From assembly GCF_963576615.1 (NCBI RefSeq), contig NC_088714.1, positions 5,864,170 through 5,928,169 of the forward strand: DNA of 64,000 bases. The letters are read 5' to 3'. The position numbers and the translations under genes are program-made. Shown here piece after piece: positions 1 to 64,000 of the stretch; positions within the stretch are counted from its first letter, which is position 1; each line of letters opens with the position of its first letter. Under the pieces are notes generated by a model. That model saw nothing but the letters and a program-made list of their open reading frames with translations. It did not search any database and was not told where the DNA came from. This DNA is from Watersipora subatra (taxonomy: Eukaryota; Bryozoa; Gymnolaemata; Cheilostomatida; Watersiporidae).

Positions 1-440
1 AAAGTCTATAGGCTCTGCAACACATGATAAGTCTCTAAAAGTCTATAAGCTCTACAACATATGATAAGTCTATAAAAGTCTATAGACTCTACAACACATG
101 ATAAGTCTATAAAGGTCTATAGGCTCTACAACAACATGATAAGTCTCTAAAAGTCTATAGGCTCTGCAACACATGATAAGTCTCTAAAAGTCTATAAGCT
201 CTACAACATATGATAAGTCTATAAAAGTCTATAGACTCTACAACACATGATAAGTCTATAAAGGTCTATAGGCTCTACAACAACATGATAAGTCTCTAAA
301 AGTCTATAGGCTCTAGAACACACGATAATTTTCTAAAAGTCTATAGACTCTACAACACATAATAAGTCTATAAAAGTTTCTAGGCTTTTCAACACATGAT
401 AAGTCTCCAAAGGTCTATAGGCACTACATATTATTGCATA
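1..440. repeat. 37-bp tandem repeat with 149-bp higher-order period
   Basis: About twelve copies of a roughly 37-bp unit built from AAGTCTATAGGCTCTACAAC followed by ACATGATAAGTCTCTAA. Positions 1-148 recur almost exactly from position 150, so four units (37+37+37+38) form a 149-bp higher-order repeat. The array is cut by the left edge. No coding content is seen. Confidence 0.85.
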
Positions 441-506
441 ACATAAAAAAAATGTGAGCTAATTGATAAAGTAACAGCCTCCATTTTTTTGTTTCACAAA
501 TATATA

Positions 507-1628
507 CAGTGAAACTCGGATAACTCAACCTTCAAGGGACCGAGCAAAAGTGTTCGAATTATCAGAGTGTTCAAGCTATCAGAGTACTGTCACAAGTCCA
601 TGTATTCACTTATTTATTAGTAGATACATGAACATATACAAACTATAATAGAAATCAAAAGCACAAATGGCTTGTTTCAAATTAAATGCTTCTAATGTAA
701 AGTTTAAAACGTTTTTATCAAAAAGTATAGAGATTTTTCTATCACTTGAGATTGGTTTGTTGTTTGAGGTGATGTTATTGCCAGGACGTTTTTTAGATTG
801 ACATTGGCAAAACTTGATCGTTGCTGAAATGCTCAAAGAAAAGACATCTTTTTCTTTTGAGCGTTTTACCCACGATCAATTTTGCCGATATTTCTTGAAG
901 TTTATGGAAAGATTACCTTACTTTACCTGGGATTCGTTAAGAGCAACACTCCGAGGCAGTTCAATTAAAAGTTTTACGAGGTTTAACAGTACATTGTATA
1001 TCACTCACGCTTTTTGAATGGATACTTATTGAATGTACACACGTATTCTGTGTTTAGGTCAAACGATGAATAGTTTTTTTAGCTAAGAAAACGTATACGT
1101 TTAATAAAAACAAATTTTAAGACGTTTTAAACATTCAACATTCCGACGTTGATTCAACACGGAATCAACTTCGGAAAAATATTCGTCACGGGCTAGCCGG
1201 GTCACGCACTCAAGGATTTTCGCCACGCACATACAAAACAACATGCGATTTTTGTTTTGTATGTGCGTGGCGAAAATCCTTGCGCCCGTGGCCGGGCCAG
1301 TCCGCGCTATTAATCGTATAGCAGTATAAATCAAATTTCACTAAACCTTTAGAACAGTCGTTGACAAAAATATTTTGCCGATGGAGGTAATAACGACGCT
1401 TATGAATTACGAAAAGTTGAGGTTTACCTCTATGGCTTGGAATAAAGTGATTTTCTAAAGCGATAGCAACCGTTTCGGTAGCCGTTGGGCAAAAAACAGT
1501 TCGTTATAACAGTGTTGAATTCGAGTTATATAGAGCCATTTATCATTGCGTGGGAACGGACCAAGCAAATCCAGTCGAGTTAACCATGTGTTCGCTATAT
1601 CCGAGGGCGAGTTATCCATGTTTCACTG
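507..1628. mobile_element. pogo/Tigger-like non-autonomous DNA transposon, copy 1
   Basis: Terminal inverted repeats begin CAGTGAAACTCGGATAACTC at 507 and end as the complement of CAGTGAAACATGGATAACTC at 1628, flanked on both sides by TA, as expected of Tc1/mariner-pogo insertions. The interior repeats the 'GTTCGAATTATCAGAG' type motif near each end and carries no intact transposase. A perfect 31-bp stem with a 10-nt loop lies at 1211-1241/1252-1282. A second copy of similar length is at 20793-21920. The element sits downstream of the last exon seen of the left-edge gene, perhaps in its next intron. Confidence 0.75.
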
Positions 1629-1762
1629 TATATTGATGTTAATCATAGTTGTCGCGGGAGATTCTCATACACCCTGCGCTGAAAAGGCAGCTATATCTGA
1701 AAACGAGGATTGAGAGAAAATTTAAGAGCAAACAGTTGATAGAGCAAAGAGAGCTTACTTAC

Positions 1763-4700
1763 TTTCTACCAGAGGAAAGAGTCCCAGTAGTCAGTAGTTT
1801 CTGCCCTTCATCGTACAATTCCTTGGCTAAAATATCAAGGGAATAGAAGCTCCAAGCCTACTAGGAGAATTTTAGCATCCCGTAATCAGTGAACTACCTG
1901 AATATTAAAAACTCGATATTACCAACATTCTATGACAAAGTTAGTAATATCACTCACCTTCCTCTTGCTCTGGAGTGAGAGGCATTTCCTCCAGCTCTTC
2001 CTCACCTTCATCATCATTCACACTCTCCTCACCGGTATCCTCCTCGGTATCCTCCTCGGTATCTCTCTGTGATTGAGGCAAACCAGCCCCATGAGATTCA
2101 TCATTAGTTGAAGGGGTGGCGGGAAGACCGGGCACAGGTCCAGTTTTTGGTTGACCGCCCTCTGATATGAAGGTGGTCTCAGATGCATCTTTTGGTTCCG
2201 GTATGTGCCATTTAATATTCTCTACAAGATTATAAGAAAAAACATTCACTCTGCATTATCCATCCAGAACTGTGGTCTTGCAGGAAAACATGCTACCATC
2301 ACATTGAAGTACACACGTGAGGCATTTCATCTCATGCTAGCAATTAGAGATAAGCTTTCACAAAATGTAAGTAGATTTTATCAAAAGGTGTCAGCATTTG
2401 TCAATCATTTGCGATAGTTGTTGATGTTTGAGGTGATCTAACTGCCAGGACGTTTCAAGACAAAAATCGACAAAACTTGATCGTGGTTAAACCGCTGAGA
2501 AGATACGCGCTGAAATGGCGTCACTAGTCGCCGCTATAGCTGATATCGGCTATTGTGTTCAAGCTGCAGCGCTAAACGTCTCTGTTCGGTTCGGTCTCTT
2601 TGCGACTCATTAGATCATAATAACACTTTCACCGGAATCTCAGTGTTTTAACCGCGATCAACTTTCACTGATTTTAATCTAGAAACATCCTGGCAGTCAG
2701 ATAGCCCCAAACATGAAAACAATTGCAAATGATAGAATAGTACCGATACTGTCGAATAAAGTCTACTGAAATTTTATGTAAGTTATATTTAACGTTATAA
2801 AGTGAATAAAACTACTATTGTGGGACAGTTAATATTACTTTGCTGACATGTTAATAACCCTATCAAGTCCATAAAATTTATCATGAAATCGAGGAATGAT
2901 AAATCGAAGCCACAAGCAACAGCAACGCGAAGAGGCAAGTCAAAGACTGAATGAAAAGCCTGTGAGAACATTAGAGCAATGTCTAGAGCTCCTTAACAAA
3001 AAGCCAGACTCACAGCGGCTCTGCAACTGAAACAAATCTTACCATCTGGAGCTTTAACGTAACTTTGATGTTGCAGCGTCGTGGACCATAGCTGACTAGT
3101 CTTGGACCACTCTTGCTGCCAGATGTCTATCTGATATTTGACGCTGCCAGGCAGCTTTTTGTATGTCATTGTATATATCAAAAGCACATTCTGGTCATCG
3201 TGCTTTTTCTCAGTGTGTACGCTCTCTACAAGCTCTTTCCTCACTCCGGAAGCAACAAAAATGTCTGGAGCGTCAAAACGCTCTACAAATAGCGATAAAT
3301 TTGTAACCTTGAAATCAGTTTCACATGCCGAAAGGAACTCATGGTGGTTAGCAGCTCTAGTTTAGCAACAATTGCTGTTAATTTAGAATAAAGAACAATA
3401 TCTTACATTCCTTAGCACAGTAATACTAACACTAAGACACAACGAGGAATGATTCAGCATTAGAAGAGGTATGACATGATAACTTGCATAACTTTTACAC
3501 TGTTATATCTTCAAAGATATATAAGGTTGATTGTAACTATATATCTTGCATAAAATATATAACTTGTATATCATACAATAAAGTATAGGCTAAAAGTCAG
3601 CATAAAGTGCTCAATACTTAAGTAGAGCTTACTATAAATTTGGTAAAAAGTTTATTAAAATTTGACTAAGTATAAAAGTTACTAAAAGTTTCATATTACA
3701 CAAAAGGTGTTTAACACTTATCAGATAAAATGCTTAGTGAGGACTATACACAAAATTCTGCATTAGCTGGTTAACTTAAATTAATAGCTGAGCTTCTATT
3801 TCAGTTGACCCGCTAATGCAGAATTTTATGTATAGTCCTCACTAAGCATTTGATCTGATGAGTGTTACACACCTTTTGTGTCATATGAAACTTTTAGTAA
3901 TTTTTATGCTTAGTCAAATTTTAATAAATTTCTTACCAAATTTAGAGCTTGTATACCATATAAGAAGTTAGTTTAACTTAGACATTGTCTAGGAGGTAAC
4001 CATTATTTATACACCATTGAAAAGTCTATCATAACTTATAAAGTACTATCTACTTGCCTCTGTTCGCCTGCCATTCGTTCAGAGGGATGAAAAAAATTCT
4101 GACGACAATTCATTTTAATTGCTGAGCACGCAATACTCCATATGTGTGCATATAATGAACAATTAAATAATTGGGCTATTTTCATACTTTAATAATAAAT
4201 AAAAATGGAAGAGTTTCCATGTGCTGTCATTGCAACACTTGAATGAGCTTGATAAAAACAAAACAAATATTCTACTAATATTAAACTGCTGAATTCTGAG
4301 CTATTATAACAGTGATATAATATTGCTCAAACTGATCGGCAATAGCACAAAAAGACTGGTATTTTCTAGCAATGCATATCCATAACAACGAACTCATAAT
4401 TATATTATTGACAACATTTGTTTATGTTATGAATAGTAGGCTATTTTAAACAAGGTTCTTCACAAAGCAACACAAATGATACATAACAATTTGGTTGCCT
4501 ATCACAATACAACTGAATATTTACTTAACCAAACTTAACGTTTACCATTTATCTGTGTTACAGTCTGTGGGAAAGTGTGCTAAACAATCACAGCAGTTGC
4601 ACAAAAATTACTTGTGAATAAAGTATAGGATTAGGTTGTATGCCTCATGGCAATTTTAGTAAAACACATGTAATCTGCCTCTGTCAAACCTTCTTTAATA

Positions 4701-5530
4701 CCCAATGTTAAACCTGCCACCATCTCTGTTTATTTAAATAATTACCATCTAATTCTTCATCCGGATCCGCAACTCTCGAATCCAATTCATCCATCCCCCA
4801 ATCAGATTCATCAACAGGAAGCTCCGAAAGAGCATCAGCTACTTCTGGTGGCAGCATGGCTGGATCCCCAGGCTGCACCGAGTCTTTCGTTGGCTGAGAA
4901 GCAGATTCTTCACCATATTCTCCTTTGGAAAACTAAAAACAATGGAATAACCATGTGAACCAGAACTAAGCTTTGTGTTCAGTAGGTAATACTCCTTGCA
5001 ACTTCTCAATGTACCAGATGATCAGATCACCTTTAGCAGCAACACACAGTAGATACAAGTTAGAATGTTTCACACCTGTAACGAATTGTAACTTTTCATT
5101 CTGGAGCTAGCTATTTGACTCATGGGTGCAGCAGAAGTATGAATTTAAACTTTTGCCATTTTGAAAGTAAGCCAGACCACCTATTCCGGTGGAACAAAAG
5201 CACCAGCACCAACGTGACAAATCCATAGAGACTTTAGGGGAGGGGAGTGAAGTCTCTGTTCATTTCAACTCTAAGCTAATCTCTCAACAAGACACCCCTT
5301 ACCTCTTTACGAGGATCATGCCTTTTGGGAGGCTTTGCTTGTTCATGTTGTTGCGTTGGTTCTTCTCCTATTACTGGAACCACGACCTTCGCGCCACCAG
5401 CTACAGGAACTTGAATTTCCTCTTCATGTGTACTCTCAATGGTTTCATCTAGGTCATCATTTTTTTTTGACTCTTCAGCAATTCCATTTGTTATGCATAG
5501 AATTAACAAAACTAGCAATGTCCTCACCAT
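1763..5530 (-). CDS. secreted or type I membrane acidic protein, 3'-incomplete (left-edge gene)
   Basis: Unrecognised gene. Exons on the minus strand: 5303-5530 (start CAT at 5528-5530, ends phase 0), 4746-4932 (phase 0 to 1), 3043-3282 or 3043-3354 (phase 1 to 1, two possible acceptors), 1958-2221 (phase 1 to 1) and 1763-1826 (phase 1 to 2). It continues off the window. Every donor is GT with good context (GTAAGG, GTAATT, GTAAGA, GTGAGT, GTAAGT) and phases agree throughout. The product starts with a signal peptide (MVRTLLVLLILCITNGIA), followed by acidic, Pro-rich segments. Exon 3 encodes a more globular Trp/Tyr-containing stretch (for example VKYQIDIWQQEW), exon 4 carries EEDTEEDTGEE acid repeats, and exon 5 is a 64-nt mini-exon. 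A 3' splice site 9 nt upstream of the ATG (boundary at 5539) suggests a non-coding first exon. The short exon ending in phase 2 resembles the pre-transmembrane exon of the three paralogues further right, so a transmembrane exon probably lies beyond the left edge (inference). Function unknown. Confidence 0.65.
3625..3949. repeat. long inverted repeat (foldback element), about 140-bp arms
   Basis: Arms 3625-3767 and 3812-3949 are complementary with scattered mismatches and enclose a spacer of about 44 bp. The inner ends read GCATTAGC and GCTAATGC. It lies in the intron between exons 2 and 3 of the left-edge gene. The form is that of a foldback MITE. No target duplication was established. Confidence 0.75.
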
Positions 5531-5689
5531 TGTCTGGAGCTACAAAATGAAAACAATATATATTTATAATTTATAAATCCCGAAGGTACACCAACCAGAA
5601 TAAGTGGTATGCAGTAGAAAAAAGAGATAATTGCGGTAATCTATTAAAAGAATTTCTTCTGCCCTTTTGTCCCTATTCGGGGTAGACTA

Positions 5690-5830
5690 ATCTGAAATAT
5701 TGATTTGGTGGCGAAGGCAATTTTATGTCAGAAGCCTTCTCAGGTAACGCAAATAGCCTTTTTTGGGATTGAAACCTAAACCTGTCATTCACAGGTCAGG
5801 AGCTCTAAAGGACTAAGATTTGGCAAATCT
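5690..5830 (-). repeat. possible tRNA-derived SINE fragment
   Basis: The minus strand contains GGTTTAGGTTTCAATCCC (plus 5764-5781), which fits an RNA polymerase III B box, next to a short hairpin (CCTGTCATTCACAGG). No credible A box or full cloverleaf was found, so this is a weak call. It lies upstream of the left-edge gene. Confidence 0.25.
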
Positions 5831-6467
5831 TGATCTACTTAAAATACAATCTTTTGAGAACATTACAGAAATACTGGCAGAAAAGACCAGTACGACAACA
5901 CAAAGTTGTAAATTTAATGTGACAAAAATGAACTTGTTGATAACATTTAACATTAAAATGAACTTGGTATAACCACCCAAACAATGAAAGCTTCAATGTT
6001 AGTTTTCGCTCAGATCTGATATACAATAGATTTATCAGCATCAAAGTATGTTTTTAACTTGTTCACATCACTGACTGATGGCTTTGCAATTGATAGTGCA
6101 TGTAGCTTTACATGTGTTTTATTGATCTAAATAGCAAATTGCTACAGATACATGTAGATATGTAAAACACATTTATAACTGAATGATGGCAGCATCTCTT
6201 GAGTTTTGTACCGATCATGATGATCACACCAGCAAAGAGAAATTTGCTATTACACTTTAAGTACTCCCTTTCGAGAGAAAAAATCCAATGAAACAAAAGT
6301 AACTGATGTGTTCTGTCTACAAGAAATATGATGTAGGACAACTTTTGATAGTTTTGAATAGCATTTTCTTAGTTGCAAATTACTTATATATGTTTAGAAG
6401 GTATCTATTTTTCAAATACCAATATTAAATGAAAATTACAGTGCTTCATCAGCTTTAAAAGTAGAAA

Positions 6468-6626
6468 TTATAGATGCAGAAATGGTTGTGGCCTATCAAA
6501 AACAATTTCACTCAAAGTAATAGAATCAAAAGTGTTTTGAATTAGACAACCTCCGCGCATAATAGCAGTCACCACATTTTCCATATCTGATACTTTTACA
6601 GAACTTTGTCTATAAGAATCTGAACC
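6468..6626 (-). CDS. possible terminal exon of an unrecognised gene
   Basis: A strong 3' splice site (a T-rich tract ending CTCTGTTAG, boundary at 6626) is followed by 52 open codons and a TAA at 6468-6470. The peptide includes VSDMENVVTAIMRGG and ends FDRPQPFLHL, and looks protein-like rather than low-complexity. No upstream exon could be linked to it and no homologue is recognised. Chance occurrence is quite possible in AT-rich DNA. Confidence 0.22.
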   Translation of the reverse strand, partial: GSDSYRQSSVKVSDMENVVTAIMRGGCLIQNTFDSITLSEIVFDRPQPFLHL

Positions 6627-8768
6627 CTAACAGAGTAAAAATGTTACAAATTGAATTATCGGTAAGATAAATTAGGTAGCCTATTTAGCATTAAATTATG
6701 CTATTAAATTTCTCCAATTGCATATTGGTATGGTATACTTTCTATGATTATAAACTATGTCGGGTTTTTATTTAAATATTTCAAAAACAATTTGCGTTTA
6801 ATACTGATAGCTTCCAAGTTAAAAAACACAAAAGAGTAAAAATTTTTTCAACTAGAAATATAAAAACATCTGGTTTTTGTTACATTAATTTTCATTTCAA
6901 CTTAAGATAGAAGCATTGAGGTCGTATAGCTCATAAAAACCATAAGATGACATCAAGAAATACACAAACCGGTGCAACGCCAACTCAAATGTCCAAAATA
7001 TACAACTATTAAAATGTTACTATACTGTTAAGTCCCAAAGAAAGCTTAACAACTTGCCATATAGTCCGATAAAGTTTAACCTTGTATGGAAACATCACCA
7101 AAACAAGTCTATACAAACAGGGAGTGATGCCAGATCGCAAGGTATACACCCAATACGAACAAACAACATGACGCCCAAGACATCAAAAAATCTAATAACT
7201 AGAAAAGCCACAGCAAGCAAATTAGAAATGCCAAAATGGAAGATATCTATCGCAAAAGATGAGTCAATCACCCTGCCAAAAAACTACCAAAAGAAATTAG
7301 ACTTCCGCCAGACAAGACCTGAATGCCAGTAATTAGTCACGAACTCCACCCTACATTTTTACATCACACACACCAGCTGGAGACTTATGCAAACAAGGTA
7401 CCTCTAACACCTGACATAAATCATTGAACCTAACACTCAACCTACTTCCCACAGGCCAGCCTTCCCACATGCTAGACAACTATAAAAGAAAACTGCTCGA
7501 ATGACTCATCCTCTTCTCCAAATGCCAGCAGAACTCTCTCTCTCTTTCCCGAAGGCCTGCTGAGGCTCTCTTCCTCTTTGCCTGCTGAGGATCTTTTTGA
7601 AGCCTGTGGAGTCCCCTCCATCATCAGCTCATCCTCCTCTCTTTTACTATCTCAACTGCTGAGCCGCTATATTTAAGGACTGTCATGACTTTCGTTTGAC
7701 TGTTGAGACATGCAGTCGTACGGGACCCAACAAACGAACATGGACGATCGTTTGAGTAAGGATGTAACTTTTATTGGCTATTTTAACCTTTTGTCATCAA
7801 TATTAGTTTTAGATTTTTTATATGTGTATTTTAATTCTTTGACTTATAGGATAGAGAAGTATCTTTTACCAGTAAATATCGGTATTGCTTGCAACAACTA
7901 AACACATTCACTAGTAGCTGAACCAGTAATAATCAGATTAGTTCACACAAGCTACGCAAAAGTCCACAACTAAACATTGTCAAAATAGAATAAGATGACA
8001 AAGCGAATTTAACACTGATGATGTATATGGATTCGGATTACTTCTGCATAACATAAATCTTCCATAAACGCTCACAACAACCTTATCAGTGATGCAAGTC
8101 TTAAATAAAACCAACGGCCAACCAAAAGGTTCATGGTTTTTTCGAGTATTTGCTGAATTCGTTTTGACGAATTCTACTTTTCTTATTACTGTTAGCGAAG
8201 AAACTGCTAGTATTTACTACCGTTATTACCACGAAAACTGCAAAAGAATGTCATATAAGCTAGAGTTTTGAGAAAATAGTTGACAGGAAAGCTGAATGAC
8301 ATGAGAAGCAACGAATTTCAGATGAAGCCTTTCAGCATCTAAAATAATCTGAAATACAATTCATTTGTTTTATTTTGGAGATCATCGCAATGACACGTAC
8401 AAAGAACTGATTGGACTGGAATCGCTGCAGAAGTTCTGTTTTACAATGATTGGCTCGCATGAGAGGAAGGGTACTGACTGCATAAAAATTATTTTTGTCT
8501 CGATTTTGATGTCTAGGTCATAACGAAGATGAGTTCTAATTGAAAGGGGCGACAAATCTTAAAAATGTATGTTGCGTTGTTTTCATAGTAAAATTGTCCA
8601 TCCATATCGTCTTGAGTGACATAATACTGAAATTAGTTTAAAGTAGGAAACTGTGTGTCTGAATGCTTTTTAAAGGCAATTGTTGAAAAACTGTGCATAT
8701 TAGCCTATAATGCATTGTTAAAGTGATCAGGTAAAGGAAGTCCAGCCAGACTAGTTGATGGTTCGGCA
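6627..8768. other. intergenic DNA, no gene recognised
   Basis: AT-rich sequence without a convincing exon. A sub-block at about 7020-7760 has fewer stop codons and more C (with a CTATAAAAG box at 7480-7488 and CT-rich stretches at 7505-7660). It may be a retroelement fragment, but no conserved motif supports that. Confidence 0.4.
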
Positions 8769-9144
8769 TAGTACAATAATAATGATTCAATATGAACCTG
8801 GTGATGCATCAATCATGATTTAATCTTATATTGTAAATATTACAAATAATACTCACAGTCATCTGCAGTCTTTTTTTGGGTAATTATCTACTAGCTCTTT
8901 AGTGTTCTCTAGTCTGTCTATCTGTCTCCGGGCGGTTTGTCTTTGGAAACACATAGGGATTTAACAAGTTGTTTTTTGTGTTTTGTACAATTATTTTATC
9001 TTATGTACTATTTTCATTGAAAGTGAGTCAAACAATGGCTTGCCTTTTAATGCCGTAAGGAAGGTTATAGCCGTTGAAGTAAAATCTACTCGACAAGGAT
9101 AGACAACTCCCAACTCAAGAGCGAGTTCACGTAAACTCGATGAG

Positions 9145-10295
9145 TTAATGAACAGACTCGTGTGTGAGCCAAAAAATAGACTCGATGGTGAGCCGATAAA
9201 CAGACTCGTGGGTGAGCCGATAAACAGACTCGTGGGTGAGCTGATAAACAGACTCGTGGGTGAGTCGAAAAATAGACTCGATGGTGAGCCGATAAATAGA
9301 CTCGATGGTGAGCCGATAAACAGACTCAAGAGTGAGCCGATAAACAGACTCGATGGTGAGCCGATAAACAGACTCGAGAGTGAGCCGATAAACAGACTCG
9401 ATGGTGAGCCGATAAACAGACTCAAGAGTGAGCCGATAAACAGACTCGAGAGTGAGCCGATAAACAGACTCGATGGTGAGCCGATAAACAGACTCGAGAG
9501 TGAGCCGATAAACAGACTCGATGGTGAGCCGATAAACAGACTCGATGGTGAGCCGATAAACAGACTCGATGGTGAGCCGATAAACAGACTCGATGGTGAG
9601 CCGATAAACAGACTCGTGGGTGAGCCGATAAACAGACTCGTGGGTGAGCTGATAAACAGACTCGTGGGTGAGCCGAAAAATAGACTCGATGGTGAGCCGA
9701 TAAACAGACTCAAGAGTGAGCCGATAAACAGACTCGATGGTGAGCCGATAAACAGACTCGATGGTGAGCCGACAAATAGACTCGATGGTGAGCCGATAAA
9801 TAGACTCGATGGTGAGCCGATAAACAGACTCGATGGTAAGCCAATAAACAGACTCGAGAGTGAGCCGATAAACAGACTCGATGGTGAGCCGATAAACAGA
9901 CTCAAGAGTGAGCCGATAAACAGACTCGATGGTGAGCCGATAAACAGACTCGATGGTGAGCCGATAAACAGACTCGATGGTGAGCCGATAAACAGACTCG
10001 ATGGTGAGCCGATAAACAGACTCAAGAGTGAGCCGATAAACAGACTCGATGGTAAGCCGATAAACAGACTCACGAGTGAGCCGATAAACAGACTCGATGG
10101 TGAGCCGATAAACAGACTCGATGGTGAGCCGATAAACAGACTCAAGAGTGAGCCGATAAACAGACTCGATGGTAAGCCGATAAACAGACTCGAGAGTGAG
10201 CCGATAAACAGACTCGATGGTGAGCCGATAAACAGACTCGTGAGTGAGCCGATAAACAGACTTGTGGGTGAGCTGATAAACAGACTCGATGGTGT
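9145..10295. repeat. 24-bp satellite array, about 48 units
   Basis: Tandem 24-bp units of the form GAGCCGATAAACAGACTC plus a variable six bases (GATGGT, AAGAGT, GAGAGT, GTGGGT, ACGAGT). Because 24 is a multiple of three, two frames on the minus strand and one on the plus strand stay open for about 385-420 codons (repeats of NRLDGEPI, SLFIGSPS and ESVYRLTI). There is no signal peptide, intron structure or flanking coding sequence, so these frames are treated as artefacts. Confidence 0.9.
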
Positions 10296-10947
10296 CTTTT
10301 CTCAATTATTACACTCTAGTAAGCCAAGCGCAATAATTCTTGATGTTCGGTCAATAGCACTTATAGTGAATGCAGCTATGATATGCTGGCTAATATCACA
10401 ATGCTAAAGTCAGAAACAGTGGCAAGAATTTTATACACTATTTGCTTTTGGCAATCAAGCAGAGCTATTGTAAAAAACGCAGCATCTTTATTGGTGTTAT
10501 ATCTCACAGTACCAAGCAGTAACACACCGACAATGATAAAACTGACAGGTTATATAGCAGTCCCAGGGAAAAATCTGCAATGTATTGGCTGCACAGCAAT
10601 TAGGTCAACCATTGCCACAATAACATATTTCGAATACAAAAATGATAACATTTGTTATTAACTAATCACACAATACGAGTATTAATAACTTTTTTAGTCT
10701 TTGTATAGTAACATGCAAATCCTAGAACAATATGATAATAAATGGTTAACATAAAAAAATGCTAGTGTAACACATACATATACTCTATATTGGACAAGTG
10801 TTAATCGTGCGCCTTATAAAATATGACCATTCAAATTTGTCTGAATTGCAACGAACGTAATATAGATCCATTGAGTCAGCAATTAGAAGCTGCCGGATTA
10901 TAGGCTTAAAAACAACGTCATCAATTCTCTTACGCATGCTGACTGTC

Positions 10948-10955
10948 TATAAATA
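10948..10955 (+). promoter_or_regulatory. TATA box upstream of the small zinc-finger ORF
   Basis: TATAAATA occurs 48 bases before the ATG at 10996. An initiator-like TTCATTC lies about 30 bases downstream of the box. This is the only textbook TATA spacing noticed ahead of an ORF in this part of the window. Confidence 0.4.
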
Positions 10956-10995
10956 CAGGTACACACTGATTGACAGTTCATTCGCTTTTACAAGC

Positions 10996-11313
10996 ATGAA
11001 GCACTCGTGTACTTTTTGCGACTTTCTTTGCAACAAGGAGCGTGATTTACAGGGGCATGCTCGTGTACACAGACACTGCTGCTCCTCCTGTGATGAAGTG
11101 TTCACCACTCAGCCTCTCCTGCAAGCGCACATCTCTGCTGAGCACCGAAGAACACAGTCTACCCAGACTGAACCTCAGAGATCGAGGGCGTGTTCACCCC
11201 GGCGCCCACACCATCACCGAGGGCAACGCTACACAAGGCCGCGGCAGGACCGACGACCAAGTCGACGACGAGTCCAAGATCGTTCGCCCATCGGTAGACT
11301 CTATCAGGGATGA
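10996..11313 (+). CDS. small C2H2 zinc-finger protein, 105 aa, probably mobile-element derived
   Basis: A single-exon ORF, more GC-rich than its surroundings. From the ATG at 10996 it encodes two zinc fingers. The first is CTFCDFLCNKERDLQGHARVH-like in spacing (C-x2-C-x12-H-x3-H, residues about 4-24) and the second has C-x2-C-x12-H-x4-H spacing (about 28-50). A basic Arg/Pro-rich tail rich in RR and SPRR follows. A TATA box precedes it and AATAAA occurs at about 11530. An in-frame ATG at 10936 lies upstream of the TATA box and was not chosen. The ORF lies inside the block absent from the homologous copy at 34.7 kb, which suggests it arrived with a mobile element. N-terminal CCHH fingers are known in several LINE ORFs, but no reverse transcriptase is adjacent. 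Function unknown. Confidence 0.45.
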   Translation: MKHSCTFCDFLCNKERDLQGHARVHRHCCSSCDEVFTTQPLLQAHISAEHRRTQSTQTEPQRSRACSPRRPHHHRGQRYTRPRQDRRPSRRRVQDRSPIGRLYQG

Positions 11314-12617
11314 CAGTGACCCTCTCGGGCTACTGGACTTACCAGTCAAAATCAATTTCTGAGTGCCAGTAGTCCCACCAACCACCTTGGCCCTTCTCAG
11401 GGCCACCATTTCCATTTTAAGGGTTTTGTTTTGCGTCGACAATGGTGGAAACTCAGTGTCGTACTTATCATGTACTTTTTTTATTACACCATTGGTGTAA
11501 CTTTATGGGTCATTTACTAGACATACTATAATAAAATTATTTAGGGCTGTTATGAATTTCAATATTGTCACACTTATTTTAAGAACAACCTGGTTTCGAA
11601 AGCTGATGTTTATCTTATCTTTGTTAAGAGAAACTTTAAGTATCATTTGAAAGAGGGTAAGTAACATGATGATGAAGCAAGTATGGTCTGCAAGCTTCTC
11701 CTATTAGTCATTGAGCCGATGGTGCTTGAGGTCTAAATCCTGTTAGCACACCTGCAGTGAAGCTTTTACATACTCCTCTAACTTGCTCCCTTTCTTTGCA
11801 ATCTATCATTCACTTAATCTGTTCTTTCTTTTACATAATGTTATCTTTTTTGTATGGTAATGTTAGTGAATGGATCTGTGTATTAGGGGTTGTGCGGTAA
11901 ATAACAGTCTGGTATTTATGCTCATATGCATACACGCGAGTTATTAATATATTACGCCTGTTTCAATCTTCATTCATTCCTATTTGCTGAGATGTGGATG
12001 GTTTCCTACTTAATTCTGAGGATCTCGGTGTAGTATGAGGGACAAGGTCAGAATGTGAAATATGAGGGCAGGGGTAAAGATCATAGCCACTGTTAGGACA
12101 ATGGTGATTAAAAAAGCCTAACTAGAAATCCACCAAGAACCGTTTAAGGTAGAGCATAAACTGATGTTTCTTTCTGCACACAAACATTCTGTATTCTAAA
12201 TTTGTGTGCAATAATTGTTAACCTGAAATTACACGCTTGTATAGTCTTTTTTTTTCTTTGTGCTAACACAATAATCCGTTTCTCACAAAGACAAAGACAA
12301 CTAAAAAAGGAGAGCACGGCCAGACAGACAAAACTAATTAGGCAGCCACTTGGCAACATTTAGGCAAAGCAGAGGTGAGTGGCCAGAAATTTCGCAATAA
12401 AACTTGATATAACACTGTTTTAATTTACAAGGAATTAATACTGGATATAACACTGTATCGTTTGAATGATTAGCAGTTCATGACTTACAAAAATATTTTG
12501 GTAATACTCTAGAACGTAATTTATGCACTTTAAGCCATTTTCAAAACACTTGTTAAATTTTCTTGTTGTTGTAATGAAGTTCTACAAGCAAGCTTGCGTG
12601 TTTGTTGCATCGTTGGT

Positions 12618-12842
12618 GTCATAATGACTAGTAACCTTGGCAGCACTGTACGCAATCAGTACGTCATAATGACTAGTATCCTTGGCAGCACTGTACGCAA
12701 TCAGTACGTCATAATGACTAGTATCCTTGGCAGCACTGTACGCAATCAGTACGTCATAATGACTAGTATCCTTGGCAGCACTGTACGCAATCAGTACGTC
12801 ATAATGACTAGTATCCTTGGCAGCACTGTACGCAATCAGTAC
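12618..12842. repeat. 45-bp minisatellite, 5 nearly identical copies
   Basis: Five units of 45 bp each contain CATAATGACTAGTATCCTTG and GCAGCACTGTACGCAATCAG. The first copy differs at one base. The period is a multiple of three, so both strands read open. The near-identity points to a recent expansion. It lies just downstream of the P1 gene. Confidence 0.9.
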
Positions 12843-12979
12843 GCATATGATTAACTTTTCTGCTACTAAATTAATGTCTTTGCAATGAAAAGGTTCCATA
12901 TATACATGTAGGTATATGCTTCTCATGTTAATAATGTTGAGGCATTGAAGTGACAATATTTTAGATAGAAAAGTAAACA

Positions 12980-12985
12980 TTTATT
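12980..12985 (-). terminator. poly(A) signal of P1
   Basis: AATAAA on the minus strand about 145 nt after the P1 stop codon. The equivalent site is conserved after P2 at 38175-38180. Confidence 0.55.
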
Positions 12986-13127
12986 ATCAAAAATTAAATA
13001 GCAGAGGATTAAAAAGGGTCAGAACCAGAAAAAATTATAATCATAATAAAATAACTATAGCACACCCCTACAAAAATATTTAGATTCTTGTTATTTTTTC
13101 TGTAGTGGGTATAACTAATCAATTCTT

Positions 13128-16100
13128 CTAATATTTGGGAGGTGGGGTGTCTTTTCCTGAAAGTTGAGTTGCCATCACAGCACCTCCTTCTTCTCCTTGC
13201 CTCAAATCTACCTATGTAACAAAAATCAGATACATATCAAAGACAATCACATACATATCATAGATTAGGGAATAGCCATGGGATATCACATATCATAGAG
13301 TAGGGAATAGCCATAGAATATCACATATCATAGAGTAGGGAATAGCCATAGGATATCACATATCATAGAGTAGGGAATAGCCATAGGATATCACATATCA
13401 TAGAGTAGGGAATAGCCATAGGATATCACATATCATAGAGTAGGGAATAGCCATAGAATATCACATATCATAGAGTAGGGAATAGCCATAGGATATCACA
13501 TATCATAGAGTAGGGAATAGCCAAGGGATATCACATATCATAGAGTAGGGAATAGCCATAGGATATCACATATCATAGAGTGGGGAATAGCCAAGGGATA
13601 TCACATATCATAGAGTAGGGAATAGCCATAGGATATCACATATCATAGAGTAGGGAATAGCCATAGGATATCACATATCATAGAGTAGGGAATAGCCATA
13701 AAATATCACATATCATAGAGTAGGGAATAGCCATAGGATATCACATATCATAGAGTAGGGAATAGCCAAGGGATATCACAAATCATAGAGTAGGGAATAG
13801 CCATAGGATATCACATATCATAGAGTGGGGAATAGCCAAGGGATATCACATATCATAGAGTAGGGAATAGCCATAGGATATCACATATCATGGAGTAGGG
13901 AATAGCCATAGAATATCACATATCATAGAGTAGGGATTAGCCATAGAATATCACATATCATAGAGTAGGGAATAGCCATAGAATATCACATATCATAGAG
14001 TAGGGAATAGCCATAGGATATCACATATCATAGAGTAGGGAATAGCCATAGGATATCACATATCATAGAGTAGGGAATAGCCATAGAATATCACATATCA
14101 TAGAGTAGGGAATAGCCAAGGGAGCTGGAGCAGAAGCTTTAAAGAAGATGCTAGCAACTACCGATGTGGCTACTATCAAATCTTTCATGGGACCGATTCG
14201 GTTTTACCACAAATTTCTACCAGATCTATCTACAATTACTGTAATTGTCGATAGATCCGGTATAGATCTATCTACAATTACAGTAATTGTAGATACATCT
14301 GGTAGATCTATCTACAATTACTGTAATTGTAGATAGATCTGGTAGATCTATCTACAACAGTACCTCTCCAGAAGTTACTCGAGAAAGGAGAACAATGGCA
14401 CTGGAATACGGAACAGCAGACTGCCTATTTGAAGCTAAAGGAGATGCTATGCAGCAACACGGTGTTGGCACACTTTGACCCTTCTTTGGATATTGGGATT
14501 TTTTGTGATGCATCAGACGTTGAGCTAGGAGCGGTACTTTTTCACCAATACAAAGATGGCAGTGAAAGACCAATTTCTCATGCTAGCAAAACACTGACCA
14601 ATACTCAGAGAAGATACAGTCGAATTCAAAAGGAAGCTCTATCTATCATCTATGAACTAAACAAGTTTCACCAGTTTATCTATGGAAGGAAGTTCATCTT
14701 GGTGACAGATCACAAACCTCTACTAGCGCTGTTTGGACCAACTAAAGCAACCCCCGCTATGGCAGCAGACAGACTGGCAAGATAGGCTCTTACTCTCAAC
14801 CAATATGACTATACCATTGTAAAATAGGAAAACCTTTGAACATGGAAACGCAGATGCACTCTGTCGCTTACCCATTGAACATGATCACAAGTTTGATGGG
14901 GAGGAAGAAGGCAAAGATATTGACACAATATGCACAATCAAACACAATGGAATACGGCTGAATCCAACAGATCCTGGTATTCCGAAGATAGAGACAGCTA
15001 AGGATTCTGTGCTCAGCACAGTGATGGGATATCTGAAGGATGCAAAAAGATCTGAAAGAGCATGATGGCAACCAAGCTGGAATCATGACTAAAGGCTATT
15101 TTGTAAAAGACTTCAGGAAACTTGAGATGTCATTGTCAGCTGATAGCAGATGCTTGATGTATGGAACAAGAGTTGTCATACCACTATCTCTACAAAGACA
15201 AGTTCTTCAACTTTTACATCTTGGACATTTTGGCATGCAGAGAATGAAGCAACTTGCTAGAACTGCTGTTTACTTGCCCAGGATGGATCAAGACATCACA
15301 GATACTGCACACCAATGCATTTCACACAATGAGCATCAAAACAAGCCTGATCGTCTACCAAATCACCCTTGGATGATGCCAGAAAAACCATGGAGCACGG
15401 TACACATCGACCATACAATTAACTTCATGGGAACCAACTGGTTGGTGTTAGTGGATGCCTACACAAAGTATCCATGTGTACATGCTACCACTTCAGTATC
15501 AACCAAAGCTACTACAGATTCACTCAAGAAGGACTTTGCTCACTTTGGATGTCCACATACCATAGTGTCTAATAATGGAACTACATTTACTTCTGAGGAA
15601 CTTCAAGAATGGTGCAGAAATCGGGGCATCATTCACCTGACAGAAGCACCATTCCATCCAGCCACCAGTGGAGCTGCAGAAAGGCTAGTTCAATCCTTCA
15701 AACAAGCACTCAATAAGTAGGATCTCTCAGCTCAGTCTGCTTTGCAAGAATTCTTGATGATGTATAGAAACACGCCACTGTCTTATGGTTACTCACCCAG
15801 TGAACTGCTGAATAGGAGACAAATCCGAAAAAAAGATCGATACATTACTGCCATCACCAGCTCACTTAATTCAAAGCAAACAGATGCAGGAGAACCGATC
15901 AACTGAAACAGTTCATCATTACACAGTGGAAACACCATGCTATGCTTTATACTGTGGACCCAAAAGAGATAAACAGCCTAAATGGGTGAAAGCTGTTGTT
16001 ATCAAAGCATTTAGCAGCAGAACAGTCAATGTTAGAGTACTACCCAGAGTACCAACTTGGAAGAGACATCTGGAACAGCTTTGTCCTAGACATATTTTAC

Positions 16101-19100
16101 CAGAAGGGGCTGAACCACCTGCCGAAATACCAACTACTTCAAACAGTCTTCCAAAATCATAACCGTTGCCTGCAGCCACAGTACCAAAACCAAAAAGACG
16201 AAATCCAAGATTACCTAATGGCAATGAATACAACAGGGACAATTCCAGACGCTCAAAGAGACAACCTAATTGCTGAAGTCACCCATACAACTTCAAGCTA
16301 GCAGAGAGGTATTAGGACATTACAATGGACAATCAATGCATTACATAGTGAATGAAATTTACTATGTCATTATAGTATTATACATAGCTGATTATTTATG
16401 GAATAAGTTCATATAAAATTTACTTGCTGAATGTATAGTTCAAGGATAATACTTATGCTATTTCAGCTCTCTATACATATATACTTGGGATGTCTTTTCA
16501 TAATTCATTGTGAACTCAGTACTGAAATAAAAAACATTACAGTGAGAACACGACAAAATACATATCAGATACAATCACATACATATCATAGAGTTGTATC
16601 ATAAATGATACAGCTCATATCATACGGAGTTGTATCATATACTTACATATAACTGGTAAAAATACTAAATACTGTGCATGCAGCCACACCCATCGCACCA
16701 CCATCAACACTAAGACACTGGTGCTATTGATGAAGTGTTTGTCTGTAGGTCTATCTGTCTGCTGTGAGTGTGATGCAAAGGCTTTATCATCAAAAATGTT
16801 AGCATCACTTGTACCCCCAAACAGCATAAAGTTCTTTTGAAGGTTGCGTGACATATACATGTACTGCAAGTTTAACTAACAGGCTAGCATATGGACCTTG
16901 GTTAATGAAGCAAGTGTTTGCTTTGAAAAACCAAGGGCTAAAGCAAATAGAACTTATGTATTATAGTGGAAGTTCTTTATTGTCATTGAACTTAGTTGAT
17001 GATCAACGTTTTCTGTCAAACAGCGACAAGCACTTTTTCAGCAAACTAACATCTTTGACACCTCTAAGCTGCTGAGTGTACTTCTGATACACCATCTCAA
17101 GGAAAGAGATACTGCGAGATGTCTTCTAAGCCTTCAAGCTTCTTTGCATGCTAAGTTACTTTAAACTTGAAGATCTCATTGCTAGTAACTCTAAACACTT
17201 ACAGAGGAATAAGATGGCGGACGGAGAGGGTCAACAGTTGGTTGTTTTCCGAAACAAATGGGTACCGTATATGGGACTCCATCTTTTTTCACATCTGCAT
17301 GAATAAAACTTTGTTATCAAAGTTGCTGCAAGCAATGACAATCAGTAAGTTTTTGTTTAAATCAACCTATAAAAAACCTCAGTGAGCCTTGATGAAACTT
17401 TTACAAGTTTAATACTAGAACCATACCAACATAAATGTTTTAGTATCACATTATTACATTGTTATAGTTTATATTCTCTTTTTTACAAGCTCAGTTGTGT
17501 GGAAACCTTTGCATTTCTTGTTTGTAATCAATGTTACACAGCACTATAAATTAGCTGCAGTAAGCTTTTTCTGATTATGTACTTGTAACAAAAAGATACT
17601 AGCACCAGATAGGACAACCCTGATATACATTATAAAAAAAAAACATATATATATATAATTATATATATAAGTATATATATGTATATTTTATATATATAAA
17701 AAATTATATATATTTTTTTTACATATGTATAAGTATATATATATATATATATATAATTATATATAAATAGATATATATATATTTATATATATACATGTAT
17801 ATATGTATAATATACTCATGCTTCAGACAGAGCTGTTTCGGCTATGGAAGCCTCATTAGTGCAGCTCAGAGCAGGCAAGGGAGACAAATCCCATTGCCAA
17901 TGGGAGTTTATATATACAAATTGTTTTCTCACCTATATATCCTCACATATATATATCCTCACATATATCAATCTGCTGCTCTTACAATGGACCTACGCCC
18001 TGATGATGAAGAAATTGACTGGCACACGGAACCTCTTCATGGTGCTTACCAATGACAAATATTTAAGGTTGGCGATCTTCACCAGACATATATGTGGCTG
18101 AACAAAGGAAACCTAACGGCCAATACAGAGTTGCTAATCATGGCAGCCCAGAAGCAAGTGCTCCCAACAAGGCAACTCCAAACAAAAATCTATCACATTA
18201 GAGACAATCCTACATGTAGATGCAGACTGTGCAAAGATGCACCTGAGACCATCCAACACATCATCAGTGGATGCAAGCAGCTAGCAGGAAACGTATACAC
18301 TGAGCGGCATAATCATGTCGCAGGTGTTGTGTATAGAAGTCTATGTGACGAGTATGGCCTTAATAAACCACAACACTGGTGGGAAGCTCCTGGTAAGGTA
18401 AATGAAAATGACCGCACTAAGATCCTCTGGAACTTTTACATCTAGGCTGACAAGCATGTCCTAGCAAACCAACCAGATATAGTGGTGGTGGACAAGGAGA
18501 ACAAGAGGGCTACTATAATAGATATAGCAGTACCCAATGACTACAATATAGCCAGCAAAGAAAAAGAAAAGGTAGAGAAATATCTCCCTCTTGGAGTAAA
18601 GATGGAAAAATGCTGGAATGTAAGAACAACTGTAATTCCAGTAGTCATTGGGGCACTGGGCGCAATAAGACCGGCGCATAAAATGTGGCTTGCCCAAATA
18701 CCAACAGCAATCAAGTCAGGTGAGTTGCAGAAAAGTGCGCTATTGGGAACAGCTAAGATCTTGAGGCGAGTGCTCAAACTCCCAGGTCTCTGGTAGGAGA
18801 CCCGAGTTAGAGCAAAAATTACCACCCATACAGGGTATCCAGGGTGAGGAAACAATTTTTTTCATATGTATATTAAAACTGTTGTGCGCAACCTCTACTG
18901 AAAAGTACTCAATGCTAGGCAGAGCATATGTAAAATGCAGCAACTAAGCAGATAACATAACACGGAAAATATTAGCTCAAGCACAACCATATACAATCAA
19001 AACAAAATGACCCAAACTATGTTTACTATAAAGGCCTATAAAAAGGCTTCCTAATATGCAAACCACACTTGAGCGCATTGAATAAATGGAAGGAGTTGTC

Positions 19101-22100
19101 TTCTAATTGCCAAAAGTGCCAGGAGTTATCTTCTCGATTACGCCTAATACCAAGTCACATGATTAAAACATCGAGCTCATTTCTAGCATTTCGGTTCAGC
19201 TTTTAGTTTTCATCAAACCGCACCTGAGGCTTCGCACGTAACAGATTGGTAGAGCTTTTACTGAAAATTCACTTCACTTCTTTTATAATTTTTTTATAAT
19301 TCTATGTTCTACTAATTATATTTTAGATTTTTATTAAAGAATCATTTTTATATGCTTTTTCATCTGATTTTAATTACTATATGTATAGACCACGATCAGG
19401 CCTGCCAACCCAAGAGTGGGGGCAATGCGTGAGATTTGGTTTTGGGGCAATTAATGTATCGATGATAGTATTTATAAAATTGTGGAAATTGGGGCAAAAA
19501 TCGCACGTATTTTCATTTTTTGGAGTTGATTGCGTGAGTCTCACGCCCAATGCGTGAGTCTCACGCCCAATGCGTGAGTCTCACGCCCAATGCGTGAGTC
19601 TCACGCCCAATGCGTGAGTCTCACGCCCAATGCGTGAGTCTCACGCCCTATGCGTGAGTCTCACGCCCAATGCGTGAGTCTCACGCCCAATGCGTGAGTC
19701 TCACGCCCAATGCGTAAGTCTCACGCCCAATGCGTGAGTCTCACGCCCAATGCGTGAGTCTCACGCCCAATGCGTGAGTCTCACGCCCAATGCGTGAGTC
19801 TCACGCCCAATGCGTGAGTCTCACGCTCAATGCGTGAGTCTCACGCCCAATGCGTGAGAGTTGGCAGGTATGACCACGATATATCTATATACATGTATGT
19901 ACATTGTATATATTTCTCAAAGTCTGTCTGTTGGTTTTCCGGCTATAGCTATTATTAGAACAGCTGAGCTGGACAACAATGCAGACTCAACGCCATGGAG
20001 TACCGTCATTGGAAGCCTAACCTTATTAACTAGCTTAGTGGAGTTTTCCATTGGCAATATGCCAGGCTACTACCTTGAAAGGTACAGTTGTTTGACGAAG
20101 TTTTAAAACCTTTACAGTTGTTTTTATTTTTTTCTTAATTTATTTCAACTACACGACACACTTCTCTCATGATATGTACTTTGAAAGATAGAATGGCAAA
20201 TGTTGTTATCGTACAAATCAATTTTCTGTCCAAAGACTTCTATTACACGGGCAACGTCGGGTGGCACAGCTAGTATATGTACATATCATGGTATATATAT
20301 ATATATATATATATATAAGATCCTAAGATCCGTGCTAAGATCCTCTGGGACTTCTACATCCAAACTGACAAGCATGTCCTAGCAAACCAACCAGATATTG
20401 TGGTGGTAGACAAGGAGAACAAGAGGGCTACTATAATAGATATAGCAGTACCCAATGACTACAATATAGCCAGCAAAGAAAAAGAAAAGGTAGAGAAATA
20501 TCTCCCTCTTGGAGAAGAAGTTGAAAAATGCTGGAATGTAAGAACAACTGTAATTCCAGTAGTCATTGGGGCACTGGGCGCAATAAGACCGGCGCATAAA
20601 ATGTGGCTTGCCCAAATACCAACAACAATCAACTCAGGTGAGTTGCAGAAAGGTGCGCTATTGGGAACAGCTAAGATCTTGAGGCGAGTGCTCAAACTCC
20701 CAGGTCTCTGGTAGGAGACCCGAGTTAGAGCAGAATTTACCACCCATACAGGGTATCCGGGGTGAGGAAACAATTTATATATGTATATATATAGTCAAAC
20801 ATGGATAACTCGAACTTCACGGGACCGAGCAAAAGTGTTCGAATTATCAGAGCGATCAAGTTATCAGAGCACTGTCACAAGTCCATGTATTTACTTATTT
20901 ATTAGTAGATACATGTACATATACAAACTATAATATAAATCAAAAGCACAAATGGCTTGTTTCGAATTTAATGCATCCAATGTAAAGTTTAAAACGTTTT
21001 TATCAAAAAGTATAGAAATTTTTCTATCACTTGAGATTGGTTCATTGTTTGAGGTGATGTTATTGCCAGGACATTTTTTAGATTGACATTGGCAAAACTT
21101 GATCGATGTTGAAATGCTCAAAAGAAAAGACATTTTTTTCTATTGGGGGTTTACCCACGATCAATTTTGCCGTTTTTTCTTGAAGTTTATGCAAAGATTA
21201 CCTCACTTTACCTGGGATTCGTTAAGAGCAACACTCCGAGGCAGTTTAATTAGAAGTTTTACGAGGTTTTCACGTACATTGTATATCACTCACGCTTTTT
21301 AATAGATAATCATTGAATGTACACACGTATTCTGTGTTTAGGTCAAACGATGAATAGTGTTTTGTAGCTAAGACAACGTATAGGTTTAATTACAATTTTT
21401 AAGACGTTTTAAACATTCAATATTCCAACGTTGATTCAACATGGAATCAACGTCGGAAAACTATTCATCACGGGTTAGCTGGGTTACGCCACGCACTCAA
21501 GGACTTTCGCCACGCACATACAAAACAAAAACAACGTTCAATTTTTGTTTTGTATCTGCGTGGCGAAAATTCTTGCGTGCGTGACCCGGCTAGCCCATGC
21601 TATTCATCGTATCGTAGTATAATTCAAATTTCACCAAACCTTTAGAAAAGTCGTTGACAAAAATATTTTGCCGATGGTGGTTATAACGACGAATATGAAT
21701 TACGAAAAGATGAGGTTTAGCTCTATGGCTTTGAATAAAGTGATTTTCTAAAGCGATAACAACCGTATCGGTAGCCGTTGGGCAAAAAACAGTTCGAATT
21801 AACAGTGTTGAGTTCGAGTTATATATAGCAATTTATCATTACGTGGGAACGGACCAAAGAAACCGTTCGAATTAACCATGTGTTCGAGCTATCCGTGGGC
21901 AAGTTATCCATGTTTGACTGTATATATCCTTTCCCTCCTCCAAGTTGCAATATTGAGGCTTCAATAGCCGAAACAGTATATATAGATATATCTATATATA
22001 ATATCTTATAACATAAATAAAGGAGAAAATGGAAACAAATTTTGCGAGAAATTGAAAAGAAGTTGCATGGGTTTTAAGAACAGACAATGAATGACCATTG

Positions 22101-25100
22101 TTACAGACAAAAGACTGAAAGGATACATACCAACTGTAAGGAGCTATAGGCAGTAAGTAGTTAATAAGCTTTAACAGCACACATGTAATTCTGGGCTAAG
22201 AATTGAAGAACATTATGGGGGATGTTGCGAGGTTTATACAATTCAAGTTCATTAAGAGCTCAGGCTATTTTCTTTTGTTAGCTGTCATAGTTTTTGACAT
22301 CATTTTACTACTTAGCAAAAGAGATTTAGCATTCCACCTGCTTATTAAGTGTAGAACATGTTGCTACTGGCATAACAGTCGCATAATTTGCTATAAATAG
22401 GTGTTTATATCTGATTGACTGAGACGAAATCAACCATGCATAGCTTACCAAGCAGTGATCCGTTATAACTCAGAGGCTCTTTCTCCGTAATCCCATAAAC
22501 TAAGGCTGCCGCATCAATAGATCTGGTTCTTGGCTTCTTAAAGCAGCAAACAGCAATGGATATGGCAGCAACTATAGCCACAAGGCCAGAGAGTGCGATG
22601 ACAGCAATCATCCAAGCACTGCAAAATAAATTCAGCACGTAAAGCAAGTATAGGCAGCAGACAACGCAGAATGTAGACTGATTCTTTATTATCATTATCA
22701 AAGTATCAGCGATTTCAAATTAATGGCTGAATTTAAAGAGTTTCTTGTGTTTGTCGGTTGCCCTAGCAACCAGCTCAACAAAGTAAACAAATAAAAACTG
22801 GAACTCTTTGAACAAATTTTTCAAACTTATTTACAATTTGTTGCTCTCGCTTTATAGTTACTCATGAACAAACAAATTATACACCACTAGATTCAAAGTC
22901 TAATCAAGATTCAGAATATCCTATCAACTAATCTGTAAAATAAACCCTAATCAGATTAGATGCAGTTTCGTGAACCAATGTAACAAAAATGATTGGATTA
23001 CATATCACCAAGTGTTTTGACATTTCTTTTTCTGCAAATTTATAAACTTAAGTTCTTTGTTATAACAGTTGTTCAAATAATATAACTTGAAACAAGCAAA
23101 GAAAAATGTATGTGGTGTGATCATATTGTATCAGATGTACAGATTGTTATCTTCAGTCATTAATAAAATGAAATGTTCAGAATTTAGCCCCCATAATAAT
23201 TTGAAAACATAATTTTTCAGCTACTTGATCAAAAAATTTAAAATTGGGACAAAATGACGATTAATTTGTTATATAATTTATGACTATTGGCTAAATTCAA
23301 AATGAGTCATAATGTTAAAGATGACAATTTTAGTTTTTTACCAGCAGAGTCCATGTCATTTCACACACCACTTGATATGAAAAATATTTTTGACCAAGTA
23401 CATGCTAATCCACCTGCATACCTCAGTTTCAGTCCCTCCTGTTTAGATGGGTCACTTTGCCACTTTGATGACTGCAATTAAAATTAAATTAAACTTCAAT
23501 TAAATCTAGTATATCAGATAATAAAGTAATAAAATACTAAAATATAATGTTTGGATAATGACTGGTAGCATCAGCCCTGCAGCTTGTATTTTTCAAGAAG
23601 ATGCGTGACAAAAAGTTAATTTTTAGCTCGCAACAATGTTCAAACTGTTGATGGCACCGAAAGTGCTGGTACATTGTTGAAGGTGAACTACTACATATAT
23701 CAGTAGTAGAACAAATAGATTTTCCAACTTGGAGACAAAGGTAAAAAACACAAAAATTTGATATGTTCAGAGCTCATAGTTCTTGATTTTAGTTAGTCAG
23801 CCTTACCCAAAATCCTCTCTTACTTGTCTTCCCATCTTCAGCTTCTTTACCACCTTTCTTTTCGCTCTCTGGTTTTGGTCCTTGATCTTTATCGCCATGT
23901 TCACCACCTTTATCATTATCTTCCTCTTCGCTGTCTTCTTTTTTCCAATCATTTTCTTCACTGTTACTTCTGCCGCCACTCACTTCTTCACTTTCCCAAT
24001 TGTCCTCTTCACTGCTTCCCCGGCTGCCTCTGTCTTCTTCACTGCTCCGATCGTTTTCTTCACTGTTACTTCTGTCACCACTCACTTCTTCACTTTCCCA
24101 ATTGTGCTCGTCACCGCTTTCTTGGCTGCCTCTGTCTTCCTCACTGCTCCAATCATTTTCTTCACTGTTACTTCTGTCGCCACTGACTTCTTCACTTTCC
24201 CAATTGTGCCCTTCACTGCTTCCCCGGCTGCCTCTGTCTTCTTCACTGCTCCAATCGTTTTCTTCACTGTTACTTCTGCCGCCACTGACTTCTTCACTTT
24301 CCCAATTGTCCTCTTCACTGCTTCCCCGGCTGCCTCTGTCTTCCTCGCTGCTCCGATCGTTTTCTTCATTGTTACTTCTGTCACCACTCACTTCTTCACT
24401 TTCCCAATTGTGCTCGTCACCGCTTTCTTGGCTGCCTCTGTCTTCCTCACTGCTCCAATCATTTTCTTCACTGTTACTTCTGTCGCCACTGACTTCTTTA
24501 CTTTCCCAATTGTGCCCTTCACTGCTTCCCCGGCTGCCACTGTCTTCCTCGTTGCTCTGATCGTTTTCTTCATTGTTACTTCTGTCACCACTCACTTCTT
24601 CACTTTCCCAATTGTGCTCGTCACCGCTTTCTTGGCTGCCTCTGTCTTCCTCACTGCTCCAATCATTTCCTTCACTGTTACTTCTGTCGCCACTGACTTC
24701 TTCACTTTCCCAATTGTGCCCTTCACTGCTTCCCCGGCTGCCTCTGTCTTCTTCACTGCTCCAATCGTTTTCTTCACTGTTACTTCTGCCGCCACTGACT
24801 TCTTCACTTTCCCAATTGTCCTCTTCACTGCTTCCCCGGCTGCCTCTGTCTTCCTCGCTGCTCCGATCGTTTTCTTCATTGTTACTTCTGTCACCACTCA
24901 CTTCTTCACTTTCCCAATTGTCCTCGTCACTGCTTCCCCGGCTGCCTCTGTCTTCATCACTGCTCCAATCATTTTCTTCACTGTTACTTCCGTCGCCACT
25001 GACTTCTTCACTTTCCCAATTGTCCTCTTCACTGCTTCCCCGGCTGCCTCTGTCTTCTTCACTGCTCCGATCGTTTTCTTCACTGCTACTTCTACCGCCA

Positions 25101-26703
25101 CTGATTTCTTCACTTTTCCAATTGCCCGCTTGACGGCTTTTTCGGCTGCTTCTGTCTTCATCACTGTTCCAATCGTTTTTTTCATTGCTGCGTCTCCCAC
25201 CACTGACTTCTTCACTTTCCCAATTGTTCTCTTCACTACTTCCCCAGCTGGCTCTGTCTTCCTCGCTGCTCCAATCGTTTTCTTCACTGTTACTTCTGCC
25301 ACCGCTCACTTCTTCACTTTCCCAATTGTGCTCGTCACCGCTTTCTTGGCTGCCTCTGTCTTCCTCACTGCTCCAATCGTTTTCTTCACTGTTACTTCTG
25401 TCACCACTGACTTTTTCACTTTCCCAACTGTCTTCTTCACTACTTTTTTGGCTGCCTCTGTCTTCCTCGCTGCTCCGATCGTTTTCTTCACTGTTACTTC
25501 TGCCACCACTGACTTCTTCACTTTCCCAACTGTCTTCTTCACTACTTTTTTGGCTGCCTCTGTCTTCCTCACTGCTCCAATCATTTTCTTCACTGTTACT
25601 TCTGCCGCCACTGACTTCTTCACTTTCCCAATTGTACTCTTCACTGCTTCCCCGGCTGCCTCTGTCTTCCTCGCTGCTCCGATCGTTTTCTTCACTCTTA
25701 CTTCTGCCACCACTCACTTCTTCACTTTCCCAATTGTGCTCGTCAATGCTTCCCCGGCTGCCTCTGTCTTTCTCACTGCTCCAATCGTTTTCTTCGCTGC
25801 TACTTCTGCCGTCACTGACTTCTTCACTTTCCCAATTGTCCTCTTCACTCTTTCCCCGACCACCTCTGTCTTCCTCACTGCTCCAATCATTTTCTTCACT
25901 GCTACTTTTACCGCCACTGATTTCTTCACTTTTCCAATATCCCGCTTGACGGCTTTTTCGGCTGCTTCTGTCTTCATCACTGTTCCAATCGTTTTCTTCA
26001 CTGTTACTTCTGCCACCACTGACTTCTTCACTTTCCCTATTGTCTTCTTCACTGCTTTTCTGGCTGCCTCTTTCTTCATCACTGCTCCAATCATTTTCTT
26101 CACTGTTACTTCTGCCGCCACTGACTTCTTCACTTTCCCAATTGTCCTCTTCACTGCTTCCCCGGCTGCCTCTGTCTTCCTCGCTGCTCCGATTGTTTTC
26201 TTCACTGTTACTTCTGCCACCTCTCACTCCTTTACTTTCCCTATTGTCTTCTTCACTGCTTTTCTGGCTGCCTCTTTCTTCATCACTGCTCCAATCATTT
26301 TCTTCAATTTTGCTTCTGCCGCCACTGACTTCTTTACTTTTCCAATTGTCCCCTTTACTGCTTCCCCAGTTGTCTTCATCTCTGTCATCACCCTGTCTGC
26401 CTCTATTGTCCCATTCGTGTCCTATTTCTCTGCTAATACCTTCTAGTCCACCACCTCCACGCCCACTTCTATTGCCTTCTTTGCCAGACACAACTGCAAA
26501 AAAAGATGTAAGGACTAAAATTCCTCATATTAATGACATCTACAATAAAGGAAATCAGACAAGACAAATCTCAAGTATAGCCTATAAAATTTTCATGTAA
26601 TTTTAAGGTTGAAAAAAATGAGATCTAGCAAATTAGATTTCTATATTATACCACAGATGACTGCCATGAGCACAGCAAGTATCGCCAGCACTCGTAGAGC
26701 CAT
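13128..26703 (-). CDS. P1: type I membrane protein with giant acidic Ser/Glu repeat ectodomain and PY-motif tail, 1044 aa
   Basis: Exons (minus strand): 26652-26703, 23807-26493, 23422-23471, 22449-22618, 17203-17294 and 13128-13211. All introns are GT-AG, phases are 1,0,2,1,0, and the total is 3135 nt (1044 codons plus stop). Exon 1 encodes the signal peptide MALRVLAILAVLMAVIC, completed by VVSG from exon 2. Exon 2 (about 895 aa) is 24 copies of a 34-aa unit containing SSEEDRGSRGSSEEDNW, ESEEVSGGRSNSEENDW, then a Lys/Glu-rich end KTSKRGFW. Exon 3 is a 50-nt micro-exon ending GLKLR. Exon 4 has the membrane span ([20 protein letters not shown]), CCFKKPRTRS at the inner face, and a degraded PY motif (PLSY). 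Exon 5 encodes [15 protein letters not shown] and RPPSYSS. Exon 6 ends TPPPKY. Topology and PPxY recognition by WW domains follow established rules. Abundant S-x-E sites suggest secretory-pathway phosphorylation and calcium binding (inference). Introns 4 and 5 are swollen by LINE, hAT, pogo and Ty3 debris. No known family name is recognised. Confidence 0.85.
13245..14125. repeat. 35-bp tandem array, about 25 copies, in P1 intron 5
   Basis: Units contain ATCACATATCATAGAGTAGG and GAATAGCCATAGG. The array begins about 30 bp from the exon 6 acceptor (13211/13212) and ends where the Ty3 remnant starts. P2 has only single-copy traces at the equivalent place (38420-38460). Unit variants (AAGGG versus ATAGG versus ATAGA) recur in blocks, indicating block duplication. 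Confidence 0.9.
14126..16310 (+). pseudogene. Ty3/gypsy retrotransposon pol remnant (RT end, RNase H, integrase)
   Basis: A 5'-truncated pol lies in P1 intron 5, antisense to the gene. The first part is the end of reverse transcriptase (SFMGPIRFYHKFLPDL). RNase H follows at 14429-14785 with its acidic residues kept (IFCDASD, QKEALSI, LVTDHKPL), then a stop at 14783. The integrase part is at 15040-15720. Its zinc region has HLGHFGMQR but CISH in place of the usual CxxC, and its core has VHID and GAAER but VSNNG where the second catalytic Asp is expected. A stop at 15718 and another near 15904 separate a chromo-like C-terminal part at about 15884-16162. No gag, protease, early RT or LTRs are seen. 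It is clearly dead. Confidence 0.85.
14224..14356. repeat. three tandem palindromic units inserted in the pol remnant
   Basis: About 45-bp units, each containing the self-complementary core ATCTACAATTACTGTAATTG followed by TAGATAGAT, split the end of reverse transcriptase from RNase H. Each unit can fold as a hairpin with arms of about 16 bp. Confidence 0.8.
16311..17202. other. P1 intron 5 sequence shared with P2 intron 5, no gene
   Basis: AT-rich intron DNA. Positions 16560-17200 align with 38440-39260 of P2, including the region around CATGCAGCCACACCCAT, which confirms common descent. The twin palindromes of P2 are reduced here to a trace at 16600-16640. No exon was found other than exon 5. 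Confidence 0.6.
17636..17820. repeat. TA-rich simple repeat
   Basis: Degenerate (TA)n with interspersed TATGTATA and TTTATATA blocks. It is followed by a copy, in reverse orientation, of the repeat found at 39863-40320 (GCTGTTTCGGCTATGGAAGC). This is the same association of that repeat with TA tracts seen in P2 intron 4. Confidence 0.8.
17966..18860 (+). pseudogene. 5'-truncated LINE copy (3' end of the 40396 element)
   Basis: Homologous to 42828-43716 of the full element. It starts within the C-terminal part of the ORF and keeps the CCHC zinc motif and endonuclease coding. Reading is broken, for example TAG at 18443-18445 where the full copy has CAA, and TGA near 18052. The 3' end GGTGAGGAAACAATTT is followed by ATATGTATAT. 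It lies in P1 intron 4, antisense to the gene. Confidence 0.88.
19397..19872. mobile_element. hAT-type MITE with 8-bp target duplication and satellite core
   Basis: The left end CAGGCCTGCCAAC and right end GTTGGCAGGTATG form terminal inverted repeats. They are flanked by the identical octamer ACCACGAT at 19389-19396 and 19873-19880. An 8-bp duplication and CA-type termini fit the hAT superfamily. There is no transposase. Most of the interior is a 20-bp tandem array, and the element lies in P1 intron 4. Confidence 0.85.
19530..19858. repeat. 20-bp satellite TGCGTGAGTCTCACGCCCAA, about 16 copies
   Basis: Each unit contains GCGTGAGTCTCACGC, two 7-bp complementary arms around one base. The array is almost homogeneous (single variants at 19649, 19715 and 19826) and is bounded by the ends of the hAT-type MITE. 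Confidence 0.93.
19881..20292. repeat. interspersed repeat ending CGGGCAACGTCGGGTGGCAC, copy A
   Basis: Homologous over about 400 bp to 30607-31020. Shared parts include GGCTATAGCTATTATTAGAA, CCATTGGCAATATGCCAGGC and a terminal GCTAGTATAT that runs into TA repeats. A short relative is at 34105-34210. The class is not recognised, and no ORF is present. Confidence 0.7.
20325..20776 (+). pseudogene. short 3' fragment of the LINE
   Basis: Matches 43265-43716 of the full element, covering the last 130 codons (PD...DIAVP endonuclease part) and the 3' untranslated end. It is flanked by (TA)n at 20290-20318 and TATATATGTATATATA at the 3' side. It lies in P1 intron 4. Confidence 0.88.
20793..21920. 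mobile_element. pogo/Tigger-like non-autonomous transposon, copy 2
   Basis: Same family as 507-1628. The left end is AGTCAAACATGGATAACTCG (first C lost) and the right end GAGCTATCCGTG...GTTTGACTG is followed by TA. It has the same internal order of motifs and a diverged version of the internal hairpin (about 21493-21556). It lies in P1 intron 4 next to TA repeats. Confidence 0.75.
23807..26493 (-). repeat. 102-bp coding tandem repeat (24 units) in P1 exon 2
   Basis: This exon is nearly all 102-bp (34-codon) units. Since 102 is divisible by three, the plus strand also stays open for 887 codons (Phe/Thr/Ser/Leu-rich) and other frames stay open too. The minus frame is the coding one because it joins a signal-peptide exon and a micro-exon in phase across canonical splice sites. 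P2 carries little more than one degenerate unit, so the array expanded after duplication. Confidence 0.9.
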
Positions 26704-26840
26704 GGCACGTCAGCACTGGTGAGAGTGATCCAGTCAACTATACAGCTTATTCAGTCTCTCAGGTTTTTTCAGGTTGATCCAAATCAGCGCATGCGTAGTT
26801 CGAGCCAATTGTCACGCATGCTAACAAAAGCCTATAGAAA
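26704..26840 (-). promoter_or_regulatory. P1 5' UTR and proximal promoter
   Basis: Conserved with the regions before P2 and P3. It includes the self-complementary core of CGCATGCGC with AGCGCATGCGTA (plus 26786-26797), resembling the NRF-1 consensus, an ATTGG (reverse CCAAT) about 15 bp further upstream, and a TCACTCTCACCAG segment just before the ATG. No TATA box is obvious. Confidence 0.5.
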
Positions 26841-28130
26841 TGGAAACATATCTTCGACAACAATTCAATATATGGAAAAATATTTCTGGGTCAAAATATC
26901 ATGCTAGATTGATGCGCTCAACCATTAACAACTCATGAAAGGTATAGCTTATATGTTTACCTCCCTAAATCAATATCTATCTATTGCTTTTGTACTCTGC
27001 TTTTGGATTGCAATTATTCAGGCAAGTAGTTCAACTTGGCTACATATGCACTGTGCTCAGAATATCAACTGTAGCATTTCTTTAAATACATTTTGCACAA
27101 CGATTTGATGTACAGATTAAAATAGTGAAACATATCATAATCCATTGAAAGCTGGGATATATCATTTTTGGTACACAGTTATCTAATTCATAAAACGAGT
27201 TCGCTAAATATTACTTGTTCTAAAATATGAAGTTATCTGCCCACATGAGTAAACATTGTACAGAAAAGAAGGCGTATGTGTGTTTCATAAGCGGGGAAGT
27301 TAAATATATCGTTGTCTCTTTACCTGTAAGGAGACAGCACATTGTAACAAAGCCTCGATTGAAAATTAAGGATTAATAATAAATAATGCCTTGTAATAAG
27401 CCTTATATAAAATAATTAAATACTTTAATAACTTGTATTAAATTCATCCAACCGTCTATTTTATTCAGACTGAAAAAAACTGGCTGACTTTCTAATAGTA
27501 CAACAACATAGGTCAATATCATGAGATTCAAGCAGAAATGGTACATAAGCTAATATTAATACTGATATTAAGAGTTGTCTATCTGAACATTCAACACAAA
27601 GCATGTTTCCTGCATTCATATTATTGTAGAAGACACTGCTCGGTCTTTCACGGCACACTAGCTAATTCTCCTTTTTCAGGCTCATAAATAATAACGCATG
27701 AGAGTAGAGTGCTTTAGTGTATATTTGCATATAACGGGCGCAGTCACAGCCAAAGACTACGCTGCCATTTCAGAAAAAGTGCCAGCCTTTTATATGGTTA
27801 GCCTGTGACAACAACAAGTGTTACATAACATAGTTAAACTTGTGATAGCAATTCTAATCTAATCTAAAATTTTCCCACTACACCCTTCTAGAAAGAAGGA
27901 AAGGCGTGGGAACTCTTTTATTACAAAAATTTTCTACTAAAAACCTCTCAGGTCTCGAGTTGTTCTCGGCCAAAAAGAATTAAAAAACGCATTTGTCCGG
28001 ATTGTTGGCACAAACAGACCTGTTTTCTGTCGAGTGTTGTGGTGCTTGATAGTATTTTTAAAATCAGGGCCCGTAAAGTTCCTTTCCACTGCTTTTAAAT
28101 AAAATGCACACCTAATATCTTTTCGCCGTT
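26841..28130. other. P1 upstream spacer, homologous to the P2 upstream spacer
   Basis: Positions 26940-27400 align with 47820-49930, except that the 10-bp array of the P2 copy is missing here (site at about 27240-27250). No gene is seen. Confidence 0.6.
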
Positions 28131-28708
28131 TAGCTAAACTCTCGATCTCTGTATTTGCACCTCTTCAATAACTTGTAATTTTTTGAGATTTGTTTTGTTT
28201 TAAGTGATGTGACTGACGAGACGTTTTTAAATTGAAATAGGCAAAACATGACCGCAGTTGAAACGCTCAGAAAAAGACATCTTTTTCTTTTGAGCGTTTT
28301 AACAAAGATCATTTTGGCGGGTTTTATTTTAAGTTCATTCGGAGGCTTTTACGTTTTCGATGGGACATGGCCAAGCGGGTGTTTGATAAAACTTAATCTT
28401 CTGCAAACCTTTACAAAAGTCGTTAACAAAAATATTTTGCCTCTGATGATGATAATAATGATGCCTACGAACTACTAGAAGTTGATGTTTGTCTCTATGG
28501 CTTGGAATGAAGTGATATTCCACAGCGATAAAAACCGCGTCCATGGCCGTTGGGCAAATAACTTTTCGAATAAATGATGTTGAGGTCGAGTTATCTGAAG
28601 GAATTTATCATTGCGTTGGAACTGACCAAACAAATTCGTTCGAGTTGACCTTGTGTTTGAGATGAAATGTTACATTTTATCTGAGGACAAGTTATCCGAG
28701 TTGGACTG
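28131..28708. mobile_element. degraded pogo-like transposon, 5'-truncated copy 3
   Basis: Shares internal stretches with the copies at 507 and 20793 (for example GTCGTTAACAAAAATATTTTGCC-type sequence at about 28420 and CTATGGCTTGGAATGAAGTG) and ends GTTATCCGAGTTGGACTG. The left terminal repeat is not found. More diverged than the other two. Confidence 0.6.
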
Positions 28709-30454
28709 CACTTACCGTAAAAAATTCCCAAAAAGTTGGGGCGGCTCAGCCGGCCAGCTAGCTGCCCCAGTAAAAACGGGCCTGTTGATAGTCCAAGAAA
28801 CAAATGGCAGCAAGCGATCAAATTGCCTTATCGACCTTGCCCACACCATTCTACCTGCGGTTCATAATTACAAACTAGTGGCAATTTGAATTTTTTTTTA
28901 TCGGTGAACTGAACCTGAGGAATCTAATTATGTTTGTTCCACTGCATTTATTTTCACATCACTATATTTTCACACTCATCAGAGCTGCGAAATTAAGTTG
29001 CTCCGAAATTTTACTCTGCGAGCTACTCACGAAACTAAATACTAGCGAAATATAAGTGTCCTAGGGTAGCTACAAATCTACAGAACAGGAAAATATCAGC
29101 CTGCACAATAGAAGGTAAGCGAAGATGTTACCAATAAAAATCAAGCCCTACCACGTATGAGTAAGAAGCTAACCTTGTGGTACATGAAGTGACCTTGAAC
29201 CATTGCTGGCGAAACTGGGTACTAAGTGGCAATGATATAATAACAATACTTTATTTGTATCCCTGATACAGGAGTTTCTAGCTAAAGCAGATTTCTCAAA
29301 ATTATATGATTGACAAACATCAGGCTGTACAATAGTTGAATTTATTGATAAAACTCACGTAAATACTTATGTAAAGTTATGTAGACTAGGTTAATACCCG
29401 GGTAATAAACAAGTCTTTACACAGAAAATTTATTTTTGTTTAACATATACAACATTTACCATTCTAACTTTAAACTTTATATCCTGAGAAAAGTATTTTT
29501 GTGCAGTTTAAATGACTTGAGAAGAGAAAATTAACTAAAGATTTTCAAGTTTTTTCAAACAACTCTAACCTTTTAATTTCATAACTTGTTCGTTGAAATA
29601 AATTAGAAAGAAAACAAATGTAAAAGTGTTTAAAGGTAAAAGTGAAATCATTAGCAAGTAATGGCCAAGTATAAATTTTTGCCACGATTACAAGAAAAAA
29701 TTATTTGGTATACACAATTATATGATTTTAGTTTGTTTCATTATTGGTATGTGAAAATTGGCCAAGCCATTTGGCATGCCAGTGTTGTCATGCGAAAATA
29801 TCGCAGGTTGTAGACGTACATAGAGTGGTATAGAAACCCATAGTAATTATCTAATGCAATCACCTCCCGGTAAAAATCATCATTAAAATTAGAAGCAAAA
29901 TACTATGTTAACTTTAGTAACTATAGGTACCTACAATGACTTGAGTGCATTTTGTGGTTATGATCTGCAAAATAATATAACATTACAATGTACTACGTCG
30001 AGAGTTCTTACGTTCGTGACAGACGTGTAACATAAGCACTAAATCTAACTTAAATGAATTTAGCCTACTAAACACATACATGAAGGTAGTTTTTATTATG
30101 TATTTTAGTAAACTTTTAACTTCAAACTAATATTTTATCATTTGTTCGTTTGCAAATCTGTTTTTACCAGAGCGGTATCCGTTCTGGTAAAAAGGGATAC
30201 CGCTGAACCTCCCATGGTGAGCAACGTGTATCTCCTAATAACGCATATATTAGTACACATAGCGCCAAATTTTAATTTCGAGATAAATAATTGTTGATAC
30301 CGTGTGCCAAAAGAAATTTGCTCTAACAAAAAAGCGATGTGTTTCCTAGAGCTAGGTGAAAAATATTTGATAACAGGGGCATTGTAACGTGTGAGCGCAA
30401 TGCTCAAATAATACATCATTTAGAGTGTGCATATATAATAAGGGCTTGAAACAA
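28709..30454. other. spacer with duplicated non-coding blocks, no gene
   Basis: Positions 28790-29060 match 36955-37640 (interrupted there by a MITE). Positions 29245-29370 match 50200-50320. The rest is AT-rich with nothing recognisable. A local hairpin at 30168-30205 (AGAGCGGTATCC and its complement) is noted. Confidence 0.5.
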
Positions 30455-30540
30455 TAAGGCTTGTATAGCTCAGTGATAGAGCACATGGTTTTGGAACTTG
30501 TGATTGTAATCACTGTGGGTTCACATCCACTGGAGTGTGA
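30455..30540 (+). repeat. tRNA-like sequence, probably a SINE head
   Basis: An A box (TAGCTCAGTGATAGAGC, with a perfect GCTC/GAGC D-stem) and a B-box-like GGGTTCACATCCAC with a GTGG/CCAC stem are present. The anticodon region does not fold as a standard tRNA, so a SINE or tRNA pseudogene is preferred. It lies directly before interspersed repeat copy B. Confidence 0.4.
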
Positions 30541-30606
30541 TACTTTATATTCAAATTTTTTTATAGTTTTAACTGGACAAACACAGAAACATGCAGACAG
30601 AAATTT

Positions 30607-31020
30607 GAAATATATCTATATATATATTTCTCAAAGTATTTCTGTATATATATTGGTCTGTTGGTACGCATTCCGGCTATAGCTATTATTAGAACAGCTG
30701 AGCTGGACAACAATGGAGACGCCAAGTCATGGCTTACGTCATTAGAAGCCTAAGCTTATTAACTAGCTTAGTGAAATTTTCCATTGGCAATATGCCAGGC
30801 TACTAGCTTGAAAGGCGCAGTTGTTTGACAAAGTTTTAAAACCTTTACGGTTGTTTTTATTTTTCTCTTAATTTATTTCAACTACACAAAATACTTCTCT
30901 CATAATAGGTAGTTTGAAAGTAAGAATGGGTAACGTTGTTACATGTTAAATACAAATCAATTTTCTGTTCAAAGACTTTTTTATTACCCGCGCTACGCCG
31001 GGTGGTACAGCTAGTATATA
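30607..31020. repeat. interspersed repeat, copy B
   Basis: Same family as 19881-20292. It ends CGCGCTACGCCGGGTGGTAC then GCTAGTATATA and is followed, after a spacer of about 160 bp, by (TA)n at 31183-31230. Confidence 0.7.
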
Positions 31021-31184
31021 TAAATATATTTGAAAAATTATTGCGAAAAAAGTAAATTTTTAGCATTTGCGTTACAAATTTGTTTCGTGCGAAGCACTCA
31101 TCAGACGCGATTGTACTAAAAAAAAGGTCTTTTAGGTTTTTAGTGTAGAGTTCTCTTTTTATATGCTTTTGCACTTGCTTTTAG

Positions 31185-31232
<48 letters not shown>

Positions 31233-31239
31233 GGTCATA

Positions 31240-32110
31240 ATTTTGGATTTGTAGATTAGCTAGACACTTTGAGATTGTATTGCAAAAATATACCTTGCTT
31301 CTTTACTGCTTTACTAGGAACCAAACCAGTTTTGATTACAAGGTAATATATGTATTTGAGCAATTATATATGAATAAATACAGTATGCATTTAACAGACA
31401 GCTGAACGCATTGAGTCTTTCCCAAACTCTGTCATTTGTTTCTTTCAGTCTGGAGCTGTTATATACTATCGCCACTTATAGGTCCCGCCCTTACTCCGGA
31501 AAGGTTGACTCAATAATAGGTAGGTCTTTTGAAGGCCAAGTTGGGAGGAGACCAGTTTCTCGGTGGCCTACTCGGTAAAGGTCGGTCTCTTGATTTCCGA
31601 CCCGGTGGTAGCTTGGCCTTTCTATTTTCGGCTTAGTAGTCACTAGATCTCTATCATTGACTCAGAGGTCATTCGGCTATCATCTAATGACCAGTGGCCA
31701 ACTGTTCGTTCTTCGGGCCTAGTCGAGAGCCGACTGGGTCTGTTCTCTCCGGTTCTTTGCTAGTTCGAGTGGCTGAGCTGGCTTCGTGGTCCAAGCACGA
31801 TCGGTCGGCCTTGAGGGCTCTCTCTGACCCTAGACTTTGGTGGCTCCTGACATTACAATACTTCACAGACTCATAAACGTTACACTGAGCATGTACATTG
31901 CAAGTGATCAATGATTCCAGTTGAGAGAGTATTGTAAATGAATGCATTCTAATAAAGAATGCTTTTATTAACACTGCAAAAGAGAATTAAGACTAATATC
32001 GACTCAGTGTGGTTACGGGTACAGTTTTAGTGACTGCCTCTAATACCAATTGTTAATGCACAAAGTAGATTTCTTCTTAGATTGCTATATATATGCAATG
32101 AAAACTAATT
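31240..32110. other. segmental-duplication block matching 50330-51180
   Basis: Collinear similarity to 50330-51180, including a GC-richer stretch at 31480-31860. No exon was recognised. Short open stretches on both strands are not conserved between the two copies. Confidence 0.55.
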
Positions 32111-32113
32111 TTA

Positions 32114-33056
32114 TTTAGTCTCTCCCCTTCTCTCTCTCTCCCCTTCTCTCTCTCCTCCTTCTCTCTCCCCTTCTCTCTCCTCCTTCTCTCTTTCTTCCCT
32201 TCTCTCTCTCCTCCTTCTCTCTCCCCTTCTCTCTCTTTTTCTTCTCTCTTTCTCCCCTTCTCTCTCTCTCTCTCCTCCTTCTCTCTCCCCTTCTCTCTCT
32301 TTTCCTTCTCTCTCTTTCACTTCTCTCTCCCCTTCTCTCTCTCTCCCCTTCTCTTTCCCCTTCTCTCTTTCCCCTCTCTCTCCCCTTCTCTCTCTTTCCC
32401 TTCTCACTTTCTCTCTCTCTCCTCTTTCTCTCTCTCCCCCTCCTTCTCTCTCCCCATCTCTCTCTTTCCTTTCTTTTTCTCCTTCTCTCTTTATCTCTCT
32501 CCCCTTCCCTCTCTCTCCCCTTCTCTCTCTCCTCCTTTTCTCTCCCCTTCTCTCTCCTCCTTCTCTCTTTCTTCCCTTCTCTCTCTCCTCCTTCTCTCTC
32601 CCCTTCTCTCTCTTTTTCTTCTCTCTTTCTCCCCTTCTCTCTCTTTCTCTCTCTCCCCTTCTCTTTCCCCTTCTCTCTTTTCCCTCTCTCTCCCCTTCTC
32701 TCTCTTTCCCTTCTCGCTCTCTCCCTCTTTCCCTTCTTTCTTCCCCTTCTCTCACCCTTTTTTCCTCTTTCCTCTCCTCTTTTCTCTCCCCTTTTTTCCC
32801 CTTCTCTCTCCCCTTCTCTCTCCCTCTTTTTTCTCTCCCTCTTCCCCTTCTCTCTCCTCCTCTCTCCCCTTTTCTCTACTCTTTTCTCTCCCCTTCTCTC
32901 TCCCTTTTTCTCTGCTCTTTTCTCTCCCCTTCTCTCTCTCCCTCTTTTCTCTCTCCCTCTTCCCCTTCTCTCTCCTCCTCTCTCCCCTTTTCTCTTCTCT
33001 TTTCTCTCCCCTTCTCTCCCTTTTTCTCTCCCCTTCTCTCTCCCCTTTTTTCTTCC
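32114..33056. repeat. polypyrimidine (CCTTCTCTCTC)n array
   Basis: About 940 bp of nearly pure C and T on the plus strand. Open frames of 119-214 codons on the minus strand (Arg/Glu/Gly/Lys only) are compositional artefacts. The homologous place in the second unit (51189-51566) contains the assembly gap. Confidence 0.93.
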
Positions 33057-33384
33057 CTACTATTACGTTAGTGTTAAATATCAAAAATGTTTTGAATATT
33101 GTCTGCAGCAATTTGTATTAAGTAGCTAAAGTTCACTGCCAATAAACCGCCGAAGTTCTTTATATTTTTTCGCTGCATATTGAAAGTGAACAAAATGTCA
33201 AAAAAAATGAGACGGAATAAGTTAAACAATAAATATATTCTAATTATACATACATGTTATAAAAGGTTTTATAGCCCCTTCTAAAGTGGTTGAACAATTA
33301 AAACATTGCCTTTGACATGTCTTGAGTAGTAGGTGGAGATGACTGGACTACTATTCACAAACTCAACACTTGAATGTCACTGCA

Positions 33385-33765
33385 CATTATGTACATGTAT
33401 CTACATGTAGATACATATCATGTATGTGTATCTACATGTCTCTACACATCATCTACATGTATTCACACATTGTGTACATGTATCTACATATCATGCACAT
33501 TTATCTACACATGTACATGTATCTACACTTCATGTATATGTATCTTTATGTCCATGTATCTAAACATCATGTGCATGTATCTACATATCATGTATTTGTA
33601 TCTACACATGTACATGTATCTACACATTATGTACGTGTATCTAAACATCATGTACAAGTATCTACACATCGTGTACATGTATCTACTCATCATGTTCATG
33701 TATCTACGCATCATGTACATGTATTTACGCATCATGTACATGTATTTACACATCATGTACATATA
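33385..33765. repeat. about 21-bp minisatellite with TACATGTATCTACACATCAT
   Basis: Tandem units carry the palindrome TACATGTA. The same array family is at 53385-53673 in the second duplication unit. All three plus frames are open (MYMYLHI, VHVSTHH, CTCIYTS repeats). No evidence of coding. Confidence 0.88.
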
Positions 33766-34256
33766 TAAAATGCTTGTAAGTAGACATCGACTACATTTGG
33801 TCTTTTGTCTTTTAATCAATAAGCCTATAGTGCAGCATGAGTAAGGAGATCAGAACTGATGACCACCATCACTTACTACAACTCGATTTATTATTATAGA
33901 GCTCATTGCTAGGGTAGAACTCAACATAGTGAGATCATTGCGCAGACAACTCTCACTGAAGACACCGACTCGCTTGCTTCAACACATTCTAAAACAAGCT
34001 GACCATAAAAACTGTTACTGTGCTTAGTTAGTTGTTTTTTTTTCTCATTGCCTTAGATATTTTACATAATAAATCTACCTAATAGAAATGCTAAAGCAAA
34101 AGGAGTACGGTTTGAAAGTTAGAATGTTTACTGTTGTTATATGTTAAATAAAAATAAGTTTTCTTTGCAAAGACTTTCATTACCCGGGCAACGCCGGGCA
34201 TTCAAATAGCTATTAAAATACAAGAAAGCTCATTGCCTGCGCTCCTACACACTTAC

Positions 34257-34345
34257 TGAGGATTAACTTGGTGGACAGAGTGGATCCGCTGGTGTTGCTC
34301 TTCAAAGCATATTGACACCATATAGGTAATGTCATCTTTTCATAT
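34257..34345 (-). pseudogene. relic of P3-type exon 5
   Basis: Aligned with P3 exon 5 (57042-57133), with the flanking acceptor (ATGTAG) and donor (GTAAGTGTG) still present. It has a 2-nt and a 1-nt deletion, and the Tyr codon of the PPSY motif has become TAA. Flanking similarity to P3 intron DNA stops soon after at about 34350, where the next duplication unit begins. Confidence 0.82.
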
Positions 34346-34475
34346 CTACATGACATCTCAAATTAGCCATTGGCAATGTGCCAGGCTAATGGCAAGTGGC
34401 AGGCAACTACATTACCTCTCATTGTTCATAAGCTGATTTTTAATACCTGTGCAATTCCGGGACTAGCAATACGCT

Positions 34476-36145
34476 AGTAGTACAATAATAATGAGTAATA
34501 ATAATTATTATAAAAAAGATACAGTCATCCGCAGTCCTATTTCAGGATAGTATTCACTATCTCTCTGGTGTTCTCCAGTCTGAAAGGTGCTGTTTATCTT
34601 TTGAAACACATAGCTATCTGAATAGTTTTTTTTTGTTCAGTAATTTTATCTTATTTAATATTTTCCATAAAAGTGAGCCAGACACTGCCATAAGGATTAG
34701 ATGAGATGCCATAAGGAAGGTTATTGCCATTGGTGCAACTTTATGGGTCATTTACTAGACATACTATATAATAAGATTATTTAGGGCTGTTATGAATTTC
34801 AATATTGTCACACTTATTTTAAGAACAACCTGGTTTTGTGAAAGCTGATGTTTTTCTTATGTTTATTAAGAGAAACTGAAAGTATCATTAAAAGGAGGGT
34901 AAGTAACATGATGATGAAGCAATAATGATCTGAAAGCTTCTCCTATTAGTCATTGAGCCAATGGTGCTTGAGGTCTGAATCCTGTTAGCATACCTGCAGT
35001 GAAGCTTTAATGTACTCCTCTAACTTACTACCTTTCTTTGCAATCTATCATTCACTTAATCTGTTTTTTCTCTTAAATAATATCATCTTTTTTTGCATGG
35101 TAATGTTAGTGAATGGATCTGTATATGGTAATGTTGTTGTAGCTGATATTGTTCTGAAATGAGCTATATATCTTAAGTACTAGTATAAGCCTAAATCTCC
35201 TCATATATGGATAGTCTTCACTTCAGTTGTGTTTGTCGTTAGGTGCAGAGGACTCTGGTTAGCTGGGGCTATAGTTTGTTCTTCACTGTCTATGTGAGTG
35301 TCGATGCCAATAGGTGGGAGGTAGTTTAGTGATGGTTACGGTTCTACAACAAGGCTAATTCAACGCTATAGTTCATGTAACAATGCTTTATATAGATATA
35401 CGCTACTGTACGTACACCTTCAACCAACCCTCTACAGTCTGGGTTGAGGTTAGACTTAGAATAGCAGTCTAGACGTAAGATATTATTATACAATATACAT
35501 GCTGATCGATCAACTATCAGTATACAATTAACTGATGTTGCTTTTTTAGTTGCTAGACATGGATTGAATATAACTATTAAGCTACTTCTATATAAATGGA
35601 GGGACTGAATAGTGTTGCTATAGATTGGGTAGACAATTCCCAACTCCACAATCAAATGATAAGAATATAGTACATGTATGCAGCTAGTAAGCAATGGTTG
35701 ATAAGATGCATACTTGTTTCCGTTAGTGGGAGATAATATATGCTGTAGGATTGTATTGTAACTGCTAAGTTTTCTACCTAACAACTAATATCTTGACATT
35801 TACGTGTGTAGGAACATAGCTAATATACAGCTAATTCAAAAACATGATTTTCCACTATAACAATGTTGATAAACAGATTTGTGTATTAGGGGTTATACGA
35901 TAAAAAACAGTCTAGTAGTAAAGCTCATAAGTGCGCACATGAGTTATCAAGATCATATGCCTGCTTCACTCTTCGTTCATTCCTTTTGCTGAGACATGAA
36001 TGGTTTGTGACTTAAATCTTAGGATCTCAGTGTGGTATAAGGGTCAAGGTCAGAATATGAGTTATGATAAGGGCAATAGTAAAGATTGTGACCACTGTTA
36101 GAGCAATGGTGTTTACAAAAGCCCAACTAAAAATTCACCATAGCC
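34476..36145. repeat. start of duplication unit B (homologous to 8769-9080 plus 11490-12125)
   Basis: Direct-orientation copy of the segment downstream of P1, here uninterrupted at the point where unit A has its 2.4-kb insertion, but carrying its own insertion at 35123-35875. Non-coding. Confidence 0.7.
35123..35875. mobile_element. 753-bp insertion of unknown class
   Basis: Absent from the homologous sequence at 11873-11880. Flanked by GATCTGT (35116-35122) and GATTTGT (35876-35882), a probable 7-bp target duplication with one change. No terminal inverted repeats. A 146-codon minus frame inside (35344-35784) has no recognisable motif. Confidence 0.55.
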
Positions 36146-36954
36146 AAAAGACATAGCCGGGTAGCTGTGCTACCCAGTGTTGCCCAGGTATCAAAAATCA
36201 GCTTATAAACAGTGAGAGGTGATGAGAGTTGCGCGCCACTTGCTATTAGCCTGATAAATAGCCAATTGATAATTTGAGTAAGCTTACTAATAAGAGCTAC
36301 CGCTTCTCATGACGCTTCTCATGACGTTACCCCATCACTTTGCGTCACGTCCGAAAGCGGTAGCGTAGTTGCTCCCATATAGCGACATATATCGCCTGTT
36401 TAAGCTATCAAGCTTGTGTGGCTGAATTAGTAAGGTGTCTACCCTAAGACACTTATGTATTTGCGGCATCTAACTTTCACATTTTCGTGGCAACATCCTC
36501 TTGCGAAAATTTCATGAGCGAAACTAAACAATCATAACGAACGAGCGAAAACGCGAAATTAAATGACTTTGTTCATTGATATTCACAATAAAATCGTCAT
36601 ATTAGAAATGCAGGCAAGTTTCGTGTGTGGTTGGTTTATTGGGCAATTTTTGCTAAACTCATTATAGCTAATACACCGACTGAGCAGCATGGCAAAACAA
36701 ATTAAGATAATAAGTTTTTTTTGGAAAAGCCTAGACAAATTAGGAAGATGATAATTTTAGTTTAGTCATTGAATTTGTAACTGATGAAGTTGACAGTCTG
36801 GTAGGGAAAGTCATAAAATTGAATAATAATTATTGTGGTGATGAACTTTATTACCAACCAAAAGCAATAACACCCGGAGCCATGGGCACCCGTGCTATAA
36901 ATACCTGAATTCTAATATTGGTACCACATAGGTCACTGCGGCAGGGACCTTGAC
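36146..36954. other. non-coding spacer with a reversed interspersed-repeat copy
   Basis: 36146-36270 is a reverse-orientation relative of 34350-34476 (GCTGATTTTTGATACCTGGG on the minus strand). The remainder shows nothing recognisable. Confidence 0.45.
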
Positions 36955-37051
36955 GTCATTGATAGTCCAGGAAACAAATGGCAGCAAGCGATCAAATTGC
37001 ATTATTGATCTCGCCTACACATTTCTACCTGCGGTTCACAAATAAACACTA

Positions 37052-37450
37052 CCGTACTTTTCAGACTATCAGCCGCTACTTTTTTTTGATGATTTGAGCT
37101 GTGAGGCTTATATAAGAGGGCAGCTAATCTGTGGCTTTTTCTTTTACCGCTAGGGCGCACTAACGGGAATCTCCAATTAGTGCGCTTCTAGCAGTGAAAG
37201 AAAATACAAAACAACGCCTCACAGTACTGTCCCGTTAGGCAGTAAGTTAAAAAGCGTCGGTTAATAGGAAACTGTGCCGTTCTGTACTGTTCCGTTTTAA
37301 ACGGCAAAGTTGCTGCCATGTTAAAAAGCACAGTCCTAGTTCTGCGGCCTATACAAAGGTGCGGTTTATGTATTGTTTTATTATCGTTTATTGGAAAATA
37401 AAGCAGATGCAGCTTATATAGTGGTGCGTTTTATAGTCCGAAAAGTACGG
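37052..37450. mobile_element. TA-duplicating MITE (CCGTACTTTTCAGACTAT ends)
   Basis: The ends CCGTACTTTTCAGACTAT and ATAGTCCGAAAAGTACGG are inverted repeats. TA occurs on both sides (37050-37051, 37451-37452). The homologous sequence at 28874-28879 reads ACTAGT with a single TA, which is the empty site. No transposase. Confidence 0.88.
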
Positions 37451-38174
37451 TAGTCCCAAATTGAAAAATATTGCGTACCAGTGAACTGGACCTGAGGAAT
37501 CTAATGATGTTTGTTCCACTGCATTTATTTTCACATCACTATATTTTCGCACTCATCAGAGCTGCAAAATTAAGTTGCAGCGAAATTTTACTCTGTATGC
37601 TACTCACGAAACTAAATATTAGCAAAATATAAATGTCCTAGGGTATCTGATGATCTTGAAGGTGTGAGATCAAATCTTGTATGACACGGATACTTTGTTC
37701 CAAAATTTAATAGCTATAGCTGAAACGGCACACATACCACATTTGAGAAATCTATATATAAATACAAGATATAGGTAGGCTTTGCTCAATACACACGCAT
37801 ATAGCATTCCTTGCAGTAAAATCTATTTAGTTGAAAGGAATCATCTGTAGCTTAGAATAAACTTTCTTATACTTTTGATTAGTCAATTTAATCAACTTCA
37901 AAGTTACAGGTGAACCTTAAAAAATGTTTGTTTAATATTTCTAACCTAACGAACAAGCCCTATCATATCTAAATCATGGCAATTTCATGTGTTGGTAGGT
38001 ACTAAGAAAGCATTTTAAGCTATGATTTTAATAAATTTTTTCAATTTGTGTACCAACTATTTAAGATTTTCTAATTAATTTGTCTATAGAATTACAAAAA
38101 CTTATTTATTTTATGCAAGAGGTTAATAATTTGGAGGCGTTAAAGTGAAAATATTTTAGATTGCAAAGTAAACA

Positions 38175-38180
38175 TTTATT
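38175..38180 (-). terminator. poly(A) signal of P2
   Basis: AATAAA on the minus strand about 145 nt after the P2 stop, at the same distance as in P1. Confidence 0.55.
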
Positions 38181-38322
38181 AGCAAAAATTAAATAGCAAA
38201 GGGGTAAAAAGGGTCAAAAACCAGAAAAAATATAATCGTAATAAAATAATTATAACATGCCCATACAAAAATATTTATATTCCTGTTATTTTCTCCATAG
38301 CAAGTATAACCAATCAATTCTT

Positions 38323-40316
38323 CTAATATTTGGGAGGTGGAGTGTCTTTTCCGGAAAGTTGAGTTACCATAACAGCACCTCCTTCTCCTCCTAGCCTCAG
38401 ATCTACCTATGTAACAAATATCAAATACATATCAGATACAACCACATACATATCACAGAGTTGTATCATATATGATACAACTCTGATGTTTAGTATTTTT
38501 GCAAGCTATATCCAAGTATATGATACAACTTGGTATGATATGAGTTGTATCATATATGATACAACTCATATCATACCAAGTTGTATCATATACTTGGATA
38601 TAGCTTGCAAAAAGCAAAGTATTTTTGCAAGCTATATCCAAGTATATGATACAACTTGGTATGATATGAGTTGTATCATATATGATACAACTAATATACC
38701 AAGTTGTATCATATACTTGGATATAGCTTGCAAAAATACTAAACACTGCATGCAGCCACACCCATTGCACCACCATGAATACTAACACGCTGGCGCTATT
38801 AATGGAGTGTCTGTCTGCTGTGAGTGTAGTGCAAAGGCTTTATCATTGAAAATGTTAGCATCGCTTGTACCCTCAAACAGCATAAAGTTCTTTTGCAAGT
38901 AGCGTGGCATATACCTGTACTCCAGTCTCCGGGTTAAACTAACAGGCTAGCATATGAAACCTTGGCTAAAGAAGCAAGTGTTTGCTTTGAAAGACCAAGG
39001 GTTAAAGCAAATAGATCTTATGTATTATAGTGGGAGTTCCTTATTGTCATTGAACTTAGTTGATGAACAATTTTTCTGTCAACAGTGACAAGCACTTTTT
39101 CAGCAAACTAACATCCTTGACACCTTTAAGCTGCTGAGTGTACTTCTGATAAACTTTCTCTAGGAGGAGATACTGCGAGGCGTCGTCTAAAAATTTTAAC
39201 TTTCTTGCGTGCTTCAACTAACTCTAAATTTAGAGATCTCAAGCTAGTAACTCTAAACACTTACAGCGGAATAAGACGGCGGGGCGAAAGGGTCAACAGC
39301 TGGTTGCCTTTCGAAACAAATGGGTACCGTATATGGGACTCCATCCTTCTTCACATCTACATGAATAAAACTCTGTTATCAAAGTTGCTGCAAGCAATGA
39401 CAGCCATTAAGTTCTTGTTTAAATCAACCTGCAGAAAACCTGAGTAAGCCTTAATGAACTTTTACAAGTTCATTACGAGAGCCTTATAACCATGAACGTT
39501 TAAGTATTATATTATTACATTGTTATAGTTTCTATTCTCCTTTTTATAAGCCCTACTTGTGTGGACACCTCTGCATTTGTTGTCCATAATCAGTGTTGCA
39601 CAGCGCTATAAATAGCTGCAGTACATATATATATACAATATATATATATACATTGTATATATATATATATGTTGTATATATGTTGTATATATATACCTTG
39701 TATATATATACGCTGTATATGTATATACAATGTATATGTATATACAACGTATATATATACGTCGTATATATATATACATCGTATATATATACATGTATAT
39801 ATACGTTGTATATATATACATGTATATATACAAGTGTGTATATATATATATATATATATATTGTGCAAAGCTCATCACTTTTGTGATTTGAGCACTCTGG
39901 TGTCAGCACATTGACTTTCTTAAAGTCTGTGAGGCAACCTAGATGTTTCGTGGCAGGAAGTCAACTATCATTGGTAATGGGATTTGTGTCCCTTGCCTAA
40001 GCTCTGAGCTGCACTGATGAGGCTTCAATAGCCGAAACAGTACTGTCTATAGCATGAGTATATGCTCCCTCACTTCGGTTTGGTTGAGCACCCTGTGAGA
40101 GGTGTGGCACTATTAGCCTTTGTGCAAAGCTCATCACTTTTGTAATTTGAGCACTCTGGTGTCAGCACATTGACTTTCTTAAAGTCTGTGAGGCAACCTA
40201 GTTGTTTCGTGGCAAGAAGTCAACTCTCATTGGTAATCGGATTTGTGTTCCTTGCCTAAGCTCTGAGCTGCACTGATGAGGCTTCAATAGCTGAAACAGT
40301 ACTGTCTGTAGCATGA

Positions 40317-40398
<82 letters not shown>

Positions 40399-43300
40399 CG
40401 ACGTCCGAGCCATGCCGGCTCGAACGTCGCCCGGTCAAACAAGGTCCGCGCTGCCTGTAGCTGAACCAGGACAAGGCAGTGAAAAATGGGCTACTGGTTC
40501 AAAACGGATGAAATGGACTCGGACTGATAACACGGACCTCATGCAGTGCTACTTTATGAGTGAACCTCAAAAGTGGGGCTACATGGGAAGGATGCGACAA
40601 CTGTGGATAAACATGCGCCCTGAATTGCCACTAACCGCTAAGCAACTTGTAGCTCAGAGGAGTAACATAATCAAGCGGCACCTCATATCACAACTTGAGG
40701 TAGATGAAATTAGGGAAAAGTTCACCCAAGTAACCTCAACCAACGAGGAGTGCATATCAACACACACTGTCATGGATGCACGATCATGTGTTGACTCACG
40801 GGCTGAAGAGGACATGCACTTGGACCTTGACCCAAGGGTGAAAGAGCTTGCGGAAAATATCATCAACAAGATGTCAGCTGCTAATGATTATGGAAGCAGG
40901 GTACCACTACGAAGAGTTAGCAAGGCCATACCTAAGAAGCTGTTAGAAGACATTAACATGGCACTGGAGTCGATCTCAACTGGATCAATCAGTGAGACTA
41001 ATGCCTTAATCTACAGTACAGCAACCGTCATCTTGGAGGAGATGGATATTAAGCCAATGCCAACAAGGCTTCAAGCCATTCCATCCTGGCAGCTGAGGCT
41101 ACAAAATAAGATCAAGGACTTGCGCAAGAAAGTTAGTAGGCTCAGTGAGAGATCTAACCACAGTTTGGAGCGTCCAAAAAGGGAAGCCACAATAGAAGCT
41201 CTAGAATCTGCCAAACAGCGGCTAGTAGCACTCTCGGCACGACTGAAGCGGTACACCAAAGAGCAAGATAACAAGAGAATGAACAAACTGTTCATCAATA
41301 ATCCATCTACAGTGTATTCCCAGTTCAAAGGTGAACTGCAGAGGCCAATGTCTGAGCCTCCCCGATCTAGCACTTCAAAGTTCTGGAAGGACATCTGGGA
41401 GAAAGAGACCACTCATAACACCACTGCAAATTGGCTGAAGAGGCTTAAAGAGAACCAACAACACACTGTGGCTCAGCAAGGACTCACCATCAGCAAAGAT
41501 GACATTAAGTGCAGGGTGCAGCGTATGAAAAACTGGGCAGCACCTGGCCATGACATGATTCAAGCCTTCTGGTTAAAGAAATTGACATCACTTCACACTA
41601 GAATGGCTAAGCAGATGGAATACCTAATAGAACAAGGTGACCATCCAGAATGGCTGACCAAAGGACGAACTGTGCTTCTGATAAAAGATCCAAAGCAGGG
41701 GCCGATTCCCAAAAACTATCGACCAATAACGTGCTTGCCCACCACTTGGAAACTGCTCTCAGGAATAGTTGCAGACAAACTGGAAGAGCACATGAGTCAC
41801 TATATGACCAGTGCTCAGAAAGGAATTGGGCGCAACACCCGAGGAGCTAAACATCAGTTACTGGTGGATCGGACGGTCTGTCAAGACAGCAGGAGAAGGC
41901 AAACCAATCTTGCCATGGCTTGGATTGACTACAGAAAGGCCTATGACTCAATTCCCCATAGTTGGATACTTGAGTGCCTCAGTATGTACAATGTTCACCC
42001 TGCTCTTGTGGCATTCATCAAGATGTCAATGACCAAATGGAAGACGGAACTGGAGGCTAATGGCAAAAAGCTGGCGAGTGTACAAATTAAGCGAGGCATC
42101 TATCAAGGTGACTCCTTATCACCGCTGCTCTTCTGCATATGCCTAAACCCTCTAAGCAATATGCTGGAGGAGACTCAATATGGGTACCAGTTTAAGAGTG
42201 GCACCAAGATAAACCACCTCTTCTACATGGATGACATCAAGCTGTACGCTAACAAAGAAAGGGACATTGATTCGCTAATACACCTCACTCAGGTATACAG
42301 CAAGGACATCGGAATGACCTTCGGTATTGAGAAATGTGGAAGGCTAATTCTTAAGAAAGGCCATTCTATGCTCACAGATGGCCTAAGAATGCCAAATGGT
42401 ACCATCAAAGATATAGAAGAAGGGTACAAGTACTTGGGGATTATGCAAAGCAACATCAACCACGAAGTCGAGGTACGTCACAAAGCCATTTCCGAATACA
42501 AAAAACGCCTTCGGCAGGTCTTACGGAGCCAGCTCAATGCCAAGAACCAAATCATGGCAATAAATACCTACGCACTGCCAGTAATAAGATATCCAGCAGG
42601 CATAATAAAGTGGACTGAGGAAGCCATCAAAGAAACAGATATAGCAACTCGTAAACTGCTGACCATGCATGGAGCACTCCACCCAAAATCTGATACTATT
42701 AGATTGTATCTTGATAGGAAAGATGGCGGTAGGGGGCTCAAAAGTGTACAGCAGACAGTGAAAGAGGAGGAGCGAAGCATCAAAGCATATGCAGCCTCCA
42801 TGGCCATCTCAGATAATTTGCTAGCTGAATTTCAATCGGCTGCTCTCACAACGAACCTATGCCCTGATGATGAGGAAATTGACTGGCATACGAAACCTCT
42901 TCATGGTGCTTACCACCAACAAATATCTAAGGTTGGCGATCTTCACCAGACATATATGTGGCTGAACAAAGGAAACCTAACGGCCAATACAGAGTCGCTA
43001 ATCATGGCAGCCCAGGAGCAAGTGCTCCCAACAAGGCAACTCCAAACGAAAATCTATCACACTAGAGACGATCCTAGATGCAGACTGTGCAAAGATGCAC
43101 CTGAGACCATCCAACACATCATCAGTGGATGCAGACAGCTAGCAGGGAACGCATACACTGAGCGGCATAATCATGTCGCAGGTATTGTGTATAGAAGTCT
43201 ATGTGATGAGTATGGCCTTAATAAACCACAACACTGGTGGGAAGCTCCTGGTAAGGTCAATGAAAATGACCGCGCTAAGATCCTCTGGGACTTCTACATC

Positions 43301-43715
43301 CAAACTGACAAGCATGTCCTAGCAAACCAACCAGATATAGTGGTGGTAGACAAGGAGAACAAGAGGGCTACTATAATAGATATAGCAGTACCCAATGACT
43401 ACAATATAGCCAGCAAAGAAAAAGAAAAGGTAGAAAAATATCTCCCTCTTGGAGAAGAAATTGAAAAATGCTGGAATGTAAGAACAACCGTAATCCCAGT
43501 AGTGATTGGGGCACTGGGCGCAATAACACCGGCGCATAAAATGTGGCTTGCCCAAATACCAACAACAATCAACTCAGGTGAGTTGCAGAAAAGTGTGCTA
43601 TTGGGAACAGCTAAGATCTTGAGACGAGTGCTCAAACTCCCAGGTCTCTGGTAGGAGACCCGAGTTAGAGCAGAATTTACCACCCATACAGGGTATCCGG
43701 GGTGAGGAAACAATT

Positions 43716-43763
<48 letters not shown>

Positions 43764-46700
43764 GGGTGGTAAATTCTGCTCTGACTCTAGGAGACCCAAG
43801 TTAGAGCAGAATTTACCACCCATACGGGGTATCCGGGGTGAGGAAACAATTTTTTTTTTCATGTATGTATATATAAAGAGAAAATGGAAACAAACTATGC
43901 GAGAAATTGAAAAGAAGTTGCATGGGTTTTAAGAACAGACAATGAATGACCATTGTTACAGACAAAAGACTGAAAGGATACATACCAACTGTAAGGAGCT
44001 ATAGGCAGTAAGTAGTTAATAAGCTTTAACAGCACACATGTAATTCTGGGCTAAGAGTTGAAGAACACTATGGGTGGTGTTGCGAGGTTCATACAAGTCA
44101 AGTTCATTAAGAGCTCAGGCTATTTTCTTTTGTTAGCTGCCATAGTTTTTGACACCATTTTACTGCTTAGCAAAGTAAATTTAATTTGCATCATTCAACT
44201 CCCATCTTTTGCTATAAATACATGTAGATGTTTAGACCTGATCGACTGAGATGAAATCAACCATGCATAGCCTACCAATCAGCGAGCCATTATAACTCGG
44301 AGGCTCCTTCTCCTTAATCCCATAAGCTAAATCTGCCGCACCAATAGATCTGGTTCTAGGCTTCTTAAGGCAGCAAACAGCAATGGATATGGCAGCGACT
44401 ATAGCCACAAGGCCAGAGAGTGCGATGACAGCAATCATCCAAGCACTGCAAAATAAATTCAGCATTTAAAGTAAGTATAGGCAGCAGACAACGCAGAATG
44501 TAGACTGACTCTTTATTATCATTATCAAAGTATCAGCAGTTTTAAATGGCTGAATGTAAAGAATTTCTTGTGTTTGTCGGTTGCCTTAGCAACCAGTTCA
44601 ACAAAGTAAACAAATATAAACTGGAACCCTTTGAACACATTTGTCAAACTTATTTACAATTTGTTGTTCTCGCCTAGTTACTAGTTACTAGTTACTAGCA
44701 AGCAATCTACTAGCTACAATCTTAAACTATACCACTGAATTAAAAATCTTGTCAAGATTCAGAATATCTTATCAAATAATGTGTAGGATTTACCAAAATA
44801 GGATTAGATGCAGTTTCGCCAACCAATGTAATAAAAATTATTGGATTACATATCACCAATTTTTTTAATATGATTTCTTTTTTCTCAAACTTATAAACAC
44901 TAAAAATTCCACTGTCATACAGCCCACGACCAAAGTGATATTGGAAAAAAGAAAGGGTACTGATGGTTGAGAAATGCAATATTAGCAGTCAAATAGGATA
45001 ATTGCAATGGTAGCTGTCATGCGCTGGGTGTTATTATATACAACAAATAGCAATAATGAAAGGAAAAGATTATATGTTTATATCTTTTCTCCTGCAAAAA
45101 AAATAAATGCAATATTGGCCAATATTAGAAGTAAAATGCACTGATATTATTAGAATAACCAATATTATTTATATAGTAATAATAAAAAACCAAAGCACAA
45201 TTTTTTTTACATTTAAAAACGGCATAGCTAACAATATCACGAAGTTGCGATATTTATATAGATTTTAAAAAAATCTGTACTATGTCGTCATCGTCCTGTA
45301 GTCATCCAAACTTATAATTAATTATTGCAATAATCTCATTAGAACCGTTAGAAAAAATATCATCGTCATGCCTTTACTTACACTGCGTTAGATTGTTAAA
45401 AAGTCTGTACTACGTAGTCATTGTTCTGTAGTCATCCAAACTAATAATTAATTATTGTAATAATCTCATAAGAAACGTTAAAAATATCATCGTAATTTGC
45501 TTTACTTATACTGCGTTGGACATCAGTTAGAATGGGAAAGTATTCAAATGTGTCGGCAAATGAAAATGAAAAAATTGAAATCGGCAAAAATGAAACGATT
45601 TCTGTACTCCTATGTTAATTGCCAAAACCATCGGCAGTTCGACAATGCCATAGACTGGTAAAAAGTGCACGCTGTTTTTTCGTGAACTGAGCAAGACTTC
45701 ATCGTTCTACTATCTGTCCCTCGGCGTTTTAATTTTCGGTCTTAACTTTTATTAAACCAAGCTTTTCAAGTGTTTTGTGGCGATTTTCGTTGAAATTAAT
45801 CTGTCTATTTGTGTATAATCCGATCAGATGGGTAAGTTTTAAGATATTATCGAAGGTTTACAAAGACTTGGTAACATATTTAAATAGGTTTAAATGTGTT
45901 TTGTAACGTTATTATTCTTTAACGACTTTACATTCCGATGCTTAAATTCGTTGATGAAATTTCTTGACGAGGGTTCGTCTCATTGTTGATGAATATTTTC
46001 GTAAGTTGTGTGCACATGCATTTATCATAAAAACTCCCCCACTTCGCTCCGCTCGTTCGGTCGTGGGATAACTTCTTTGTTGAAACTATATGACTCGAAA
46101 TGAGCAAAAAAAATGTATGTGGTGTAATCACATTTGTACAGATTGTTGTCTTCAACCATAAAAAATGAAATGTTTAGAATTTAGTCAACATAATAATTCC
46201 CAAACATAATTTTGCAGCTGCTTGGTTTACAATTTAAAAATTAGGAAAAAACAAGTATTAATTTAATATATAATTTATGACTATTGGCTAAATTCAAAAT
46301 GAGTCATAATGTTAGAGATGACAATTTTAGTTTTTTCCCAACAGAGTCCAGTTTATTTCACACACCACTTGATATGAAAGGTATTTTTGACCAAGTACAT
46401 GCTAATCCACCTGCATACCTCAGTTTCAGTCCCTCCTGCTTAGATGGGTCACTTTGCCACTTTGATGACTGCAATTAAAATTAAATTAAACTTCAATTAC
46501 ATGTAAATTTAGTATATCAGATAATAAAGTAATTAATTACTAAAATATAATGTTTGGATAATGACTGGTACCATGGGCCCTGCAGCTTGTATTTTTCAAC
46601 AAAATGCGTGATAAAATAGTAATTAATTTTTAGCCCCCAATAATGTTCAAATTGTTGACGCTACCAAAAGTGCACATACATTGTTGAAGGTGATCTATTA

Positions 46701-47604
46701 TATTAGTAGTAGAACAAATAGGTCTTCCTAATAGGAGAAAACGGTAAAAAAACACAAAAATTTGATATGTTCATAGCTCATGATTTTTGGTTTTAGTTAG
46801 TAAGCCTTACCCAAAATCCTCTCCTACTTGTTTTCTCATCTTCAGGTTCTTTACCATCTTTTTTTTCACTCTCTGGTTTTTGTCCTTTATCTTTGTCGCC
46901 TTGTTTATCACCTCTCTCTTTCTTCTCATCATCTTCACTATCGTGTTTGGTTTTGTCTTGTTCATTCTTCGTATTTGAAGGAGCATCTTCATCATCGTCT
47001 TCTTCCTCTTCGCTGTTATTCTTTCTGGGATTGTCTCCTTTTTTCCAATCATCTTCTTCGCTGTAACTTCCGCTGTCACTGTCTTCCTCACTGCTGTAAT
47101 CGTTTTCTTCACCGCTTCTTCTGCCACCACCATCTTCTTCACTTTCCCTATAATTGTACTCTTCACTGCTTCTCCCGCTGCCTCTGCCACCACCTCCTCC
47201 ACCTCTTCCGCCTCCACCTCCTCCATGTCCACCTCCTCCTTGTCCACCTCCTCTTTGTCCACCTCCTCCTCGTCCACCGCCTCCTTGTCCACCTCCTCCA
47301 CGCTCACCTCTATTGCCTCCTCCGCCCAAAACAACTGCAAAAAAAGATTTAAGCACACAAATTTATCATATTAAATTTATTAATATATCATATTAATGAC
47401 GTCTACAAAAAAACCACAAGGAAGCTTTTCTTTTGTTTAATGTTATAAATATGTTCGTCAAGACAAAACTGAAGGACATAAAACATTTTTGTAATTTTAA
47501 GGCTGAAAGCAATTGGAATTAGCGAGCTACAATGTAAATTGTTATATCATACCACAGATGGCTGCCAAGATTACAACAAGTATAGGCAGCACTCGTAGAG
47601 CCAT
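38323..47604 (-). CDS. P2: type I membrane protein with Gly-rich/acidic ectodomain and PY-motif tail, 323 aa
   Basis: Exons (minus strand): 47553-47604, 46811-47334, 46419-46468, 44276-44445, 39265-39356 and 38323-38406. Phases match P1 exactly and the total is 972 nt. The signal peptide is [17 protein letters not shown]. The ectodomain begins with GGGG(R/Q/H) runs, then [16 protein letters not shown]-type acidic sequence equal to little more than one P1 repeat unit, then a Lys/Glu/Asp stretch ending KTSRRGFW. The micro-exon is identical to P1 at protein level. The membrane span is followed by [10 protein letters not shown] and an intact [10 protein letters not shown]. Exon 5 encodes [15 protein letters not shown] and APPSYSA. 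Exon 6 ends KDTPPPKY. All three PPxY motifs are present, one per exon. Intron 4 contains the full-length LINE in antisense. Family not recognised. Role as a WW-domain (for example Nedd4-type ligase) client is inference. Confidence 0.87.
38487..38747. repeat. two tandem palindromes of about 118 bp in P2 intron 5
   Basis: 38496-38613 reads the same on both strands around a centre at 38554/38555 (GTATCATATATGATAC). 38622-38736 is a second copy with a 3-nt deletion in one arm, centred at 38680/38681. Outer flanks (TTTAGTATTTTT and its complement) extend the symmetry to the pair. P1 intron 5 has only a single-arm trace. Confidence 0.9.
39615..39865. repeat. TA-rich minisatellite with ACATTGTATATATA units
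   Basis: Degenerate TA repeat with regularly placed TACA/TGTA. All six frames are largely open (Tyr/Ile). Not coding. It lies in P2 intron 4. Confidence 0.85.
39866..40318. repeat. two direct copies of a short interspersed repeat
   Basis: The first copy (from 39866) and the second (from 40121) both run from GTGCAAAGCTCATCACTTTT to ACAGTACTGTCTGTAGCATG-like ends. Reverse or partial relatives occur at 17820-17935 and 21955-21980. The copies adjoin TA repeats. Possibly a SINE. No polymerase III boxes identified. Confidence 0.65.
40319..40395. repeat. (TA)n microsatellite at the LINE 5' junction
   Basis: About 77 bp of perfect TA ending directly at the first G of the LINE. Confidence 0.95.
40396..43716 (+). 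mobile_element. full-length RLE-type LINE inserted in (TA)n
   Basis: Begins GGGCGACGTCCGAGCC immediately after (TA)n, has one long ORF, and ends GAGGAAACAATTTTTT followed by (TA)n at 43719-43760. The first 37 nt can form a strong hairpin (GGGCGACGT with ACGTCGCCC, CGAGCC with GGCTCG). The order reverse transcriptase, CCHC zinc motif, PD-(D/E)xK-like endonuclease places it near the R2/R4-Dong/NeSL-type LINEs with restriction-like endonuclease. It lies in P2 intron 4, antisense to the gene. Confidence 0.88.
40412..43654 (+). CDS. LINE polyprotein: reverse transcriptase plus restriction-like endonuclease, 1080 aa
   Basis: Uninterrupted ORF of 1080 codons. An N-terminal block ([29 protein letters not shown]) resembles DNA-binding regions of this LINE group. 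Reverse transcriptase motifs follow in order: NYRPITCL (about residue 435), [14 protein letters not shown] (about 500), [10 protein letters not shown], the catalytic YMDD (605-608), then GYKYLGI. The C-terminal zinc motif [18 protein letters not shown] starts at residue 890. The endonuclease-like part is PDIVVVD (974) ... IDIAVP (Asp about 990) ... KEKEK. The true start may be the ATG at 40508 (MKWTRTD), leaving a 112-nt leader. The enzyme would copy its RNA at a nicked target by target-primed reverse transcription (family knowledge). It looks intact and could be active. Three relatives in the window are 3' fragments. Confidence 0.9.
43775..43856 (+). pseudogene. very short LINE 3' fragment
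   Basis: Repeats the last ~80 bp of the element (GAGTTAGAGCAG-type to GGGTGAGGAAACAA) just after the TA tract at the end of the full copy. It is preceded by an inverted piece (GGTGGTAAATTCTGCTCT), so a small rearranged second insertion. Followed by ATGTATGTATATATA. Confidence 0.75.
44446..46418. other. P2 intron 3, no gene
   Basis: Both ends align with P1 intron 3. The middle (about 45000-46080) is extra AT-rich DNA containing two diverged direct copies of a block of about 110 bp (CTGTACTATGTCGTC-like at 45290 and CTGTACTACGTAGTC-like at 45405). Nothing coding was recognised. Confidence 0.55.
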
Positions 47605-47730
47605 GATGAGTCAGGTGGTGATAGTGATCCAGTCGACTACAGCTCATTCAGCTTCTCTCCCAGGTTGATCCAAGTCAGCATACAGCGCATGCGTAGTTCT
47701 AGCCAATCGTCATGCGTGCAAACAAAAGCC
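47605..47730 (-). promoter_or_regulatory. P2 5' UTR and proximal promoter
   Basis: Same order as P1: TCACTATCACC near the ATG, GCGCATGCG at 47685-47693, reverse CCAAT (plus CCAAT at about 47704), and TTTCTAAAGGCTTT on the minus strand at the distal end. Confidence 0.5.
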
Positions 47731-48142
47731 TTTAGAAACATATCTCCAACACTTCAATACATGGACAAATATTCTTGGGGTCAATTTATCATGCTAGATC
47801 GATGCGTTCAACCATCCACTGTCACAGCTCATGAAAGGTATTGATTATACAACCGAGTTCCTAAGTCAACATCTATGTCAACATTGTTCTTATGCTTTAC
47901 CCTGGATTGCAATTATTCTGGCAAGTAGTTTAACTTGGCTACATATGCACTGTGCTCAGGATATCAACTGTAGCATTTCTTTAAATACATTTTACACAAC
48001 GATTTGATGTACAGATTAAAAAACTAAAACATTGTCCATTGAAAGCTGTGAAGTATCATTTTTTGGTAGTTTTTGCTATCAATTTTTGCTAATTCATAAA
48101 TCAAGTTCACTATACGCTACTTGTTCTAAAATATGAACTTAT

Positions 48143-49773
48143 CTGTATCTGAGTGTATCTGAGTGTATCTGAGTGTATCTGAGTGTATATGAGTGTATCT
48201 GAGTGTATCTGAGTGTATCTGAGTGCATATGAGTGTATCTGAGTGTATCTGAGTGTATCTGAGTGTATCTGAGTGTATATGAGTGTATCTGAGTGCATCT
48301 GAGTGTATATGAGTGTATCTGAGTGCATATGAGTGTATATGAGTGTATATGAGTGTATCTGAGTGTATCTGAGTGTATCTGAGTGCATATGAGTGTATCT
48401 GAGTGTATCTGAGTGTATCTGAGCGTATATGAGTGTATATGAGTGTATCTGAGTGTATCTGAGTGTATCTGAGTGTATCTGAGTGTATATGAGTGTATCT
48501 GAGTGTATCTGAGTGTATCTGAGTGTATATGAGTGTATATGAGTGTATCTGAGTGTATCTGAGTGTATCTGAGTGTATATGAGTGTATCTGAGTGTATCT
48601 GAGTGTATCTGAGTGTATCTGAGTGTATATGAGTGTATGAGTGTATCTGAGTGTATCTGAGTGTATCTGAGTGTATCTGAGTGTATATGAGTGTATATGA
48701 GTGTATCTGAGTGCATATGAGTGTATATGAGTGTATCTGAGTGCATATGAGTGTATATGAGTGTATCTGAGTGTATATGAGTGTATCTGAGTGCATATGA
48801 GTGTATATGAGTGCATATGAGTGTATCTGAGTGTATATGAGTGTATATGAGTGTATCTGAGTGCATATGAGTGTATATGAGTGCATATGAGTGTATCTGA
48901 GTGTATATGAGTGTATCTGAGTGTATCTGACTGCATATGAGTGTATGTGAGTGTATCTGAGTGTATCTGAGTGTATCTGAGTGTATATGAGTGTATATGA
49001 GTGTATCTGAGTGTATATGAGTGTATGAGTGTATATGAGTGTATCTGAGTGTATCTGAGTGTATCTGAGTGTATCTGAGTGTATCTGAGTTTATATGAGT
49101 GTATCTGAGTGTATCTGAGTGTATCTGAGTGTATCTGAGTGTATCTGAGTGTATATGAGTGTATCTGAGTGTATATGAGTGTATCTGAGTGTATCTGAGT
49201 TTATATGAGTGTATCTGAGTGTATCTGAGTGTATATGAGTGTATCTGAGTGTATCTGAGTGTATCTGAGTGTATCTGAGTGTATCTGAGTTTATATGAGT
49301 GTATCTGAGTGTATCTGAGTGTATCTGAGTGTATCTGAGTGTATCTGAGTGTATATGAGTGTATCTGAGTGTATCTGAGTGTATCTGAGTGTATATGAGT
49401 GTATGAGTGTATATGAGTGTATCTGAGTGTATCTGAGTGTATATGAGTGTATCTGAGTGTATCTGAGTGTATCTGAGTGTATATGAGTGTATCTGAGTGC
49501 ATATGAGTGTATATGAGTGTATCTGAGTGCATATGAGTGTATATGAGTGTATATGAGTGTATATGAGTGTATATGAGTGTATCTGAGTGTATCTGAGTGT
49601 ATCTGAGTGTATATGAGTGTATCTGAGTGCATATGAGTGTATATGAGTGTATATGAGTGTATATGAGTGTATATGAGTGTATATGAGTGTATCTGAGTGT
49701 ATCTGAGTGTATATGAGTGTATCTGAGTGTATATGAGTGTATATGAGTGTATATGAGTGTATATGAGTGTATG
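48143..49773. repeat. 10-bp satellite (TATCTGAGTG/TATATGAGTG)n, about 163 units
   Basis: A 1.63-kb array of decamers that differ mainly at one position (C or A), with CATATGAGTG as a third form and rare 8-bp units (TATGAGTG). It lies upstream of P2 at a point where the P1 upstream copy has no array. Frames up to 584 codons on the minus strand (HSYTLIYTQI) are artefacts. Confidence 0.95.
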
Positions 49774-51188
49774 AGTAAGCATTGTACAAAAAAGAAGGCA
49801 TGGGTTTCATAAGCTTGGAAGTTAAATATATTGTTGTCTCTTTGCCTGTAAGGAGACAACAAATTGTAATAAAGTCTCAACTAAAAACTAAAAAATAATA
49901 ACAAATAATAATAATACCTTGTAACAAGCCTTAAATAAAATAACTAAATACTTTAATAACTTGTATTTAAATCATCTAACTGTTTACTTACCTGTTTTAG
50001 ACTAAAAATGGCTGACTTGCTAATGGTGCAACAGCAGATAGAGCAATAGCATGAGATTAAAGCTAAAATAGTAAATAAGCTAATGTTAATACTAGTATAT
50101 TAGTACATTAATACCAGTATTAACATTAAAGTAGTTAATATCTGGAGTTGTTCTATCTCAACATTTAACACTAAGCATGTGTCCTGTATTCATACTTTAC
50201 TTGTATCTCTTATACATGAGTTTCTTAGCTAAAATATATTTCTCAAAATTATATGGCTAACATACTTCAGGCTGTACAATAGTAGATTTTATTGATAAAT
50301 CTCATGGGAATTTTTATGCAAATGAATTCAGATTTGGGTCATGATTTTGGACTTGTAGATTAGATGGACACTGTTAAATTATATTGCGAAGGAATACGCC
50401 TTACTTCTTTACTGCTCCACAAGGAACAGAACCACTGTTGAGTACAAGGCAATATATATTCATGTATTTAAACAAATATATATAAATAAATACAGTGAAT
50501 GCATTTAACAGACAACTGCAAGCAATGAGTCTTTCCCAAACTCTGTCTTTCGTTTCTTCTGGTATTCGTTATATACTATGGCACTTATAAGTCATGCCCT
50601 TACATCAGAAGAGTCGACTCGGTAAGAGGTCGATCTGTTGAAGGCGGAGTTGGGAGGTCGTCAGTTTCTCGATGGCTTTCTCTCATGGTAGCTTGACCTA
50701 TTTATCTTCAGCTCAGTAGTCACTAGGTCTCTCTATCATTGACTCAGAGGTCATTCGGCTATGATCTAATGAATGGTGGCCAACTGTTCATTCTTTGGGC
50801 TAGTCAAAAACCAACTGGGTTTCTTCTACCCGGCTTTTTGCTAGTTCAGAGTGGCTGAGCTGGCTTCGTCTGAGCATGATCGGTCGGTCTTGAGGGCTCT
50901 GACCCTGGACTCTGGTTTCTCCTGCTATTACGATACTTCATAGACTCATAAACGTTACACTGAGCATGTACAACGCAAGTGATCAATGATTCCAGTGGAG
51001 ATTGTATTGTAAATGAATGCATTCTAATAGAGAATGCTTTTATTAGCATTGCAAATATCTAGTCATTGTAATTATGGTACAATTTAGTGACTGTCTCTAA
51101 TATCAATCGTTATGGCCAAGGCAGGGTGAAGTAGAGTTCTTCTTAGATTGCTATATATATATCCAATGAAAGCTAATTCTATTTTTAG
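49774..51188. other. unit B spacer, homologous to parts of 27250-32110
   Basis: Collinear with unit A in blocks: 49774-50180 with 27250-27630, 50195-50325 with 29245-29375, and 50330-51180 with 31240-32110. No gene recognised. Confidence 0.55.
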
Positions 51189-51566
51189 TCTCTCCTTCTG
51201 CCTCTTTCGCTCTCTTTCTCTGTCCCTCTCTCTCCCTCTCTCTCTCTCCTTCCTTCCCTCTCCCTCCCTTTCCCTCTCCCTCCCTTTCCCTCTCTCTCTC
51301 NNNNNNNNNNNNNNNNNNNNNNNNNNNNNNNNNNNNNNNNNNNNNNNNNNNNNNNNNNNNNNNNNNNNNNNNNNNNNNNNNNNNNNNNNNNNNNNNNNNN
51401 NNNNNNNNNNNNNNNNNNNNNNNNNNNNNNNNNNNNNNNNNNNNNNNNNNNNNNNNNNNNNNNNNNNNNNNNNNNNNNNNNNNNNNNNNNNNNNNNNNNN
51501 CCCTCTCTCTCTTCCTCTCTCCCTCCATCCCTCTCTCTATCTATATCTCTCTTTCTCCTTATCCAT
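51189..51566. repeat. polypyrimidine array containing a 200-base assembly gap
   Basis: CT-rich sequence homologous in position to 32114-33056, interrupted by N at 51301-51500. The exact 200-base gap is likely a placeholder, so the true array length here is unknown. Confidence 0.9.
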
Positions 51567-52532
51567 TTTTTTATCTATCATGACATGTGCCTGCAATCTT
51601 CTTCCTGCAGCAATAACTAGCATTGACTACATCAGAGATGTTTTGAATATTATCTGCAGCATTTGTATTAAATAGCCAAAGTTCACTGGCAAACTGCCAA
51701 TAGACTGCTCAAGTTTTATTTATTCATTTTTGCTGCACTTTAAAGGCATCAGTTTAAAAAAGGCCTAAAGATGAAGCAGAATAAGTTAAACAGACAGAAT
51801 ATATTTAAATAATTATATTACAATCGTACATAATATAAAAAGTTTTATAGCCACTTCTGAACAAATAAAACATTGACCATGACATGTCTATAGAGTAGTT
51901 GGTAGAGATGACTGGACTGCTATTCACAAATTCAGCACTCAAATCATGTTTTTTACTGCTACTCAAAACCCATCTGCATGTATAAAAGTGAAATATACCT
52001 ATCTTGCAAGTTCAAGCAAATGTCTGATGCTGATGAGATGTGCTTTTTTAGGCTCATTGATTATTATTATTGATTATTGATTATTATTATTATAAGTATG
52101 CTGAAAACTGATGTGACCTTACTTGTCCACCCATTGCTGTATCCTTGAATATATTCTAGCTAGTGTATGTATTACAAAATACAGATAACTTACTATTCAC
52201 GCGGGGAACTGGGTGACTTACTTATCTTATTTCAGGTAGTTTCATACATTAACAACATTAACAATGACTTGGTATTAACTTTATTAGAGAAGTAAAAATG
52301 GATAGTCTGCTAATCTAATGCCACATTTTTGTTCTGATTTGTCCTTTTTCAATGTCATGGACTGACAGCAGGTGTTGAACTTTTAGACAACACATGCTAA
52401 TTGACCTGCAGCAGTCTCATTATTTTTTCATTTTTACAATTTTATCTTTCCAGCATTTCAAATAGCAACTTTGTAAACGCAGTAATATAGCAATTCGTTT
52501 TTGTAGGAATGTGTATTCTTAAAGGTTGAAAG
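51567..52532. other. unit B spacer, no gene
   Basis: 51590-51935 aligns with 33090-33350. The rest is AT-rich with a short ATTATTATTGATTATTG stretch near 52060. Confidence 0.5.
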
Positions 52533-53266
52533 GTAGGTACCAAATACGCGGAAATGTGATTACAAGCTCTTAAAAGCTCAAAAACGAAAAGCCACCGTAG
52601 ATTGGAATCTCTTTATTTATCTGACATAGCCATTACAGTTTGGTTATCGTCTTGTCACGTGATGTTTTCACGTGAATTGAAAGGCCAATAAAAAGCTCAA
52701 TATAAAACCTAACATAACACTAGTTTATGACAAACACTTCGAGTTTTACTGAAGACGCCGTATCAAATATAGATGCTCGCTACTTTACAGTTTTGTTTTG
52801 GCTTGGACTAATCGTCAAGTCGTAATCTGATCATGTGACCCAATACTTCGCAAATAATTTTTGCAGCACTTTTCGATTATCACAGGTGTCCAACAGGCTC
52901 GTCATGATTATCAGACAATGATATGTACTCATTCGAGCTAAGGTTAAAAAGTTTAATGATTTTAAGATATCTATATAGGTATAAGATATCAGTGCTAAAA
53001 ATGACAGCATTACAATGACGATAAAACAGACGCGCAAGAACAATTGACATGATTTTATTGAATGCGTGAAGCACATTTGTGAAAATATTTTGATGAATGA
53101 GATCGCATGAAAGTGTAAACAGAAACCATCCTGTAACAACTACGTCCCATTTGAGCCGTTTTGGAAAGCGAATCCAAATGACGGCGGTCTCGTGTGGCTG
53201 CGATTAACTGTTCGTTTTTTAGCTTTTAAGAGCTTGTAATCACATTCCCATATATTTTGTACCTAC
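52533..53266. mobile_element. DNA transposon with about 55-bp terminal inverted repeats, no transposase
   Basis: The left end GTAGGTACCAAATACGCGGA and the right end, complement of GTAGGTACAAAATATATGGG, continue through GATTACAAGCTCTTAAAAGC on both sides. Length 734 bp. No target duplication identified and superfamily unassigned. Confidence 0.75.
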
Positions 53267-53384
53267 AACACAATAGAGTAAGACATGGTGAATCTTCTGA
53301 TACTAAATTAATGTAATGTGAATTTTGTTGCAAGTCAACCTTTAAGTTAAAGCCCGAGTGATAGATGGTAATTGCTTGAAGATG

Positions 53385-53673
53385 GAGACGTACATGTATC
53401 AAAATATCATGTATGTGTATCTACACATCATGTACGTGTATTAACATATCATGTACATGTATCTACATATCATGTACATGTATCTACACATCATGTATGT
53501 GTATCTACACTTCATGTACATGTATCAACATATCATGTACATGCATCTACATATCATGTACATGTATCTACATATCATGTACATGCATCTACACATCGTG
53601 TACGAGCATCTACATACCATGTACATGTATCTACACATTATGTACATGTATCTACATATTATGTATATGTATC
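53385..53673. repeat. about 21-bp minisatellite, second-unit copy
   Basis: Same family as 33385-33765 (TACATGTATCTACATATCAT). It is cut by the insertion of the pogo element at 53676, with residual array-like sequence continuing at 55639-55660. Confidence 0.85.
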
Positions 53674-53675
53674 TA

Positions 53676-55636
53676 CAGTGCACACTCGGGATACGATTAC
53701 CCTGATATACTATTTTCTCACCTTACGAAGTTGAACATCGTGAGATCTTCACTTCACTATACGAATTTTATTTCACGATACGATTTTGAGAAAAGTTTCG
53801 CCCGAGTTAAAATTTGGCGGTTGGTGTGCTCATAACGCACGTCAAAATAACAGAGACGCCGAAAACATTTTCAGAACTTTTAGAAGAGATACGATGACTG
53901 ATTTCTCTCAGGTCAGCATTCCGCGTGAGAATTTCATGTAAAATACACACGTGAGAGCAAATATTCATTTTTAGCGTTATACTCTCTTTTACTATAAATT
54001 TTTAGTCAGCATACGTATATAACTACAAGTATCTATATTTAATTCGTTAGCTATGGAATCTGAGACCGATACAAACATTACAAAACGAAGGAAAAATGAT
54101 TTTCATGTCAACAAAGTTGTAGGTCATAAATAAATAAGAAGAAATCGCCCGTATTGTTAATATTGCCAAGGAATATGGTTGCAACCAATCAACATTTGCA
54201 GCTATTATTAAAACAAGAACTCCATTAAAGTAAGCACAAGGAGGAGCTTACTACTGACGAGTTGAAGGAGTTGTAAGGCCATTCAAGAGGAGCAACCCTT
54301 TAGTATGGGCAAGGGCCGAGGAAGTAGAAGATACAGAAAAACCTACATCGGCAGAAATACGTATTTCAAGTGTTTAATTTACTGATGTGTACTGGTACAT
54401 AAAAACAATGTGTGTTTAATGTATATCATTATTTATTTTTTGTGTGTGGTATGTTTTTCATCTTTTATTCATTTCATTTTATGTTTTATTTATTTCATTT
54501 TAATTTTATGTTTAATTTTTTTGTCTAACCATGTCTTTGTGGGTGGGCCTGTTTTCTACTATGTAAATACAAATCATCGTATGTATGTAACTCATATATA
54601 ACGAGCTACTCAAGATAGTTGACGCATCCACATTACTTTTTGGAACTTGCAAAAGCCCTGTCCTTTAGGGTATAAATACGTACAAACTTTGTATGTAGGG
54701 TTACATTGATTCTTGTGCACATTTCATACAAGACAAACTAGTGTGCCTACCACCTTGTCTGAATCCTTTTACAAGCGTTAGCTAGCTAGCAATTTTCTGC
54801 ATTGCACCAGCAATTTTTTCTTTTAAACCATTAGAAAAATTGGACAGGACTGGACAACTTCTTTTAGCCTGCTAAAAAATTACAATTCATTACGTATTAA
54901 ATTTATTTTAAAATGTACAGCAACATAATTAGCATTGACACATTTTTGTCTCCTTTTGCTTTACTCGCTACATGTATCAGCTAAAGCCACGTTACTCCAA
55001 AGGTATGTACGTACTGTATAGTAAATAAAATTTTATTCTTCTTTTCGGTAGCCATTAAATGGTCAAGTGTGCAAGAAGCCGCTTTTAATAACTGCATCGC
55101 GCGGCCTTTCTTATTGATTTAGGTTGAAAAAGGTTTCAATCAGACACGCCAAATTTTATAGTGAAAGTGAAGATAGGAACTGCCGAAGAATAAAGTTTTG
55201 TGATAAAAAGTTGAAATTCAGTAAAATAGTTCAAAATACATACTAAGACTTAGTTTTAAGTGTGGGTTTAGCAAGCTAAACTTACTTGAAGTAAATTCAA
55301 AGTTTATGTTATGCGTACCTTTTGAAGGTAAGAACTCCTTACCGTACGTACTGCATTTAGTACATACATTATAATTTTGCATTTTATTGCAGATCATAAT
55401 CATTAAAATACACTAAATACAATACAGTTACTGTAGGTAACTATAATTACTAAAGTTAACATACTATTTTGTTGCTAATTGTCAATATGTAAACATTTTA
55501 ATAAAATTTTGACGATTTTTACCAGGGGATGTTTGCATTGTATAGTTACAATGATCTCTATACCCCTACATACAAATTTTTCACCATGCGATGCCAACCC
55601 TGGAACGGATCAACATCGTATCTCGAGGGTGCACTG
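53676..55636 (+). mobile_element. pogo/Tigger element with degenerate transposase, 1961 bp
   Basis: The left end CAGTGCACACTCGGGATACG and the right end, complement of CAGTGCACCCTCGAGATACG, are flanked by TA on both sides (53674-53675, 55637-55638). The interior keeps a CENP-B-type helix-turn-helix relic at 54138-54230 (EEIARIVNIAKEYG and NQSTFAAIIK). Stops surround it and no DDE domain was recognised, so it is inactive. Confidence 0.82.
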
Positions 55637-55638
55637 TA

Positions 55639-56123
55639 CATATTATTTATATGTATTTACATCATCTTCATTTATCATCATCATTTATGCATCATAGGGC
55701 TTATATAAAATGTAAAATATAAAATATATAAAATGCTTGTAAGTAGACATCGACTACATTTGGTCTTTTGTCTTTTAATCAATAAGCCTATAGTGCAATA
55801 TGAGTAAGGAGATCAGAACTGATGACCACCATCACTTACTACACATCGATTTATTATGATTGAGCTCATTGCTAGGGTAGAACTCAATCTAGTGCAATCA
55901 AGCACTGTACAGACAGCTCTCACTGAAGACACCGAATCGCTTGCTTCTCTAATATTGTACATGTATGTACATGCTAAAACAAAATGACACCTTAAAACTA
56001 TTACTGTGCTTTGCTAATTGTTTTGGCTCATTGCATTAGTTATTTTATAATATAAACCTACCTAATAGATATGCTAAAGCAACAGGAATACATAATATCT
56101 AAATGCACATTATAAAATAAAAA
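55639..56123. other. unit B spacer matching 33766-34105
   Basis: 55735-56090 is a close copy of 33766-34105 (for example TGCTTGTAAGTAGACATCGA). Non-coding. It leads into the 3' end of P3. Confidence 0.6.
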
Positions 56124-56129
56124 TTTATT
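56124..56129 (-). terminator. poly(A) signal of P3
   Basis: AATAAA on the minus strand about 155 nt after the P3 stop codon. Confidence 0.5.
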
Positions 56130-56280
56130 AACTACAGGAAAATATTAAACATCAAATAATATAAAGGATTGTCAATTGGAGTCAGATAATATCAGTCAAA
56201 GTATAGCACAGTTATATAAAATATATATGCACATTTATGTCTTCTGAGCACATGCAACTCAATGCAACCATCTTATCCGG

Positions 56281-59200
56281 TTAATATTTGGGAGGCGGAG
56301 TCTCTTTCCTTGGGGGCTGGATTGGGGGTGTGATCACTGTCACAGTGCTGGTTTCATCTCCTTGCCGCAAATTAATCTATGAAAATATATAGATGGTGCT
56401 GTGATAGTAAATATTAGAAAGTTGCTGCCTATGTGCAGACCATTCTACTCATTTTACCATCGTCTACCTTGTCAGTACCATTGTCTACCTTGTCAGAAAG
56501 GTACTATCGATGGTGTATCTGTGATAAGTACACCGCGAAGTAACCTGCAGCTATATGCCAGATGTAAAGGCCTTGTAACCACAAACACAGCATTAAGCTT
56601 GCGCATAGTCAACATCAGCTTATAGACTGCTAGGATTATGGTTACACCTTACAAATGGCTCTACACAGGAACTCTGGCCTAGAATTCAATTGTTGATGTT
56701 AGCTTTGACTACAGCTCTAAAGTAAATATAGCCTACTGGTAACAGAAGGAGGTAATTAATACCACTGAACTTAGTGAAAGCCAAACCTTTTGTCAACAAT
56801 GACATGCATATTTTTAACGCAACCAACATTTTCTGACCTCTGATCACTCAATAAAAAAAACTTGCCACCTGACTGACAAGGCCAATTAAAAGTGTTTTAG
56901 ATCAAGTGTTCAAATGCTTCAATTTGCCCAGGTTTATACGTTATCAAGCCTATAAATTATCTTTTGTACAGGTAAAGCAGACGAAGTAAGACCATTATTA
57001 AAATAGAAGAAAGCACATTGCCTGCGCTCCTACACACTTACTGAGGAGTAACTCGGTGGATGGAGTGGATCTGCAGGTGGTCGCTCTTCAAAGCATATGG
57101 GCACTGTATAGGAAATGCCATCCTTCTTCATATCTGCATGACATGAACAAGATGACTACAGTTACGAAATTGCTAAAACACTACAATAACTAACAAGTAC
57201 TGAGCGTGATATACTCAACTAGAGTCTGATTCATCTTATTTAAGGAAACCAAACAGTTAGCCTGTGAGGAAACTTTTGCAGTTGCAAATTTTTTACTGGA
57301 GTCTTGACAACAATATTGTGTTAGTACATTCCCTTTCAAAAAAGCCTTGCTCTTATAAACACACCAGCCAGCTCCATACACTAAGATCAATAGAATATCG
57401 CAATATTCAGTATATTTGACTCCAGATTTGCATCTAGTTAGTCACACAAAGACAACCAGAAGTCGAAGAAGCTGAATATCTCATTCAATAACTGATGCAC
57501 TCTTTAAGGTATGTACTATCTTTTGGTTCTTTTAATTTTTGGCGCCAACTACTTCAATGTGTATGTATATAGTTTACTCAGGACCTGTTGATTCTAGGTA
57601 GTATATTTATATCTGATTTACTGTCATGGGATGGAGTATATAAGCCTACCAAACAGAGATCCATTATAGCTGGGAGGCTGGTCTTTCTCTTTGACCTCAT
57701 AAGGTAAAACTGCCGCAGTTGATGGTTTCTTTTTAGGTTTACAACAGCAAATAGCGATAGAGGCCGCAGCGATGACGACCAGAATAGCAGACAGCGCAAT
57801 GACGACAACTCCCCAAACGCTAGAAAATAAAGTCGGCAAGTCTTTGCAGTTCATATGCAAATGTAACTCATTCTCATCAATCAATATGACAACAGGTTTA
57901 AAAAATTAAAAATTGCATTAGATCCTACCTTACAAGTCAAAAGTTGTGTTATTGTTTTTAGTTCTCCAACAAAATTTTAATCTAAACTAGGAAATCATGT
58001 AAAATATTTTGGGCCAAGTGCTTGCTAATTTATCTACATACCTGAGTTTCAGTCCTTTGTTCTTTAGGGTATCTTTCAATCTTGTAGACTACAATGACAT
58101 ATAGTTTAGATCAGATTATAAATGTTCATCAATGGCAAGTGGTAGCAGTCTGGTAGCAACAGCCCTGCACCTGGTTCTCTTTAGAATAGTCAAACAGTAA
58201 AGAGTGCGGGACTTTTACTTCTCAGAGTTATCTGAACAATTGTATGTGATGAAAATACAAGTTTTTCGCAGCAAAAGCATCAGGTATTTTTTCTACAGTT
58301 GTTAAGTTTTTAAATTACTCCTCAATGTATTCAAACAATAAGTTGAAGTCTTTGCTCTTCTTTTATAAAAAAGAGGAGTTCTCCTTCTGTATAAGGCAAT
58401 GATGATTACATGTTTGTTTTTGCAAAATTACTATACAAAATGAGAAGTTGTTCATTTAATCAAAATTTTGAGATTATTTAGCCTGACTTGACTTTTTGAA
58501 ACAATTTCAAGTTTGAATAAGTCATATAAAGGTTAACAATGCAAGTTGAAAAGTCTCAACTACGCAGAAGTTGAGTATATTAATAGAGTAAAATCGCTAA
58601 ACTTCTGCTGCTATGAAGTCTGTTAGCCTTACCCCATTGTCTTCCTCACTTTCCATATCACCGCCAGGGTTTTTATCACCCTCCTGTTCATCACCGCCAG
58701 GGTTTTTATCACCCTCCTGTTCATCACCGCCAGGGTTTTTATCACCCTCCTGTTCATCACCTGGTTTTTGTTCCTCCTTTTTATCATCACTCATCTTTTT
58801 GTCTTCACTTTTCATTCCATTATCTTTGTCATCTTGTTCTGTTCCATCTCGTCCATTATTCTCATCCAAGTAGGAGTCATCTCCTTTGTTTCCCTCGTCT
58901 CTACAATCACTCCCTCCTTGCTCCGGGCAACCCTCTCCTTCTCCATCTCTTTCACTATGTCCGTAACCACCTCCACTTGACACAACTGAAAAAATAAAGA
59001 CATGCTACTTTAAATATAGACATACTCCTTTAAATAAAGACATACTACTTTAAATAAAGACATACTACTTTAAATATAGACATACATGTACTCCTTTAAA
59101 TATAGACATGCTACTTTAAATATAGACATACTATTTTAAATATAGACATACATGTACTCCTTTAAATATAGACATGCTACTTTAAATATAGACATACTAT

Positions 59201-60408
59201 TTTAAATACAGACATACTCCTTTAAATATAGACATACATGTACTCCTTTAAATATAGATATGCTACTTTAAACATAGACATGCTACTTTAAATATAGACA
59301 TACTATTTTAAATATAGACATACTCCTTTAAATATAGACATGCTACTTTAAATATGGACTTATATTTTAAATATAGACATACTCCTTTAAATATAGACAT
59401 GCTACTTTAAATATAGACATACTATTTTAAATATAGACATACTCCTTTAAATATAGACATGCTACTTTAAATAAAGACATACTACTTTAAATATAGACAT
59501 ACTACTTTAAATAAAGACATATTCCTTTAAATATAGACATACTCCTTTAAATATAGACATACTCCTTTAAATATAGACATACTCCTTTAAATATAGACAT
59601 GCTACTTTAAATAAAGACATACTCCTTTAAATATAGACATACATGTACTCCTTTAAATATAGACATGCTACTTTAAATAAAGACATATTCCTTTAAATAT
59701 AGACATACTCTTTTAAATATAGACATGCTACTTTAAATAAAGACATACTCCTTTAAATATAGACATACATGTACTCCTTTAAATATAGACATGCTACTTT
59801 AAATAAAGACATATTCCTTTAAATATAGACTTGCTACTTTAAATATAGACATACTATTTTAGATATAGACATACTCCTTTAAATATAGACATGCTACTTT
59901 AAATAAAGACATACTACTTTAAATATAGACATACATGTACTCCTTTAAATATAGACATGCTACTTTAAATATAGACATACTCATTTAAATATAGACATAC
60001 TACTTTAAGCATGTCGATTAAGGATTTTTTGTTCCAATGAGGTGTAAGAAATATTTTTGTGTTATAACATGAAATCTTAACAAGTATGATAATAATAATA
60101 CCAAACCATTTTAAAGCCTCATTTAATCTCCTTGAAGTCTGTGACAGCCAGTATAACAACCTTTGTTGGACTCTTACAACATGGAGTATCTTTCTGAGAT
60201 ACACAAACGTACCGTCCTAATTACACCTCAACGAATGAGTGGCTATGTATTATTTTATATTTTAATCTGTTTTGCATAGATTTAAAAAAATTGAAAACCA
60301 AATAAAAGTTAAATTAATTTATTAGCCATCCACACAAAAGTATAAGACTATCATACCGCAGATGACTGCCAAGAGCACAGCAAGTATTGGCACCAATCGT
60401 AGAGCCAT
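56281..60408 (-). CDS. P3: type I membrane protein with short acidic ectodomain and three PY motifs, 269 aa
   Basis: Exons (minus strand): 60357-60408, 58633-58985, 58042-58088, 57650-57819, 57042-57133 and 56281-56376. Phases 1,0,2,1,0 as in P1 and P2. Total 810 nt. The signal peptide is MALRLVPILAVLLAVIC. The ectodomain has two Cys (GCPEQGGSDC), a Lys/Asp/Glu-rich part and three perfect copies of the 11-aa unit GGDEQEGDKNP, ending ESEEDNG. The 47-nt micro-exon ends NKGLKLR, one codon shorter than in P1 and P2. The membrane span is followed by CCCKPKKKPS and KDQPPSYNGS. Exon 5 encodes DMKKDGISYTVPICF and HPPSYSS. Exon 6 encodes INLRQGDETS and ends ETPPPKY. All three PPxY motifs are intact. 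This is the most diverged and most compact of the three complete paralogues. Intron 1 holds a 20-bp array. Function unknown. Confidence 0.87.
58660..58760 (-). repeat. 33-bp coding repeat, three copies, in P3 exon 2
   Basis: Three nearly perfect 33-bp units encode GGDEQEGDKNP. Identity at the DNA level indicates recent expansion, parallel to but independent of the P1 repeat. Confidence 0.85.
58998..60008. repeat. 20-bp array ACTACTTTAAATATAGACAT, about 50 units, in P3 intron 1
   Basis: Variants differ at two to three positions (ACTCC, GCTAC, ACTAT) with occasional 4-bp insertions giving ACATGTACTCC. The array starts within about 13 bp of the exon 2 acceptor, so the branch-site region lies within repeat units. 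Confidence 0.93.
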
Positions 60409-60560
60409 GGTGTGTCAGCGCTGGTGAGAGTGATCCATTCGGCTACAGCTCAATCAGCTTCTCTCTCAGGTTGAAACTAGGTCAGTGCATGTGTATTACA
60501 GGTCAGCGCATGCGTATTGCTGGGCACTTTTTATGTATACAAATAAAGCCTTTAGAAAGT
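60409..60560 (-). promoter_or_regulatory. P3 5' UTR and proximal promoter
   Basis: Shares TCACTCTCACCAG near the ATG, GCGCATGCG at 60506-60514, and TTTCTAAAGGCTTT at the distal end with P1 and P2. A degenerate second copy (GTCAGTGCATGTGTATTA) lies at 60481-60498, and ATACATAAAAAG on the minus strand could serve as a weak TATA. The reverse CCAAT of P1 and P2 is not conserved. Confidence 0.5.
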
Positions 60561-63103
60561 GAACAATGTTTTTGACGACGATCCAATGCAAATATTTCCA
60601 GGGTCTAATTTATCGTGTTAGATCGATAGTTACGCTTTGACAACTCTTCAAAGATACGTCTAATATAACTGCTTGCTTATGAAAATATCACTTGTGGCTA
60701 CGTTCTGTTCGATCATATTACCAATCTTTAAAGTAAGCAGCTCACTGATTGGTTATTTATATATTCCAATCGTGAGAATAACTGTGTGTGCTCTTTAGGC
60801 CTAACTCCACCCATGTTTCAATTTGGATAATAAGTTCAAACCTTTTATCATTTAACTCCACCTTTCTCACACAAAAATTAAATCTTCACATAGAGACCCA
60901 AAATACACTTGTGTCTGCTAAATTATGTTCAGTTAACTCGGTTGCCATTGGTTATAATAACACGCTATATTTAAAACAAGGTGAAGAACTGTTGCTATGT
61001 TGAAATATGTATTTTGTCTGCTTATGCAAGCTTACTCACAAGCATACAAGCGTATAGCAGATCAAAGCGTGCGAAACCCGCTTTGAATTGGAAATTGATT
61101 CGTTTTATTACTTATTATCTATCAAGTTGTATTATTTGCTATTAATGGTACATAGACTATGAGACAAAAGGTTTACCTATTTACAATGCATCAGCCTAAG
61201 TGTAACTAAAAGGCAAAGGCACATAAGCTAAAGTGTATAATTTCTAGTAAAGTTATAAAAATACGGAAAGTAGTTGTAAAATGTTGGCGATAAAAAAAAT
61301 TCTTTTGAAACCAACAATAATGTTACCAAACGCATTTATACTCTGTGACTGTACAGGTAAAATTGCTATAGCTAGAGGTCTGTAGGTTGGTATCGCCTCT
61401 TTCTTTATAAATATATATAAACTAGCACCTTGGCGGTCTGGCACGCCATCAGAGATCGTCAGGTATGATAACTAACTGTACAATTATTCTAAAATTTGGA
61501 AAAATAGTCGATCAGCGCAGGTGGTAGTGTAAGTCTACCAAGCAAAGAGTTGGGAGTTCGAATCCTGCTAAAAGTACTCTTTTCCTAACCTCTTAGAGGC
61601 TTTAAACCAGGGTGTAACAGATGGACACAACTCTGAATATAGTACAGATTATCATTATAAACACTAGTTTGGTAAAGAATAATAAAGAAATATCACTCAA
61701 CACACTTTGAGTAGAGTTCAATATACTATAATATAATTATATATATTTATATATCATTTGAGTGCTCAAGTAGCTTTATATTTTTGATGAGTTGAAACAA
61801 TGGTGCACTCAGACAACTCTTTTCAATGCCAAACTTTGGTTGTATCTTTGCAAACAGTACAGTACGCAATCAAAAATATTTCTCGCAGGAAGTAAAATAA
61901 AAAGAAAGCCTTTACTATTTACTTTGTTGTCACAATTATATGGCAGCAGAATGCTATTTTCGAAATTTATCTCATATGAAAAAAGTCTTTATGAGTAGCA
62001 AACAGGTAAATTATGTTTCACTAAACATCCTCTCTAGTCTGTTAGTACCTTTTCGTTTTGATTTATCCGTTTTCATTGGATTGAGCGATATTGTAGCTAA
62101 CATTAATTCTCTGTGTATACATTTTACATTACCTACTTCAGGCTATCAAGTAATGGTTCATGCTGAATCTAATAGACACGTATGGTTGTTTAGTCATTTA
62201 TTAGCAAATCTAATATAAACAAGCTGGTGAGTAAGCTATTTGAATAATCTTTGTTTGTATAATCTAATTCTGAAATATTTAATTTGTCATTTCCAAGACT
62301 ATATATTCCGCCTTTCATTAGAACAGCTAATTGAGACAAGTCTAGTATCTTATAAATGTACTTTTAGCTTTAAGTTTAAAGCATGATTACAAGCTGGTGT
62401 ATGTAAACCCAAAGACAAGAAGCCTTCTCCACTATAATCTGCAAACTTATGAATTCTCCTCTCAGAAGGTGCCTTTTAAACCATTAATGAGCTGGGCATA
62501 TTGTTCAAACTTGCAACGACTCAAAAATGTATTTATAAGCAATATTCCGTACGCTACAGCCAACATATTCAACAGTAATACAAACTAAAATTCAAACTGA
62601 AACATGTCATTAATTTGTGCAAAAATATTTATGATGGTATAGAAAAATAGTAATAATAAAGTTACTCGCAAGATTGTCAGCGTTGTCATAAAATCAGACT
62701 GGATATAAAAAAGTGGAATGCTTTGCTTGTCACGTTGCAGAAAGGACTGATAAACAGGTTAATAAACATTTATACAAAAAGCCAATTTATTCTGGTAATT
62801 TCTTTATTATAACCAAAATATTAAAAAATAAGTCCCTTTTTAGCCAATCCATTCGGTGCCCTTAGCTTGACCTTCAAGTAAACAATAAATTTATCTATAG
62901 TCACAGCTTCACGTAGGTGTAGATACAGCCATATGTATATCAAAAAGTACCTCAAAACACTTGGTATGTATAGCGCCTTGAAAAACAAAATCGTCTACTA
63001 AATATGTAACAGACGTATTTACACAAGTGTTTTAGCAGTGCATAACTCTGTATACCTGACTTGTGCCGGGTGTATAGAAACGGTGAATACTAGCAGTCCT
63101 TAC
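60561..63103. other. intergenic or 3' region of the right-edge gene, no confident exon
   Basis: AT-rich DNA without recognisable exons. The last exon of the right-edge gene is expected here but could not be fixed. A weak candidate acceptor near 62895 would give only three more codons. Confidence 0.4.
61510..61590 (+). repeat. tRNA-like sequence (B box GAGTTCGAATCC)
   Basis: GCGCAGGTGGTAGTGTAAGT resembles an A box and GGGAGTTCGAATCC is a good B box at about the right spacing. The stems pair poorly, so a SINE or tRNA pseudogene is favoured over a functional tRNA. Confidence 0.35.
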
Positions 63104-64000
63104 CGATTGGAAGAGTAGCGTGGAATCGGTGTACCAGGTCTTGTGGTTCCAAAGTGTTGTGGAGTCAGAAACTTAATTCCATCAATTTTCATGTCTAAAG
63201 AAAAGAACCAGTCACTGCAATTAAGGTTCCTTTTATGGCAGCGTTTAGAAGCACCAAGCCAACAGCACAAGCTTTCATGAACCTGAGAAAGCCCCTCATC
63301 TTGATAACTGTGTCATAATTGTGCAGGCCTTGACAGCTTAGTTTATTCTATGCTGACGGAGATTTTGTTGGAAAGATTAAAGTATTCATTGTATAACTTT
63401 AAGCTAATTTGGTACTTAATAATAAAAAACTCGGACGACACACTATATTATCACCAATTGTTAATAAATATGTTAGTCTAGATACTATTTAATACTTCTG
63501 AAAACCGATAAGCTACATACGGCTCTGAAGGAGAGAACAGTCTCTTAGAATCAAGTGAATATAACTCCTCATTGTAATAAATTGATTCGCAGAGCAACTT
63601 AACACCAGTAAAAGACATTCTATCAATACAAACAGTTATTCTATGTACACAGGCCCTTAATGTACAGTATAATAGCTAATAGAATGGTACGCTGTATACA
63701 AACTGAACAATGAGAAATACTGGAGGAGGGAGCAACACACTGTCATCAGATTTATATTAGAAGCAGTATTATTTAGAAGCATTGTGTAAGGAAAGACCAA
63801 TAAAACAAATCACAACATTGAATGCGTCATGTGTATATGTTATAAGCTCACCTATTGGGTCATTCGTTTCTGCGTGCTGATTTGCAGGAGTCCTTGGTGG
63901 AGCAGATGTGTGAGCATATTTCTTGCAACAGCAAACCGTGAGTGCGACAACAATGGCCACAATTATTGAGGCACCCATTACTAATCCAATGACAGAGATT
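63104..64000 (-). CDS. right-edge gene: divergent P-family membrane protein, partial
   Basis: Two exons seen. The transmembrane exon runs from beyond the right edge to 63852 and ends in phase 1. It encodes a hydrophobic span (VMGASIIVAIVVALTV), CCCKKYAHTSAPP at the inner face, and ends NDPIG. The next exon, 63104-63194 (phase 1 to 2, acceptor CTTTAG, donor GTAAGG), encodes DMKIDGIKFLTPQHF and TPIPRYSS, which aligns with P-family exon 5 (D-M/V-K-K-D-G ... P-P-S-Y-S-S). The PPSY motif is replaced by PIPRY and the 3' phase differs (2 instead of 0). The same strand and order suggest an older tandem duplicate. The first exons lie outside the window and the last was not found. Confidence 0.7.

Follow-up and report, generated by a model that had tools for sequence, protein, structure and literature searches.

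The window, that is the whole 64,000-nucleotide stretch of Watersipora subatra DNA that was analysed, contains on its minus strand three complete six-exon genes, A (26703-13128), B (47604-38323) and C (60408-56281), which we interpret, at roughly even chances, as a locally duplicating family of type I single-pass PY-motif trafficking adaptors, probably recruiting Nedd4-type WW ligases. All 15 introns of A, B and C have GT-AG borders, and the intron phases are 1,0,2,1,0 in each of the three genes. The preliminary description of this DNA had given the same three complete six-exon genes on one strand, with these phases, with exon 2 lengths of 2687, 524 and 353 nt (A, B and C, respectively) and with the outer coordinates 13128 and 60408, and it matches the present models exactly. 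The exons, all on the minus strand, are as follows.

Gene A, 26652..26703, minus: exon 1, signal peptide (52 nt, phase 1; hydrophobic N-terminal segment)
Gene A, 23807..26493, minus: exon 2, ectodomain, ~24 units of 34 aa (102 nt)
Gene A, 23422..23471, minus: exon 3, micro-exon of 50 nt
Gene A, 22449..22618, minus: exon 4, transmembrane segment, Cys-Cys and PLSY
Gene A, 17203..17294, minus: exon 5, RPPSY
Gene A, 13128..13211, minus: exon 6, TPPPKY and stop
Gene B, 47553..47604, minus: exon 1, signal peptide
Gene B, 46811..47334, minus: exon 2, ectodomain, Gly-rich then acidic, with about one diverged A unit
Gene B, 46419..46468, minus: exon 3, micro-exon of 50 nt
Gene B, 44276..44445, minus: exon 4, transmembrane segment, Cys-Cys and PPSY
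Gene B, 39265..39356, minus: exon 5, APPSY
Gene B, 38323..38406, minus: exon 6, TPPPKY and stop
Gene C, 60357..60408, minus: exon 1, signal peptide
Gene C, 58633..58985, minus: exon 2, acidic ectodomain containing a tandem repeat of 11 aa (33 nt)
Gene C, 58042..58088, minus: exon 3, micro-exon of 47 nt
Gene C, 57650..57819, minus: exon 4, transmembrane segment, Cys-Cys-Cys and PPSY
Gene C, 57042..57133, minus: exon 5, HPPSY
Gene C, 56281..56376, minus: exon 6, TPPPKY and stop

The three proteins share a signal-peptide-like start, one transmembrane segment whose inner edge carries a Cys-Cys pair, and a tail of ~90 residues; in each, one hydrophobic segment lies at the N-terminus and a second within the chain. 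The PPxY motifs occupy corresponding positions in the tails, the last one being C-terminal. Their number is 2 in A, 3 in B and 3 in C, so that the three sites given earlier for A have to be reduced to two, the first of the three reading PLSY. These counts were matched in 24 (A), 1 (B) and 9 (C) of 20,000 composition shuffles, and no LPxY is present in the tails of A, B and C. The shared exons, previously called near-identical, are so for A and B (115 of 131 residues identical over exons 3-6) but not for C, which agrees with A and B at 72 and 73 of 129 residues, respectively, and has 47 instead of 50 nt in the micro-exon and 96 instead of 84 nt in exon 6. Used as queries, exons 4, 5 and 6 of C score 54.3, 54.3 and 27.7 bits in A and 59.7, 53.1 and 25.4 bits in B (the chance control for exon searches, with five queries and 20 first-order Markov windows, reaches a maximum of 20.8 bits). 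The dN/dS values of exons 3-6 are 0.30 (A/B), 0.13 (A/C) and 0.18 (B/C), and by this measure these exons are under purifying selection.

The ectodomains differ markedly in length (895, 174 and 117 residues in A, B and C) and contain 0, 0 and 2 cysteines, respectively. In all three proteins the net charge is negative and the hydropathy low, and the charge-hydropathy relation falls on the disordered side. Acidic residues make up 291 of the 895 residues in A, whereas the acidity of B is only mild (46 D+E versus 30 K+R). Contrary to the preliminary description, which had called the ectodomains unrelated, those of A and B are related, because B holds approximately one diverged copy of the 102-nt unit of A (B positions 47072-47186, about 78-85% DNA identity). 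The exon 2 ends of A and B also appear similar by eye. The S-x-E motif occurs 118 times in A versus 47.3 (sd 5.3) in shuffled sequences, an excess that is overstated because the repeat multiplies the sites, and 8 times in B versus 2.3 (sd 1.4); it is not enriched in C (1 versus 1.2).

The combination of a conserved PY tail with a fast-changing, charged, disordered ectodomain, proposed earlier, is supported by the dN/dS values, the exon lengths and the charge-hydropathy relation. The further proposal, that the ectodomain is selected for bulk charge and length, is weakly supported. In its favor, the coding frame of the A repeat array shows one stop-creating change versus 8.4 expected and a ratio of nonsynonymous to synonymous changes (N/S) of 0.74 of expectation; against it, one antisense frame gives 0.69, B is only mildly acidic, and the 59 tandem-repeat rows of the window lie mostly outside the exons of A, B and C, which means that ectodomain length may be a mutational by-product.

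Three observations extend the preliminary description. A segmental duplication of ~23 kb relates 11.5-34.3 kb to 34.7-57.1 kb, with A in one copy and B in the other; a decayed exon 5 lies at ~34.3 kb; and a divergent fourth member, D, without a PPxY motif, is found at the right edge of the window.

34257..34347, minus: decayed exon 5 relic of a C-type copy, with an in-frame stop and frame changes (25.4 and 22.7 bits)
63852..64000, minus: member D exon 4, truncated where the window ends, with Cys-Cys-Cys and the transmembrane segment (25.8 bits against a Markov maximum of 20.8)
63100..63194, minus: member D exon 5, running into an in-frame TAA, PRY in place of PPSY (25.8 bits, Markov maximum 19.2)

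Searches of the own genome returned no further close copies, and they likewise missed D and the relic.

Judged from its sequence, the family appears to be a variant of an established type of trafficking adaptor. The cysteines at the inner edge of the membrane would be palmitoylated, and the spaced PPxY motifs would dock on multi-WW proteins, most likely ubiquitin ligases of the Nedd4 family, an interaction that could control how much of the protein, or of a partner, is at the surface or how it is routed through the endolysosomal system. The ectodomain would act as a hydrophilic, mainly anionic brush in charge contact with Ca2+, basic matrix or a partner, and its length would shift through gain or loss of repeat units; since the repeat period is a multiple of three, the copies can differ in length without loss of constraint on the membrane and tail exons. 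A Fam20C-type secretory kinase may phosphorylate the ectodomain serines of A and B, because these sit in S-x-E sites; the own genome has 17 matches to the Fam20C model above the cut-off. Three findings count against the adaptor reading: exon 5 of D is related yet has no PPxY, the S-x-E enrichment is missing in C and repeat-inflated in A, and the coding-frame constraint on the A array is no better than that of one antisense frame.

Among known proteins, the STMC6/Shisa-like adaptors CYYR1 and WBP1L, as far as their published accounts go, have the same single-pass layout with PY motifs in the tail. The PPxY motifs of CYYR1 are reported to bind WWP1 (PMC11399591), and WBP1L is described as palmitoylated, with three [L/P]PXY motifs and binding to Nedd4-family ligases (PMC6991692). 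The CYYR1 tail is described with three PPxY motifs, compared with 2 in A, 3 each in B and C, and none in D. The adaptor ectodomain, by the same accounts, is Cys-rich (C*C*CC*CC), whereas the family has charged, repetitive ectodomains in which A, B and C contain 0, 0 and 2 cysteines, and the Pfam scans gave no match to a related model. Commissureless and PRRG4 resemble the family in that they are, in the account consulted, PY-motif membrane proteins, which alter the traffic of another receptor; Commissureless has an ectodomain without cysteines (PMC5578492), and a Cys-free ectodomain is found in A and B as well. The key motif of Commissureless is given as LPSY (in GLPSYDEAL), whereas A, B and C have no LPxY, and it is described as lacking a signal sequence, in contrast to the signal-peptide-like start of A, B and C. 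If the tail docks Nedd4-type ligases, the genes would represent a PY-adaptor family in which a charged, disordered, repeat-lengthened ectodomain replaces the usual Cys-rich one. The three intact copies, the relic and the divergent copy, adjoining one another, offer a natural series for the effects of ectodomain length and charge with the tail fixed.

A matrix-, mucus- or mineral-facing role, suggested in the preliminary description, is a guess. The family could comprise biomineral- or matrix-facing phosphoproteins, with an S-x-E-rich acidic ectodomain that undergoes Golgi phosphorylation and is then presented at, or shed from, a mineral or matrix surface, and with a tail serving only delivery and recovery; we consider this unlikely. 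It agrees with the acidic ectodomain of A and, circumstantially, with the S-x-E enrichment in A and B and with the 17 Fam20C-model matches of the own genome, 10 of which lie at C2:32.61-33.09 Mb. Also on this side, to the extent of the published accounts, Fam20C is involved in forming the pearl-oyster shell (PMC5824888), Fam20C or related motifs fit 16 of the 46 unique phosphosites in shell proteins of Lottia (PMC4094399), and about one third of the spicule matrix proteins of sea urchins are established or predicted transmembrane proteins, perhaps shed (PMC2909932). Sea-urchin P16 proteins are acidic membrane proteins. The likeness to acidic secreted biomineral phosphoproteins lies in acidic low complexity and S-x-E-type sites, as a comparison of composition only with the proteins partly described in PMC4094399; those are matrix proteins, whereas the proteins of the family span the membrane and carry a conserved PY tail. 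Moreover, C shows no S-x-E enrichment, B is only mildly acidic, and phosphorylation in the secretory pathway is not peculiar to mineral. No such family appeared among the papers listed by literature searches, and six family peptides, used as literature text queries, returned only papers unrelated by title.

It is also possible, with a comparably low probability, that the ectodomain has no specific role, with minisatellite slippage lengthening exon 2, only stops and frameshifts being purged, and the membrane part and tail being functional. The location of most of the 59 tandem-repeat rows outside these exons, the weak constraint on the A array beyond stop avoidance, and the spread of lengths from 895 to 174 and 117 residues fit this, but negative net charge and low hydropathy are kept in all three proteins, and the similar exon 2 ends of A and B, noted by eye, argue in the same direction. 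A membrane-tethered, Fam20C-phosphorylated class of brush proteins, possibly lineage-restricted, with a fixed WW-docking tail and a poly-anionic ectodomain that in-frame minisatellite growth has brought to its own length in each gene, appears doubtful; if it were true, cells could tune matrix or mineral contact through the choice of the expressed copy.

A dystroglycan-like adhesion receptor, with a tail binding the dystrophin WW-EF-ZZ region and a long ectodomain binding matrix, is very improbable. It was followed because C reaches a sub-cut-off Pfam DAG1 score (21.3 bits for exons 3-6 and 19.8 for the whole protein, cut-off 23.3), because the best match of the D tail outside its own gene (E 1.9) falls in the best one among three DAG1 loci of the own genome, and because hhalign aligns the family with three DAG1-like tails, membrane helices included, with a probability of 93.5 (E 2.3e-7). 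Dystroglycan resembles the family in its single pass, basic inner edge and PPxY-type tail sites (PPAY and PPRY in the own-genome loci), and the A tail comparison with a human tail was equalled in 10 of 1,000 shuffles. However, the hhalign match is limited to the membrane helix and the Cys-Cys-Lys edge, the helix alone supplies 13.6 of the DAG1 bits of C, and without it the C and B tails match nothing. Neither B nor full-length A matches DAG1, the A tail scores 11.9 bits (PF05454, cut-off 23.3), and the DAG1 ectodomain preceding the helix has no match in full-length A, B or C in Pfam. Comparisons of the B and C tails with the human tail were equalled in 102 and 151 of 1,000 shuffles, all 24 own-genome tail comparisons in at least 86 of 1,000 (a control tail in as few as 23), and the tail-only hhalign match in at least 10 of 60 column shuffles. 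With A, B and C under the DAG1 cut-off, no DAG1 ectodomain and a tail likeness not above controls, homology to dystroglycan is not supported: the signal is restricted to the helix and the Cys-Cys-Lys edge, and the helix-free tests, of mixed outcome across A, B and C, do not carry it.

A syndecan-like proteoglycan with glycosaminoglycan chains on Ser-Gly sites in acidic surroundings is scarcely credible and was rejected. In its favor, A has 29 Ser-Gly, 27 of them candidate sites that have three or more acidic residues within seven; against it, these sites are one repeat copied, B and C have only 3 (2 acidic-placed) and 1 (0 acidic-placed), Pfam scans returned no syndecan model, and all nine comparisons with three human syndecan tails were equalled in at least 46 of 1,000 shuffles.

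No Pfam or NCBIfam model scores above its cut-off, and in NCBIfam the B and C tails have no score near one. The TMIE matches (11.4-16.6 bits in Pfam, cut-off 27) fall on the membrane helix and were discarded; D scores 15.9 bits with DUF4688, under the cut-off of 27. The single match among PDB sequences is of the C tail to a CoxIn chain (E 0.11). Viral contigs gave 55 pattern matches and one reported relative (33% identity, E 1e-5 among candidates); it lies in frame within a 607-aa phage reading frame containing DVKKDGI, and is taken as chance. Among prokaryote genome contigs, 0 of 42 stretches were confirmed. ARAGORN and Rfam have no matches within the window. The mollusc haemocyanin model has 0 matches in the own genome, and the 14 controls gave none either. 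The aligned upstream regions of the three genes share one identical element, TACGCATGCGCTG.

26785..26797, minus: upstream element of A
47683-47695, minus: upstream element of B
60504-60516, minus: upstream element of C

At the other end of the genes, AATAAA or ATTAAA is found 142-151 nt downstream of the stops of A, B and C.

Three complete six-exon genes (A, B and C) lie on the minus strand of the window; read 5' to 3', C comes first, followed by B and then A. The models rebuilt from the sequence reproduce exactly the coordinates, exon-2 lengths, and intron phases of the preliminary description:

Gene A, minus strand, exons from high to low: 26703-26652, 26493-23807, 23471-23422, 22618-22449, 17294-17203, 13211-13128
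Gene B, minus strand, exons from high to low: 47604-47553, 47334-46811, 46468-46419, 44445-44276, 39356-39265, 38406-38323
Gene C, minus strand, exons from high to low: 60408-60357, 58985-58633, 58088-58042, 57819-57650, 57133-57042, 56376-56281

All 15 introns have GT-AG borders, the phases are 1,0,2,1,0 in each gene, and the predicted products consist of 1044, 323, and 269 residues for A, B, and C, respectively. Exon 2 encodes the ectodomain, exon 3 is a micro-exon, exon 4 carries the transmembrane segment and a Cys pair, and exons 4-6 form a tail with PPxY motifs. About 250 bp 5' of the genes can be aligned in all three, and their upstream regions share the identical TACGCATGCGCTG, presumably an NRF-1-like element. 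The first AATAAA or ATTAAA is found ~142, 142, and 151 nt past the stops of A, B, and C.

Exons 4 and 5 of C, used as queries, retrieve the A and B counterparts at 53–60 bits and exon 6 does so at 25–28 bits (chance level: in 20 first-order Markov windows, the five queries scored 18.1–20.8 bits at best). Over exons 3-6, 115 of 131 residues are identical in A/B, 72 of 129 in A/C, and 73 of 129 in B/C. The corresponding dN/dS values are 0.30, 0.13, and 0.18, the latter two being only rough, as dS to C is 2.2 (A) and 1.7 (B). From the Cys pair onward, the tails comprise 91 (A), 91 (B), and 95 (C) residues, with two, three, and three PPxY motifs at corresponding positions; these counts were reached by 24, 1, and 9 of 20000 shuffles, respectively. 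The block best kept in D, a divergent fourth member cut by the right window edge, is exon 5, with the pattern D(V/M)K(K/I)DG(V/I) ... P ... F ... P ... YS.

The ectodomain of A is built of about 24 units of 34 residues, each seen by eye as two related 17-residue halves. That of B opens with a Gly-rich part, includes roughly one diverged copy of the A unit, and closes with an acidic, Lys-rich end similar by eye to that of A, while that of C is an acidic stretch containing an 11-residue repeat. The D+E/K+R counts are 291/109 (A), 46/30 (B, hence only mildly acidic), and 40/14 (C), and Cys residues number 0, 0, and 2. All three fall on the disordered side of the charge-hydropathy plot; the layout, the constraint, the motif array, and disorder by composition are evident from the sequences themselves. 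Candidate Fam20C-type phosphorylation sites (S-x-E) number 118 in A (47.3 expected, sd 5.3), a surplus that represents a single motif multiplied by repeat copying, 8 in B (2.3, sd 1.4), and 1 in C (1.2, sd 1.0; no enrichment).

In 23 units of the A array, the 189 changes from consensus are, in the coding frame, 61 synonymous, 127 replacement, and 1 stop-creating (47.5, 133.1, and 8.4 expected). The N/S ratio is 0.74 of expectation in the coding frame and 0.69 in one antisense frame, so that the array by itself is no proof of its frame; several of its frames stay open for long distances, the repeat period being a multiple of three. Repeat growth in the ectodomains is in keeping with the window at large, which gave 59 tandem-repeat rows, some being overlapping descriptions of one array. 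A 10-nt array (about 163 copies, 48144-49772) lies upstream of gene B, and a 20-nt array (about 49 copies, 58992-60008) in the first intron of C, its end adjoining the exon-2 acceptor. A 24-nt array (about 48 copies, 9151-10294) has long open frames on both strands, and its Pfam matches are apparently repeat artefacts.

The tail PPxY motifs would dock WW domains, the Cys pair may be palmitoylated, and the protein could have a trafficking role, with an ectodomain making contacts by charge. The membrane and PY-motif layout is common to CYYR1, WBP1L, Commissureless, and PRRG4. CYYR1 is described as binding the ligase WWP1 through its PPxY motifs and sending it to lysosomal degradation (PMC11399591), WBP1L as a palmitoylated protein with three [L/P]PXY motifs that regulates Nedd4-family ligases and CXCR4 (PMC6991692), and Commissureless and PRRG4 as PY-motif membrane proteins altering Robo traffic (PMC5578492). 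However, the Shisa-like adaptors CYYR1 and WBP1L (STMC6) have a Cys-rich ectodomain and Commissureless an LPxY motif, both lacking in A-C; the family is regarded as a possible functional analogue of these adaptors. The Fam20C model has 17 matches over the cut-off in the W. subatra genome (loci L029-L036: 10 in contig C2, 32.61-33.09 Mb, 3 on C1, and 4 on C9), so a kinase for the S-x-E sites is plausibly present, and the ten clustered matches suggest a local expansion of secretory kinases. Fam20C is described as involved in pearl-oyster shell formation (PMC5824888); neither the Fam20C matches nor the adaptor analogues place A-C at a mineral surface.

A relationship to dystroglycan was followed and is kept as a lead: C scores 19.8 and 21.3 bits against Pfam DAG1 (cut-off 23.3), and hhalign with the membrane helices included gives a probability of 93.5 (E 2.3e-7). 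That match, however, covers the helix and the Cys-Cys-Lys edge only; the helix piece of C alone yields 13.6 DAG1 bits, the helix-free tails of C and B match nothing, and there is no DAG1 match for B or full-length A. Against a human dystroglycan tail, the score of A was reached by 10 of 1000 shuffles, but that of B by 102 and that of C by 151. In the same genome, three loci (L017, L018, L019) exceed the DAG1 cut-off, their tails being mutually dissimilar, with PPAY or PPRY sites. The best match of D outside its own gene (E 1.9) is in the top one of them, yet in each of the 24 comparisons with these tails, 86 or more of 1000 shuffles scored as high (a control tail, in 8 comparisons, went down to 23), and tail-only hhalign against two of the loci scored 11.7, a value that 10 or more of 60 column shuffles attained.

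With moderate confidence, the A-C family is regarded as a variant of PY-motif single-pass adaptors. None of the Pfam models exceeded its cut-off with A, B, C, or the D fragment, nor did any NCBIfam model with the B and C tails, and text searches of open-access literature found no description of the family. In the genome (783.7 Mb, 239 contigs), all 8 matches of the C tail (E up to 10) are within this cluster, all 20 of the A repeat (E up to 0.01) within A exon 2, and the D tail retrieved, besides the two exons of D itself, three matches elsewhere (E 1.9–2.8). These searches revealed no additional close copy but could miss a divergent one elsewhere: the C query missed D and the relic described below, the D query missed A, B, and C, and the A-repeat query missed the copy in B.

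Self-comparison of the window reveals a collinear segmental duplication of ~23 kb (11.5-34.3 kb versus 34.7-57.1 kb; local identities about 74–97%), with gene A in one copy and gene B in the other. A relic adjoins a match to the 3' flank of C:

34257-34347, upstream of A: remains of an exon 5 of C type, disrupted by an in-frame stop and changes of reading frame

We infer that unequal exchange broke a C-type gene, leaving this relic. At the right window edge, D retains exon 4, truncated at position 64000, and exon 5, both on the expected strand and in the expected order, at 25.8 bits each. Its exon 5 has PRY at the place of PPSY in the other members and reads on into an in-frame TAA; exon-6 queries gave no D match in the window (E up to 1). 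A candidate 52-nt first exon of D, with the donor GTATG, is located ~3.4 kb outside the edge, beyond a stretch that is partly N.

Intron 4 of B holds a 1085-residue reverse-transcriptase frame (plus strand, 40397-43651), and truncated related stretches occur in intron 4 of A (17965-18873 and 20330-20793). RNase H and integrase frames of an LTR-type element (plus strand, 14333-15717) lie in the last intron of A. At 1950-5540 on the minus strand, the signal-peptide-like MVRTLLVLLILCITNGIAEES is followed by acidic exon-like pieces, three of which, when scanned, had no Pfam match at E up to 1; this is possibly an unrelated secreted acidic gene. An inverted repeat (3632-3947) has 150-nt arms, 91% complementary, and a 16-nt spacer.
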